Part shown: piece by piece, positions 1 to 64,000 of the stretch
Layout of the letters: every line of letters starts with the position of its first letter
Position numbering within the stretch: the first letter of the stretch is position 1
Assembly: GCA_028015205.1 (NCBI GenBank)
Contig: CM051521.1
Coordinates: 121,280,614 to 121,344,613 of the forward strand
Reading direction: 5' to 3'
DNA length: 64,000 bases
From: Mytilisepta virgata
Taxonomy: Eukaryota > Mollusca > Bivalvia > Mytilida > Mytilidae
The notes under the pieces: generated by a model
The model's input: the letters and a program-made list of their open reading frames with translations, nothing else
Database searches by the model: none
Told to the model about the DNA's origin: nothing
Made by a program: the position numbers and the translations under genes

Positions 1-149
1 AAGGTAGTTTTTAGTTCGCCTCAACGAAGTTGACGGGGCTATTGGAGTCACCCCAGCGTCCACATCCATATGCGCGTCCACAGCCAGTTCTCAGTTACTT
101 GTTGACATAGGGTCATATATTTTTGTGTGCAGGTGCGTGATGAACAGAC

Positions 150-1060
150 TGACCATGTGACATATGATGAAGGTCACATGACCCATATTACACGGCTGAC
201 TGGCTTTTAAGTTTTATGTCAAAAATCAGTTTTGATATACAAAGTGACCTACAATCATATTACTTGGTGTGATGGTGCATTTCAGGGAGTAAGACAGCCT
301 CCTACCAAAATTAGGTCACTCTGACCTTATCGTGCTTCATTGACTTAGGTTAAGTTTTACATCCGAGTTCAGTTCTCCAATACCAAGGGATCTACAGTCA
401 TATTACTTGGTGTGAGGATGCATATCGGGGAGTAACACAGCCTTCCACCAAAATTAGGTCACTCTGACCTACTTATCACACTTCATTGACTTTGGTTAAG
501 TTTTACGTCCAAGTTCTGTTCTTCAATACCAAGAGACCTACAGTCATGTAAGTTAGTGTGAGGATGCATCTCGGGGAGTAACACAGCTTCCCACCAAACT
601 TAGGTCACTCTGACCTACTTATCGTGCTTCATTGACTATGGTTTTGTTTTACGTCCGAGTTCAGTTCTTCAGTACCAAGAAACCTACAATCATATTACTT
701 GGTATCATGGTGCATCTCGGGGAGTAACACAGCTCCAAACCAAATTAGATCACTCTGACCTACTTATCACACTTCATTTGCTAGGGTAAGTTTTATGTCT
801 GAGTTCAGTTTTCTCATACCAAGTGACCTACATTCATATTACTGATCATTACTTGGTGTCAGGGTGCATTTCGTGGAGTAACATAAGCTCCGACCAACAT
901 TTAGTCACTCTGACCTACTTACTGCGCTTCATTGACTTAGGTTAAGTTTTACATCTGAGTTCAGTTCTCCGATACCAAGTGACCTACAATCATTACTTGC
1001 TGTAAGGGTGCATCTCTGGGAGCTACACAGGCACACACCAAAATTAGCGGGGGAACGAGG
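150..1060. repeat. 146-bp tandem repeat array (about 6 copies)
   Basis: The phrase CTTCATTGACTTAGGTTAAG recurs with small changes at about 335, 481, 627, 772 and 927, a period near 146 bp. Each copy also carries an ACCTACAATCATATTACTTGG block, a CGGGGAGTAACACAG block and AGGTCACTCTGACC. The copies differ by scattered substitutions and small indels, so this is an old minisatellite. A stray monomer lies at about 1345-1500. No open reading frame runs through it. Confidence 0.9.
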
Positions 1061-1714
1061 CAAACTTTGTAATCGTAGATTTCTGGTTCATGAAGGAGTT
1101 ATGGTATCATCATGAAACTTTGGATATCTTGTGATGTAAATAACAGAAAATACAGAACATATAGAATTCTGTTTTAATGCATATACATGAGTTTTTTTAT
1201 TTATTTTTTTTTTTCATTTTGAAACAACCTTTATTATTTATCAAAATGACAGGTAAATGAGCAAACACATACCATTTAAAAAGCCCCTTAATCCCTCTAT
1301 CTAATTATATGTTTATCTTCCAAGTAGCCTGTGACGTTCAGGGAACACACCTCTACAATCATACTGCTTGGTGTGAGGATACATCTCGGGGAGTAACATA
1401 GCATCCCATCAAAATTGGGTCACTCTGACCGATTTATCGCATTTCATTGACTTAGGTTAAGATTTCACTTCTTCGATACGAAGGGACCTGCAATCATTCA
1501 GGATTGTTTAGTATAAGGACGTGCACATGGATAGTATAAAGCACATTGATAATAAACGCAGAATATTCGTTGTTATGGTAAATATTTATTAAAAGTACTA
1601 GTGAAATAAGACCAAAAAAATAAAAATAAAAATAAATAAATATCCAGACGTCGGGGCCTCTGTGATCGTGAATGACAACCCTAAAAATAGTAATTACTAT
1701 GAAAAAAAACTAAT
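1061..1714. other. Non-coding spacer with one stray 146-bp monomer
   Basis: There is no convincing coding sequence. The stretch holds a poly-T run near 1197-1215, one diverged copy of the upstream 146-bp monomer at about 1345-1500, and AT-rich sequence. Confidence 0.6.
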
Positions 1715-2550
1715 TCTAAAGGCCATGTGAACTTTTTTCATCACTTGGCGTCCGTCGTCTGTCCGTCCGTCTGTAAACTTTTACATTTTCATTTTCTCCT
1801 CTGAAACCCCTGGACCTATCGAACTGAAACTTGGGCTGTAGCTTCTATGGAAGGTCCTTTACAAAGTTTGCATAAATAATCCAGGTTCGTGAAACAAAAT
1901 GGCTGCCATGATCATTTACATGTTCTGATTGGTCCAAATTTAAATAGTCTTCTGCTCTGAAACTAACGCCAAATGAACTGATTTTTGGTATGGAGCATCT
2001 ATGGAAGGTTCTTTAAAAAGTTTGCATAAATCATCCAGGTCCGTGACCCAAAATGGCTGCCATGAGCATTTACATGTTCTGATTGGTCGAAATTTGAAAC
2101 TTCTTCTCCCCTGAAACCATAAAGCCAAATGAACTGATATTTGGTACGGAGCATCTATGAAAGATCCTTTACAAAGTTTGCGTAAATCATCCCGGTCCGT
2201 AAAACAAAATGGCTGCAATGAGCATTTACATGTTCTGATTTGTCAAAATTTAAAACTTCTTCTCCTCTGAAACAATAAAGCCAAATGAACTGATTTTTGG
2301 TATGGAGCATCTATGGAAGGTCCATTACAAAGTTTTCATAAATCTTTCTAGTCCGTGAAACAAAATGGCCGCCATAAACATTTATATGTTCTGATTGGTC
2401 GAAATTTACAACTTCTCCTCTGAAACCATTTGGCCAATAAACTTATACTTGGTATGAAGAATTTATAGAGGATCATTTACAAAGTTTCCAGAAATCAATC
2501 TATTCTGTCAAATCAAAAGTTTGTGACTGCCAGGTGAGCGATACAGGCTC
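1715..2550. repeat. Interspersed repeat with about four 155-bp internal copies
   Basis: The block opens with CATCACTTGGCGTCCGTCGT and closes with CAGGTGAGCGATACAGGCTC. The same opening and closing phrases bound another repeat at about 45,176-46,655, which marks a dispersed family. Inside, AAAATGGCTGCCATG recurs near 1896, 2050, 2207 and 2362 together with 'ccaaatgaactga' and 'acaaagtttgcataaat'. The 92-residue minus-strand reading frame here (1940-2218) is two copies of the repeat translated and is not a gene. Confidence 0.75.
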
Positions 2551-2561
2551 AGCCCACTGAC

Positions 2562-3474
2562 TACGGGGCGCCGAACGGGACTCTTTGTGGTTTTGTACTC
2601 GAAATTCAATTTTGTACGGACAAAAGTGAGCTTTGTTCAACAAAAATGAGTTCAGTTTAACAAAATTTGTAGCATACTACAAATTTAAATTTTGTCATAC
2701 AAAATTATGACAAAATTCATTTTTGTATCACAGACTTTACATTTGTTACAGTTATCAACTGAGATTTTGCCACAAAATTCAATTTTGTGTTTATTTTTGT
2801 GTAGACAAAATTGAGTTTTGTTAAACAGAAGTGTGTCACAAAAGTCATTTTTGTCACAAAAGTCAATTTTGTATACAAACGAATTCTCTCATCACAATTT
2901 TGTAAGAAGGCCTCTTATTGGATATAGTAACCACGGGTCTCGCAGGTTCAAGGACACATCATATGGGTGAAATACCTAGTACAAGAAATTTATACCTGCG
3001 TGTCCCATTTTTCTTGAAAAAACATTGATGAACTAGTTGCTTTAAGCGATCTTTTAATTGAGAATGTGGTATGGTAGTGTAGAGTGTAGAGAAATCGAAA
3101 GTTTTAATGCAGTTGCATGTAGCCAAAGTTTTTGATTTTAGATAATTTGGGTTCTCTTGTTTTCTAAAACAGCACACTGAAGAAGAAAATGGATTTCATC
3201 TTCAACCCCAGTGTTACATAATTTACAAATTCTATCTCCTTATATCTTGTCATTATAGCTGGGTGTTGTAAGATAGCATTTACTTTCATTAGAAATACAC
3301 GACAGGCGAGACATTTTTGTGTGTCCACTCTTGTTACAATTCTATCAGAAATGAATTTTGTCATTACAAAATTGAAGTTCTCATAAAACAAGTCTGTATC
3401 ACATAGTTTTGTAAGACAAAAATGATTTTGTAGCGACAGAATTGAATTTTGTGTATCCCATTCGGCGCCCCGTA
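2562..3474. mobile_element. Element of 0.9 kb with terminal inverted repeats
   Basis: The left end TACGGGGCGCCGAACGGGA is matched in inverted form by the right end TCCCATTCGGCGCCCCGTA, with one mismatch. The flanks are CTGAC on the left and CTGTC on the right, a possible 5-bp target duplication with one change. Inside the ends there are many short inverted phrases such as TTTTGTCACAAAA. The interior carries a reverse-transcriptase-like fragment on the minus strand. A second minus-strand stretch (about 3170-3340) resembles the zinc-rich C-terminal tail of LINE proteins. It may be a non-autonomous DNA element that captured retroelement pieces. The superfamily is not identifiable. Confidence 0.65.
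2959..3177 (-). pseudogene. Reverse transcriptase fragment (Penelope-like or related)
   Basis: The 72-residue frame contains FDFSTLYTTIPH followed by a basic stretch and RRYKFLVLG. This resembles the first catalytic block of reverse transcriptases, an aspartate followed by S-x-LYTxIP, of the kind seen in Penelope-like elements. No YxDD box is present, so only a fragment remains. It lies inside the inverted-repeat element. The family is inferred from motif resemblance; that this is RT-derived is fairly likely. Confidence 0.45.
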
Positions 3475-3833
3475 CTGTCCCTCTTGTTAGAGAAAGGTAA
3501 AATCCTTTCATAAAGTTTTAAACCTGCGTATCTTCTCTACAGGTGTATTTTGTTTAATGAATGATATGTAAGTATATACATTTTTTTTAATTGAGAGACT
3601 GCAAAATATAGTGCTTATTAATATTGTAGCTCAGGATTAACTTATATGTTTTGAACATTTCAAAAAGAAACTGTCATAATATTTTAACACGTCCATTTTA
3701 AAAATCTTTTTAAAGCAAAAAGTAACACATCAAAAGATTGGATTATTGTTATTGGGCTAAACATAGAACAACAGTGTCAAAAAAAAATCGGGTGGTATTG
3801 TTGTAATATACAGTAGATCTTAAAAAAAATATT

Positions 3834-4579
3834 TTGAAATTCCCAAAATCAGGGTGTGAGTTTGTTCAATGGCTAGTAGTATCAAAAGATGTAATTGATC
3901 TTGATAAAAATCTTCTAATCGGTTGCACTTATATACCTCCAGAAGGTTCCAGGTACTCAAACTCAGATGCATTTAATGAAATTGAATATGAAATGTTATA
4001 TATGTGTGATAAGTATGATTGTTATGCTTCTATTGTTGGGGATCTGAATGCAAAGACTAAATTATTGAATGATAATAGTTTTCCCTGATGATAAATTTTT
4101 TAGAAAACTTGAGTGATTATATGAATGAAAATATAAGAACTTATTTGTATGACTTTCAAGTTCTTGTGGAAAATGATGTTCTTATTGATTGCTTTTCTAA
4201 GGATAACTCTGCGCCTAATAACTATGGTTACAAGCTGATAGAATTTTGCAAGCGCAACAACTTATATATTGGTAATGGTAGATTGCATGGAAATGATTAT
4301 ATGATAGGGCATACTACATGTAATAGTGTTTCTCTGATTGATTATTTGTTATTTTCCTCTAATATTTACTTACTATTTAAAGAATTTAGAATTTATGATT
4401 TTAACCCCCTTTTCTCAGATGTCCACTGCTCTCTTTATTTTTGTTTACATGGGACAGTGCACAGAAATACTATAAATTCCATTGAAGGTCGTAGTAACTC
4501 CGATGGGCATGCGCGTTGGATTCCGGTTTGTGGATTTCTAAATGATGTCAACTTTATTTTCAAATACAGGTCGAGGTAA
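3834..4579 (+). pseudogene. LINE apurinic endonuclease domain remnant
   Basis: The first frame (3834-4088) shows GCTYIPP and IVGDLNAKT, matching the 'P-x-G...GDxNA' block of APE-type endonucleases. The second frame (4088-4579) continues with the GYKLIEFCKRNNLYIGNGR block, SLIDYLLFS and FSDVHCSLYF, matching the terminal S-D-H block. The two frames are joined by a frameshift around 4088. Upstream of 3834 an in-frame 'GGIVVIY' phrase (about 3790-3815) suggests the domain began earlier. The nick-making activity is lost because of truncation and the shift. Confidence 0.75.
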
Positions 4580-5891
4580 CATAGGGGAACAAATAAATAC
4601 AACGGTCAAAAAATTGGAGACTATGTTCCAAAATACCGCCAAAGAAGTCTTTTCTATACATAAAAATACTACGCAAAGAAAACATTCTGATCAAGTTTGG
4701 TTTACTCGAACATGCCATTCAAAAAGGAAAAATTTCCATAGAGCTAAGAACCGGTATAGTTTTCTAAAAAATAAGGAAAATCGAGAATCTTTGAAAAAAG
4801 CCAGCAAAGAATACAAACAAGAAATGAATAGATGTTATAAAATCAACTGAAAGTTGAAGGTGATCTGCGTAAAACTTCTAAGTCTGATTCAAAAAAGTTC
4901 TGGAAAATTTTGAACAGACTTGGAAAGAAAAATACAACAGATCCTCAAGTTACAGTTGATGATTTGTATAATTATTTTAAAAATCTAAATGAAGATAATA
5001 GTGACGTCACAGATAATACTGAAACTAATGACCTGACTAATAATATTAGTGATGGTACGATATCTGAAGTATTGGATCAAGACATAAACGAGGAAGAAAT
5101 TTTGACTGAAGTTAAGAAACTTAAAAATAGCAAAGCTCCGGGTGATGACGGAATAATAAATGAATATATAAAAAGCACTATTAATGTTTTTTTGCCTATT
5201 TATGTAAAACTTTTCAATCAAATTTTTGAATCGGGGAAAGTACCTGAATCCTGGTTAGCAGGAATTATAAAACCCATATATAAAAATAAAGGCGACCCTA
5301 CAAATCTTGATAATTATAGAGCTATATGCTTAACATCTAATTTAGGAAAAGTGTTCACTGTAATCTTAAACACAAGACTTAATAAAATTTCTGACGATAT
5401 CGGTCTGATCACTGATGCCCAGGCTGGTTTCCGCCATGGATATTCAGCCCAAGATAATTTATTTGTGTTACATGCATTGATATCTTTGTTTTTAGCGTCT
5501 GGGAAAAAATTATTTTGTGCCTTTATCGATTTCAGAAAGGCATTTGACACTGTCTGGAGGGTTGGATTATGGCAAAAAATGATCAAAAGTAATATTGGTG
5601 GGAGGATGTTTAATATAATTTTAAAATTATATACATATATTATGTGTTAAAAGCGGTGGGATGACTACGGCATTCTTTCCTTGTGAAATAGGGGTAAGGC
5701 AAGGGGAAAAGTTGTCCCCTTTCCTCTTTGCCCTCTACCTCAATGAATTGGAAGAATATTTGTCCGAAAACACTGTTAACTGTCTTGGTTTTCTGAATCA
5801 GTGTGCTTATAATATTGATATGTATTTAAAACTTTTTTTACTGTTATATGCTGACGATACTGTCATTTTTTCTGAGTCAGCAGTAGACTAA
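4542..5891 (+). pseudogene. LINE reverse transcriptase domain remnant
   Basis: Frame 4542-4850 is the basic linker after the endonuclease. Frame 4910-5650 holds the RT fingers and palm: KAPGDDGIINEYIK, IKPIYKNKGDPTNLDNYR, AQAGFRHGYSAQDNL and the catalytic block FIDFRKAFDTVW. Frame 5661-5891 supplies GVRQGEKLSPFLFALYLNE and the catalytic box YADDT. Stops and frame changes at about 4850, 5650 and 5891 break the protein. All three RT signature blocks are still readable, so decay is moderate. Confidence 0.88.
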
Positions 5892-5981
5892 CATAATTCA
5901 TTGAGAGTTTTTGAAAATTGAAAGTGAATGTCTCAAAAACTAAAATTGTAATTTTCTCAAAAAGGAAGTATAATGTGAAGG

Positions 5982-7000
5982 ATGCATGTTTTTAAACTCT
6001 TTGAAGAAACAGTAGAAATTCGGGATTCTTATACCTACCTTGGTGTGCTTTTTCATTACAATGGAACTTTTCATCAAGCAAGCAAAAAAATTTCTGAACA
6101 AGCTCAGAAGGCACTTAATGGCCTATATAAAAAAAATCGTAATTTTCCAATTCCTATTGATCTAATTTTAAAACTGTTTGACTCACTGATTTCACCTATT
6201 TTGACATATTCTTCTGAAATTTGGGGGTTTGAGAACACATCCGTAATTGAGAGAACTCATTCGCAAGCGAGTGCTCTCGGTTAGATCGTCTACGCCAAAT
6301 TTTATGATCTACGGTGAGACAGGTAGATTTCCGCTTGAGATACAAATAAAGTTAAAGATGATTTGCTTCTGGAACAAACTGACAAGGGGCGGTGATAAAT
6401 TAGGTAGTAAATTGTATAAGTTATTGAGATGCTTACATGATAATGAAATCTACAAGTTTGAATGGATTGAATATATAAAATTCTATCTTTAACGAGACAG
6501 GTTACACTGAATCGTGGGATATTCAAGAAAATGTTAATATTGATTTTCTTAAGTTAAATCTGAAACAACGTCTCCAAGACCAGTTTATCCAGAAATGGTA
6601 CACTGATATGGGAGCATCGTCAAGGGGTCAGTTTTATATACAGTTTAAAGATGAGTTCAAGTTAGAACCGTATCTTCTCAGATTGAAAAGGGGTATCCGA
6701 AATGAAATTTGTAAAGTTCGTACATGCAATTTAAAAATTCCGATTGAAACTGGGAGATGGTACAATATTCCAAAAAATGACAGAATATGTGGGTTATTTT
6801 CTGCTGGGCTGGGAGACGAGTTTCATTATATTTGTCTATGTCAAAACTTTACTGTAAAGCAACTCCGAGAAAGATATATACCTGGGTATTATACTAATTA
6901 CCCTCAACGAGAGAAAATATATACTATGATGAAAATTTGTAATACACATGTACTCACACAGTTAGCAGTTTTCTTTAAAAAAGTTCTAGCATTGATTTAG
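5982..7000 (+). pseudogene. LINE RT thumb and C-terminal tail remnant
   Basis: Frame 5982-6284 has YLGVLFHYNGTF and ILTYSSEIWG, the usual thumb region after the RT of LINEs. Frames 6247-6492 and 6608-7000 follow. The last contains the IPIETGRWYNIP block, then ICGLFS, GDEFHYICLC and KKVLALI at the end, like the C-terminal cysteine/histidine tail of mollusc and cnidarian LINEs. Three frameshifts or stops separate the parts. The stop at 6998-7000 starts the 3-prime untranslated region. Confidence 0.75.
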
Positions 7001-7186
7001 TTCGAACATTCCATTCTAATCCAAAAAGATACATGACAGTTATAATTCTATTGCACTTTAAGCACGTGTCTGCTATTTTGATAAACCCCACGCTCAACAA
7101 TATAGTTCTGTGACCCTTATTGTTTGGGTACATGTATACCGGTTAATTTATGGATGTACTCGACTCGTTTCCGATATGTATATATG

Positions 7187-7192
7187 TATTTG
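7187..7192. other. Left 6-bp target site duplication TATTTG of the palindromic element
   Basis: TATTTG directly precedes AGTAGTATATGGGC at the left end. The same TATTTG directly follows GCCCATATACTGCT at 41,129. The LINE 3-prime region is continuous if one copy is removed. Confidence 0.8.
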
Positions 7193-7239
7193 AGTAGTAT
7201 ATGGGCACAGGCAAAGTCGTATTTGAGGAGGAGGTGCCG

Positions 7240-7530
7240 GAAGTGACGTCAACCGGAAATGACGTCACAGGAAGTGGCGTAACCGAAACCGGAAGTCACG
7301 TGACCGGAACCGGAAGTATCGGAAGTGGTTTGCGCGCATGCGCAACCGGAAGTAGTGGTTTTTCGCGCCATTTGTTGCCGGAAGTGACGTAAGTCACGTG
7401 CTAGGACCCGGATATGTCGTCTGCGCATGCGTGACCGGAACCGGAAGTACCCGGAAGTGATTTGCGCACATGCGCAACCGGAAGTGATGGAATTTCACAT
7501 GATTTGTTTACGGAAGTGACGCAAGTCACG
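7240..7530. promoter_or_regulatory. Dense ETS / CRE / E-box / NRF1-like motif cluster, left terminus
   Basis: Within 290 bp there are eight exact CCGGAAGT (ETS core) sites, two TGACGTCA (CRE), three CACGTG (E-box) and about three NRF1-type sites (CGCGCATGCGCA, TGCGCATGCGTG and a spaced version). These four motifs are the standard set of housekeeping CpG-rich promoters in animals. The region is much richer in CpG than its surroundings. It sits at the extreme end of the palindrome and recurs at the other end, so it belongs to the element. Whether it drives outward or inward transcription, or is a transposase-binding array, cannot be decided from sequence. Confidence 0.6.
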
Positions 7531-7539
7531 TGCCAGGAT

Positions 7540-10500
7540 GTGCCATGCTTGACCAGATTGAATTATCCGCCTTTTCCCGCACTTCTCGGTCGCCTCTGGA
7601 TCTTTCATCGGTCTGATACCCTCACTGTTATGTCGAAGTCCGAGAGTATACGTTTGGATTATCTCCCCTTATCCCGCTCTTTTCATCTGCGGGTGATGTT
7701 TTCTGTGAGGACCAAAGGTAGTATTGGATTATGTCCCCTTACCTCCACGTGATGCTGTCACCATTAGATCAATGGAGGAGTGTTCTTAGCAACGGCGGTC
7801 CATTTCTATGATGCCCTTCGTTTCTCTTGCTCCGTGCTGCTCATCGCTGCTCTTCTCTTGCTCATCGCTGCTCATCACTGCTCATTGCTGCTCATCTCTT
7901 GCTCATCGCTGCTCATTGCTGCTCATCTCTTGCTCAGTGCTGCTCATCGTTGCTCTTCTCTTGCTCATAGCTGCTCATCACTGCTCTTCTCTTGCTCATC
8001 GCTGCTCATTGCTGCTCTTCTCTTGCTCATCGCTGCTCATTGCTGCTCATCTCTTGCTCATCGCTGCTCATCACTGCTCTTCTCTTGCTCATCGCTGCTC
8101 ATTGCTGCTCTTCTCTTGCTCATCGCTGCTCATTGCTGCTCATCTCTTGCTCCGTGCTGCTCATCGCTACTCAGGACCTTACTCGCGTGCTCATTTCGCT
8201 CCTCCTGCTTGTCACTGTTCGTCATCGCTGTTCATCTCTTGATCCACCCTTTTCCCGCACTTCTCGGTCGTCTCTGGATCTTTCATCGGTCTCTAGGGTC
8301 TGATACTCTCATTGTTATGTCGAAGTCCGAGAGTATACGAAGTACACTATTGGATTATCTCCCCTTATCCCGCTCTTTTCATCTGCGGGTGATGTTTTCT
8401 GTGAGGACCAAAGGTAGGATTGGATTATGCCCCCTTACCTGCAAGTGATGCTGTCACCAATAGATCAATGGAGGGGTGGCCTTAGCAACTGCCTTAGCAA
8501 CGGCGGTCCATTTCTATGATGTACTTCGTTTCTCTTCTCTTGCTCCATCCCGCTCCTCGCTGCTCTTCTCTTGCTCCGTGCTGCTCATCGCTGCTCTTCT
8601 CTTGCTCATTGCTGCTCATCACTGCTCATTGCTGCTCATCACTGCTCATTGCTGCTCTTCTCTTGCTCATCGCTGCTCATCGCTGCTCATTGCTGCTCAT
8701 CGCTGCTCATTGCTGCTCATCGCTGCTCATTGCTGCTCATCGCTACTCAGGACCTTACTCGCGTGCTCATTTCGCTCCTGCTGCTTGTCACTGTTCGTCA
8801 TCGCTGTTCATCTCTTGATCCACCCTTTTCCCGCACTTCTCGGTCGTCTCTGGATCTTTCATCGGTCTCTAGGGTCTGATACTCTCACTGTTATGTCGAA
8901 GTCCGAGAGTATACGAAGTACACTATTGGATTATCTCCCCTTATCCCGCTCTTTTTTATCTGTGGGTGATGTTTTCTGTGAGGACCAACGGTAGGATTGG
9001 ATTATGTCCCCCTACCTCCAAGTGATGCTGTCACCAATGGAGGGGTGTCCTTAGCAACGGTGGTCCATTTCTATGATGCACTTCGTTTCTCTTCTCTTGC
9101 TCCATCCCGCTCCTCGCTGCTCATCGCTGTTCTTCTCTTGCTCATCGCTGCTCATCACTGCTCATTGCTGCTCATCTCTTGCTCATCACTGCTCATTGCT
9201 GCTCATCTCTTGCTCATCGCTGCTCATCTCTTGCTCATCGCTGCTCATTGCTGCTCTTCTCTTGCTCATCGCTGCTCATTGCTGCTCATCTCTTGCTCCG
9301 TGCTGCTCATCGCTACTCAGGACCTTACTCGCGTGCTCATTTCGCTCCTGCTGCTTGTCACTGTTCGTCATCGCTGTTCATCTCTTGATCCACCCTTTTC
9401 CCGCACTTCTCGGTCGTCTCTGGATCTTTCATCGGTCTCTAGGGTCTGATACTCTCATTGTTATGTCGAAGTCCGAGAGTATACGAAGTACACTATTGGA
9501 TTATCTCCCCTTATCCCGCTCTTTTCATCTGCGGGTGATGTTTTCTGTGAGGACCAAAGGTAGGATTGGATTATGCCCCCTTACCTGCAAGTGATGCTGT
9601 CACCAATAGATCAATGGAGGGGTGGCCTTAGCAACTGCCTTAGCAACGGCGGTCCATTTCTATGATGCACTTCGTTTCTCTTCTCTTGCTCCCATCCCGC
9701 TCCTCGCTGCTCTTCTCTTGCTCCGTGCTGCTCATCGCTGCTCTTCTCTTGCTCATCGCTGCTCATCACTGCTCATTGCTGCTCATCACTGCTCATTGCT
9801 GCTCATCGCTGCTCATTGCTGCTCATCGCTGCCCATTGCTGCTCATCGCTGCTCATTGCTGCTCATCGCTACTCAGGACCTTACTCGCGTGCTCATTTCG
9901 CTCCTGCTGCTTGTCACTGTTCGTCATCGCTGTTCATCTCTTGATCCACCCTTTTCCCGCACTTCTCGGTCGTCTCTGGATCTTTCATCGGTCTCTAGGG
10001 TCTGATACTCTCACTGTTATGTCGAAGTCCGAGAGTATACGAAGTACACTATTGGATTATCTCCCCTTATCCCGCTCTTTTCATCTGTGGGTGATGTTTT
10101 CTGTGAGGACCTACGGTAGGATTGGATTATGTCCCCCTACCTCCAAGTGATGTTGTCACCAATAGATCAATGGAGGGGTGTCCTTAGCAACTACCTTAGC
10201 AACGGCGGTCCATTTTATTGCACATCGCTGCTCATTGCTGCTCATCTCTTGCTCATCTCTGCTCATTGCTGCTCATCTCTTGCTCATCGCTGCTCACCAC
10301 TGCTCTTCTCTTGCTCATCGCTGCTCATCTCTTGCTCCGTGCTGCTCATTGCTGCTCATCTCTTGCTCTTTGCTGCTCATCGCTACTCAGGACCTTACTC
10401 GCGTGCTCATTTCGCTCCTGCTGTTTGTTGCTGTTCGTCATCGCTTATCTTCTCTTGCTCTTTGCTGCTCATCGCTACTCAGGACCTTACTCGCGTGCTC

Positions 10501-10790
10501 ATTTCGCTCCTGTTGCTTGTTGCTGTTCGTCATCGCTTATCTTTTCTTGCTCTTTGCTGTTCATCTCTACTCAGGACCTTACTCGGGTGCTCATTTCGCT
10601 CCTGCTGTTTGTTGCTGTTCGTCATCGCTGGTATTCTCTTGCTCTTTTCTGCTCATCGCTACTCAGGACCTTACTCGCGTGCTCATTTCGCTCCTGCTAC
10701 TTGTTGATGTTCGTCATCGCTGCTATTCTCTTGCTCTTTGCGGCTCATCTCTACTCAGGACCTTACTCGCGTGCTCATCTCAGTTTTGGG
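7540..10790. repeat. GCTCAT higher-order tandem array, left arm
   Basis: Short units of the type GCTCATCGCT / GCTCATTGCT / GCTCATCTCTT form runs about 200-300 bp long. These are separated by a conserved block of about 290 bp containing CCCGCACTTCTCGGTCG, a GTCGAAGTCCGAGAGTATAC phrase, a TGTGAGGACCAA phrase and CTTAGCAACGGCGGTCCATT. The block recurs near 7560, 8250, 8820, 9390 and 9950, giving higher-order units of about 560-690 bp. From about 10,370 to 10,790 a shorter unit around TACTCAGGACCTTACTCGCG takes over. All six-frame ORFs here (serine-, leucine- and cysteine-rich) are translations of the repeat and are not genes. Confidence 0.92.
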
Positions 10791-10864
10791 GCTTCTGCTG
10801 CTAGTGGTGGTCGATTGTCGTTATTCAAAGATTGGATCTGTGCGAGAGCACCCTTACATTCAGG

Positions 10865-11010
10865 TCATTTGAACGGCCACTCTGCATTTATCCAGGCTTG
10901 TGACTGGCTATCATAAGATAGGCTGCATCAATCCTCCTCAATTTATTAAGGCCACTCTGCATTTGTCTAGGCTTGTGACTGGCTATATATATGTTTAAAC
11001 ATATATAGGC
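10865..11010. repeat. Duplicated 36-bp phrase and short perfect palindrome, left arm
   Basis: GGCCACTCTGCATTT...GGCTTGTGACTGGCTAT occurs twice (about 10,874 and 10,949). The second copy runs into a perfect 22-bp palindrome at 10,986-11,007 centred on GTTTAAAC. The same layout is at about 37,685-37,815 in the right arm. It lies just beyond the 3-prime end of the ORF cassette, so a role in 3-prime end formation is possible. Confidence 0.7.
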
Positions 11011-11101
11011 TGCATTACCCTCCTTCCTTTTTTTTAATTTTTAATTTTTTTTTAAATATATTTTTTCTGTTTTTTTTTTGTAATATGTTCCAATTCCTCC
11101 G

Positions 11102-11344
11102 TCACATAGAGTCATTGCTGTCTTCAACTGGTGGTGGGTCGTAGTCGTTCAATACACGGTTAAGCAGATATTTTCGTTTTTCTACGGCACATTCCAATGA
11201 TTCTTTTGATTCGTAGTCTTCCTCTTCTCTCAGGCGTTTAGCTGTTTTCTTGATCTTTCTATGTACGGGGTCTTTATTCATGTCTTGATGCCAGGACAGA
11301 CAGTCCGAGGTAATGCTTTCGTATTTCGTCTCTGTATGTGTCAA
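11102..11344 (-). CDS. ORF C, charged C-terminal segment (left arm), unknown function
   Basis: The frame begins with a TTG rather than ATG and overlaps the end of ORF B by 71 nt. It encodes a highly charged, probably helical segment (DMNKDPVHRKIKKTAKRL, then EEEDYESKESLECAVEKRK) ending in an acidic tail. It is best read as the C-terminal part of the ORF B protein in a shifted frame: DCLSWHQDMN follows naturally after the ORF B helix. The same frame is open in the right arm to a stop at 37,586-37,588. I do not recognise the family. Confidence 0.4.
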   Translation of the reverse strand: MTHTETKYESITSDCLSWHQDMNKDPVHRKIKKTAKRLREEEDYESKESLECAVEKRKYLLNRVLNDYDPPPVEDSNDSM

Positions 11345-11678
11345 ACATGTCTCTATATGCTGCCAAGCGTGCCTCGTTTTCTTCCATGCCGGCTTCGACT
11401 AGTTCGTTTACTTTCTGTGAGTATTCCGATTGATGTACTTGAAATGATCTATTCAAAATGACTTCCCATGGAGACTGTTCGCATTGCTCTTCGGAGTCTT
11501 CGTTGGATTCATGGTCACTGCTTTGTTCCGATTCCTCGTTATCGGCTTCTGTGGTGGTGTCTGAGACTGAATCACTATAGTCTGTTGAATCCTCTTCCAT
11601 ACCGTGTGCATTCTTTTTGTGTTGCACTAGGTTGAAGTTTCGCTTGGACTGATATCCACATATGTCACAGGTATACAT
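11274..11678 (-). CDS. ORF B, C2H2 zinc finger protein (left arm)
   Basis: The 134-residue product starts at once with a single C2H2 zinc finger: YTCDICGYQSKRNFNLVQH, then KKNAH (C-x2-C-x12-H-x4-H). An acidic, serine-rich stretch follows (about residues 28-68), then a predicted helix (about 75-120). A DNA- or RNA-binding role is plausible for the finger, but the function is unknown. The right-arm copy (37,020-37,412) is nearly identical up to a 5-nt difference near its end. The gene points away from the palindrome centre and follows ORF A by 24 nt. No host gene family is recognised. Confidence 0.65.
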   Translation of the reverse strand: MYTCDICGYQSKRNFNLVQHKKNAHGMEEDSTDYSDSVSDTTTEADNEESEQSSDHESNEDSEEQCEQSPWEVILNRSFQVHQSEYSQKVNELVEAGMEENEARLAAYRDMFDTYRDEIRKHYLGLSVLASRHE

Positions 11679-11702
11679 TTAAGACGTCTTTCTTTCCTGG
11701 GA

Positions 11703-12134
11703 TTAAATAGTAGAATGAGCTCCGGTCGTCCTGCAAGTGCTTATATTAGCTAGAGGTTCCTCAACGGCTTGTTGATTCATACACAAACGTTTGGCAAAGT
11801 ATTCGTTTCGAGATTGTTGCAGTTCAGATTTCACTTTTCTGATGAGCTCTCTACTAAGTCTTGTCCACTCGTTGTCAATCCTTCTACACCCCTTGCAGAC
11901 ATTCATGTTTTTGTAGAATTCCCCAAAGCTCTTGTTCATTTGACACTTTGTACATTTCTTGTTTGGATCCACTTTGCTGGGTCCTCCACTTGTGTTGTCC
12001 AGCCGTTTGGTTCTCTCCACTTTGGTTGGAAGTATTTTCCTTTTCATTTCTGGTTTTGCTTTGGTCTTTGAAAGATCCACAGGTATTAAGTATCTAGCAG
12101 GAACCAATAAACCGAGAGGCGTTTTCGATTCCAT
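11703..12134 (-). CDS. ORF A, CxxC zinc-ribbon protein (left arm)
   Basis: The 143-residue product has a basic N-terminal region (about 1-58). A four-cysteine module follows: CTKCQMNKSFGEFYKNM, then NVCKGC, i.e. C-x2-C...FYK...C-x2-C. A charged helix rich in R, K and E comes next (about 95-130). The C-x2-C/FYK/C-x2-C layout resembles small zinc ribbons in phage and large DNA virus proteins; that is resemblance, not assignment. The ATG at 12,134 is conserved in the right arm (19,467). Here the frame ends at TAA (ATT TAA). In the right arm one base differs (ATT GAA), so that copy reads 8 codons further to a stop touching ORF B. Confidence 0.65.
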   Translation of the reverse strand: MESKTPLGLLVPARYLIPVDLSKTKAKPEMKRKILPTKVERTKRLDNTSGGPSKVDPNKKCTKCQMNKSFGEFYKNMNVCKGCRRIDNEWTRLSRELIRKVKSELQQSRNEYFAKRLCMNQQAVEEPLANISTCRTTGAHSTI

Positions 12135-12194
12135 TGATACGTGTGTGTTGTTTGACGGTCTTCAAACAACTGACAAAATTAAACATAACCTCTG

Positions 12195-12844
12195 ATTATA
12201 TTTTCGTTAAAAGCTTTCCATTGGTGTCATGGTGACGAAGATTGCTTTTTTCTATTCATTCAGACCTCACGGTTCGCTGTTCGTTGTTCGTTGTTGTTGC
12301 TGGTGTGCCGGGGAGAAGGTGGGTTAGAAATAAATACTAAGGGTTCATTCCTTGTATTGCACATGGTAGATCTCCTTAGTTGAAATTTGGCTTCCTATTT
12401 CGGTATTTTTGGTTGAGTACTTCTTGTTTAATATAAGTTTGGTTTTTGGTCTTCCAAAGGTTTCGGTTTTAATGCTGCTGATGAGAGATAACTCCTTGAA
12501 ATGCGTCGTATATAGCATAGTATAAATTTACAATATCTAATATTAGTATCTTTGGATTGTTATTTTCTCACTATTTCGTTATAAATCACCTCTTGGTCTC
12601 GTTGAAGTTACGATGAACATCAAAGATGGCTGCCTCCATGTAACGCCGACCTGAAAGAGAGCACCCTTATGAAATAGAAGTTTTAGAGTCTTTCCGGACG
12701 GGAACGAATGTTCTCGGTCTCGTTGATGTTACGATGGACATCAAAGATGGCTGCGCCCAAGTAACGCGAACCTAAAAGAGAGCACACTAATGAAATGAAA
12801 ACTTCAGAGTCTTTCCGGACGGGAACGAACATTTACGGATTTCT
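12195..12844. other. Upstream spacer with two 126-bp repeats (left arm)
   Basis: No coding sequence is seen. Two tandem copies of about 126 bp (about 12,590-12,712 and 12,713-12,835) share GGTCTCGTTGAAGTTACGATG, ATCAAAGATGGCTGC and GTCTTTCCGGACGGGAACGA. The right arm has both (about 19,005-19,250). The segment lies between the cassette start and the palindrome centre, so it should hold the cassette promoter if there is one. Confidence 0.7.
12326..12562. other. Segment present only in the left arm
   Basis: The left arm reads GGGGAGAAGGTGGGTT, then about 238 bp, then TTCTCACTATTTCGTTATAA. The right arm (19,261-19,310, reverse complement) joins these flanks directly. The extra piece is AT-rich without recognisable ends. 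Either a small insertion in the left arm or a deletion in the right arm explains it. Confidence 0.75.
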
Positions 12845-12950
12845 GTCCTAACCCTAACTCGAGTCCTAACCCCAACCCTAACTCTAATCCTAACCCTAAA
12901 CCTAACTCTAACCCTGAGCCTAGTCCTACCTCTAACCCTTATCGTAGGTC
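12845..12950 (+). repeat. Degenerate telomere-type CCCTAA repeats, left of the loop
   Basis: About 15 variant units are seen: CCTAACCCTAACTCGAGTCC, then CCCCAACCCTAACTCTAATC and so on. TTAGGG is the usual animal and mollusc telomere unit. The run is matched on the other side of the loop at 18,921-18,995 (split by the BEL insertion), reading TTAGGG-like on the plus strand. Confidence 0.85.
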
Positions 12951-13103
12951 TGTCTGGTACTCCTACTCTAATCGCTCATACCCCACCGTCGGTAGTTCAC
13001 TGGTGCGAGCGTGACAAACATGAGGCAAACAGTCACGCTTGCTTAGGTGAACCACCGACGGTGGGGTATGAGCGATTAGAGTAGGAGTACCAGACAGACC
13101 TAC
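12944..13103. other. Central hairpin of the palindrome with 16-nt loop
   Basis: The stem strand 12,944-13,015 pairs with 13,032-13,103 (for example ACTCCTACTCTAATCGCTCA with its inverse). The 20 bp nearest the loop are less perfect. The unpaired loop is 13,016-13,031 (AAACATGAGGCAAACA). This is the symmetry centre of the whole 11-kb element. Confidence 0.92.
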
Positions 13104-13127
13104 GATAAGGGTTAGAGGCAGGACTAG

Positions 13128-13333
13128 TGTTGTGAATAGTTTCTTTATTTCTAAGTTTCAATTATCTTTTATTTATGAACGAAAGACAGTAACGTTATTT
13201 CCCGCAATTTGTAACGTAATAATTGCTACGTCGCCACCGGAAGCGGCAACTCTTGTATAGAACGTCTAGAAACAAAACGTATAGAAAGTTGATCGTCTTA
13301 TAGTTGTTTTTCACCGCTCAACATTCCCTAATA
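13128..13333 (+). repeat. BEL 5-prime LTR and adjoining primer-binding site
   Basis: It starts TGTTGTGAATAG and ends CCCTAATA. By eye one base differs from the 3-prime LTR (ACATTCCC against ACATACCC). The sequence right after it, TTTGGTGCCGTGACC (13,334-13,348), occupies the primer-binding site position. The primer tRNA was not assigned. Confidence 0.93.
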
Positions 13334-13355
13334 TTTGGTGCCGTGACCAAACGGA

Positions 13356-13823
13356 ATGAGTACGAAGAAGTTAAAATCGCTTAGAGCCGCACATCGAGGA
13401 GTAGTGACAAGACATTTGAACAAAGTGAATGGAGATTCGGAAGATTTATTACGTGAACACAACGTGAATGGACTTACCACGCTCAGAAATTTGATTCAGA
13501 ACAAGGAAAAGACGATATTGGAATTGGATGCACAGATTCTCGACGAAATATCGGAAGATGAACATGAAGAAGAAATCACAGAAGCTGACAGGTATACTTT
13601 CGATATCCAAATGGCCATTTCCAAACTGTCCATAATCATCAACAATGCAAACACTGCCGTTCCCCCACTCATAAACTCAACTAATCCCACAGTAACCCCG
13701 CAGAGTAACTTTCACGCATCAGAGCTAAACCCGCATGCCACGGACTTCGTATCCTCGCACACTTCCGCCGCCACTAGCCACATGTGCACACATCCCCATA
13801 TAGTTTCCCGCAAGCTACTATGA
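13356..13823 (+). pseudogene. BEL Gag N-terminal part
   Basis: The 155-residue frame starts 22 nt after the 5-prime LTR with MSTKKLKSLRAAHRG, a helical and charged region typical of BEL Gag N termini. It ends because of a frameshift around 13,784-13,823. The protein continues in another frame from there. Gag would form the particle that packages the element RNA. Confidence 0.8.
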
Positions 13824-15256
13824 GCACCTCGGGATCCGTATGCACAAATGCCAGCACATTTCACAAATTGCCCAAGCTCAATTTGCCTTCGTTTGGCGGA
13901 AATATGATAGATTGGCAGCCGTTTTGGGACTCCTTCTCAGCAGCCGTACACGAAAATTTAGCATTGAATGATGTCCAAAAATTCAATTACCTCAAATCAC
14001 AACTCTACGGAGAAGCTATTCAATGTATCGCCGGCTTACAAATTACCAACACGAATTACGCTCAAGCCCTACAAGTTCTCAAACGCAGATTTGGTCAGCC
14101 GCATAAAATCATTGAAACCTATATGCAAAAACTTATCAGTTTACCAAGCCCTACGTCTGATATTACGGAACTGAAGAATTTCTACGATGGTATGGAAAAT
14201 TACATTAGAGGTCTAGAAAGTATGGGTCAAACATCAGAATCTTACGGAAACCTATTAGTACCGATCATCATGAACAAAATTCCAGAAATGATCAAAGAAA
14301 ACTTAATCAGAGCACACGGAAGTGACCAATGGACTTTACCGCTACTACGAGAAGCAATTGAAAAGGAAATCACGATCAAACAAGCCAGTAAATCAGCTAA
14401 TTCCTACAATGCAGTGCAAACCACAGGGTTCACACCTACGTCCGCCTTTATAGCTAATACAAAGAGAAACTCCACAAAACCTAACCAAAGTATCAACAAA
14501 AAGCCATGCGTATTTTGTAAAGATATCCACGCCCCTACAGAATGCACTAAAGTCAAAGCTATAGAACAACGGAAACAGATCGTAAAAGAGAAGCAGCTAT
14601 GTTTCAACTGTCTCGGGAACCATAAAATAGCCAACTGTAAATCCGAGAAAACATGTAAACACTGTCCGGGAAAGAAACATCACACCAGCATATGCACAAA
14701 AGGAGACTCCGAGAAGAAAACTCAGGAACGACAACAGAAGTCTGATACAGCTGATACCACATGTATAACTACAATAGCTAATATACACTCAACCACGTCA
14801 ATGGCAAAAAGGTCACATGTACTTTTGAAGACCTCAATAACACAAGTATCGTCCGACGGTAAGCAGTTTGTCACAGCAAACATCTTATTTGATGAAGGAG
14901 CTCAGCGAAGTTTTATAACACAAGAGATGGCAAATAACTTGAATTTGAAACCACACAAAACAGAATCAGTTGCTATTTCTGGTTTTGGAGAGTCAAACAA
15001 GAAAGTAAGATACTTGCGAGTCACCACCGTCTACATGAAATCTCAAAGTAATGAACTGATACCAATAGATGTACTAATAGTTCCCAAGATCGCCGAGCCA
15101 GTCCAGACATATGCAAGAAATTCAGCGAATTTATCGTACCTTAATGGTTTGAAATTAGCTCATCCGACGACAGAAGATGGAGAATTTGACGTCGCAATTT
15201 TAGTAGGAGCTGACTACTTTTGGGACATTGTCGAGGACCAAATTATCAGAGGATGA
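13784..15256 (+). pseudogene. BEL Gag C-terminal part and protease
   Basis: Residues 25-170 carry the DUF1759-type Gag domain (KLNLPSFGG, WQPFWDSF, FNYLKSQLYGEA). Residues 240-305 hold three cysteine/histidine zinc clusters (CVFCKDIHAPTEC, CFNCLGNHKIANC, CKHCPGKKHHTSIC). From about residue 365 is the DUF1758-type aspartic protease with LFDEGAQRSFI. The frame ends at 15,256 just after GADYFWDIV. The remaining conserved GP-x-A-x2-S-x-x-GYLLSGP stretch is in the frame of the next ORF, so a frameshift separates them. Confidence 0.9.
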
Positions 15257-17864
15257 GGACCGACAGCAGTCTAAAGTTGGATATCTTTTATCGGGACCTA
15301 CTTATACAAACTCTCCAACCCAAACGAAAATATCGTCAATTATGAACATATTGACCTACCACAAAGAAGAAGAATGTCAAATCCACAAATTTTGGGAAAT
15401 CGAGTCTACCGGCACAGAGAAAGATGCTGATATGAAAGTTAAAACCGCGCAAGATGAGATGAAAACGTATCAAGAATCACATATTACGTTCGAAAACGAC
15501 AAGTATATGGCGAAGTTCCCGTGGAAACATGACCACCCCGAGTTACCTAGCAACGAAACCATCGCCAAAAAGAGGACGCACAACGTAATTTCACGTCTAT
15601 CAAACGATCCAAAAATGCTGAAAATATACGACAACATCATCAAGGAACAGGAACAACGGGGCTTCATAGAGAAAATACCAGAATCAGAACTTAGCGTAAA
15701 CAAGGAGAGCAATCGCATGTTGCATTACATACCTCACCACCCAGTCAAGAAGGATTCGTCGACTACCCCGATCCGTGTAGTGTATGATTGTAGTTGCCGA
15801 GCAAATGCAGAATCGCCTAGTCTCAGTGATTGTTTATCATCATCACCGCCACAGCTCAACAAACTCACAGATATTCTGACAAGATTCCGCTTAGGAAAAT
15901 ATGCTCTGACTACTGATATCGAAAAAGCGTTTCTGCAGGTAGGACTCCACGAACAGGATCGAGATGCAACACGATTTTTTTGGATGAGTGACCCAGATAA
16001 CCCAAGCAGCGAACTTGATGTTTATAGATTTAAAGTAGTACTATTTGGAGCTACATCCTCACCATTTATCCTGTGTGCTACCCTACTCAAACATTTGACA
16101 CTAAATCCTAGCGAAACATCAGACATATTGATACGGGATCTATATGTGGACAACGTCTTGACGAGCATTGATAACGAGGAATTCGGAGTACAATTCTTCA
16201 AGGAATCGAGAGAACTGTTAAATCGGGCAGGATTTAATTTAAGGAGCTGGAAATCGAACAGTCAACAAATTATGAACATTGCAACTCAGGAAAATGTAGT
16301 TGACAAGGATACCATGACGAAAATTCTTGGCATGCGATGGGATGCGAGCTCTGATATACTTACGTTTGCGAAACAGGAGACTCAACATACAAACGTAGAA
16401 GCGACAAAACGAGAAGTACTGAGACAATCTTCGTCGATTTTCGATCCGCTTGGATTATTAGGACCAGTGGCTGTGAGGGCCAAGATACTCATACAGAAGC
16501 TTTGGAAGGAAGGCTATGAGTGGGACGAGATTTTACCTCAGAACATATCGCAAATGTGGACAGAAATTAGAAATGATATAAAGGATGTCACGAACAAAAC
16601 AAAATTAAACCGCCACTACTTCACGGACAATGATAGCGATAGCCGGGATACAACACTCCATGTATTCGTAGATGCCAGTAAACAAACGTATGGAGCAACA
16701 GCGTACCTAATTAGAGGAAATTCGACAGCTTTAGTTATCGCCAAAAATCGCGTAGCACCAGTCAAACAGATAACACTTCCGAAATTAGAGTTGATGGCCG
16801 CCGTAGTAGGAAAACGCATTGCCACACAGTTAAAGGACAACTTCGACGTAAAGCGTATTGTAATGTGGAGTGACAGTCAGATAGTTCTTCATTGGATTGC
16901 ATCGAAGAAACCACTCTGCAAATTCGTACAGAATCGTATCAACGAAATACTCAATTTGGACTCTCAATGGAATTACGTTCCAACCAATTCAAATCCAGCC
17001 GACCTTCAGACTCGCGGAATATCAGCTGAACAACTGGAACAATCGACATTGTGGTGGAATGGACCGTCATGGATTACAGAAGAAGACCGTTGGCCGAAAT
17101 GGACTCCGATCGTGAAACCCAATGTTTCAATTATGACGACCACACACAACGATGAGCAGCGAACGCCTATAGTCGAGTTAGATACCGGGATATCGAAAAT
17201 TATCGATTTAGCACGATTTTCATCACTTCAGAGACTTTTGCGTATAACTAGCTATGTTTTGAGATTCGTGAAGCGATGTGTGAATAGGAACCGATATAGA
17301 CTTAGAAACCGTACGAACGAAATCGACACGATAAAGCCCGACGAAATTCGACAGGCGATGAGATACTGGATATTAGACATTCAAAACCGCAATTTCAGTG
17401 ACGAGAAGAGCGAACTTCGGAAACCGCTAGTTAAATGCCGATTACCACTTACGCGACACCTGCGTTTATTCGTCGACGAAGAAGGAATAATCAGGAGCGC
17501 GGGACGTATTCACAATGCAGAATTGGACTATAATACAAAACATCCAATCTTACTACCGAAACGACACGCCTTTACATATCTTATTGTGATTGACGCGCAT
17601 CATAAAACTCTACACACAGGAGCCGGACAGACAATTACGCATATACGCCAGTCGTACTGGATACCGTCTATACGTCAGTGTGTGAACTTTATACTAAAAC
17701 GATGCGTTCAATGTCGTAAAGTGATCGGTAAACCATACCGAAGTCCAGTATCGCCACCGCTACCTAAGGATAGAGTTCAGAGTGTTACACCGTTTCAGAC
17801 CATCGGAATCGATTTCGCTGGACCATTAATTGTACAGAGTAACGGACAAAGTGTAAAAACTTAA
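15228..17864 (+). pseudogene. BEL Pol: reverse transcriptase, RNase H, integrase N-terminal part
   Basis: The 878-residue frame starts with the GYLLSGP block shared by BEL proteases. RT follows, with TTDIEKAFLQVGLH (about residue 228) and the YVDN box (about 306; BEL RTs use YVDD/YVDN-type boxes). RNase H has FVDASKQTYGA (about 479), LELMAAVVGKR and WSDSQIVLHW. The integrase zinc domain has LHTGAGQTITHIRQSYWIPS and RCVQCRK (about 795-832), then the first catalytic aspartate in IGIDFAGPL (about 860). A TAA at 17,862-17,864 stops it early. The same frame continues open beyond, so this is a point nonsense change. Confidence 0.93.
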
Positions 17865-18653
17865 AAGCGCTTATTCGCTTGTGCCACTATTCGTGCCGTT
17901 CATTTAGAGCTAGTTTCAGATATGACACTCGATATGTTTATGCTAGCTTTCCGACGATTTATTAGCAGAAGAGGAATACCGACCACGATATATTCAGACA
18001 ACGCACCAACGTTCATTGCTGCAGATAGAGAGATACCGAAAGAACTGAACATTTCCGTAAACTGGAAGTTTATACCGCGAGCCGCCCCTTGGTATGGGGG
18101 ATGGTGGGAGCGATTAATCGGCCTGACAAAAACAACTATCAAAAAAGTTCTGGGAAGATCAAAAGTGACATTTGAAGTGTTACGAACTGTCATTAGCGAA
18201 ATAGAATGTGTAATCAACGACCGCCCGATAACGTACGTATCAGCCGACATCCGAGATCCCCAGCCGTTAACGCCGTCTCAACTACTACACGGACGCGTAA
18301 TATCAACACGCGACGACAGCGAAGCAGATGTTTGTGAACTTAACAATGTGTACGCGAATAGACTCTTACAACACAAGATCACGTTAATAGAGCACTTTTC
18401 TAAGCGCTGGAGGACTGAATACCTGACTGCCTTACGAGAATTCCATCGGGAACAAAATACATTCGAGGCACAAGTGAAAATCGGTGCGATCATTCAGATA
18501 ATGGATAATTCGCCGAGGCCGACCTGGAAGCTAGGAGTCATTGAGGAACTAATCACCGGCAATGATGGGCAGACCAGAGCAGCAAGAATCCGGACCACAA
18601 GTGGATTAATGACAACACGACCAATAGTGAAATTAGTTCCCCTTGAAATATGA
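17865..18653 (+). pseudogene. BEL integrase catalytic core and C-terminal part
   Basis: This is the same frame as the preceding Pol ORF after its stop. It reads TIRAVHLELVSDMTL, then the second catalytic aspartate in YSDNAPTF and the catalytic glutamate in WYGGWWERLIGLTK. Next comes the BEL C-terminal region (the LTPSQLLHGR block, SKRWRTEYLTALRE and RTTSGLMTTRPIVKL). It ends with a natural stop at 18,651-18,653, 56 bp before the 3-prime LTR. All DDE residues are present, so only the stop inactivates it. Confidence 0.9.
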
Positions 18654-18709
18654 ACAGTTAAATGTGTTTATTAATCATGGACTTTAATTGCATTTTTGCG
18701 GCCCCAGAA

Positions 18710-18915
18710 TGTTGTGAATAGTTTCTTTATTTCTAAGTTTCAATTATCTTTTATTTATGAACGAAAGACAGTAACGTTATTTCCCGCAATTTGTAACGTA
18801 ATAATTGCTACGTCGCCACCGGAAGCGGCAACTCTTGTATAGAACGTCTAGAAACAAAACGTATAGAAAGTTGATCGTCTTATAGTTGTTTTTCACCGCT
18901 CAACATACCCTAATA
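18710..18915 (+). repeat. BEL 3-prime LTR
   Basis: It has the same 206 bp as the 5-prime LTR with one visible difference. ACTAG follows at 18,916-18,920 and completes the 5-bp target duplication. Confidence 0.93.
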
Positions 18916-18920
18916 ACTAG

Positions 18921-19250
18921 GGTTAGGGTTAGAGTTAGGTTTAGAGTTAGGATTACAGTTAGGGTTGGGGTTAGGACTCGAGTTAGGGTTAGGACATAAA
19001 TCCGTAAATGTTCGTTCCCGTCCGGAAAGTCTCTGAAGTTTTCATTTCATTAGGGTGCTCTCTTTTAGGTCCGCGTTACTTGGGCGCAGCCATCTTTGAT
19101 GTCCATCGTAACATCAACGAGACCGAGAACATTCATTCCCGTCCGGAAAGACTCTAAAACTTCTATTTCATAAGGGTGCTCTCTTTCAGGTCCGCGTTAC
19201 ATGGAGGCAGCCATCTTTGATCTTCATCGTAACTTCAACGAGACCAAGAG
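18921..19250 (-). repeat. Right-arm telomere-like repeats and 126-bp pair
   Basis: This is the reverse complement of left-arm 12,590-12,945. TTAGGG-like variants run from 18,921 to 18,995. Two copies of the 126-bp repeat follow, each with GTTCGTTCCCGTCCGGAAAG or a near variant. Confidence 0.85.
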
Positions 19251-19466
19251 GTGATTTATAACGAAACAGTGAGAAACCTACCTTCTCCCCGGCACACCAG
19301 CAACAACAACGAACAACGAACAGCGAACCGTGAGGTCTGAATGAATAGAAAAAAAGCAATCTTCGTCACCATGACACCAATGGAAAGCTTTTAACGAAAA
19401 TATATTCAGAGGTTATGTTTAATTTTGTCAGTTGTTTGAAGACCGTCAAACAACACACACGTATCA

Positions 19467-19666
19467 ATGGAGTCGAAAACGCCTCTCGGTTTATTGGTTC
19501 CTGCTAGATACTTAATACCTGTGGATCTTTCAAAGACCAAAGCAAAACCAGAAATGAAAAGGAAAATACTTCCAACCAAAGTGGAGAGAACCAAACGGCT
19601 GGACAACACAAGTGGAGGACCCAGCAAAGTGGATCCAAACAAGAAATGTACAAAGTGTCAAATGAA
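19467..19666 (+). pseudogene. ORF A, right arm, N-terminal half (interrupted by Gypsy)
   Basis: It starts MESKTPLGLLVPARYL as in the left arm and reads the basic region up to the first cysteine pair (CTKCQ). At 19,667 the Gypsy LTR begins; the rest of the gene resumes at 36,764. The sequence is the same as the left-arm copy by eye in this part. Confidence 0.85.
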
Positions 19667-21049
19667 TGTGGCAGTATGGATTTTCTACATATTTATTAAA
19701 ATCCATTTTATTATTTTATTTCAGTCTTTGCATGATTAAACAGTCGTACACATTAATTTATATTTCATTACTTCATTTATTTAACGTTTGTGTGTATTTT
19801 TTCTTATCAGCCATCCTTGATTTAATTTCGTAACGGTTTCTATCTATTCAACTCATTAAGTAATTTAATTGTCACACCTGTAAGTTTACCTTTTGTGGTC
19901 TATTCTTATTGGTCAGAAAGAGGGACTATAGTTTTGATACCGACAAGATGGGTGACATTTTTGTCTGTAATGAAGTTTAATTCAGTTTAGTAGTTTCATT
20001 TTTGAGAAACCAGTTAGTCAGTTTCATAGCCATTTTGCCGGTTTTTGGCATTTAGTATACAGATGGAACGTTTGTGCTCATAGTGCATCTGGAACATCAG
20101 ATTCTGTATTAATGGTAAGGGAACATACATTTTCTTTGTGTCGTATGAGAGACGGATGCATTGACTGCAAGGCTATTTTCTGCCCTTTTAGTAAGTATGC
20201 CCTTGGTCCGATGTTTATGTTAGGGGTACGATAGTTATTTATGAATCTGAGAATATTTGATTTGAAAGCGTAGTTTGAATGTAGAAAGGGAGATGTTCGA
20301 ATGGGTTTGAGAGTGACCTTGACCTTTGTTATAAATCTACATGTATGACATCACATGACCTTTGCGGCGTTATTTTCATATATGAGTATCAATTTCATCT
20401 TAGAATCACTTTTTTTATAATAAGCCGAAAATATGAATATGAACATTGTATGTTTATTAAGGAATTCATATTTTCTTAGACCTTAGTGTTTATTATTGTA
20501 TATTATTTGCAGGACCCATCGTTATCCTGTGGTTTGAGAAATGAGACCATATTGCATACTGGTTAGATTACTGTTGATTTGATATTGTATATAACCCGGT
20601 CCCATTGATTGGTAAGGGTTCTATTTATTGTATTACTTATGTATTGATTGTTTATTTTACAATATCTTCTGTATTTTTCCAGTTGATATACTTTATTGTA
20701 ATTAGAATGCATTCAGAATTATGCATTTTGCCTTTTGTATAAGAAAAGGATGTAAATTCATTTAATAGGATAGATTTATTTAATAGTGTATTCATTATTG
20801 AACCCGTTATTAATTGTACTAATTTGATATGATTTATCGGATACATGTACATTTTGTAACAGTTTATCATAATCGTTTCCTATATATATACTTATAATTT
20901 GAGCTGTGATAGAAAATAATTTACTTAATATAATATGTATTGTTATTTCAGGGTTATTTTATATAGTTTATTATGTTATCCTGAATAAACTGAAGCAGAA
21001 TGAACCCTAGCGTTATAGTTATATATGGCCAGAAATTAAGACTGCTTCA
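19667..21049 (+). repeat. Gypsy 5-prime LTR
   Basis: It begins TGTGGCAGTATGG and ends ACTGCTTCA. A TATATATATA stretch near 20,882 and an AATAAA near 20,984 are candidate core promoter and polyadenylation signals. The two LTRs differ by few substitutions and a 12-nt indel (after GGATGTAAAT), which points to a recent insertion. Confidence 0.93.
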
Positions 21050-21070
21050 ATGGCGCCCACGTTTGGTTTT
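21050..21070 (+). other. Gypsy primer-binding site
   Basis: TGGCGCCCACGTTTGG starts one base after the LTR. TGGCGCC is the typical start of a tRNA 3-prime-end complement; the first eight or nine bases match the lysine-tRNA type site, later ones do not. The primer tRNA is not settled. Confidence 0.6.
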
Positions 21071-22554
21071 TACCGTGGATCAGTGGTTCAGATCGATTTT
21101 GACTGATTGATTGCAGCAATACACAACCGATAGATTGATTACACCAGTTTGGCAATGTTATGATGTTACACTTGAGTGATCATCCATTGGACTAATTCTA
21201 TTGATTTTATATCGCATTACATTATTTATTAGATGTTGATTTCATGTGATTATTAATTTTGACTGAGGTCAATTTAGAAGACTAGCATTATTATTGCATT
21301 GATAGAAGCTGATTATTGGAACTTGTAATAATAACTGACGTTGAAATTTCAAATTTGATTTTTATTTAATTATTATTAGATTTGTACTTGTACTGATTGA
21401 ATGAAATAGTGTTGAGTACTGTAGTTACTTGTAAAGTGTATAGATCCATTGCTTTTGTTTACTTTTTAACATAAATTTTAAAGCTAGAATTCTTATATTG
21501 AACTTAAAGTTTAAATTTTGAATTTGAGTTTAAATTTAAATTTTTCTAGCTTAAATTATAACTTAAGTTTAAACTTAAAATTTCAGAATAGCTATTTTTT
21601 TAACTTGATTTTTTTCTTCAATTATTTGAAATAATGATTGTTTTTCAAGTTTTAAATTTTGAAAATTAATTTTCAGTAGTTAATACAGCTGTAAATTAAA
21701 AAAAAAAAAAACATTGTACTTGATATTTGAAACTTGTTTTGTTTCCTTGAATTTGTTTTAACATAATGTAGTGTATGAAAGACTTGTACTTAAATTTCAG
21801 AGATAATATTGTCTATCTATATGTAACTTGTATGTAAAAAAAAAAGTATTGAATGTGAAATACTTGTACTATTGTGGATATATTGTGTATTCCTTGTAAA
21901 TATTTCTTATGTAATGTGATGGCATAAATAGATTCATAACAGTGCCCAAGCCTCAGTCCACTTGATAGGTATATAGACCGGAGTATATTGCAAGTCGAAT
22001 AATATACACACTTGAGTACTCGTAAAGTTCCACAGAACTTTGCTGTCGCTGATATACACATTAAGAAAATATCAGGGTAAGTTAGGAAAGTTAGAATACG
22101 CAGGTCAGTGATATACATATTTGATACTTAGTAAGTATAGCTACAGTGTAAGCTAAGTTTCTCTGGAAGTACATACTGTTGTAGATTGCAAGTCAAGTGC
22201 TGTCTTTGTGAGAATTAGTGTTGGTCACTGGGTATTTTTGGTGTGACATAGTGTGTTGTATGGATAGGTCTGTTACTACTTTGTCCAGGTTGGCTGATAT
22301 TTGTAGGGTCTGTTGATACTTTTGTCTACTTTAGTTGATATTTTGAAGTTATATTACTGGATAACTTGATAAATATTATTTTGATTTTTAGTAAACTAGT
22401 AGTATAGCAGTTGACTTTTGAGCAGTAATTTAGCAGAACTTTTTGATCGTATAGTGTTTTAATTATTCAGATACTTTAGTAATCATTAATACTATACTTT
22501 AGCAACGTCACTGAGATATAGACAGATGCAGTAGTTTAGCAATACCTATTTATT
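21071..22554 (+). other. Gypsy leader, first unique part
   Basis: This is AT-rich non-coding sequence. It includes 21,480-21,700, a stretch of repeated AAATTTAAA/TTTAAATT phrases and a poly-A run. No protein domain was found in six frames. Confidence 0.6.
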
Positions 22555-22744
22555 ATGTCTCCCCTTCTCCAAGGGAGACATATTGTTTTAGTGATTATTA
22601 TTCTTCCTCTTCTAATCAAATTTTTTGTCCGGAACATAACTTTTTTGTTTCTTGAGCTAGCCTCATGATATTTGGAAGGTATATGCATCAGGTCATGGCG
22701 GAGTGCAGAGTACCATATTTGGGTCCCTGGGGGTCAGTCCCCAC

Positions 22745-25160
22745 CCCCTAGCCTGTAAAATGTAGGCTAAAATAACAAAATACTTAATATTTTGAAAACC
22801 ATTGTGATCCCCACCCTATAACCATATATATTATTACTCCTTATGATAAGACAAATCATTTGGTACCATAGGGGGGTCTGAGGGGGGTCATGCCCCACCC
22901 CATCAAACGATAAAATACTAAATATTCTGAAAACCATTGAGATCCCCACCCTATAACCATATATATTATTACTCCTTATGATAAGACGAATCATTTGGTA
23001 CCATAGGGGGGTCTGAGGGGAGTCATGCCCCACCCCCTCAAATGATAAAATACTAAATATTCTGAAAACCATTGAGATCCCCACCCTATAACCATATATA
23101 TTATTACTCCTTATGATAAGACGAATCATTTGGTACCATAGGGGGGTCTGAGGGGGGTCATGCCCCACCCCTTCAAATGATAAAATACTAAATATTCTGA
23201 AAACCATTGAGATCCCCAACCAATAACCATATATATTATTACTCCTTATGATAAGACGAATCATTTGGTACTATAGGGGGTCTGAGGGGGGGGGGTCATG
23301 CCCCATCCCCTTAAACGACAAAAAACTTATTATTCTGAAAACCATTGAGATCCCCACCCTATAACCATATATATTATTACTCTTTATGATAAGACGAATC
23401 ATTTGGTACCATAGGGGGTCTGAGGGGGGGTCATGCCCCACCCCCTTAAATGATAAAATACTTAATATTTTGAAAACCATTGTGATCCCCACCCTATAAC
23501 CATATATATTATTACTCCTTATGATAAGACAAATCATTTGGTACCATAGGGGGGTCTGAGGGGGGTCATGCCCCACCCCATCAAACGATAAAATACTAAA
23601 TATTCTGAAAACCATTGAGATCCCCACCCTATAACCATATATATTATTACTCCTTATGATAAGACGAATCATTTGGTACCATAGGGGGGTCTGAGGGGAG
23701 TCATGCCCCACCCCCTCAAATGATAAAATACTAAATATTCTGAAAACCATTGAGATCCCCACCCTATAACCATATATATTATTACTCCTTATGATAAGAC
23801 GAATCATTTGGTACCATAGGGGGGTCTGAGGGGGGTCATGCCCCACCCCTTCAAATGATAAAATACTAAATATTCTGAAAACCATTGAGATCCCCAACCA
23901 ATAACCATATATATTATTACTCTTTATGATAAGACGAATCATTTGGTACCATAGGGGGTCTGAGGGGGGGTCATGCCCCACCCCCTCAAATGACAAAATA
24001 CTTATTATTCTGAAAACCATTGAGATCCCCACCCTATAACCATATATATTATTACTCCTTATGATAAGACGAATCATTTGGTACTATAGGGGGTCTGAGG
24101 GGGGGGGGTCATGCCCCATCCCCTTAAACGACAAAATACTTATTATTCTGAAAACCATTGAGATCCCCACCCTATAACCATATATATTATTACTCCTTAT
24201 GATAAGACGAATCATTTGGTACCATAGGGGGTCTGAGGGGGGTCATGCCCCACCCCCTTAAATGATAAAATACTTAATATTTTGAAAACCATTGTGATCC
24301 CCACCCTATAACCATATATATTATTACTCCTTATGATAAGACAAATCATTTGGTACCATAGGGGGGTCTGAGGGGGGTCATGCCCCACCCCCTCAAACGA
24401 TAAAATACTAAATATTCTGAAAACCATTGAGATCCCCACCCTATAACCATATATATTATTACTCCTTATGATAAGACGAATCATTTGGTACCATAGGGGG
24501 GTCTGAGGGGGGTCATGCCCCACCCCCTCAAATGATAAAATACTAAATATTCTGAAAACCATTGAGATCCCCACCCTATAACCATATATATTATTACTCC
24601 TTATGATAAGACGAATCATTTGGTACCATAGGGGGGTCTGAGGGGGGTCACGCCCCACCCCTTCAAATGATAAAATACTAAATATTCTGAAAACCATCGA
24701 GATCCCCAACCAATAACCATATATATTATTACTCTTTATGATAAGACGAATCATTTGGTACCATAGGGGGGTCTGAGGGGGGGTCATGCCCACCCCCTCA
24801 ATTGACAAAATACTTATTATTCTGAAAACCATTGAGATCCCCACCCTATAACCATATATATTATTACTCCTTATGATAAGACGAATCATTTGGTACCATA
24901 GGGGGTCTGAGGGGGGGTCATGCCCCACCCCCTTAAATGATAAAATACTTAATATTTTGAAAACCATTGTGATCCCCACCCTATAACCATATATATTATT
25001 ACTCCTTATGATAAGACAAATCATTTGGTACCATAGGGGGGTCTGAGGGGGGTCATGCCCCACCCCCTCAAACGATAAAATACTAAATATTCTGAAAACC
25101 ATTGAGATCCCCACCCTATAACCATATATATTATTACTCCTTATGATAAGACGAATCATT
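22745..25160. repeat. 135/136-bp tandem array (about 18 copies)
   Basis: Units contain GATCCCCACCCTATAACCAT, ATTATTACTCCTTATGATAA, ATTTGGTACCATAGGGGG and TCATGCCCCACCCC. Because the period is often 135 bp, a multiple of three, long minus-strand frames appear (MIRLIIRSNNIYGYRVGIS... repeated). They are by-products of the repeat. Sub-types recur in blocks (for example the CACCCCATCAAACG variant and the CAACCAATAACC variant), so there is a higher-order structure of about five units. Confidence 0.92.
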
Positions 25161-27779
25161 TGGCTCAAGACCTGCAATGAACTTTGACCTGAGGGATACA
25201 AAAGAAGTCCATTAAAAAATTTATAATTGCACCATGATATATGGACCTACTGTAACAAAACCAACCATGATAACAGAATAACTAGTGTTGTTTTAAAGGT
25301 GTATTTACCTGAGACATTTGACATAGAAATATTGAAAGGATTAAATGAATAAAACCAAGAAAATTTTTATTCTACATGGAGAGCATGAAAGAGGTACATT
25401 TTACTTTGCGGAAGGAGACTTTTTTACCATGGCTCGTGATTTCTAAAATTACGGAAAAAGTAGACTGACTTCACACCCCGAGATTTTAACTGGATATGTG
25501 CCATTGTATGGCGATCGTTTTGAGCCATCTCCCATGTTTCAACGAAACGTACAGACTTAATGGCAGCCTATTATTTCATGACTTCTGTAACAGGAAAACA
25601 ATTGCGCGGCTTGACCCAACTTGACGTCATGATCTCAAACGTGTGTAAAGGAATATTTTGTGATGCTGATCCATCCTGTAAAAAACTGATGGAGAAACTA
25701 GGGTCAGTATAATTCCTTAAGTATGTATTTAACACAAAAAGTATAAAATATTTGCATACGGTCCAAAACTTTAATGTGATGCTTAAAAAAAGAATGCAAA
25801 AGAGGTGAAAATGGGGTTTTCTAAATTTGAACAGTCCATATGTAATGTAAATCTTGTGCAATAATTTTTTTTACATATATTATAAAGTAAAATGAAAAAA
25901 ATTATTGTTTTTTTTACTAAAATCTTTAAAAAAATTGTCATTCCTTAAAATTCTAGAAACCCAAATACCCCCCCCCCCCCAACCGGAAGTTGTAATATGT
26001 ATGATGTAAACATTGAAACACATGTGTTTGTGTGAATAAATACACAGGGATTTTGCATTGCTATTAATAATATATTACAGGTCAGTTATTGTATGATGAA
26101 AAATTCTCACTATAAGCAGGAAACACATGCTTTTTATTTAGATGTATCAATTTTGGCGAGACTACATACATGTCATGTAACAAGGACAATTGTTAACACG
26201 AACAGGTGGTTGCATTGAAAACCACAGCTAAATAATTGTAACATTAGATGAATGTATTTAATGGAAATAGGTGCAAAGAGACCTATATCATCCACAAATC
26301 CCTTTCAACAAGAATTTTAAACCAACATTTACCAATAACAGGTTCAATAAATTCTTGTGATTTAGAATTTGCAGTTTGTCAATTGTAAAGGGGAGTAACT
26401 CATTATGACAGCATGTAACTTAAATGTACATGTATTACTGAATTTATTTGGTTTTTAAACTTTTAATATCAGGCAGCAAAATGGACTGTCCTATTGTTCC
26501 TGTAAATTTATAAGCTTATACATTTATACACATACTGATGAATTATTTAAAAGTGCACATGTGATTGTGTAATGGAAAAAATTCATTCTCCTTGGTTGCT
26601 ATGCATTTTTTCCTCAATGCAAATCCTTGGTTACTACTTGTAGATTAATATTTTTTTCTTTAATCATTTATCGTTGAAATGTTAAGGATAGGACTAATTG
26701 GGTTTTACAATACTTGGTGACGTCATAAAGTTATGACATCATAATTCATATAACATCATAATTTGTTCGCCTTCAAGATATTTACATTTCTCAGACATAG
26801 AAACTGCAAATTTTTAAATAGCTGTAAAATTGTTAATACTGGGCAGATTTTGACATTTGACCCCATTTTAGATTCGTCTTTACATAATCTAGCTATTAGT
26901 TAAAAAATATTGAACTTTTTTGTGAACATGTGAAAATTTCAAGCTGAAACTTTTAAAATGACGGATAATAATTTTCAAAATTTGCAATATTTCAGCCTAA
27001 AAAAATATAAAAAAGTTACCTTTATTTGTCTGTTATATGATTTTTTTAAAAGTATAAATATTAATGATAATTTTAGAAGGCATTAGTGAGTTCCAAAGAG
27101 TAAACTGAGGCTCTAAATATATCAGTAATGAATCTTGGTTTTTTCACTGATTTTTGGTTTTTATTCATGAAATAAACATGTTTGCTTTACGCCCAAATTT
27201 ATGCTGAATCTTTCTTATTTTCTTTCAGATCTGAAAAATATTGCACAGTTATGTTCAGAAAAAGCTTCCGCACCAACCAAATACCATAATGTAGAGAAAA
27301 TTTATATGTCATATTTCAATATGGCTCAAGACCTGCAATGAACTTTGACCTGAGGGATACAAAAGAAGTCCATTAAAAAATTTATAATTGCACCATGATA
27401 TATGGACCTACTGTAACAAAACCAACCATGATAACAGAATAACTAGTGTTGTTTTAAAGGTGTATTTACCTGAGACATTTGACATAGAAATATTGAAAGG
27501 ATTAAATGAATAAAACCAAGAAAATTTTTATTCTACATGGAGAGCATGAAAGAGGTACATTTTACTTTGCGGAAGGAGACTTTTTTACCATGGCTCGTGA
27601 TTTCTAAAATTACGGAAAAAGTAGACTGACTTCACACCCCGAGATTTTAACTGGATATGTGCCATTGTATGGCGATCGTTTTGAGCCATCTCCCATGTTT
27701 CAACGAAACGTACAGACTTAATGGCAGCCTATTATTTCATGACTTCTGTAACAGGAAAACAATTGCGCGGCTTGACCCA
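25161..27779. mobile_element. Unit with identical 458-bp direct repeats inserted in the array
   Basis: TGGCTCAAGACC...GCGGCTTGACCCA occurs at 25,161-25,618 and 27,322-27,779 without a difference seen by eye. The ends are imperfect inverted repeats (TGGCTCAAG against CTTGACCCA) and of TG...CA form, as in LTRs. The array monomer ATCATTTGGTACC is split exactly here. The target duplication is 2 bp if the ends are TG/CA and up to 6 bp (ATTTGG) if the ends are set inward. The interior (25,619-27,321) is non-coding, with no clear primer-binding site or polypurine tract. A small non-autonomous LTR-type element is the best guess. Confidence 0.55.
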
Positions 27780-28012
27780 TTTGGTACCATAGGGGGTCTG
27801 AGGGGGGGTCATGCCCCACCCCCTTAAATGATAAAATACTTAATATTTTGAAAACCATTGTGATCCCCACCCTATAACCATATATATTATTACTCCTTAT
27901 GATAAGACAAATCATTTGGTACCATAGGGGGGTCTGAGGGGGGTCATGCCCCACCCCCTCAAATGATAAAATACTAAATATTCTGAAAACCATTGAGATC
28001 CCAACCCAATAG
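27780..28012. repeat. Continuation of the 135-bp array after the insertion
   Basis: About 1.7 further units begin TTTGGTACCATAGGGGGTCT, completing the monomer cut at 25,160. The last unit ends at GATCCCAACCCAATAG and the Helitron-like flank begins. Confidence 0.9.
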
Positions 28013-28652
28013 TGTTCTTCTTCCTCTTCTAATCAAATTTTTTGTCCGGAACATAACTTTTTTGTTTCTTGAGCTAGCCTCATGATATTTGGAAGGTATA
28101 TGCATCAGGTCAAGGCGGAGTGCAGAGTACCACATTTGGGTCCCTGGGGGTCAGTCCCCACCCCCTAGCCTACATTATCTTGGAAAGGGTTGAAATCCCC
28201 ACCCTTAAACCATATATTTTATTATTCATGATAACAAGACAAGTTGAATGCAGTATACATCTGAGCCCCGGGGGTCATCCCCTACCCCTCAAGACCAGAA
28301 ACCTTAATTTATCTTAAAAATGGTTGAGATCCCCTCCACAAAAGTATATATTTCCTTATTCACAATGAAAAGACAAGTTGAATGCAATATGTCTTGGCCC
28401 CAGGGGGTCATCCCACCCCCTCAAGACCAAAAACCTTAATTTATCTTAAAAATGGTTCAGATCCCTTCCCCAAAACTATATATTACCTTATTAATTCCTT
28501 GTTAAAGCACATATCTGTAGGTAACTACATGTATTATGTACCATAGCTCTTAATTTGCCACCTTGATGATCCCTAAAAAATGTTAAAAAAACTATGGGTA
28601 TGGAAGGGGAGACATCAGTTTTAGCGTGCTAAAACAGTCCAGCATGCTGGAC

Positions 28653-29400
28653 TCCTGTGACAACAGTACCTCTAGTTGCAAGTTTGTTTTCAGTATCTTC
28701 AGTAGTGACTGATACCAGATTGAAAAGACATATTAGTTATTATTTACTAGTACTTAGTTACTTATACTATTTCGTGCATGTAGTATTAGTGAGTCGAACT
28801 TTGTTGGGTACAAGTTGTATACATCTGGTGAGTATTTGGTGTATGCAATTTGCAGAGGAAAGCAGAGGTAGGAACTAGCCAACAGGTACGTGACTATATT
28901 ATAGTTAGCTTACTATTATATATAAGTGGTGTGTTTTCATGACAAGAACCTTTTATTGCAGTAGTTTATGCACGTGATAAGCATTGACCAGGAATCCATC
29001 TTTGGTTAAAATCGCCTATACATTTATGTTGTAATCAACTATTGCGGTTTAGGAACCAGTAGTGGTTATTTACCAAGAGGCATACAGATGTCATTTGAGA
29101 TATATATATGTTCATTCATAGTTTTGATTTCAGTCCATTGCTTTGCTTTTGCGGACTAGTGGCTTACTTATATATCTAATCTGTTGATATTTCAGTTTCA
29201 CGAAGGAGTTGCTAAGTGTTAATTTGATTCTTAATATATGTAATCTTATTTCAGACTCACTTTACACTGTATTGTTTTTTTTTCGGTTGATAGTACCGGA
29301 AATTAAAATTTATTTTCACTTTTAGATATTGGACAGCTAATTGTCTTTATTTCAATTTGCAGATTTTTTTTCTAATTTAGGGAATATTAATACTTCCTTG
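28653..29400 (+). other. Gypsy leader, second unique part
   Basis: This is non-coding AT-rich sequence. A GCAGAGGTAGG near 28,863 and an ACAGGTACGTG near 28,883 look like possible splice donors, in view of the acceptor-like array that follows. No domain found. Confidence 0.4.
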
Positions 29401-29835
29401 TGTCTTCTGTTTAGATAATTTTGTTTCTATTTCAGATAATTTTGTTTCTATTTCAGATAACTTTGTTTCTATTTCAGATAATTTTGTTTCTATTTCAGAT
29501 AACTTTATTTCTATTTCAGATAATTTTGTTTCTATTTCAGATAACTTTGTTTCTATTTCAGATAAGTTTGTCTTTGTTCAGAATTTATATTTTTTTGCTT
29601 TTCCGAAATCTTTGTTTTGCCTTTCAGGAAATTTTATTTCTATTTCAGAAATATATTGTTTCTGTTTTCAGATAAGTTTATTTATTTTCCAGCAGTAATT
29701 TTTTTCACTATTTGTTTCTGTTTCAGATAAATATTTCTTTTTCAGCAATAATTCATTTTTTTGTTATTTGTTTCTCATTTCAGAAACCTAACTGATATTT
29801 TAGATATTTGTTTCTTATTGCAGAATATTTTGCTT
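29401..29835 (+). repeat. Array of polypyrimidine-CAG units just upstream of gag
   Basis: A 24-bp unit GTTTCTATTTCAGATAA (with TTTT or CTTT after it) is repeated seven times at about 29,421-29,575. Looser relatives follow (TTTGCCTTTCAGG, TTCTGTTTTCAG, TTTCTCATTTCAG, TTCTTATTGCAG, TTTTGCTTTTCAG), about 17 in all. Each looks like a 3-prime splice site. The last lies about 50 nt before the gag ATG. Confidence 0.8.
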
Positions 29836-29883
29836 TTCAGAAATTATTTTTATATGTAGATTATCAAGTATATTTATATCATC

Positions 29884-30327
29884 ATGTCGGATTATTTGTC
29901 AAAGGAGGAGATTGACAACATAGTATCTGTATTTAAGGATATGGACATCAAACCATCAGCACAGACACCAGATGACTTCAAAGCGTGGATGGAAGAATAC
30001 AAAGATGATGAATTATGGGATGCATACTTACCCAGAATATCTACGTTTGCCGGAGATGGAAACACTGGAACACCATACGATATGTGGAGATACGAGGTGC
30101 AATGTCTTATAAGAACTGGTAACACACATGATACTATCAAAGCAGCCATCAGACGATCATTACGAGGTCATGCTAGCAAGATACCTATGCGACTTGGCAC
30201 AGATGCAACAATTGATGACATCATGGATAAAATGGACAGCATCTATGGATCAGTATTCCCAGCAGAAGCTTTACTTGGACAGTTTTACACCGCCAGACAG
30301 AATGATGATGAAGATGTTGCTTCATGA
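29884..30327 (+). pseudogene. Gypsy Gag, N-terminal part
   Basis: The frame starts MSDYLSKEEIDNIVSVF and includes DMWRYEVQCLIRTG and IRRSLRGHASKIPMRLG, the Gypsy/Arc-type capsid (retrotrans_gag-like) region. The last codon before the stop is at 30,324 and TGA follows at 30,325-30,327. The same frame stays open afterwards through 30,400, with the rest of the capsid. A single base change probably made the stop. Read-through as a natural Gag/Pol device is less likely, because the stop is inside the capsid domain. Confidence 0.85.
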
Positions 30328-33123
30328 GGTTGCAGGCTAGAAGAGATATTAAGCCAGGCAAAGAACAGAAGAAACATCACAGATGAACATATCAACGATA
30401 TGCTCACCTCCAAGTTCTTTGAAGGATTAAGACCGGAACTGAAGAATGTCGCCCGATATAAGAAGGATACCATCAACGACGTTCAGATGTTATTACGAGC
30501 ATTGAGAGAAATCGAAAATGAGCACAACTTGAAACCAGTACTGAAGAAGAAGTCATCTCCAGTAAAACAAGCAACAACGTCTACTGAGAATAAACAGATT
30601 CAACAACTCACAGCATTGGTGAAACAACTCTCACAGGACATCAAGTCTTTGAAGAACGATAGAGGAATGGTGCAACCAACTAGTAACATCAGATGGATAC
30701 AACGTAAAACACCACAGCGTCCAGACGAAACCATCATACATCGATCATTAATCAAGAACAAACGACAGAGAAAACATCAGTCAGAGATTATTTGTTGGCG
30801 ATGTCGACAACCTGGACATATCGCTGCAGGCTGTAACGTCCGCTTAGATCATTCCAGAAAAACAGAAAGATCATTGAATCTCCAACAAGACTTTATTATG
30901 GAGCATAATACAGATCTACACAATGCTAAAATACCAGGCCTTCTTGGTTCACCAAATGAAGTTTCAGTTACTGTTAACGGCATCATAACAACAGGGCTGT
31001 TAGATACTGGGTCAACTGTATCGACGATAAGTGAGGGATTCTACAATCATCATCTCTCCAATATACCTCTACAATCACTCAGCTACTTACTGAACATCGA
31101 ATGTGCCGATGGACAGCAGTTACCCTACAAAGGTTACATCGAGGCAGACTTACAACTTCATGGAACTGCAGCTAAGAATACATACCCGGGACTTTTCCTA
31201 ATTATTCCAGACAGCGATTACCACAATAATGTTCCTGTCCTAATTGGTACCAATATCCTGGCTGAAGTAATGAAAGATGTCAAAAATCAGCATGGACAAC
31301 GATTTCTCCAAGACGCCAAACTTCAGACACCATACTACTTAGCATTTAGATGTATGGCACTTAGAGACAAGGAGTTAGAAAGACAACATAACAGACTGGC
31401 GTTGATCAAGTCAGCTGAGACCAGGCCGATTACCATACAAGCAAATTCAGAAATTGTCATACAAGGTTATATGGACAAGATGTTACCATATCCAACGACA
31501 ATATCCATGCTCCATGTTACATCGAATTCAGCGATTCCCAATGACCTAGATATAGTACCATCAGTTGTGACATATGACCAGGATAAATTAGAAAACATCC
31601 CTGTTCACATATCCAACATAACTACCAGGACAGTTACCATCGCTCCTAAAGCCATTCTATGTGAACTTCAACCTGTATCAGTACAACAAGAACAAGTTAA
31701 ACCAGAGGATGAAGTATTCAGTGACATCTTCAAAGACATCAACCTTCCTGATGATACACTTACAGCTGACGAACTTGTCAAAGGAAAGAACCTGATACAT
31801 AGATACAACGACATATTTTCAAAGAACGATACAGATATTGGTTACACGTCGTTGGTAAAACATCGAATAGACCTCACAGATGATACTCCATTCAAACAAC
31901 GACACAGACGCATACCACCATCAATGCTTGAAGAAGTTAGAAATCATTTACAACAACTGTTATCAGCAGGCATCATTAGACGTTCACATTCACCATGGTC
32001 ATCCAACGTCGTCCTTGTTAGAAAGAAAGATGGCAAGCTGCGCATGTGCGTTGATTATCGTCAGCTTAATCAACGAACCATCAAAGATTCATATGCACTT
32101 CCACGTATAGATGAAATCTTGGACTCCCTTGGTGGCAACAAAATTTTTACAGTCCTTGACATGAAGTCTGGATATCATCAGCTGGACATTGAAAAAGAGC
32201 ATAAGCAGCGTACTGCTTTTACAGTGGGACCACTAGGATTCTTCGAGTTCAACCGGATGCCATTTGGGTTAGCAAATTCACCTGCTACTTACCAGAGATT
32301 AATGGAAGAATGCCTGGGCGACTTGCACACCAGAATCTGTTTTATCTACTTGGATGACCTTATCATCTTCTCCAGAACATTAGATGAACATCTAGACAGA
32401 CTTGAAAAAGTATTTCAACGCCTACGAGAAGTCGGACTTAAGTTGTGTCCAAAGAAATGTTCATTTTTCCAGCGCAAAGTCAAATACATTGGACATATTG
32501 TGTCAGAAAATGGAGTGGAGCCCGATCCTGAGAAAATCGACAAAGTAGTTAATTGGCCGAAACCAAGTACAGCAGAAGAAGTCCGCAAATTCCTAGGTTT
32601 CGTCGGCTACTATAGAAAATTTATTAAAGATTTCTCCAAAATAGCTCGACCCCTCACAGACTTAATGCCACCTACCGGAAGAAAAATAAAAGGAAAAAAA
32701 ACCAAGAAAGAGCAGAAACCTTGGCACTGGAATCAGGAACAGGAAACAGCATTCCAACGACTTAAGCAACACCTTTTAACACCACCAATACTTAGTTTTC
32801 CTGACTATGAACACCCATTTGAGCTCCATACTGATGCCTCTAGTAATGGACTTGGGGCAGTTCTTTACCAGACACAAGATGGAAAACAAAGAGTCATAGC
32901 ATATGCCAGTAGAGGACTGTCGAAATCAGAGAAAAATTATCCTGTCCACAAGCAAGAGTTCCTGGCATTAAAATGGGCTGTCACCGAGAAGTTTAAAGAT
33001 TATCTGTACGGCCAGAAGTTCACAGTACTCACAGATAATAATCCTGACTTATGCACTGTCATCTGCAAAATTAGATGCCACCGGACATCGTTGGCTAGCG
33101 GCATTGGCATCTTTCAACTTTAA
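30328..33123 (+). pseudogene. Gypsy Gag C-term, protease, RT and RNase H
   Basis: Open in frame from 30,328; the first ATG is at 30,400. Counting from that ATG: capsid end with FFEGLRPELKNVARY (about residue 4), CCHC knuckle CWRCRQPGHIAAGC (about 133), protease GLLDTGSTVSTIS (about 199), RT with RMCVDYRQLNQRT (about 548), MPFGLANSPATYQ, and the catalytic box IYLDDLIIFS (about 649). RNase H has HTDASSNGLGAVLYQ (about 811) and LTDNNP (about 877). After LTDNNP two bases appear to be missing, so the frame ends at 33,123 in unrelated residues. Pol continues in another frame. Confidence 0.93.
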
Positions 33124-35245
33124 CATCATCTATAGACCGGGAAAACACAATGCTGATGCCGATGGTTTATCACGTCTACCTGCCACCAACAGAAATGATA
33201 TACCAAAAGAGTCAGTAAAGGCGGTATGTAATACAGTCCAACCTGTTGCTTACATCGAATCCTTGACAGACCATCAACAAGTAATAGATGATATGTCAGA
33301 AATGCTTCAAGAACAGAAAATCGATATCCGAGAAGCACAGAGAAAAGATCCTATTGTCCGGTATTGGATTGAATGTGTCAATAATAGAAAACCTAGAAAA
33401 GAAGACTTGCCACCGTCTCCATACCATAATTTGCTGTACAGTAACTACGACAAACTTAGAGTAAAGAATGGTGTACTATACAGAAAAACAACTATCAATG
33501 ATGAGAATAAGGACCAATTAGTATTGCCAACATTCAAGGTCTCAACTGTACTAAGGTCGCTTCATAACAACATGGGCCACCAAGGTCGAGACAGAACTAC
33601 CTCTTTAGTTAAAGACCGATTTTTCTGGTATGGCATGACAAAGGACATAGAGCAGTGGATCCAGAAGTGTCCCAGATGTATCTGGCGTAAAACACCAACG
33701 AACGATAGAGCTCCACTGAACAGCATACGGACTACACAGCCAATGGAAATCGTATGCATGGACTTTCTGAAGTTGGAAGTTTCCAAAGGAGGATTCCAAT
33801 ACGTATTGGTGATCACTGATCACTTCACCCGATACGCACAAGCCATTCCTACGAAGAATACAACTGCAAGAACAACGGCAGAGGCATTTTTCAAGAACTT
33901 CGTGGTGCACTATGGACTTCCTCAAAGAATCCACTCAGATCAAGGTGCCAACTTCGAAAGTCGCCTTATCAAAGAGTTATGTGAGATCACTGGCATCCAG
34001 AAATCCAGAACCACGCCATACCACCCACAAGGGAATGGACAATGCGAGAGTTTTAACCGAACATTGATCAACATGCTTGGTACTCTCGAGAAAGATCAGA
34101 AACGAGACTGGAAATCCTACATCGGTCCCATTGTCCATGCTTACAACTCCACCAAACATGACAGTACAGGATACTCACCATTTCTTCTAATGTTTGGAAG
34201 AGAGGCACGACTGCCAGCTGATTTAGCGTTTGGACTAGAGAACCAGAAAGACCGGAAGACCACAACTAAGTACATTGAAGACCTGAAAGAAAAGTTAAGA
34301 AAATCGTACCAGCTAGCATCATTAGCTGCAGAAAAGACACAAGGAAAACAGAAAAGAACATACGACAAAAGAGTTAAAGGAGCCATACTGGACAAAGGTG
34401 ACAAAGTGCTTGTGAAGATCTTGGCACATGAAGGAACACACAAGCTTGAAGATAAATGGGAAGAAGAATCGTATAAAGTTTTGGACCAACCAAATACAGA
34501 AGTTCCAGTCTACGTTGTACAGAAAGAGAGTGGTCATGGTAGAAAAAGAACTCTACATCGCAACCTTCTTCTCCCAATTGGAAGCATCAACGAGGAACAA
34601 AATGAAGGGCCCACACCCCGTCCAAGACCAGTTCCTCCACCAAGAAGAAAGAAGACTGTAACACCAGAGATCGACGTTACGCCAGTTGAAACCCCAGCGG
34701 ACATTGACACAGAAGATGACGAAGAATCTTTGGTGTATGTTGTTACAGAGCAGCCTTACCAGAATACGCAACAAGATGTCATGACCCAAGGTGATGATGA
34801 ACCAGAACTTGTTGCCGAAGAGGCTATTGTTCCTGGTAACGCTGATGACGATCAGGGCCGCACCAAGGAGCAAGACTCTGAATCGAAGAAGGACGCTTCT
34901 ATATCCGATCAATCGGAAAGTTCAGAGCCACACAAAATACCAGATGCTGAAGCCAGTGGTATAGCAGAGGATGCTTCTCAACTTGAAGATGACGATGATA
35001 ATGCTGGTAAAGAGGATGAACAAAATACTGAACCACAGCCAAGACGATCCACCCGAGTCAAGACGTCCACAGCAACGACCAGATACAAAGACTTTGAAGT
35101 TCCACCCATCTCCAAATCTGCACAACCAGATTGGATGGTCCGTGTTGATTATTTGAGATCAGCAGCTACCTCTGGATTATTTGACAACTTAAATAAAGAT
35201 GTCTCCAGAGCCATGTTGAAGCTGATTACCAAATCAGATTATTAA
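33104..35245 (+). pseudogene. Gypsy integrase and acidic C-terminal tail
   Basis: It begins with the end of RNase H and the connection (FNFNIIYRPGKHNADADGLS). The zinc domain has HNNMGHQGRDRTTSLVKDRF and KCPRC (about 156-192). The core has aspartates in CMDFLKL (about 218) and HSDQGANFES (about 276), and the glutamate in QGNGQCESFNRT (about 312). A GPY-like region follows, then a long acidic, proline- and glutamate-rich tail (about 500-660) and RRSTRVKTST. No chromodomain is recognised. The frame itself is intact but out of frame with the RT part. Confidence 0.92.
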
Positions 35246-35363
35246 TTTTATATTTATTTCAAATTTTCGTTCATTTCCATTTGACGAGGACATTTTTTTC
35301 CTCACACGGGGGAAAATATTGTAGTCTGATGTCGTGGAAGACATTCTCGCAGCAGGGGGAGAA
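35246..35363 (+). other. Gypsy 3-prime non-coding part and polypurine tract
   Basis: GGGGGAAAATATTG (near 35,309) and AGCAGGGGGAGAA (35,351-35,363) are purine-rich. The second touches the 3-prime LTR and is the expected plus-strand primer. Confidence 0.75.
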
Positions 35364-36759
35364 TGTGGCAGTATGGATTTTCTACATATTTATTAAAATA
35401 CATTTTATTATTTTATTTCAGTCTTTGCATGATTAAACAGTCGTACACATTAATTTATATTTCATTACTTCATTTATTTAACGTTTGTGTGTATTTTTTC
35501 TTATCAGCCATCCTTGATTTAATTTCGTAACGGTTTCTATCTATTCAACTCATTAAGTAATTTAATTGTCACACCTGTAAGTTTACCTTTTGTGGTCTAT
35601 TCTTATTGGTCAGAAAGAGGGACTATAGTTTTGATACCGACAAGATGGGTGACATTTTTGTCTGTAATGAAGTTTAATTCAGTTTAGTAGTTTCATTTTT
35701 GAGAAACCAGTTAGTCAGTTTCATAGCCATTTTGCCGGTTTTTGGCATTTAGTATACAGATGGAACGTTTGTGCTCATAGTGCATCTGGAACATCAGATT
35801 CTGTATTAATGGTAAGGGAACATACATTTTCTTTGTGTCGTATGAGAGACGGATGCATTGACTGCAAAGCTATTTTCTGCCCTTTTAGTAAGTATGCCCT
35901 TGGTCCGATGTTTATGTTAGGGGTACGATAGTTATTTATGAATCTGAGAATATTTGATTTGAAAGCGTAGTTTGAATGTAGAAAGGGAGATGTTCGAATG
36001 GGTTTGAGAGTAGCCTTGACCTTTGTTATAAATCTACATGTATGACATCACATGACCTTTGCGTCGTTATTTTCATATATGAGTATCAATTTCATCTTAG
36101 AATCACTTTTTTTATAATAAGCCGAAAATATGAATATGAATATTGTATGCTTATTAAGGAATTCATATTTTCTTAGACCTTAGTGTTTATTATTGTATAT
36201 TATTTGCAGGACCCATCGTTATCCTGTGGTTTGAGAAATGAGACCATATTGCATACTGGTTAGATTACTGTTGATTTGATATTGTATATAACCCGGTCCC
36301 ATTGATTGGTAAGGGTCCTATTTATTGTATTACTTATGTATTGATTGTTTATTTTACAATATCTTCTGTATTTTTTCCAGTTGATATACTTTATTGTAAT
36401 TAGAATGCATTCAGAATTATGCATTTTGCCTTTTGTATAAGAAAAGGATGTAAATGGATTCATACATTCATTTAATAGGATAGATTTATTTAATAGTGTA
36501 TTCATTATTGAACCCGTTATTAATTGTACTAATTTGATATGATTTATCGGATACATGTACATTTTGTAACAGTTTATCATAATCGTTTCCTATATATATA
36601 CTTATAATTTGAGCTGTGATAGAAAATAATTTACTTAATATAATATGTATTGTTATTTCAGGGTTATTTTATATAGTTTATTATGTTATCCTGAATAAAC
36701 TGAAGCAGAATGAACCCTAGCGTTATAGTCATATATGGCCAGAAATTAAGACTGCTTCA
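35364..36759 (+). repeat. Gypsy 3-prime LTR
   Basis: TGTGGCAGTATGG to ACTGCTTCA, 1,396 bp. TGAA follows. Small differences from the 5-prime copy include a 12-nt insertion near 36,456 and isolated base changes. Confidence 0.93.
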
Positions 36760-37019
36760 TGAACAAGAGCTTTGGGGAATTCTACAAAAACATGAATGTC
36801 TGCAAGGGGTGTAGAAGGATTGACAACGAGTGGACAAGACTTAATAGAGAGCTCATCAGAAAAGTGAAATCTGAACTGCAACTATCTCGAAACGTATACT
36901 TTGCCAAACGTTTGTGTATGAATCAACAAGCCGTTGAGGAACCTCTAGCTAATATAAGCACTTGCAGGACGACCGGAGCTCATTCTACTATTGAATCCCA
37001 GGAAAGAAAGACGTCTTAA
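36760..37019 (+). pseudogene. ORF A, right arm, C-terminal half (after Gypsy)
   Basis: It resumes at NKSFGEFYKNM and carries the second cysteine pair (CKGC), the charged helix and the tail. It reads through HSTIESQERKTS and stops with TAA at 37,017-37,019. The left-arm copy stops at HSTI. Three other residue changes are visible (S to N, Q to L, E to V in the helix). It is disrupted by the 17-kb Gypsy insertion. Confidence 0.8.
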
Positions 37020-37412
37020 ATGTATACCTGTGACATATGTGGATATCAGTCCAAGCGAAACTTCAACCTAGTGCAACACAAAAAGAATGCACACGGTATG
37101 GAAGAGGATTCAACAGACTATAGTGATTCAGTCTCAGACACCACCACAGAAGCCGATAACGAGGAATCGGAACAAAGCAGTGACCATGAATCCAACGAAG
37201 ACTCCGAAGAGCAATGCGAACAGTCTCCATGGGAAGTCATTTTGAAGTCATTTCAAGTACATCAATCGGAATACTCACAGAAAGTAAACGAACTAGTCGA
37301 AGCCGGCATGGAAGAAAACGAGGCACGCTTGGCAGCAAATAGAGACATGTTTGACACATACAGAGACGAAATACGATTACCTCGGACTGTCTGTCCTGGC
37401 ATCAAGACATGA
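37020..37412 (+). CDS. ORF B, C2H2 zinc finger protein (right arm)
   Basis: The 130-residue copy of the left-arm protein keeps an unchanged zinc finger (CDICGYQSK...H...H). Its ATG touches the ORF A stop (TAAATG). Near the end, ATACGATTACC replaces ATACGAAAGCATTACC, so the tail reads LPRTVCPGIKT and ends at 37,412. With ORF A cut by Gypsy, this copy depends on a new promoter; the upstream Gypsy 3-prime LTR is in the same direction and could supply one. Confidence 0.6.
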   Translation: MYTCDICGYQSKRNFNLVQHKKNAHGMEEDSTDYSDSVSDTTTEADNEESEQSSDHESNEDSEEQCEQSPWEVILKSFQVHQSEYSQKVNELVEAGMEENEARLAANRDMFDTYRDEIRLPRTVCPGIKT

Positions 37413-37588
37413 ATAAAGACCCCGTACATAGAAAGATCAAGAAAACGGCTAAACGCCTGAGAGAAGAGGAAGACTACGAATCAAAAGAATCATTGGAATA
37501 TGCCGTAGAAAAACGAAAATATCTGCTTAACCGTGTATTGAACGACTACGACCCACCACCAGTTGAAGACAGCAATGACTCTATGTGA
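37365..37588 (+). CDS. ORF C-like charged segment (right arm)
   Basis: This is open in a frame shifted from ORF B. It reads DCLSWHQDMNKDPVHRKIKK, then the E-rich stretch and the acidic tail to TGA at 37,586-37,588. It lacks a clear start codon. It is likely the C terminus of the ORF B protein, displaced by a frameshift. Confidence 0.35.
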
Positions 37589-37830
37589 CGGAGGAATTGG
37601 AACATATTACAAAAAAAACAGAAAAAATATATATATAAAAAAATTCAAAATTAAAAAAAAAAGAAAGGAGGGTAATGCAGCCTATATATGTTTAAACATA
37701 TATATAGCCAGTCACAAGCCTGGACAAATGCAGAGTGGCCTTAATAAATTGAGGAGGATTGATGCAGCCTATCTTATGATAGCCAGTCACAAGCCTGGAT
37801 AAATGCAGAGTGGCCGTTCAAATGACCTGA
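37589..37830 (-). other. Right-arm spacer: poly-A stretch, palindrome and duplicated phrase
   Basis: An A-rich stretch at 37,608-37,665 is followed by the inverse of the left-arm palindrome around GTTTAAAC and two copies of ATAGCCAGTCACAAGCCTGG. Not coding. Confidence 0.7.
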
Positions 37831-37899
37831 ATGTAAGGGTGCTCTCGCACAGATCCAATCTTTGAATAACGACAATCGACCACCACTAGCAGCAGAAGC

Positions 37900-40560
37900 C
37901 CCAAAACTGAGATGAGCACGCGAGTAAGGTCCTGAGTAGAGATGAGCCGCAAAGAGCAAGAGAATAGCAGCGATGACGAACATCAACAAGTAGCAGGAGC
38001 GAAATGAGCACGCGAGTAAGGTCCTGAGTAGCGATGAGCAGCAAAGAGCAAGAGAATACCAGCGATGACGAACAGCAACAAACAGCAGGAGCGAAATGAG
38101 CACCCGAGTAAGGTCCTGAGTAGAGATGAACAGCAAAGAGCAAGAAAAGATAAGCGATGACGAACAGCAACAAGCAACAGGAGCGAAATGAGCACGCGAG
38201 TAAGGTCCTGAGTAGCGATGAGCGGCAAAGAGCAAGAGAAGATAAGCGATGACGAACAGCAACAAACAGCAGGAGCGAAATGAGCACGCGAGTAAGGTCC
38301 TGAGTAGCGATGAGCAGCAAAGAGCAAGAGATGAGCAGCAATGCGCAGCACGGAGCAAGAGATGAGCAGCGATGAGCAAGAGAAGAGCAGTGGTGAGCAG
38401 CGATGAGCAAGAGATGAGCAGCAATGAGCAGCGATGAGCAAGAGATGAGCAGCAATGAGCAGCGATAAGCAACAATGAGCAGCGATGTGCAATGAAATGG
38501 ACCGCCGTTGCTAAGGCAGTTGCTAAGGACACCCCTCCATTGATCTATTGGTGACAGCATCACTTGGAGGTAGGGGGACATAATCCAATCCTACCGTTGG
38601 TCCTCACAGAAAACATCACCCACAGATGAAAAGAGCGGGATAAGGGGAGATAATCCAATAGTGTACTTCGTATACTCTCGGACCTCGACATAACAGTGAG
38701 AGTATCAGACCCTAGAGACCGATGAAAGATCCAGAGACGACCGAGAAGTGCGGGAAAAGGGTGGATCAAGAGATGAACAGCGATGACGAACAGTGACAAG
38801 CAGCAGGAGCGAAATGAGCACGCTAGTAAGGTCCTGAGTAGCGATGAGCAGCAAAGAGCAAGAGATGAGCAACAATGAGCAGCGATGAGCAAGAGATGAA
38901 CAGCGATGAGCAGCGATGAGCAAGAAATGAGCAGCAATGAGCAGTGATGAGCTAGAGATGAGCAGCAATGAGCAGTGATGAGCAGCGATGAGCAAGAGAA
39001 GAGCAGCGATGAGCAGCACGGAGCAAGAGAAGAGCAGAGAGGAGCGGGATGGAGCAAGAGAAGAGAAACGAAGTGCATCATAGAAATGGACCGCCGTTGC
39101 TAAGGCAGTTGCTAAGGACACCCCTCCATTGATCTATTGGTGACAGCATCACTTGCAGGTAAGGGGGCATAATCCAATCCTACCTTTGGTCCTCACAGAA
39201 AACATCACCACAGATGAAAAGAGCGGGATAAGGGGAGATAATCCAATAGTGTACTTCGTATACTCTCGGACTTCGACATAACAGTGAGAGTATCAGACCC
39301 TAGAGACCGATGAAAGATCCAGAGACGACCGAGAAGTGCGGGAAAAGGGTGGATCAAGAGATGAACAGCGATGACGAACAGTGACAAGCAGCAGGAGTGA
39401 AATGAGCACGCGAGTAAGGTCCTGAGTAGCGATGAGCAGCACGGAGCAAGAGATGAGCAGCAATGAACAGCGATGAGCAAGAGAAGAGCAGAAATGAGCA
39501 GCGATGAGCAAGAGAAGAGCAGAAATGAGCAGCGATGAGCAAGAGATGAGCAGCGATGAGCAAGAGATGAGCAGCAATGAGCAGTGATGAGCAAGAGATG
39601 AGCAGCAATGAGCAGTGATGAGCAAGAGAAGAGCAGCGATGAGCAGCACGGAGCAAGAGAAGAGCAGCGAGGAGCGGGATGGAGCAAGAGAAGAGAAACG
39701 AAGTGCATCATAGAAATGGACCGCCGTTGCTAAGGCGGTTGCTAAGGACACCCCTCCATTGGTGACAGCATCACTTGCAGGTAAGGTGGCATAATCCAAT
39801 CCTACCTTTGGTGCTCACAGAAAACATCACCCGCAGATGAAAAGAGCGGGATAAGGGGAGATAATCCAATAGGGTACTTCGTATACTCTCGGACTTCGAC
39901 ATAACAGTGAGAGTATCAGACCCTAGAGACCGATGAAAGATCCAGAGACGACCGAGAAGTGCGGGAAAAGGGTGGATCAAGAGATGAACAGCGATGACGA
40001 ACAGTGACAAGCAGCAGGAGCGAAATGAGCACGCGAGTAAGGTCCTGAGTAGCGATGAGCAGCACGGAGCAAGAGATGAGCAGCAATGAGCAGCGATGAG
40101 CAAGAGAAGAGCAGCAATGAGCAGCGATGAGCAAGAGAAGAGCAGCAATGAGCAGCGATGAGCAAGAGATGAGCAGCGATGAGCAAGAGATGAGCAGCAA
40201 TGAGCAGTGATGAGCAAGAGATGAGCAGCAATGAGCAGTGATGAGCAGCGATGAGCAAGAGATGAGCAAGAGATGAGCAACAATGAGCAGCGATGAGCAA
40301 GAGAAGAGCAGCAATGAGCAGCGATGAGCAAGAGAAGAGCAGTGATGAGCAGCGATGAGCAAGAGAAGAGCAACGATGAGCAGCACTGAGCAAGAGATGA
40401 GCAGCAATGAGCAGCGATGAGCAAGAAATGAACAGCAATGAGCAGTGATGAGCAGCGATGAGCAAGAGAAGAGCAGCGATGAGCAGCACGGAGCAAGAGA
40501 AACGAAGAGCATCATAGAAATGGACCGCCGTTCTAAGAACACTCCTCCATTGATCTAATG
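37900..40560. repeat. GCTCAT higher-order tandem array, right arm
   Basis: This is the reverse complement of the left-arm array. ATGAGCAGCGATGAGCAAGA runs alternate with the 290-bp block (near 38,480-38,780, 39,085-39,360, 39,715-39,980 and 40,520-40,760). It has fewer or shorter higher-order units than the left arm. Long minus-strand frames here are repeat translations. Confidence 0.92.
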
Positions 40561-40789
40561 GTGACAGCATCACGTGGAGGTAAGGGGACATAATCCAATC
40601 CTACCTTTGGTCCTCACAGAAAACATCACCCCCAGATGAAAAGAGCGGGATAAGGGGAGATAATCCAAACGTATACTCTCGGACTTCGACATAACAGTGA
40701 GGGTATCAGACCGATGAAAGATCCAGAGACGATCGAGAAGTGCGGGAAAAGGGGGATAATTCAATCTAGTCAAGCATGGCACATCCTGG

Positions 40790-41110
40790 CACGTGACTTG
40801 CGTCACTTCCGTAAACAAATCATGTGAAATTCCATCACTTCCGGTTGCGCATGTGCGCAAATCACTTCCGGGTACTGCCGGTTCCGGTCACGCATGCGCT
40901 GACGACATATCCGGGTCCTAGCACGTGACTTACGTCACTTCCGGCAACAAATGGCGCGAAAAACCACTACTTCCGGTTGCGCATGCGCGCAAACCACTTC
41001 CGGGTACTTCCGGTTCCGGTCACGTGACTTCCGGTTCCGGTTACGCTACTCCTGTGACGTCATTTCCGGTTGACGTTACTTCCGGCACCTCCTCCTCAAA
41101 TACGACTTTG
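40790..41110. promoter_or_regulatory. Dense ETS / CRE / E-box / NRF1-like motif cluster, right terminus
   Basis: This is the reverse complement of 7240-7530: repeated ACTTCCGG, CACGTG, TGACGTCA-like and GCGCATGCGC sites in the same order. There are small differences (for example GCTGACGACA against CGTCTGCGCA spacing). Confidence 0.6.
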
Positions 41111-41129
41111 CCTGTGCCCATATACTGCT

Positions 41130-41215
41130 TATTTGTTTGTCACTCCTGTTACGCAGATTGCTGCGTCTGAGTGTTATCTAATCAATAAAAGAAAGAAAGA
41201 AAGAAAGAAGATTGG
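41130..41215 (+). mobile_element. 3-prime end of the split LINE with (AAAG)n tail
   Basis: TATTTG (41,130-41,135) repeats the sequence before the palindrome. GTTTGTCACTCCTGTTACGC, AATCAATAAAAG and a GAAAGAAAGAAAG tail follow. A short simple-repeat tail is typical of LINE 3-prime ends. Confidence 0.7.
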
Positions 41216-41689
41216 AATAACCCCGGGGAATAACATCATTTCAATACAAAATCGTAAAATATACTAAATTTAAGCATCGTATGTCCAATTTAAAATTTAA
41301 ATGGTTGCTAGGAACCAAATTACAATGTTGATTTTGAATTGTATCGTAAATGTCTCATTTCTAATTCTTAGATTTTTTTTAACAAAACTTAGCAGCAATT
41401 GTCGTTTCATAACCAATATCAATCCCGTATTTTAAAATCTGAAAGGTCTACAGGACGAGAAAAAAAAATACAAAGCAAAACATTTAAAAAAATAACAAAT
41501 ACAAAAAAACCAACAACATCTCCCAGTGTTATTGCACGAGCATACGCGTACACACACACTTTCATACCGGAAAGGCATGTCTGGTATATGTATATATTCA
41601 GGTATTTTGAATATTTATTAAAATCTGAAGATGTTCTCTTATCTGAGGCCCACAAGGTCTCTATAACATTAAAAACATTGAACAAAAAT
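41216..41689. other. Non-coding spacer
   Basis: AT-rich sequence with an A-rich part (41,455-41,510). Frames here have no recognisable domain. Confidence 0.5.
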
Positions 41690-41870
41690 AGGAGTATTGC
41701 TAAAGTATGAAACCAAATCAAAACGAAACGCAACACAATGAAAAAGATCGAAACGAAACGAAATAGAGCAAAACGAAACGCAACGCAACGAAATAGAACA
41801 AAACGATACGCAACGCAACGAAATACGCGAAGTCGATGTCGTCAGACGAGGATACAAAAATAGAACGAAA
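41690..41870. repeat. CGAAACGCAACG minisatellite, copy 1
   Basis: Variants of AACGAAACGCAACGCAACGA with spacers AAATAGAACA, period about 27 bp, are followed by GTCGATGTCGTCAGACGAGG. The inverse of the whole block, with that same flank, is at 44,985-45,175. Confidence 0.8.
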
Positions 41871-41977
41871 CGAAACACAGTCGGTCCGACGGTACCTTGC
41901 GACATCTTTCGTTTGTTTGTGGCAGTGTTGATTTCGTTATCTTTCACATTTTCAAACATCTATAAACGTATTCTAAC

Positions 41978-42990
41978 TTTTTATACGACCGCCAAAATCT
42001 GTGGTCGTATTATGGTACGAGCCTGTCGTCGTCGTCGTCGTACGTAGGCGTCGGCCTCCATAGACAGTTAGGTTTCCGCTCATTTACTTATGTTACTGAA
42101 TGTATTCTTATATATTTTACCACAGTGGTCCCCCATATGAAATACAGGTTAGGATTGATTTTGGGAAAACTGCCCTTCCCATTTTTGGGGGGGATCATTA
42201 AGGTTTTTTTGATAATTTTGGTGTAACTTTTTTTTATTATTTTTGGTTTATAATGTTCCTTGAAAAAAATAGAAGTGTAAAAAGTGCAAGTTCTGTTTTT
42301 TCACCATCTCTTACCATGTTAGAGATATAAGGGGCCATAAAGGACACACCTTAATTTTCGAAACTCTTTTATTTCTTATCCGATTTCGATGATTTTTTTA
42401 ATGTTTCTCCATAAGAAATACAATAAAAGTCACTCAGGGCATTTTTGTGTTACTTTTGTCGTTGCATAAATAAAAGGTGTTAAAGGGGGCAAAATGAGCC
42501 TTTTTACAGGATGCCTAAACTATTTATTTTTCATCCAATTTTAATTGTGATTTTTTCTTTTAATTCATCTTGATGAGTGTTTCCAATGGTATTTCACAGA
42601 TTTTTTCTCTCTCTATAGTTTTTGAGATATAAGGGATTAAAAGGGCCAAAAAAAGCAATGTATGCCTTGATATGTTATTTCTTTTAATTTTTCACCCAAT
42701 TTCAATGGGGATTTTTTTTCTTTTAATTCACCTTGGTGAATGCTTTCATTAGTTTGTAAACAATTTTTTTGAGATACAAGAGTCCAAAATTAGCAGTTTT
42801 TGGAGAAAACATAAAATTTTTACTTTTCAGCCAATTTCAATAGAGATTTTTGTTCTTTTGATTAATCTTGATGAGTACTTTCAGTAGTATGTCAAAACAA
42901 ATTACCATCTTTTACATTATTGAGATACAGGGTGTTAAAGATGCTAAAAAATCATGTTGTGGTCGCATCATGCTGCACTTAGCAAAGCCC
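41978..42990. mobile_element. Interspersed repeat of the GACCGC family with internal copies
   Basis: It opens TATACGACCGCCAAAATCTG, then TGGTCGTATTATGGTACGAG, and closes near TTGTGGTCGCATCATGCTGC. Three to four internal copies of about 190 bp share TTTCACCCAATTTCAAT-like, TTTTCTTTTAATTCA-like and GAGATATAAGGG phrases. No coding sequence. It looks like a non-autonomous element; the class is unknown. Confidence 0.55.
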
Positions 42991-44306
42991 TTTATTTATC
43001 AGACCAGAGGAATCATTTTAGCAATATTCTGAACAGTCTGGGAACCTCGAGTCCTTCATTCCTACTTCTCATGTTTATTTCATTTGATTTATCCTTCAAT
43101 ATACTACTATTTTCAATGAAGACGAATCATTCGCAAGACACATTGTCTATATATTGTATATATTTTTTAAGTCTCAAGCAGCTGACGCCATTGTGATAGT
43201 GTAAAAAATGGACATAATTTTCGTTAACATAATATATCAATTAAGTGAAAACTGTTATAATTCTGGATTGATAATTAATGAACTAACTCAGTAAAATTAT
43301 ATTTTGATTTAAGTTTAATCATGTCTTATCTTGCGAGGCCACGGCACGTGTAAACATGACACATGCCACCAGTTCACGCTTGTTCGTATTAAATTATAAA
43401 CTGTTATAAAAAGTGAACGTGTTCTGAGGAAAGACAGTCGGAAACCGGCATCTAAATACGGAACCCGTTATAGATACATTTTTGGACATTTCGTATATTA
43501 TTTTATACTGTTGAATTTATTGGACTTGTTATATTTGTGAAATTTATTATTATTTTTTTTAGTTAATACAGCAATTTATCTTTCAACTTGACTTTTATTT
43601 TTGAGTTGGTTCCCCAGCGTAGTGCCGAAGAAAAATCTCACTACGAAACCATGATAAATATACAAATTAGCAAAATACAGCTCATTTTACTATATGACTT
43701 ACCGATACTTTCGTAAAGCTCGGTGTTTCTCTCTTGGTATTCCGACTTCTTGAAACCCTAAAATGAGACCGCAAATGTTGGTGGCGTAAACCAACCAACC
43801 GCAGTCACTTCAAAGTTCCACACGTCATTGTTGGATTCAACTAGGCCTCAGCCAAAATATTAATTGAACATATTAGAATTAAGTGTATCTTAGTCTATGT
43901 CTTAATAGATCTGGTTCACGATAATTTAGTCCTTTTGCAAGGACATTACGAAAAGAGCCATTTTCCAAAATGCCGGTCAGAAAGCTCGAGCGATCTCAAG
44001 TTTAAGTTCAAGTAAATTTTATTTATTTAAAGTCGGTACACATTAATACATAACAATATAAGTTATAAAGAACTTTTTAAATCGACATTACATAAAAAAA
44101 CATGTATAAAATATACAAACAAATCTTGCAACAATTACAAGCAAAACGCAATATTAGAAACACAGCATATTATCGATCAACAAGGTAGAGCCCACTGCCG
44201 AGCGAGCTAGTTCTCGATCCCGTGATCGGGTTGATCTGAGCAGCAGCGTAAACCCCGCTTAACACTAAGATAAAATGATAAGGATATGATGACATGAAAT
44301 GTTTTT
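42991..44306. other. Non-coding stretch
   Basis: I see no gene. The part near 43,985-44,280 (AAGTTCAAGTAAATTTTATTTATTTAAAG and later GAGCTAGTTCTCGATCCCGTG) resembles an old retroposon 3-prime region, but nothing certain can be said. Confidence 0.4.
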
Positions 44307-44647
44307 TTTATCCAAAGAAATATAGTTCAAGTTTGGGGGGGGGGGGGGGGGGGGGTTTATCCAAAGAAATATAGTTCAAGTTTGGGGGGGGGTTATCCAA
44401 AGAAATATAGTTCAAGTTTGGGGGGGGGGTTTATCCAAAGAAATATAGTTCAAGTTTGGGGGGGGGGTTTATCCAAAGAAATATAGTTCAAGTTTGGGGG
44501 GGGGGGTTTATCCAAAGAAATATAGTTCAAGTTTGGGGGGGGGTTTATCCAAAGAAATATAGTTCAAGTTTGGGGGGGGGTTTATCCAAAGAAATATAGT
44601 TCAAGTTTGGGGGGGGGGTTTATCCAAAGAAATATAGTTCAAGTTTG
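44307..44647 (+). repeat. 37-bp tandem array with long G runs (9 copies)
   Basis: The unit TTTATCCAAAGAAATATAGTTCAAGTTT, then 8 to about 20 G, is repeated nine times. The 28-bp non-G part is invariant by eye, while the G run length varies. The last copy ends without the G run. Confidence 0.95.
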
Positions 44648-44984
44648 TTATGAAAGATCTTTGGTCAATCATATAACAAATGGATAAGAATGCATTTTCA
44701 CCAAAAAAAAACGTTCTCAAGTCACCCAGATTTACACATCTTTCAAGTGACTTTACACTTAAGATTTTCTTTTGGAATTAAGATACAAAAATATTTTTTA
44801 AACCTGAAACATCATAGTTCCAAACTAATTTGAAGTCAGTTTTCAGAACAGTTGACATTTCAGTTCTCGGTACTATATATCTTGACTTTAATCATGATTG
44901 ATTATATATATATTTAGATTTAAAACATGACAAAATTTGAAATCATTCATGGCAAAATCAAAATGATATATGCATTTTGTATCC
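44648..44984. other. Non-coding AT-rich spacer
   Basis: Nothing recognisable. The frame opening at 44,927 runs into the minisatellite. Confidence 0.5.
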
Positions 44985-45175
44985 CGTCCGACGACATCGG
45001 CTTTGCATATTTCGTTGCTTTGCGTTTCGTTTTGTTATATTTCGTTGCGTTGCGTTTCTTTTTGCTCTCTTTCGTTGTGTTCCGTTTCCTATTTCTCTAT
45101 TTCGTTGCGGTGCGTTTCGTTTCGCTATTGTTCGTTTCGATTTCGTTCGTTTCCTCATTTAGCAATACCATTTTT
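44985..45175. repeat. CGAAACGCAACG minisatellite, inverted copy 2
   Basis: TTTCGTTGCGTTGCGTTTC-type units are preceded by CGTCCGACGACATCGGC, the inverse of the flank of copy 1. Frames here (F-, V- and R-rich) are repeat translations. Confidence 0.8.
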
Positions 45176-46655
45176 AGCTCATCTGTCCTAACAGTGAGCT
45201 TTTGCCATCACTTGGCGTCCGTGGTCCGCCCATCGTCCGTCGTAAACTTTTTCAAAGATCTTCTGAAACCACTGAACCAATTACAACCATACTCATTCTG
45301 AATGGTCCTTAGGGTATCTAGAATAAAGTTTGTGTTTTATTTTCCTGTCCGTCAAGAAACATGGCCGCCATGGCTAAATATAGACCATAATCAAAAGGGG
45401 GGTAAACTGCAGTTTTTGGCTTATATCTCAAAAACTAAAGCATTTAGAGGAAAATTGACGGCTGTAAAAATGATCATCAGGTCAAAATCTACCTGCTGTG
45501 AAATTTTCAGACGAATTGGTCAACCATTTGTTGGGTAATTGTCCCTGAATTGTTAATTTTACGGAAATTTTGCAGTTTTAGGTTATATTGAATATTATTT
45601 TAGTTGAAGACAAACTGTAAACAAAAAAAATGTTCAACAAAGTAAGATCTACAAATAAGTCAACATGACAAAAATCGTTACAGAATTGATGCCTTATATG
45701 AGTTTTTGCCCTTAAAAGACAATTTTCACATTTTTTTTTTGTTATGTTTGTAAAATCTTCTCTGAAACCATGAAATCAATTTCATCCAAACTTAGACTGA
45801 AAGATCTGTAGGGTATCTAGTATAAAGTTTGTGTTTTATTTTCTTGTCCATCGAGAATCTTGGCTGCCATGGCTAAAAATAGAACATAGGTTAAAAATGT
45901 ACCTTTTGGCTCATATCTCAAAAACTAACGCAGTTAGAGCAAATCCGACAAGAAGTAAAAATGTTTATGAGGTCAAGATCTACTAACCATGAAATTTTCA
46001 GACGAATCAGTCAACCCATTTTTGGATTATTGCCCCTGAATTGTTAATTTTAAGGAAATTTTGCAGTTTTAGGTTATTAACTTGAATATTATTATAGATA
46101 AAGACAAAGTAAGATCTACAAAAAGGTAAACATGGCGAAAATAGTCAATTGACCCCTTATAGGAGTTTTTGCCATTGAAAAATTATTTACATGTAAACAT
46201 TAATTATTAGTAAAAATAATGGTCTTACATACTGTCACAGATGTTTGAGCATAACTTGAAATAAATTAAATGGTAGCTGTACAAGTAAAATGGAGGGTCA
46301 AGGGTCAAGGTCATTGAAAAAGTCCATAGCAACCATATATATAGATTCATGACCCTAATATTTAGCTGTACAAGTCACCATGGAGGCTAAAGGGTCAAGG
46401 TCATTGAAAAGATCCATAGCAACCGACCGATAGAAAATTCCCTAGCAACCAGATATGTTTGGCTTCAGGACCCTAAAATATACCTGTTCAAGTCAAAATG
46501 GAAGGCATTGAAAAATTCCACATCAACCGTATATATTTGGGTTCAGGATTCTATATTTTAGTCAATATTAAGTCCGAAAAATGCGATGGTATACATTGAA
46601 TAGCTAAAAAATAATCATTGTGCAAGATCTACACAAAAAATAACAGATGAGCGAT
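45176..46655. mobile_element. Interspersed repeat of the CACTTGGCGTCCGT family
   Basis: The ends AGCTCATCTGT and ACAGATGAGCG are inverted. It opens with CATCACTTGGCGTCCGTGGT and closes with GATGAGCGATTCAGGCTC, as at 1715-2550. Two internal copies of about 500 bp (from about 45,240 and about 45,755) share AGGGTATCTAGAATAAAGTT and TTTTGGCTTATATCTCAAAA. A third type of repeat (GGGTCAAGGTCATTGAAAA) lies at 46,290-46,530. Non-coding. Confidence 0.65.
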
Positions 46656-47400
46656 TCAGGCTCTGGTAGCCACTTGTTTAAATCAATAAAACAGGCAAAA
46701 ATGTATTAATTTATCAATAGTTTTAAGTGCCAGAATATGATATGCCCCCGGGGATATGCCGCTGGGTTAGAATCATATACCGAATTTAATAAAAGTGACG
46801 GAATAATTTGCAGAACAATATTTTCATGATATTTAAAGAGGAATTTCATGGCTCGTTCTATTTGTATTATGTCACAGTGCTTTAAAATAATTTATGTAAA
46901 TATGATAAGATCATAAATAGAATGTGATACTTTCACTTTCATTATTTCTAATTATAGATATTACGATACACCGTATTAAAATAACACTACCTATGAAAAT
47001 TTGCTACCGGAAGTGGTTGGTAGTGAATTTTAATACAGCGGAGCTATTAAAATAAGACTACCATGAAATTGTGCTTCCATTTAAATAAAGATGAAAGAAT
47101 GAATAAGATTTATCTCCCGTTATTAGCTACAATTGTATTTTATTTTATCAAACAATCCATATTTAATATAATTAAATTTACTGTACTAGAATTTGCATTT
47201 ATTGATTTTAATTGTTTTTTTTTTTTTTTCGTACTATAAAATAAGAATTTTAATTATTATCTATATATATTATATGGCCCCGAGAAGAATACAATTTCTA
47301 AAACAAAATAAACAAAAAACAAATATCCTCTTGTATATTTTGCGCGTTTAAACTGGGACCAACCAATAGTATATTAGTCCCAGGTTTAAATTATTTATTT
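46656..47400. other. Non-coding AT-rich stretch
   Basis: It contains poly-T near 47,215 and an inverted pair (AAACTGGGAC...GTCCCAGGTTT, 47,349-47,388). No coding potential seen. Confidence 0.5.
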
Positions 47401-47559
47401 ATTTATAACAATAGACACTATTTTATTTGCACTAACAGTAAATGGTTTTGGCATTACAGTATGAATCAATTGTTATTATAATTACAGATGAGATGAAACA
47501 ATACAAAATGATGCATTAATTGTGTAAAAAAAAACATGATGACTTGTTAATACTAATTA

Positions 47560-47790
47560 TTTTGTGAGGCATTATCTCTCAGTTGAAAACAATTCTTGAT
47601 AAATTTGGCACATAATTTTAGTGCTACTGCTGAATTATTATTTAGTATAAATGATGGATCGTTTTTTTGTTGATAAGTAGCTCTAATGAAATTGCTCTTT
47701 ACATGCATTTATAGATTTTGTTTCAAATAGTTTTCTTATTTCATTGTATTTGGGGCATCTGAATAAAATGTAACAACACAGGTCGGACTA
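47560..47790 (-). pseudogene. LINE C-terminal tail remnant
   Basis: On the minus strand the first frame reads LCCYILFRCPKYNEIRKLFE (C-C...C-P-x-Y...R, a LINE zinc tail). A stop and shift follow, then RATYQQKNDPSFILNN and LKLCAKFIKNCFQLRDN in another frame. This is the usual end of CR1/Jockey-like proteins. Too short for the standard ORF cut-off, and it contains a stop. The inverted pair at 47,349-47,388 may belong to its 3-prime region. Confidence 0.6.
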
Positions 47791-47800
47791 CACAAATCGT

Positions 47801-48369
47801 GCAGAGATACTTAATTCTTTACCTCAATACTATGATGTGAGAGGTCAGTCGTGTCATTGGCGATTTAAAAATGTTTTAACTTTTACTGAACTCCTTTATT
47901 GTAAAAACTAACGCGTAAGTACTATTCCATGTAAGATTCAAAATCAAGTTGCATAGATGAAACACAGATTTCTATTTCCATGTTTATATTGTATTTCTTA
48001 TTAACATTTGTTCACCGATCTGCTGTATTTTTTCCACTTCTGATTCTTGACTTTCAGAAATATTTTTTGTATATACTACACTATGAAAATAGCATTACAC
48101 ACACATAATTTGCGTAGAATCTATATAAATCATTCCCATTTGCAGCAGGAACTGTATGTGTTAGTATTATATGTTCCCTGTTTGCAGTAAAAACGATTTT
48201 GAATTTTAACACTATTTTACGGTTTATTTATACTTTGGTTCGATGTATTAATCAAATACAGTTAATTTCAGAATAAAGCCCCTTATAAATATTTTTACAA
48301 AGAATGCACTGCAAAATTAAATTTGCAAGGAAGTTAACTTCATGCCGAACACTGAAAATTAAATAGCTC
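47801..48369. other. Non-coding spacer before the satellite
   Basis: No feature recognised beyond a short open stretch at 47,785-47,910, without known motifs. Confidence 0.45.
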
Positions 48370-48540
48370 GTTAAAATTTTGTCTGATGTTGGTTTATGAA
48401 TGTTATCCATGAAAATAAGCTACATAAGGCTCTTGAGTACATGACATAGGTATCAGAAGGTTATCCATGAAAATAAGCTACCTTGCGTCTCTTCATTGCA
48501 ATATATAGGTATCAGAAGGTTATCCATGTAAATAACTACC

Positions 48541-49199
48541 TTGCAATATGGCACGCCGTATTTATATTTATTCAACGTTCAAGATATCTCATATACTTTA
48601 TAAGATATCTCATAAACTTTATAAGATATCTTATAAAGTTTATAAGATATCTTATAAAGTTTATAAGATATCTTATATAATTTATAAGATATCTTATATA
48701 TTTTATGAGATATCTTATAAAGAAAAGTTTATAAGATATCTTATAAAGTATATAAGATATCTCATAAACTTTATAAGATATCTTATAAAGTTTATAAGAT
48801 ATCTTATAAAGTTTATGAGATATCTTATAAATTATATAAGATATCTTATAAAAAGAATTATATTAGATATCTCCTAAATTATATAAGATATCTTATAAAC
48901 TATATCAGATATCTTATAAACTATATAAGATATCTTATATAACGTTTGTTTATAAGATATCTTATAAACTATATAAGATATCTTATAAACTTTATAAGAT
49001 ATCTTATATAATTTATAAGATATCTTATAAAGTTTATAAGATATCTTATATAATTTATAAGATATCTTATAAAAACCCAATTATATAAGATATCTTATAA
49101 ATTATATAAGATATCTTATAAATTATATAAGATATCTTATAAATTATATAAGATATCTTCAAAACGGAATAAATATAAATACGGCGTGCCATATTGCAA
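48541..49199. mobile_element. Palindrome-packed element with perfect 33-bp terminal inverted repeats
   Basis: The left end TTGCAATATGGCACGCCGTA (48,541-48,573 in full) is the exact inverse of 49,167-49,199. Between them are about 30 copies of the self-complementary core AAGATATCTT, spaced about 20 bp apart and joined by TATAAAGTTTATAA-like links. The interior is almost entirely A/T apart from GATATC. It interrupts the 59-bp satellite. No coding capacity. Confidence 0.85.
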
Positions 49200-49625
49200 A
49201 TTTCCACTGTCTGATCTCGATATATGAAGGTTATCCATGACAACATGCTACTTTAGTCTCTTCAGTGCAATATATAGGTATAAGAATATTATCCATGAAA
49301 ATAAGCTACCTTGCTACTTTTCATTGTCTGATATCGGTATATGAAAGTTATCCATGCATGAAAATAAGCTACATAATGTCTGATGAGTACATGGCATATG
49401 TATCAGAATGCTATCCATGAAAATAAGCTATGTTATGGATCTTCAATACATGATATAGGTATCGGAAGATTATCAATGAAAAAACTGCCATACTTCTCTA
49501 TATTATATAATACCTGTATATTAAAAGACAATCCATGAAAATAAGCTACCTTACACATTTCCATTTTCTGATATCGGTTTATGAATGTCATCCACGAAAA
49601 CAAGCTACCCTCCGTCTCTCCAGTG

Positions 49626-49628
<3 letters not shown>

Positions 49629-49672
<44 letters not shown>
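49629..49672. repeat. (TA)n microsatellite
   Basis: An uninterrupted run of TA of about 44 bp within the satellite. Confidence 0.95.
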
Positions 49673-49674
<2 letters not shown>

Positions 49675-52600
49675 AAGATAATCCATGTAAATAAGCTACC
49701 CTACCTCTCGCCAGTGCATGATATAGGTATCAGAAGGTTATCCATGAAAATAAGCTACCTTACAACATTCCATTGTCTGATATTAATATATGAAGGTTAT
49801 CCATCAAAATAAGCTACCTTACGTCTCTTCGGTGCATGATATATATGTATCAGAAGGTTATCCATGAAAATAAGCTACCTTACAACATTCCATTGTCTGA
49901 TATTAGTATATAAAGGTTATCCATGAAAATAAGCTACCTTACGTCTCTTCAGTGCATGATATATATGTATCAGAAGGTTATCCATGAAAATAAGCTACCT
50001 TACAACATTCCATTGTCTGATATCGGTATATGGGTTATCCATGAAAATAAGCTACATTACATTTCTTCAGTGCGAAATATAGGTATCAGCTAGAAGGTTA
50101 TCCATGAAAATAAGCTACCTTACGTCTATTCAGTGCATGATATAGGTATCAAAAGGTTATCCATGAAAATAAGCTACCTTTCAACATTCCATTATCTGAT
50201 ATCGGTATATGAAGGTTATCTATGAAAATAAGCTACCTTACGTCTCTTCATTGCATGACATAGGTATCAGAAGGTTATCCATGAAAATAAGCTACCTTAC
50301 AACATTCCATTGTCTGATATTAATATATGAAGGTTATCCATGAAAATAAGCTACCTTACATCTCTTCAGTGCATGATATAGGTATCAGAAGGTTATCCAT
50401 GAAAATAATCTACCTCACAACATTCCATTGTCTGATATTAGTATATGAAGGTAATCCATGAAAATAAGCTGCCTTGCGTTTCTTCAGTGCATTATATAGG
50501 TATCAAAAGGTTATCCTTGAAAATAAGCTACCTTACGTCTCTTCAGTGCATGATATAGGTATCAGAAGGTTATCCATGAAAATAACCTACCTTGCGTTTC
50601 TTTAGTGCATTATGTAGGTATCAGGAGGTTATCCATGAAAATAAGCTACCTTACAACATTCTATTATCTGATATCGGTATATGAAGGTTATCCATGAAAA
50701 TAAGCTACATTACGTTTCTTCAGTGCATTATATAGGTATCAGGACTGAGGTTATCCATGTAAATAAGCTACCTTACAACATTCTATTATCTGATATCGGT
50801 ATATGAAGGTTATCCATGAAAATAAGCTACCTTACAACATTCCATTATCTGATATCGGTATATTAAGGTTATCCATGAAAATAAGCTACCTTACGTCTCT
50901 TCATTGCATGACATAGGTATCAGAAGTTTATCCATGAAAATAAGCTACCTTACAACATTCCATTGATGATATCGGTATATGAAGGTTACCATGAAAATAA
51001 GCTACCTCACGTCTCTTCAATGCATGATATAGGTATCAAAAGGTTATCCATGAAAATAAGCTACCTTACGTCTCTTCAGTGCATGATATAGGTATCAGAA
51101 GGTTATCCATGAAAATAAGCTACCTTGCGTTTCTTCAGTGCATTATATAGGTATCAGGAGGTTATCCATGAAAATAAGCTACCTTACGTTTCTTCAGTGC
51201 ATGATATAGGTATCAAAAGATTATCCATGAAAATAAGCTACCTTACAACATTCCATTGTCTGATATTGGTATATGGGTTATCCATGACAAATAAGCTACA
51301 TTACGTTTCTTCAGTGCATTATATAGGTATCAGGACTGAGGTTATTCATGTAAATAAGCTACCTTACAACATTCTATTATCTGATATCGGTATATGAAGG
51401 TTATCCATGAAAATAAGCTACCTTACAACATTCCATTATCTGATATCGGTATATGAAGGTTATCCATGAAAATAAGCTACCTTACGTCTCTTCAGTGCAT
51501 GACATAGGTATTAGAAGGTTATCCATGAAAATAAGCTACCTTACAACATTCCATTGATGATATCGGTATATGAAGGTTACCATGAAAATAAGCTACCTCA
51601 CGTCTCTTCAATGCATGATATAGGTATCAGAAGGTTATCCATGAAAATAAGCTACCTTACAACATTCCATTGTCTGATATTAATATATGAAGGTTATCCA
51701 TGAAAATAAGCTACCTTACGTCTCTTCAGTGCATGATGTAGGTAACAGAAGGTTATCCATGAAAATAAGCTACCTTACAACATTCCATTGTTTGATATTA
51801 GTATATGAAGGTTATCTATGAAAATAAGCTACATTACGTTTCTTCAATGCATGATATATATGTATCAGAAGGTTATCCATGAAAATAAGCTACCTTACAA
51901 CATTCCATTGTCTGATATCGGTATATGGGTTATCCACGAAAATAAGCTACATTACGTTTCTTCAGTGCGAGATATAGGTATCAGCTAGAAGGTTATCCAT
52001 GAAAATAAGCTACCTTACGTCTCTTCAATGCATGATATAGGTATCAGAAGGTTATCTATGAAAATAAGCTACCTTACAACATTCCATTGTCTGATATTAG
52101 TATATGAAAGTAATCCATGAAAATAAGCTACCTTACGTCTCTTCAGTGCATGATATAGGTATCTGAAGGTTATCCATGAAAATAAGCTACCTTGCGTTTC
52201 TTCAGTGCATTATATAGGTATCAGGAGGTTATCCATGAAAATAAGCTACCTTACAACATTCTATTATCTGATATCGGTATATGAAGGTTATCCATGAAAA
52301 TAAGCTACCTTACGTCTCTTCAGTGAATGATATAGGTATCAGAAGATTATCCATGAAAATAAGCTACCTTACAACATTCCATTGTCTGATATCGGTATAT
52401 GGGTTATCCATAACAAATAAGCTACATTACGTTTCTTTAGTGCATTATATAGGTATCAGGACTGAGGTTATCCATGTAAATAAGCTACCTTACAACATTC
52501 TATTATCTGATATCGGTATATGAAGGTTATCCATGAAAATAAGCTACCTTACAACATACCATTATCTGATATCGGTATATGAAGGTTATCCATGAAAATA

Positions 52601-53095
52601 AGCTACCTTACGTCTCTTCAGTGCATGATATAGGTATCAGAAGGTTATCCATGAAAATAAGCTACCTTACAACATTCCATTGTCTGATATTAATATATGA
52701 AGGTTATCCATGAAAATAAGCTACCTTACGTCTCTTCAGTGCATGATATAGGTATCAGAAGGTTATCCATGAAAATAAGCTACCTTACAACATTCCATTG
52801 TCTGATATCAGTATATGAAGATTATCCATGACAATAAGCTACCTTACAACATTCCATTGTCTGATATCGGTATATGAGTTATCCATGACAAAGAAGGTAC
52901 CTTGCGTTTCTTCAGTGCATTATATAGGTATCAGGCGGTTATCCATGAAAATAAGCTACCTTACAACATTCTATTATCTGATATCGGTATATGAAGGTTA
53001 TCCATGAAAATAAGCTACCTTACGTCTCTTCATTGCATGATATAGATATCAGAAGGTTATCCATGAAAATAAGCTACCTTACAACATTCCATTGT

Positions 53096-54029
53096 CTAAT
53101 ATTCAAAATAAAGTTTTTAAGTTATTTATCATTTCTATTATTTGAAATTTTGCCTTTTTAGTAAGGAGGAACACGGCCCTTGTGCATGCCGTCCAATGAG
53201 TTTTTATTTCTTTTTTCCTCGCTATTGTATTCATATTTATTTTGTTTGTTTGTATTTTACAGTCGATATAATGTATAGAATAAATAAAAATATATGGAAC
53301 TGGTCTATGTTTTCTTTCTTTGCTCTATAAAACTTCATTTAACCCCCTTGCTGGCAGATTCAAATTCTAAACGACGTTTTATACGCCACAATTGTTGGAC
53401 TTGCTCAATTGATGACGTTTTTATCATATATAGAGTGCGTACGACGTTAAATTCAGTCCGACGTTTTGATCATCTTATTTTGAAGTGTGCAACAAGTCCT
53501 TCTGATATAAAAGAATGAAAAAAGACAAATACGCAGTCAAAATATATAAAATGCACCGTTATAGACGCTAACACATTTGATTTGGAAATGGCAAAATGTG
53601 ATAGCATGCATTTGGATAAATTTTAACGCATCAAAAAAGGATCGTATGTGAATTGACGACATACCGTTTCCCAAATGCAAATAGAACAACGATATATCAA
53701 AACATGTTCCTAGCTTTTCATTCATTTTTCGTGCACATTGCGTTCGAATATGACCTGCTTGAAAATTACATGTTATTTTCATATCTTTCTCAAATGCATA
53801 ATATTTTAAAAACCGATTTAAACTAAACCTTGATAAGCAGTTGCGAAGAAACGTGTATTTAGCAAATTCCATGGACTTTTCAATTGACACAACTGTTTTC
53901 TTCACGGTGTATAAAGTGGGAACCTAATGGAATTGGAAAGTTTTCGGTAAGGTACTTCTCAGCGACAATGTCTGACGCTTCAAATTTTCTTATTTTTGTT
54001 TATTTTATTCCAGAAAGCGTAAAATATTG
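53096..54029. other. Unique spacer between satellite blocks, part 1
   Basis: No supported gene. A 122-residue minus-strand frame (53,537-53,905) has no known motif and is probably chance. Confidence 0.45.
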
Positions 54030-54042
54030 TTTCCCACTTTGC

Positions 54043-54230
54043 TTGCTTGATTGATTGATTGATTGATTAGGATTTATAAGCACTTTCAACAATTTTTCAG
54101 TTATATCGTGGCGATCTTTTTTGTAATTGCCCAAAGCGGGGATCGAACTCACACCATATTGGCGATAGGCTACAGTGATCTGTAAGGTAGATGCGACAAA
54201 CGACCTACACCACTCGGCCACCCAGGTCCC
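54043..54230 (-). mobile_element. tRNA-derived SINE
   Basis: On the minus strand it begins GGGACCTGGGTGGCCGAGTG. Box A-like TGGCCGAGTGG is at 54,210-54,220 and box B GAGTTCGATCC at 54,140-54,150. It ends with an (AATC)n tail (54,046-54,068). A 13-bp target duplication TTTCCCACTTTGC lies at 54,030-54,042 and 54,231-54,243. The head resembles a leucine- or serine-type tRNA. It would be transcribed by RNA polymerase III and moved by a LINE partner. Confidence 0.9.
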
Positions 54231-54243
54231 TTTCCCACTTTGC

Positions 54244-56060
54244 AATCACTAGTATTAACAGTTACTTCGACATTGCATTTTCAATTAGATGATCTCTGTA
54301 GTTTTCCTTTAAAAGTATTTTATTCAGTTTTTTTGTAATTCCCTGAAAGTGAAGAAATTTTGGACGATTTTTATGGTAAAAAATATATATTTTCCAATCA
54401 AAGGTGGAGCGTACGCCTCCTAACCCCCCCCCCCCCCCCCCTTTCCCCGAATCCGCCACTGAAAATTATTTGAAAATTCCGTCGTAGACGTGAAACGTGA
54501 CTGACCAAACATAAAAACCTTTCTCCACCAAATTTTGGACATACCTTAGGCAAAATTTCACCTATAAGAAATATTTTATTTGAAAATATTCTATGCACCT
54601 GTGCTAGAAAGTCAAGATTGACTTTCATTTACGTTTCTTTTGTGTAATACTCAATGATTTGAAGTTAAATCAGACTCCCTTTTTAAAAACAAAGAAACGA
54701 TTACCCTAAAATCAATGCAATTATATTGCAATCACAGATTCAGTTCGTTTCAGTTGTGCAGGTTTTGCAAGATGGTTTACTGTTACAGATCCAGACTTTC
54801 CGAAAAAAAGGGGGGGCTACATTTTTTGGCTCTGAAAGGGGGTCCGGACCAGCATCAATGCCTAATGTATCATTTTAATACGAAAGTTATATTTTAATAT
54901 GAATATATAATCGCTCAAATGTCCTATTGAAAATACATGTGAATGATTAAATTGTTCACTCAAATGTCCAATAAAGTTGTCGCTCAAATGTCACCACAAC
55001 TTTTTAAATTTTCGCTTAAATGTACATTGTCCGTTATATTACTCAGTAATAAAAATAGGTTTTGGAAAACTTAAATCTGGAGAAAAATCTCTATCCCCTT
55101 TGTAATAAAACATATGTGTCAAAATTTTCTTTGTCAGTTTCCTCCCTTCCTCATGTCATCTTTCCAAACTGGCGCGTGAAAGTTTATCAATGTTGTTACG
55201 TTATCAAGATTTCTTTTAAAGACCATAAAACCATCATCTCTGTTTTGACATTGTAATTTTACGTTACATTTCTTGGTTAAAATTACAAACAGATGTAAGT
55301 AAGTCAGTGTATGTTAGTGATAAAATGCCACCCATTATCTATAATTAAATTATATATATTGTTCTTTGAATTGAAAGTCATTTTTTTCTTATCCGTTTTA
55401 AAGGGGATTCCGAATCTGATCTATATGTTAGGTCATTATCATCTGAAATTCATATAGTCAAAACGTAAACATTTGCATTTATTTTGGTACAAATATATAT
55501 ATATTTATATATTGTTGTGAGATATAATTAAATTATTGACAACATTTTAAATTAATAAGTTCTCTATTACTAGCATTTTTTGGCCAAATTTTGTACAAAT
55601 TATAATTTGTACAGGCACATTTTGTACATGTTATAATCTGTACAAAATATATAGCCATCATACAAGTAATAGTTTGTACAAACATTCAAAATGTAAAGAC
55701 GATACTCGGTTTGGAACGAACTCCCCAAATGAAGTAAAATCCTGTACAAGTATGTGATCATTTAAACAAAAATCCTTTAATTCCTTTATTGATTCATAAT
55801 TATATTGTATTTTATTCGAACTATATAAAAAGGGGCATTTTCATATAATAAGTATTTGGTCTTAGTACAGCAAGATTGTTATATTTCTAATTACATATAT
55901 GAAAATTGTTGAAAATATAGTATCTGATTTCAGATATCGATTTTGAATAAATATGTATGCGTCAGAAATTTTAACCAAATAGTGTTAAAATCAGATTTTT
56001 GAACTGACAAAGTTGTTTTGAAACCACTCCTTTGGTGCACCTTATTTCATAGACAGATCT
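54244..56060. other. Unique spacer between satellite blocks, part 2
   Basis: A C run lies at 54,424-54,441 and a G run at 54,809-54,816. A near-perfect palindrome TTTGTACAAATTATAATTTG (about 55,592-55,615) is followed by two further TTTGTACA/TGTACAAA phrases up to 55,685. No gene recognised. Confidence 0.5.
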
Positions 56061-56475
56061 ATAAAAAAAATTAAGATATCTTATAAACTTTATGAGATAT
56101 CTTATATACTATATAAGATGTCTTAAATAATACATAAGATATGTTATAAAGTTTATAAGATATCTAACAAAAATTACATTATATAAGATATCTTATAAAT
56201 TATATGAGATATCTTATATACTTTATAAGATATCTTCTAAAGTTAATAAAATATATGAGATATCTTATAAAGTATATAAGATATCTTATAAAGTATATAA
56301 GATATCTTATATTAAAAATATTTATAAGAAAATAAAAATATTTATAAGATATCTTATCAACTTTTTAAGATATCTTATATACTTAATGAGATATCTTATA
56401 TAATTTATGAGATATTTTATATACTTTATGAGATATCTTAGATATGATATGAGATATCTTGAAGTTTGAATAAAT
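56061..56475. repeat. Second block of AAGATATCTT palindromes
   Basis: About 18 copies of AAGATATCTT or GAGATATCTT sit in A/T-rich links, as in 48,541-49,199. The right edge GAATAAATAGTAGAACGGCT, then TACCATA resembles the inner end of the 33-bp repeat of the first block (GAATAAATATAAATACGGCG) with several changes. No matching left end, so it is an older or truncated copy. Confidence 0.75.
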
Positions 56476-56839
56476 AGTAGAACGGCTTACCATACATACC
56501 CCTTAAAATCATGGGTCCAAATCACAATGTATTGGTAATTTGCTTCACGGTACGGTATTCGTATAAAAATCCATGCTAATAAGGTCTGTTTATATGCAAA
56601 AATTAAATAAAATGCTGTTTGATAATTTTATTAAAAATGATATATTTAAAAATTTCAAAATGCATATTCAAATGAATGTGACAGATACCGAATCGTACTT
56701 TTTGCATTAATAAAAAAATGTTACATTAATTTCTGTATTTATAGTATATCATCCACGTTTAAAAGAGCCTTAAGGAAGCATATGGTCATCAATAACCTCC
56801 TTATACTTTTATCATACGACTAAGAGACATAAGATACCT

Positions 56840-59480
56840 TATTTTCGTGGATAACAGAAGGTTATCCATATCATACACTGCAGAGATGTAAGGTATTTTA
56901 TTTTCATGGACAACTTCTGATACCTGTTTCATACAGTGAACATTTCATGGATAACCTTCTGAAACTGATATAATTCACTGAAGAGACGTAAGATATCTTA
57001 TGTTAATGGATAATATTTTAATAGCTATATCATACACTGCAGAGATTATAATGTTGGCACATTTTCATCGACAACTTCTCATACCCGTATAATACACTGA
57101 AGGGTCATACCGTAGGTTATTGTCATGGATAACCTTCTGAAACCAATACGAAACACTACAGATACGTAAGATTGCTTATTTTCAGACAAAATTCTAATAC
57201 CTGTACAATACACAACAGAGACGTAAGGTAGCTTATTTTCATGGATTAAATTTTAATACTTATATCATACACCGCAGAGACGTAGGTTAGCTTATTTTCA
57301 TGGATAACATTATCATATATAATCATAATACCTATATAAATATATATGAAGGGTCGTAAGATAGTTGATTTTCATGGACAACTTCTGATACCTATATAAT
57401 ACACTGCAGAGACGTAAGGTAGCTTATTTTCATTGATAACATTTTAATACCTATATCATACACTAGAGATACGTAAGGTAGCTTATTTTCGTGGATAACT
57501 TTCTCACACCTAAATAATACACTGCAGAGACGTAAGGTAGCTTATTTTCATAGATAACATTTTAATACCTATATCATACACTACATATACGTAAGGCAGC
57601 TTAGTTTCATAGATATAATTCTAATACTGCAGAGACGTAAGGTACCCTATTTACATTGATAACATTTTAATACCTATATCATACACTACAGCTACGTAAG
57701 GCAGCTTATTTTCATAGATATAATTCTTATACTACAGAGACGTAAGGTAGCTTATTTTAATGGATAACATTCTAATACTTTTATAATGTACTGAAGAGAC
57801 GTAAGGTAAATTATTTTCATAGTAACAATTCTAATAACTATATAATACACTACAGAGACGTAAGTAAGCTTATTTTCATGGATAATATTCTGATAAAGAA
57901 ATCTAAGGAAGCTTATTTTCATGGATATCATTTTAATACCTATATCATACACTACAGGGACGTAGGGTAGCTTATTTTCATAGATACAATTCTAATACTG
58001 CAGAGACTTAAGGTAGCTTATTTTCATAGATACAATTCTAATACCTACATAATACACTGCATAGATGTAAGGTAGCTTAATTTCATGGACAACTTCTGAT
58101 ACCTGTTTCATACACTGAACAGGCGTAGGGTAGCTTATTTTCATGGATAACTTTCTGAAACTTATATAATTCACTGAAGAGACGTAAGGTAGCTTATTTT
58201 AAAGGAAATATTTTAATAGCTATATCATACACTGAAGAGATGTAAGGTAGCACATTTTCGTGGACAACTTCTGATACCTGTATCATATATACACTGAAGG
58301 GTCGTAAGGTAGCTTATATTTATGGATAACCTTCTGACACAAATACGAAAGACTACAGACACGTAAGGTAGCTTAATTTCATAGACACAATTTTAATACC
58401 TATATAATACATTACAGCGATGTAAGGTAGCTTATTGTCATAGATACCATTCTAATACCTATCTGCACTGCACTGCAGAGACGTAAGGTAGCTTATTTTC
58501 ATGGATTAAATTTTAATACATGTACTTATACCATACACTGCAGAGCTTATGTTAGCTTATTTTCATGGATAGCATTCTAATACCTAAGTTATGCACTACA
58601 GAGGCGTAAGGTGGCTTATTTACATAGATACAATTGTAATACCTATATCATACACTGCAAATATTCAGATGCATCGATCTCAGAAATGAGTGGGTTTTAT
58701 GTTTAATTTATAACATTTAAATCCTATATCATACATTGAAGAGATGTAAGGTAGCCCATTTTCATGGACAACATCTGATACCTGTATCATATAATGAAGG
58801 ATCGTAAGGTAGCTTATTTTCTTGGATATCTTTCTGAAATCTATATCGTACAATACAGATACGTACTATGGTAGCTTATTTTCTTGGATATCCTTCTGAA
58901 ACCTATATCGTACAATACAGATACGTACCAAGGTAGCTTATTTTCAAAGACATAACATTCTAATACCTATATAATGCACTGCAGAGACGTAAGTAAGCTT
59001 ATTTTTCATGAATAACATTCTAATAACAATCTCATACACTGTAGAGACGTAAGGTAGCTTATTTTCTTGGATACAATTTTAATACCACAACTGCAGAAAC
59101 GTACGGTATCTTCTTCTGATACCTATATAATAGCTGCAGAGGGTAAGATCGCGGCGTATTTTTATGGATAGCATTCTAATTCCTGTATCATACACTGCAA
59201 AAATTTAATTGATAGCTAATTTTTATTGATAAAATTCTGATACTTATATTATATAATGAAGAGACCTAAGGTAGCTTATTTACATATTTCTGATACCTGT
59301 ATCATACACTGAATGGTCGTAATGTAGCTTATTTTCATAGACAACCTCTGGTAGTTATATAATACACTGCAGAGACGTAAGGGAGCTTAGTTTCAAGCAT
59401 TACATTATAATACCTATATCATACACTGCAGAGATGCAAGGTATCTTTTTTCATGGATAACATTTTAATACCTTAAAAAA
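56840..59480 (-). repeat. 59-bp satellite, reverse block (diverged)
   Basis: Units read GTAAGGTAGCTTATTTTCAT, then GGATAAC, the reverse complement of the forward-block core, with CACTGCAGAGACGTAAGGTA and ATACCTATATCATACACT. Units vary in length and sequence far more than in the forward block. About 40 units. Confidence 0.88.
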
Positions 59481-59536
59481 AATTGATAAATTTTCCATGA
59501 AAACTTTAATCATGGTAAAAGGGGAACAACTGGAAT

Positions 59537-59590
59537 AAGATAAGATAAGATAAGATAAGATAAGATAAGATAAGATAAGATAAGATATTT
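59537..59590. repeat. (GATAA)n microsatellite, probably a retroposon tail
   Basis: About ten GATAA units are followed on the plus strand by TATTTTATTTCCTAATCATA. Read on the minus strand it is an AATAAAATA signal followed by (TTATC)n, the look of a retroposon 3-prime end whose body would extend toward 59,900. The body itself is not recognisable. Confidence 0.6.
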
Positions 59591-60278
59591 TATTTCCTAA
59601 TCATAGGGCTCATAACAAGCATGTAATCACATAAAGTAAAAATAAAAAGCCTTTCTCTCCCACTCGCATACACTCACACATACAACTATCGTTCTGATTA
59701 AGGATGATTGATTTAACAATACAACATGTAAATGAAAAATAAAATACAGACACAAATGTATTTTTATTTATTTTTTTTTTTATGAGGAGAGTCAGTTGCC
59801 TACATTGTATATATGGAACGAAGGATAACTCTTACTGCCCAAAAAAGAGAGAAAAAAAATCAAGTATAATGTGACAATGAACTGGTGAAGACTATAAATA
59901 AGTTTTATAAGTTTCAGTTAAGCAAATATTTAGTTTCTCAGTGTGTAAAATGAGGATAGCAATTCACATAATTTTTATTAGTTTTTTTGAAGGTAGCAAA
60001 GTTTCATAGCTATTGTTCGGAACACCTCTATGGTTCAGCAAAACTGCATTCCGAACGACGAAAAGTAGCTTAATTTCACGGTAGCTTAATTTAATACGAC
60101 ACCGGTATATATAGTAATATCTTTCAAGTATACTGATGTAAATCCTCATGTCTGTATGCTGACAGACCTTTACTTAGGTGGCCAGTCTTATTAGAGACGT
60201 CAAGTACATATATTTTGAAGTGACATATCTTGAGAAACATGACTGAAAGTTAAATCATCTTTTTTTTATTATCATTTA
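59591..60278. other. Non-coding stretch upstream of the HSPA12-like exon
   Basis: No gene seen. There is a poly-T run near 59,770. It should include an intron end for the HSPA12-like gene, or its promoter if the acceptor at 60,279 is not used. Confidence 0.45.
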
Positions 60279-60291
60279 GCGGAATATTACA

Positions 60292-60600
60292 ATGGCTTCT
60301 TCGTCAGAAGACAACACTTTGGTAGTTGCGGCATTAGACTTCGGGACGACATATTCAGGTTATGCCTTTTCTTTCCGAAATAAGCCATTTGAAATCTTTG
60401 CCAACCACCAGTGGGACAGTGGAAAATACAACTTAAGTTCTATGAAGACACCAACATCTGTTTTGAGGAACAAGGAAAATCCAGAGGACTATTTTTTCGG
60501 ATACGAAGCAGAAAACGAGTTTGCAGATATCCAGGCTGACAATGAAGGGGACAATTATTTCTTCTTTGAAAGATTTAAAATGGCTCTTCATTTACGTAAG
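60292..60600 (+). CDS. HSPA12-like Hsp70 family protein, first coding exon
   Basis: The frame starts MASSSEDNTLVVAALDFGTT, and the ALDFGTTYSGYAFSF stretch is the first ATP-phosphate loop of the Hsp70 fold in its HSPA12 form (Y-S-G-Y-A-F rather than the N-S-V of classical Hsp70). PTSVL and FFERFKMALH are also HSPA12-like. The likely donor site is AAG|GTAAGC at 60,600/60,601; a 3-prime splice site TTATTATCATTTAG|CGG ends at 60,280. The product would be a cytosolic ATP-binding chaperone-like protein. Later exons are not visible in the window, and the next 3 kb is a DIRS element on the other strand. The gene may continue beyond the window, or this may be a lone exon fragment. Confidence 0.85.
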
Positions 60601-61480
60601 GTAAGCTAGTCACAAATTTATTCATGTCAGTCATCCCGAAATCCCAGAGGTGAAAGACCTTGAATGACCCAAGATTCCATGTGCATTCGATACTCTATAA
60701 TTAGATGAGGAACAGCTTATAAACCGGAATCTTTCTATCATACTAATGCACGTGTGCCTATCGAAATACTAATTTAAAATAGTGATAAATCAAAGGTCAA
60801 CTGACACAAGTATAAAGAATCTGTATCGAACATTATCTGTGTGTGTGTGTTAAAACTGTAAAAGCAATTATCTATTTAGATCATTGATAAAGTAATTCGA
60901 AAGTAATAAATATGTCTCATCTGCGACTCTCCTAGTCGGAAAATCAAGTACTTTTAAACATACTACTTATTTATAATAATGGACATATCTGTTGACAAGA
61001 AGTTTGTTAAAAAAACGAATTTATTCAATATATACCCGTCATTTCGAAGGAACACAGCATGGTTCCCAGGGAGCACAGCATGGCTCCCAATTGCTTTAGA
61101 CAGCACAGCATGGCTGCCGAACGAGTTGAACTGACGGTGGTGATGAGACAACTGAATTCTTGGGGGAATAAATGAAATTTGGTTTATAGATCCAGACAAT
61201 AAAATTTCATTAATGTCCAAAAGCTCAGATGAGAATCAGCTGAGTGCCCCAAGGATGGTTTGGCCTTCAATATATCAACGATAATATAACATGCTTCAAA
61301 GACAAGTAGAATTAACAACTAAAACTAAATATAAGCATATTAATATACAAAAGTAAAAACTTCTATACTACACAATGAGTATATACAAATGTACAAATTT
61401 TCAAAATTCAGTTAAACTTTGTTCAGCATATTTAATAAAAGTTGGAGAAATCTTGATATATCTACAATCACTTTCAGAAT
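60601..61480. other. Intron or spacer after the HSPA12-like exon
   Basis: No second exon is recognised. AGCACAGCATGGCTCCC or a near variant occurs three times at 61,045-61,125. A (GT)n run is at 60,837-60,850. The DIRS-type coding region starts at 61,482. Confidence 0.5.
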
Positions 61481-61481
61481 T

Positions 61482-62075
61482 TCATCGACCCAGTACTTTG
61501 ATCATATGATCTTCTATGCGTGCCCTCCCTGCACTAGTTACGGCACATGATCTGAAAGAATGACCATTATACAAGTTTGGGTCATAACCGCAAAGTTCTA
61601 AAACAATCTTCAATTTAACTGGAAAAAATTGTCTGGTTAAAGCTTCCTTTTTCCCTGTTATAAAAAGCGGATCGGATGGAAACCCAACCCCAAATTCTGA
61701 CTGCCTAATACCTAGATATCTCTTTAAAGCAAAGAGAGGGCAAATAGAGTTATTTATATTAAAAAGTTTAATATCTATTCCTTTCCGGAATGGATCAGTT
61801 TTAGACACTTTAAGTCTGAGAATAGCATGATCAATCTTAAAAATAATATCAGATATGCACAGGCTAGTTAAAAGGTCAAATTTATCGGCATTCATGATGG
61901 TAAATTAGCCACATCTCAAAAAAGCAAAAAACGCAACTACAAGCTGTTTCTATTAAACAATCAATATACTTATTATACACGCCCTTTCTCAGTCTGAGGC
62001 AAATTTGCTGTAAAATTGGAAAAGTAATTGGCAACCTAGTTCTAGTTTGTGAACCTTGTATGCGTTTAACAAATT
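61482..62075 (-). pseudogene. DIRS tyrosine recombinase remnant
   Basis: An N-terminal piece in one frame (about 61,900-62,075) reads RIQGSQTRTRLPITFPILQQ, the usual beginning of the DIRS/Ngaro recombinase. The 137-residue frame 61,482-61,895 has LRLKVSKTDPFRKGIDIKLF, the box II arginine and histidine in YNGHSFRSCAVTSAGRARIE and ends with MIKVLGR. The nucleophile tyrosine should follow LGRW within about 15 residues; the frame ends just at LGR, so it is lost or shifted. This enzyme would close the circular cDNA and integrate it. Confidence 0.8.
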
Positions 62076-62109
62076 TTAAATCAGGGTAAGTCTCGGTAAA
62101 AATTCACCT

Positions 62110-62480
62110 AAAGACGTTTCTAGAGGATTATGACATCCTGACTTCAAATGAGCATGTCTAATACCACATAAATAAAGTTTATAGTAGAATGTTTAAGTTT
62201 CAAAACTTTAAAACAGTGTGCTACAAAGTAAATGAGTACGTCATCTGATATTAGAGGTAGATCATGTGAATTATAGTCAATTATATGTAATACCATTCAG
62301 CAACAAAAATCTAATAAAGTGAGAAAAACCTATATTACACAACGATCTTGTTGTATTAGCAACAACATGTGTCCATAATTGTTCGACTGTTTCATTCAAC
62401 ACCACATTACGTCGTAGACACCACGTTAACTGTCGCATAAGCGTCATTATCTCGATACATTTTGATCTTCCTTTTTTCAC
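62110..62480 (-). pseudogene. DIRS linker between RNase H and recombinase
   Basis: The minus-strand frame 62,277-62,480 (MKKGRSKCIEIMTLMRQLTW, then NVVLNETVEQLW) corresponds to the region following RNase H in DIRS proteins. It is followed by poorly readable sequence with stops. Confidence 0.45.
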
Positions 62481-62538
62481 AATTGCTACGGTAGCTTCAT
62501 TGTCACAATGAAAGAGAATGTTCTTGCATTTCCATCTT

Positions 62539-63138
62539 TTACCCCATAAAAGAGCAGCTACTACTAATCGGATATAGTTCTAGAAATGCCATTGATAACG
62601 ATTTATCGTTTAAAGAAGGTAATTCTTTTGGCCATGTCGAGCAAAACCATTTTCCTTGATAATAAACTCCGTACCCAATAGTGGAAGAAGCGTCGGTGTA
62701 TAGTTGCATATCGATGTTAGAAGTGTAATTAGAGTCGTAAAACATGTTTATTGTGTTCCAATGATGTAAAAATCGGAGCCAAAATTCTAAGTCAACTCGA
62801 CATTCCGTACGCAAATTTACATAGAAATGCATTTCTTTATCCTTAGTGGATAATTTGATAAGATAGGAAACAAAAGATCTACCTGACACAATAACACGTG
62901 ATGCAAAATTCAAATGGCCTAATAGTTGAAGTAATCCTCTTTTCGTACATGTTGACTTTTGAAGAATGGAATTTATAAATTTGCAAATTCTTTCTTCTTT
63001 GTTCGCAGGTAATCTAGCCTCTAATTTATCTGTCTCTAACACAATACCAAGATACTCAATGCACGTTAGTGGGCCCATGGTTTTGTTTGCCGCAAGTGGA
63101 ACATTTAATCGATTGAATAGCATGGTCATTAACGCCAT
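62539..63138 (-). pseudogene. DIRS RT connection and RNase H
   Basis: The 199-residue frame has MGPLTCIEYLGIVLETDKLEA (the DIRS 'GP...EYLGI' block), LPANKEERICKFI, LLQLLGHLNFASRVI and, as the RNase H start, YTDASSTIGYGVYYQGKWF. These are all typical of the DIRS RT-RNase H unit. The frame ends at 62,539; RNase H continues partly in other frames toward 62,480. Confidence 0.8.
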
Positions 63139-63139
63139 T

Positions 63140-63625
63140 GTTCTTTCAGCATCGAATTCTGGAGGTCAATAGTAAGGAAGTAATGTAGAATATGTTTTAC
63201 TTCGTAATTATGTTCTGCTATAAAACAACTCGCTGTGGAAATATTGTCAAATATTCTTGGGCTACTACGGCATCCGAATGACAATCGCACATAAAAATAA
63301 TAAAAAGATTTCTATTTAAAACAAAATAATGGCTATTGACTCGGTGACACGGGACATATTTTAAATGCATTTTGAATGTCGAACTTACAGAGTTTTGTCC
63401 CTTTTCCGTATTTGGTAATGACACGGATTGCGTCATCTATCTTGACATACGAGCATAAATCTTTGTCTATAAGGTCGTTAATAATAACGTTTTTATCGTT
63501 GTCTGACGCGGACAAGTCTAAAATAAGCCGCTTTTTGTTAGAATATTTACCCTCAGCAACTCCCAACGGACTTACTCGATAATCATCAAAAGGTAAATGA
63601 TCGAACGGACCATATATGAAACCAT
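63140..63625 (-). pseudogene. DIRS reverse transcriptase remnant with altered catalytic box
   Basis: It reads FIYGPFDHLPFDDYRVSPLG, KRLILDLSASDND, the aspartate block KFDIQNAFKICPVSPSQ and, after a frame change, LSFGCRSSPRIFDN. The catalytic box that should be L-D-D-F-L in DIRS RTs reads HILHYFLTID. The two aspartates are thus replaced by H-Y, which would kill polymerase activity. Confidence 0.75.
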
Positions 63626-63629
63626 TTTA

Positions 63630-63935
63630 TGATAATCGTAGAATTTTGGGCCATAAAAATTGCTGATGTCAATGTTTCTTCTTCATAAGCATCTAGTTCG
63701 TCTTTCTGGATATGTTTTTTACATAATTCTTTTGTATTTGCCGAAAGCTTTGATGAATTCCTGAATGGTCAGTGTACAGTTTAATCTGATATCGGCTTTC
63801 CCTGGGAGATTTACCTCAATGCTGTCAGCAATTACGGTATGCGATTGTGGGCATTCATAATTAGGAATAAGTAAAGCAGCAATATTTACATCCTTACCGT
63901 CAATTATCTGTCGCTACAGGGAAGAAGACACAATA
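63630..63935 (-). pseudogene. DIRS ORF1-like remnant before the RT
   Basis: The minus-strand frame reads IDGKDVNIAALLIPNYECPQ, then VIADSIEVNLPGKADIRLN and LTIQEFIKAFGKYKRIMCKK. This is a well-formed protein stretch in a frame other than the RT. Position just before the RT suggests DIRS Gag or the RT leader. It has no ATG in the visible part and no known motif. Confidence 0.5.
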
Positions 63936-64000
63936 TCTATGTTGTTGAAATCGTCGGATCTGGCTCCCTTGTTTATTACTACGGGTAAACAATTCTCCAG

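Follow-up and report, generated by a model that had tools for sequence, protein, structure and literature searches.

We analyzed a 64,000-nt stretch of contig CM051521.1 from the bivalve Mytilisepta virgata (positions 121,280,614 to 121,344,613), which we refer to as the window. It contains a palindromic mobile element, and two LTR retrotransposons are nested in the second arm of the palindrome. The features are:

7187..7192: left copy of the target-site duplication TATTTG, read from the sequence
7193..13015, forward strand: arm A (5,823 nt)
7193..7924, forward: outer end, beginning with (AGT)2; its homolog is the left, PolB-side end of the coding Polinton E8 (L023 303-1061)
7822..10781, forward: tandem-repeat arrays with GCTCATCGCT-type units, and 92-bp units at 10359-10778
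10874..10934, reverse: second twister-P1-like motif of arm A (E = 7.9e-10, 52.3 bits)
10949..11021, reverse: first twister-P1-like motif of arm A (E = 6.1e-11, 56.1 bits)
11102..11395, reverse: ORF3 frame; in copies elsewhere whose ORF2 has 191 aa, the corresponding sequence is the C-terminal part of ORF2
11274..11675, reverse: ORF2, with one C2H2-like zinc finger (under the Pfam cutoff) and an acidic region
11703..12134, reverse: ORF1, a small CxxC/CxxC zinc-binding-like protein
12565..12846, forward: inner segment, two 121-bp units, common to the palindromic copies but not found in E8
12847..12939, forward: degenerate telomere-like (CCTAAC)n array
13016..13031: loop (16 nt), AAACATGAGGCAAACA
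13032..13127, reverse: inner piece of arm B
13128..18915, forward: BEL/Pao LTR retrotransposon, with 206-bp LTRs that are 99.5% identical (1 mismatch) and the target-site duplication (TSD) ACTAG
18921..19666, reverse: middle piece of arm B
19667..36759, forward: Ty3/Gypsy LTR retrotransposon, with 1.4-kb LTRs that are 99.35% identical without gaps and the TSD TGAA
36764..41129, reverse: outer piece of arm B
37669..37741, forward: twister-P1-like motif of arm B (E = 8e-13, 62.2 bits)
37756..37816, forward: second twister-P1-like motif of arm B (E = 5.7e-10, 52.3 bits)
41130..41135: right copy of TATTTG, read from the sequence

The original prediction, which was made from the sequence of the window, described two arms around a 16-nt loop with TATTTG on either side, and all of this was confirmed. 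The three pieces of arm B (13032-13127, 18921-19666, and 36764-41129) total 5,208 nt. To reconstruct the element, we excised 13128-18920 and 19667-36763, which removes each insert and one copy of its ACTAG or TGAA duplication. This leaves a near-perfect palindrome of 11,047 nt (about 11.05 kb). Self-alignment after removing the inserts had been proposed as a check, and the arms align globally with 4,971 matches, 126 mismatches, and 837 gap columns (97.5% identity without gaps), which is far above the chance level. Of the gaps, the two longest (403 nt within the tandem repeats and 240 nt at 12324) are stretches that arm B lacks. The element ends with AGTAGTATATGGGC and AGCAGTATATGGGC; the termini are of the form AGYAGT (AGTAGT at left and AGCAGT at right). 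The inverted repeats make up the whole element, with no coding interior flanked by terminal inverted repeats (TIRs).

In arm A, the ORF2 frame is interrupted ahead of its C-terminus (134 amino acids, versus 191 in E3_B, E7_B, and C3b). Several copies have a disrupted ORF2, the window's among them in both arms. For ORF1, purifying selection is not clearly seen. We found no homologs of ORF1, ORF2, or ORF3 in the viral contigs that we searched, and none of ORF1 or ORF2 in the protein database that we searched. Outside the nested retrotransposons, the frames tested in the window include no PolB, RVE integrase, packaging ATPase, or cysteine protease. Since no PolB was found in the window copy, we class it among the non-autonomous derivatives of Polintons rather than the autonomous elements.

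Further copies with AG ends and 6-bp duplications had been named as a check, and seven were found in the same genome (E1-E7). A query with the element's end gave 3,365 candidates, and the 40 that we scored yielded eight convergent end pairs of about 10-34 kb, including the window's. All eight copies (the window's and E1-E7) had both ends read, and all have perfect 6-bp duplications, which we identified by eye. E1-E7 and the coding element E8 have AGTAGT termini on both sides. The palindromic arms of the family are about 4.5-8.2 kb.

The center of the palindrome is also widespread. A 26-letter pattern (the 16-nt loop and 5 bp of stem on either side) occurs at 261 places in the genome, while the reversed control occurs at none. 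In a sample of 20 of these places, 13 have arms of at least 236 nt at 93.6-99.6% identity, 6 are flanked on either side by inverted arm sequence but have lost DNA close to the center, and in 1, the DNA to one side is unrelated. Although the adjoining arms are nearly identical, the central 80 nt or so is asymmetric in 21 of 25 copies. Symmetric centers of either direction are found (E2 and L050 for one, L041 and L035 for the other). There are at least two types of center, the common loop and the type in E5 and L037; the common loop is absent from E5.

The ends tie the family to Polintons. PMC8097293 describes vertebrate Mavericks as having a 6-bp TSD and (AGT)2 termini, and the TIRs of intact ones measure 46-1,447 bp; PMC8969392 gives long TIRs and a 6-bp TSD for Polinton/Maverick elements. 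E8, from the same genome as the window, has the family's ends and a 6-bp duplication, and its TIRs (about 362 bp) flank a coding interior. Its genes include PC4, an A32/FtsK-type ATPase (E = 8e-5, just below the cutoff), an integrase core (E = 1.2e-14) with a chromodomain, a PolB-like frame, and a weak match to an adenovirus-type protease (E = 0.0038, below the cutoff). Two candidate ORFs for jelly-roll capsid proteins, at L024 2348-3136 and 3366-4847, had no Pfam matches. If the window's element derives from Polintons, then a coding Polinton might share the first 300 bp of its ends, and E8 does: starting at the left end, 771 columns align with 84.0% similarity. Each of the eight copies matches the PolB-side end of E8 at both of its own ends, and the similarity continues past the TIR of about 362 bp. 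Compared to other Polintons, the family differs in that the inverted repeats are nearly the whole element, both ends are PolB-side, and the window copy lacks the coding set.

The arm of E5 is 95.7% identical to the left end of E8 over 4,445 columns, and both arms of E5 carry a 1,474-codon PolB frame without stops. Between E5 and E8, the dN/dS of PolB is about 0.19. Of 7,993 entries scored with residues 850-1474 of the E8 PolB, 1,697 are relatives (E ≤ 0.001), and many of the best 120 of these carry PF03175. In a search of PDB with the PolB ORF, the best 60 of the 220 matches cover the zinc-finger part. E2, E4, and E6 have remnants of PolB, as well as a segment that matches the PC4 gene of E8. 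The original statement that no Polinton gene is present thus holds for the window copy but not for the family.

In this genome, 56 places match the integrase at near full length with at least 94% identity, and 48 of them have no stop. We found no homologs of the integrase in the viral contigs that we searched, and the outer end had no matches among phage records. Together with the ends of E8 and the 6-bp duplication, the 56 integrase matches support the suggestion that the window's element is an arms-only derivative moved by a Polinton-type integrase. From the ends and the duplications, we infer that this integrase would drive its movement. E8 itself has no detectable cassette, inner segment, loop or center, or tandem ribozyme motifs, so the direct progenitor of the window's sub-lineage is missing.

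We also looked for palindromes built from the right end. A query with that end gave 462 candidates, and among the 40 that we scored, just two close right-end-outward pairs turned up, in an array at C3:37.14-37.18 Mb. The middle 3 kb of each unit there is palindromic for no more than 171 bp.

The cassette-bearing copies that we searched have two twister-like motifs per arm, and E8 has one. E-values are as low as 8e-13, and the best score for twister-P1 (RF03160) is 65.7 bits, which is below Rfam's curated gathering threshold of 67.2 bits. We counted pairing across helices and pseudoknots, using what we take to be the pseudoknot geometry of twister-P1. Among copies related by descent, 94.5% of cells were paired, which none of 500 shuffles reached, and slid controls gave at most 40.6%. 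Both sides of the pair were altered in 13 cells (0 of 500 shuffles), while the numbers of double-change pairs (3) and of pair types (7) were within the range of the shuffles (314/500 and 359/500). In these candidate ribozymes, the helices and pseudoknots appear to be kept with compensatory change. PMC7761336 mentions truncated twisters in RTE retrotransposons. Those and our motifs are alike in being self-cleaving types within mobile elements; here, the motifs are P1-type and the host is a Polinton family.

At the level of sequence, then, we see a palindromic family with a shared and mostly asymmetric center, PolB-side ends on both sides, and arms that evolve in concert within an element. The element is probably a non-autonomous fold-back Polinton: an inverted dimer, with a conserved and imperfect hairpin at its junction, that would be copied by protein-primed PolB around this hairpin and be integrated in trans. 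A protein-primed PolB, the element's own or supplied in trans, would initiate at the outer end, copy the arm, pass around the hairpin, and return. This hairpin step would give every new copy two identical arms. The Polinton integrase would then insert the duplex with a 6-bp stagger, and the arms would diverge by drift once inserted.

The relationships among the arms are consistent with this. Sister arms cluster together in all 5 of 5 elements. (Support for E6 is weak, at 0.762, and E6_B is equally close to E2_A, at 99.3%, and to E6_A; E2, E4, and E6 resemble one another at about 99%.) Because sister arms group together even though the elements have one asymmetric center in common, the arms seem to have been re-equalized within lineages. 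The asymmetric center of about 80 nt, next to nearly identical arms, indicates that homogenization stops short of the tip. The simple hairpin-copying model does not explain why the tip is spared.

Alternatively, these might be non-autonomous Polintons of the usual kind, with very long inverted repeats. Gene conversion between the arms of the integrated copy would then equalize them, and no hairpin replication would be involved. In several copies, the arms are nearly identical over kilobases, and symmetric centers in both directions are expected from conversion. But in the window, the arms differ by 2.1-2.5%, which is more than the LTRs of the nested retrotransposons (1 of 206 sites, or 0.5%, and 9 of 1,383 sites, or 0.65%). 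This looks like age since insertion rather than ongoing conversion. Conversion would also have left the center untouched in those 21 of 25 copies. Overall, we consider this explanation unlikely.

Repeated accidents are harder to reconcile with the data. Coding Polintons might have snapped back independently, many times, to give defective inverted dimers, with no lineage of palindromes. E5 does look as if the left end of a coding element had snapped back, and more than one type of center exists. However, a single loop pattern recurs across the genome, with cassettes that diverge by up to about 10% among the loop-bearing elements, and the loop is accompanied by a cassette that E8 does not have. 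Common descent of loop and cassette over many insertions fits better, and a purely accidental origin seems quite improbable.

The original prediction also raised the possibility of a new foldback class with its own small gene cassette. The cassette is present, and the window's tested frames have no recognized Polinton gene, but a separate class is not needed and is very improbable: E5 and E8 contradict it, as the ends, the duplication length, the PC4-matching segment, and PolB and its remnants link the family to Polintons. Palindromes are a known artifact of assembly and of libraries, but a simple artifact is just as improbable because the arms are 2.5% divergent, the two inserts occupy non-equivalent positions in the palindrome, and palindromes of this structure are present at other loci whose flanks and duplications differ.

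The fold-back Polinton that we favor has partial counterparts. Hairpin derivatives of protein-primed linear plasmids include the yeast pGKL1 hairpin plasmid, and Vierula and Bertrand (1992) reportedly described a deletion derivative of kalilo. These too are linear DNAs that depend on PolB, and they give rise by deletion to hairpins or inverted dimers. Those derivatives are extrachromosomal plasmids, while this family is dispersed, integrated, and multi-copy, with TSDs. Fold-back (FB) transposons also have very long inverted repeats that are rich in tandem repeats, but the TSDs of Drosophila FB are 9 bp, as against 6 bp and Polinton ends here. The telomeres of parvoviruses and poxviruses are imperfect hairpins with an unpaired bubble. 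The likeness to the family's turn-around point is one of form, and here the hairpin is at the center of an integrated palindrome. In the literature that we searched (titles and the beginnings of abstracts), we found no description of palindromic Polintons or of twisters in Polintons.

More tentatively, the moving form might be a linear DNA of half the length, with a protein-primed Polinton end and, at the other end, a covalently closed hairpin "telomere" (with telomere-like repeats and the conserved, bubbled loop). The integrated palindromes would be replication dimers, and the twisters would cut transcripts. This is possible, but less likely than not. If true, a single mobile element, in a lineage of hundreds of copies, would unite protein-primed and hairpin replication of ends.

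Polintons connect transposons, linear plasmids, and DNA viruses, and to our knowledge, the copying of their DNA has hardly ever been observed in animals. Arms that seem to have been equalized again and again are a natural record of that copying, and they suggest protein-primed hairpin synthesis; the family's many insertions are material for testing it. Twister-like motifs in both coding and non-coding members suggest that self-cleavage of RNA plays a part in the life of this Polinton family. More broadly, large palindromes are able to spread as mobile elements.

Self-comparison of the window gives two inverse arms that are broken up by two LTR retrotransposons. Once 13128-18920 and 19667-36763 were removed, the rest aligned with itself as a palindrome of 11,047 nt, with arms of 5,823 and 5,208 nt that are 97.5% identical (without gaps). 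TATTTG is present beside both ends. The original prediction was correct about the arms, their 16-nt separation, and the TATTTG flanks. The features of the window are:

4841-5647: degraded reverse-transcriptase gene (RVT_1); the insertion site lies about 1.5 kb away
13016-13031: loop of the palindrome, 16 nt
13128-18920: nested BEL/Pao element with DUF1759 and a Pao peptidase, plus one copy of its target-site duplication (TSD), ACTAG; the 206-bp LTRs differ at 1 position
19667-36763: nested Ty3/Gypsy element with RT, RNase H, and integrase, plus one copy of its TSD, TGAA; the 1.4-kb LTRs differ at 9 of 1,383 aligned sites
22770-25163: 135-bp satellite (17.7 copies) within the 17-kb Gypsy element
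48379-53103 and 56763-59473: 59-bp satellite arrays, inverted, face to face
48581-49159 and 56072-56460: AT-rich palindromic repeat arrays with the 59-bp satellite pair

The LTRs of the nested inserts have diverged by 0.5-0.65%, which is less than the arms have (2.5% overall, or 2.1% outside tandem repeats). This fits with both inserts having landed later, in an older palindrome. Separately, the 59-bp satellite region may be another long inverted-repeat element.

The prediction also implied that the genome would contain further copies, and it does. Searching the assembly that contains the window (1.03 Gb) with 408 bp of the end (40 of 3,365 candidates scored) gave at least 48 matches and at least eight convergent pairs, one of which is the window. 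Of the other seven pairs (E1-E7), E2-E7 are palindromic, with arms of about 4.5-8.2 kb, while E1 has kept its two ends around an interrupted interior. All eight have perfect 6-bp TSDs, as read by eye.

Elements with paired ends: TSD; arm lengths (kb); best arm HSP; support for sister arms in the cassette tree
Window: TATTTG; 5.8/5.2; -; 0.999
E1: CTCGCT; -; -; -
E2: GAAATC; 7.2/8.2; 99.05% over 5,557 columns; 0.882
E3: GTCATC; 5.6/5.2; 97.3% over 3,653 columns; 0.921
E4: GTGTAC; 7.1/8.2; 98.2% over 5,292 columns; 0.972
E5: TAGGGT; about 7.5; 99.6% over 7,152 columns; -
E6: AATATG; 7.2/6.9; 99.84% over 5,754 columns; 0.762 (weak)
E7: GATCAA; 4.5/5.2; 89.9% over 3,176 columns, or 97.2% over 1,904; -

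Three single ends were also fetched: one, on contig C34, belongs to a coding element (E8), and those on C92 and at C3:30.2 Mb bear the ORF1/ORF2 cassette. We sampled ten further single ends (4 kb each, taken further inward). In five the centre is a palindrome, intact or disrupted (L030, L033, L035, L036, and L037), three match the coding middle of E8 (L031, L032, and L038), and L029 and L034 were assigned to neither group.

Six palindromes (window, E2, E3, E4, E6, and E7) have a common loop, AAACAYGAGGCAAACA. All of these except E2 also have an asymmetric bubble, TGGTGC vs. CTTAGG, within an otherwise mostly paired stem, with telomere-like CCTAAC arrays on either side. Measured over 800 nt to either side of the centre, and leaving aside the innermost 64-80 nt, the stem pairs perfectly over at least 764 nt (E2 and E4), 507 nt (E6), 140 nt (E3), and 76 nt (E7). 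The loop was searched for and is absent from E5 and L037, which share a different, longer centre; in E5 it consists of telomere-like repeats. Genome-wide, a 26-letter loop pattern occurs at 261 places, and its reversed control at 0. We examined 20 places, taken at steps among the first 100 listed (contigs C1-C9). Arms of at least 236 nt at 93.6-99.6% identity surround 13 of the 20. At another 6, arm sequence lies in inverted orientation to the left and right; 5 of these have a deletion on one side close to the centre, and L052 has a junction on each side. At the last place (L051), the DNA on one side is unrelated. Flanks were long enough to compare 25 centres (the 20 places, E2, E4, E7, L036, and the window): 21 are asymmetric in the same sense, 3 are symmetric (in both directions), and 1 is inverted.

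E8 (pieces L023 and L024) ties the palindromes to Polintons. It has terminal inverted repeats (TIRs) of about 362 bp, the AGTAGT ends of the palindromes, and the TSD CGCGGG. Its frames encode a 1,401-codon zinc-finger PolB-like protein, PC4, an integrase with a chromodomain, and a CARD-PC4 protein (L024 5524-6423, near the right end); an A32/FtsK-type ATPase match falls just under the Pfam cutoff, and an adenovirus-protease match is weak. Pfam gave no polymerase match to the PolB-like frame. The frame has the motifs VDANALYL, NSSYGK, and MDTDS, as read in its E5 counterpart. Of 7,993 scored candidates, 1,697 are relatives of residues 850-1474 of the E5 frame, and many of the 120 relatives listed, from amphioxus, echinoderms, and other animals, carry PF03175.

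Whether a coding Polinton shares the first 300 bp of the ends was the prediction's own test, and E8 does: its left end matches arm A of the window to L023 1061, well beyond the TIR (664). In E1-E7, the match to arm A likewise runs past the TIR at either end. We compared the left pieces of E2-E7 with E8 directly. An E5 arm matches the left end of E8, through PolB, at 95.7% over 4,445 columns, and each E5 arm has a stop-free frame of 1,474 codons (99.6% identical between arms; PolB dN/dS of 0.19 for E5 vs. E8). In E2, E4, and E6, an inverted segment matches the PC4 region of E8, and part of PolB remains (within residues 204-286). An integrase query gave at least 120 matches (116 of 2,999 candidates scored); at least 56 cover nearly the whole length with an identity of 94% or higher, and 48 of these are stop-free, so the genome offers candidate enzymes that could move the elements in trans.

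Two other arrangements of Polinton sequence were seen in the same assembly (G000). At C5:10890300-10932800 (L031/L032), two highly alike coding Polinton stretches lie in opposite orientation, with about 26 kb between their ends; this may be a large inverted duplication. At C3:37140751-37180533 (L059-L064), two Polinton-like units have right-end sequence at both sides; their middles are direct repeats of each other (99.85%) at a spacing of about 9 kb, and one AGCGAT duplication flanks the array as a whole.

From the centre outward, and on the strand that reads in that direction, each window arm has ORF1, ORF2, and a pair of twister-P1-like motifs. ORF1 (CxxC/CxxC) is cut in two by the Gypsy insertion in arm B, and its dN/dS (0.06-2.7) does not make constraint clear. 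ORF2 has one C2H2-like finger, with a Pfam score under the cutoff. It is 191 aa long in E3_B, E7_B, and C3b, and is broken in both window arms, E1, E3_A, and C92. From small counts, its dN/dS is 0.23, 0.32, and 0.92 when the three 191-aa copies are compared with one another; against these copies, the window frame gives 0.18-0.29, and the frames of E2, E4, and E6, which are shorter, give 0.29-0.41. Nine other loci gave 13 twister-P1 matches (E down to 1.2e-12), 12 in six cassette-bearing loci and 1 in E8 (L024 5409-5465, between the protease and CARD genes), with none in L017 (E5) or L023; all are under the Rfam threshold of 67.2 bits. Across 15 aligned copies (13 distinct), 94.5% of cells pair and 13 cells have double-sided changes; 3 pairs have a double change, which is not above shuffles. 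In the T1 pseudoknot, A-U forms the middle pair, whereas the Rfam consensus letters suggest C-G.

A tree was built from 1.1 kb of the cassette (E1, E7, C92, and C3b represented by one arm each); in it, the two arms are sisters in all five elements with two usable arms. Support is weak for E6, whose arm B is 99.3% identical to E6_A and equally to E2_A. Because the asymmetric centre is common to these elements, the palindrome is probably older than their split; and as arms are nevertheless most alike within one element, they must have been re-equalised in each lineage. The main rival explanation is that arm-to-arm conversion in the chromosome equalises them. We infer instead that fold-back Polintons are copied through the hairpin: PolB starting at a terminal protein on a fold-back template would copy round the hairpin, and copying one strand in this way would equalise both arms at once. 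The innermost ~80 nt escape equalisation, which hairpin copying leaves unexplained. Among the papers listed by our searches, no title or beginning of an abstract describes such a family. Overall, these elements are a real and large family of fold-back Polintons.
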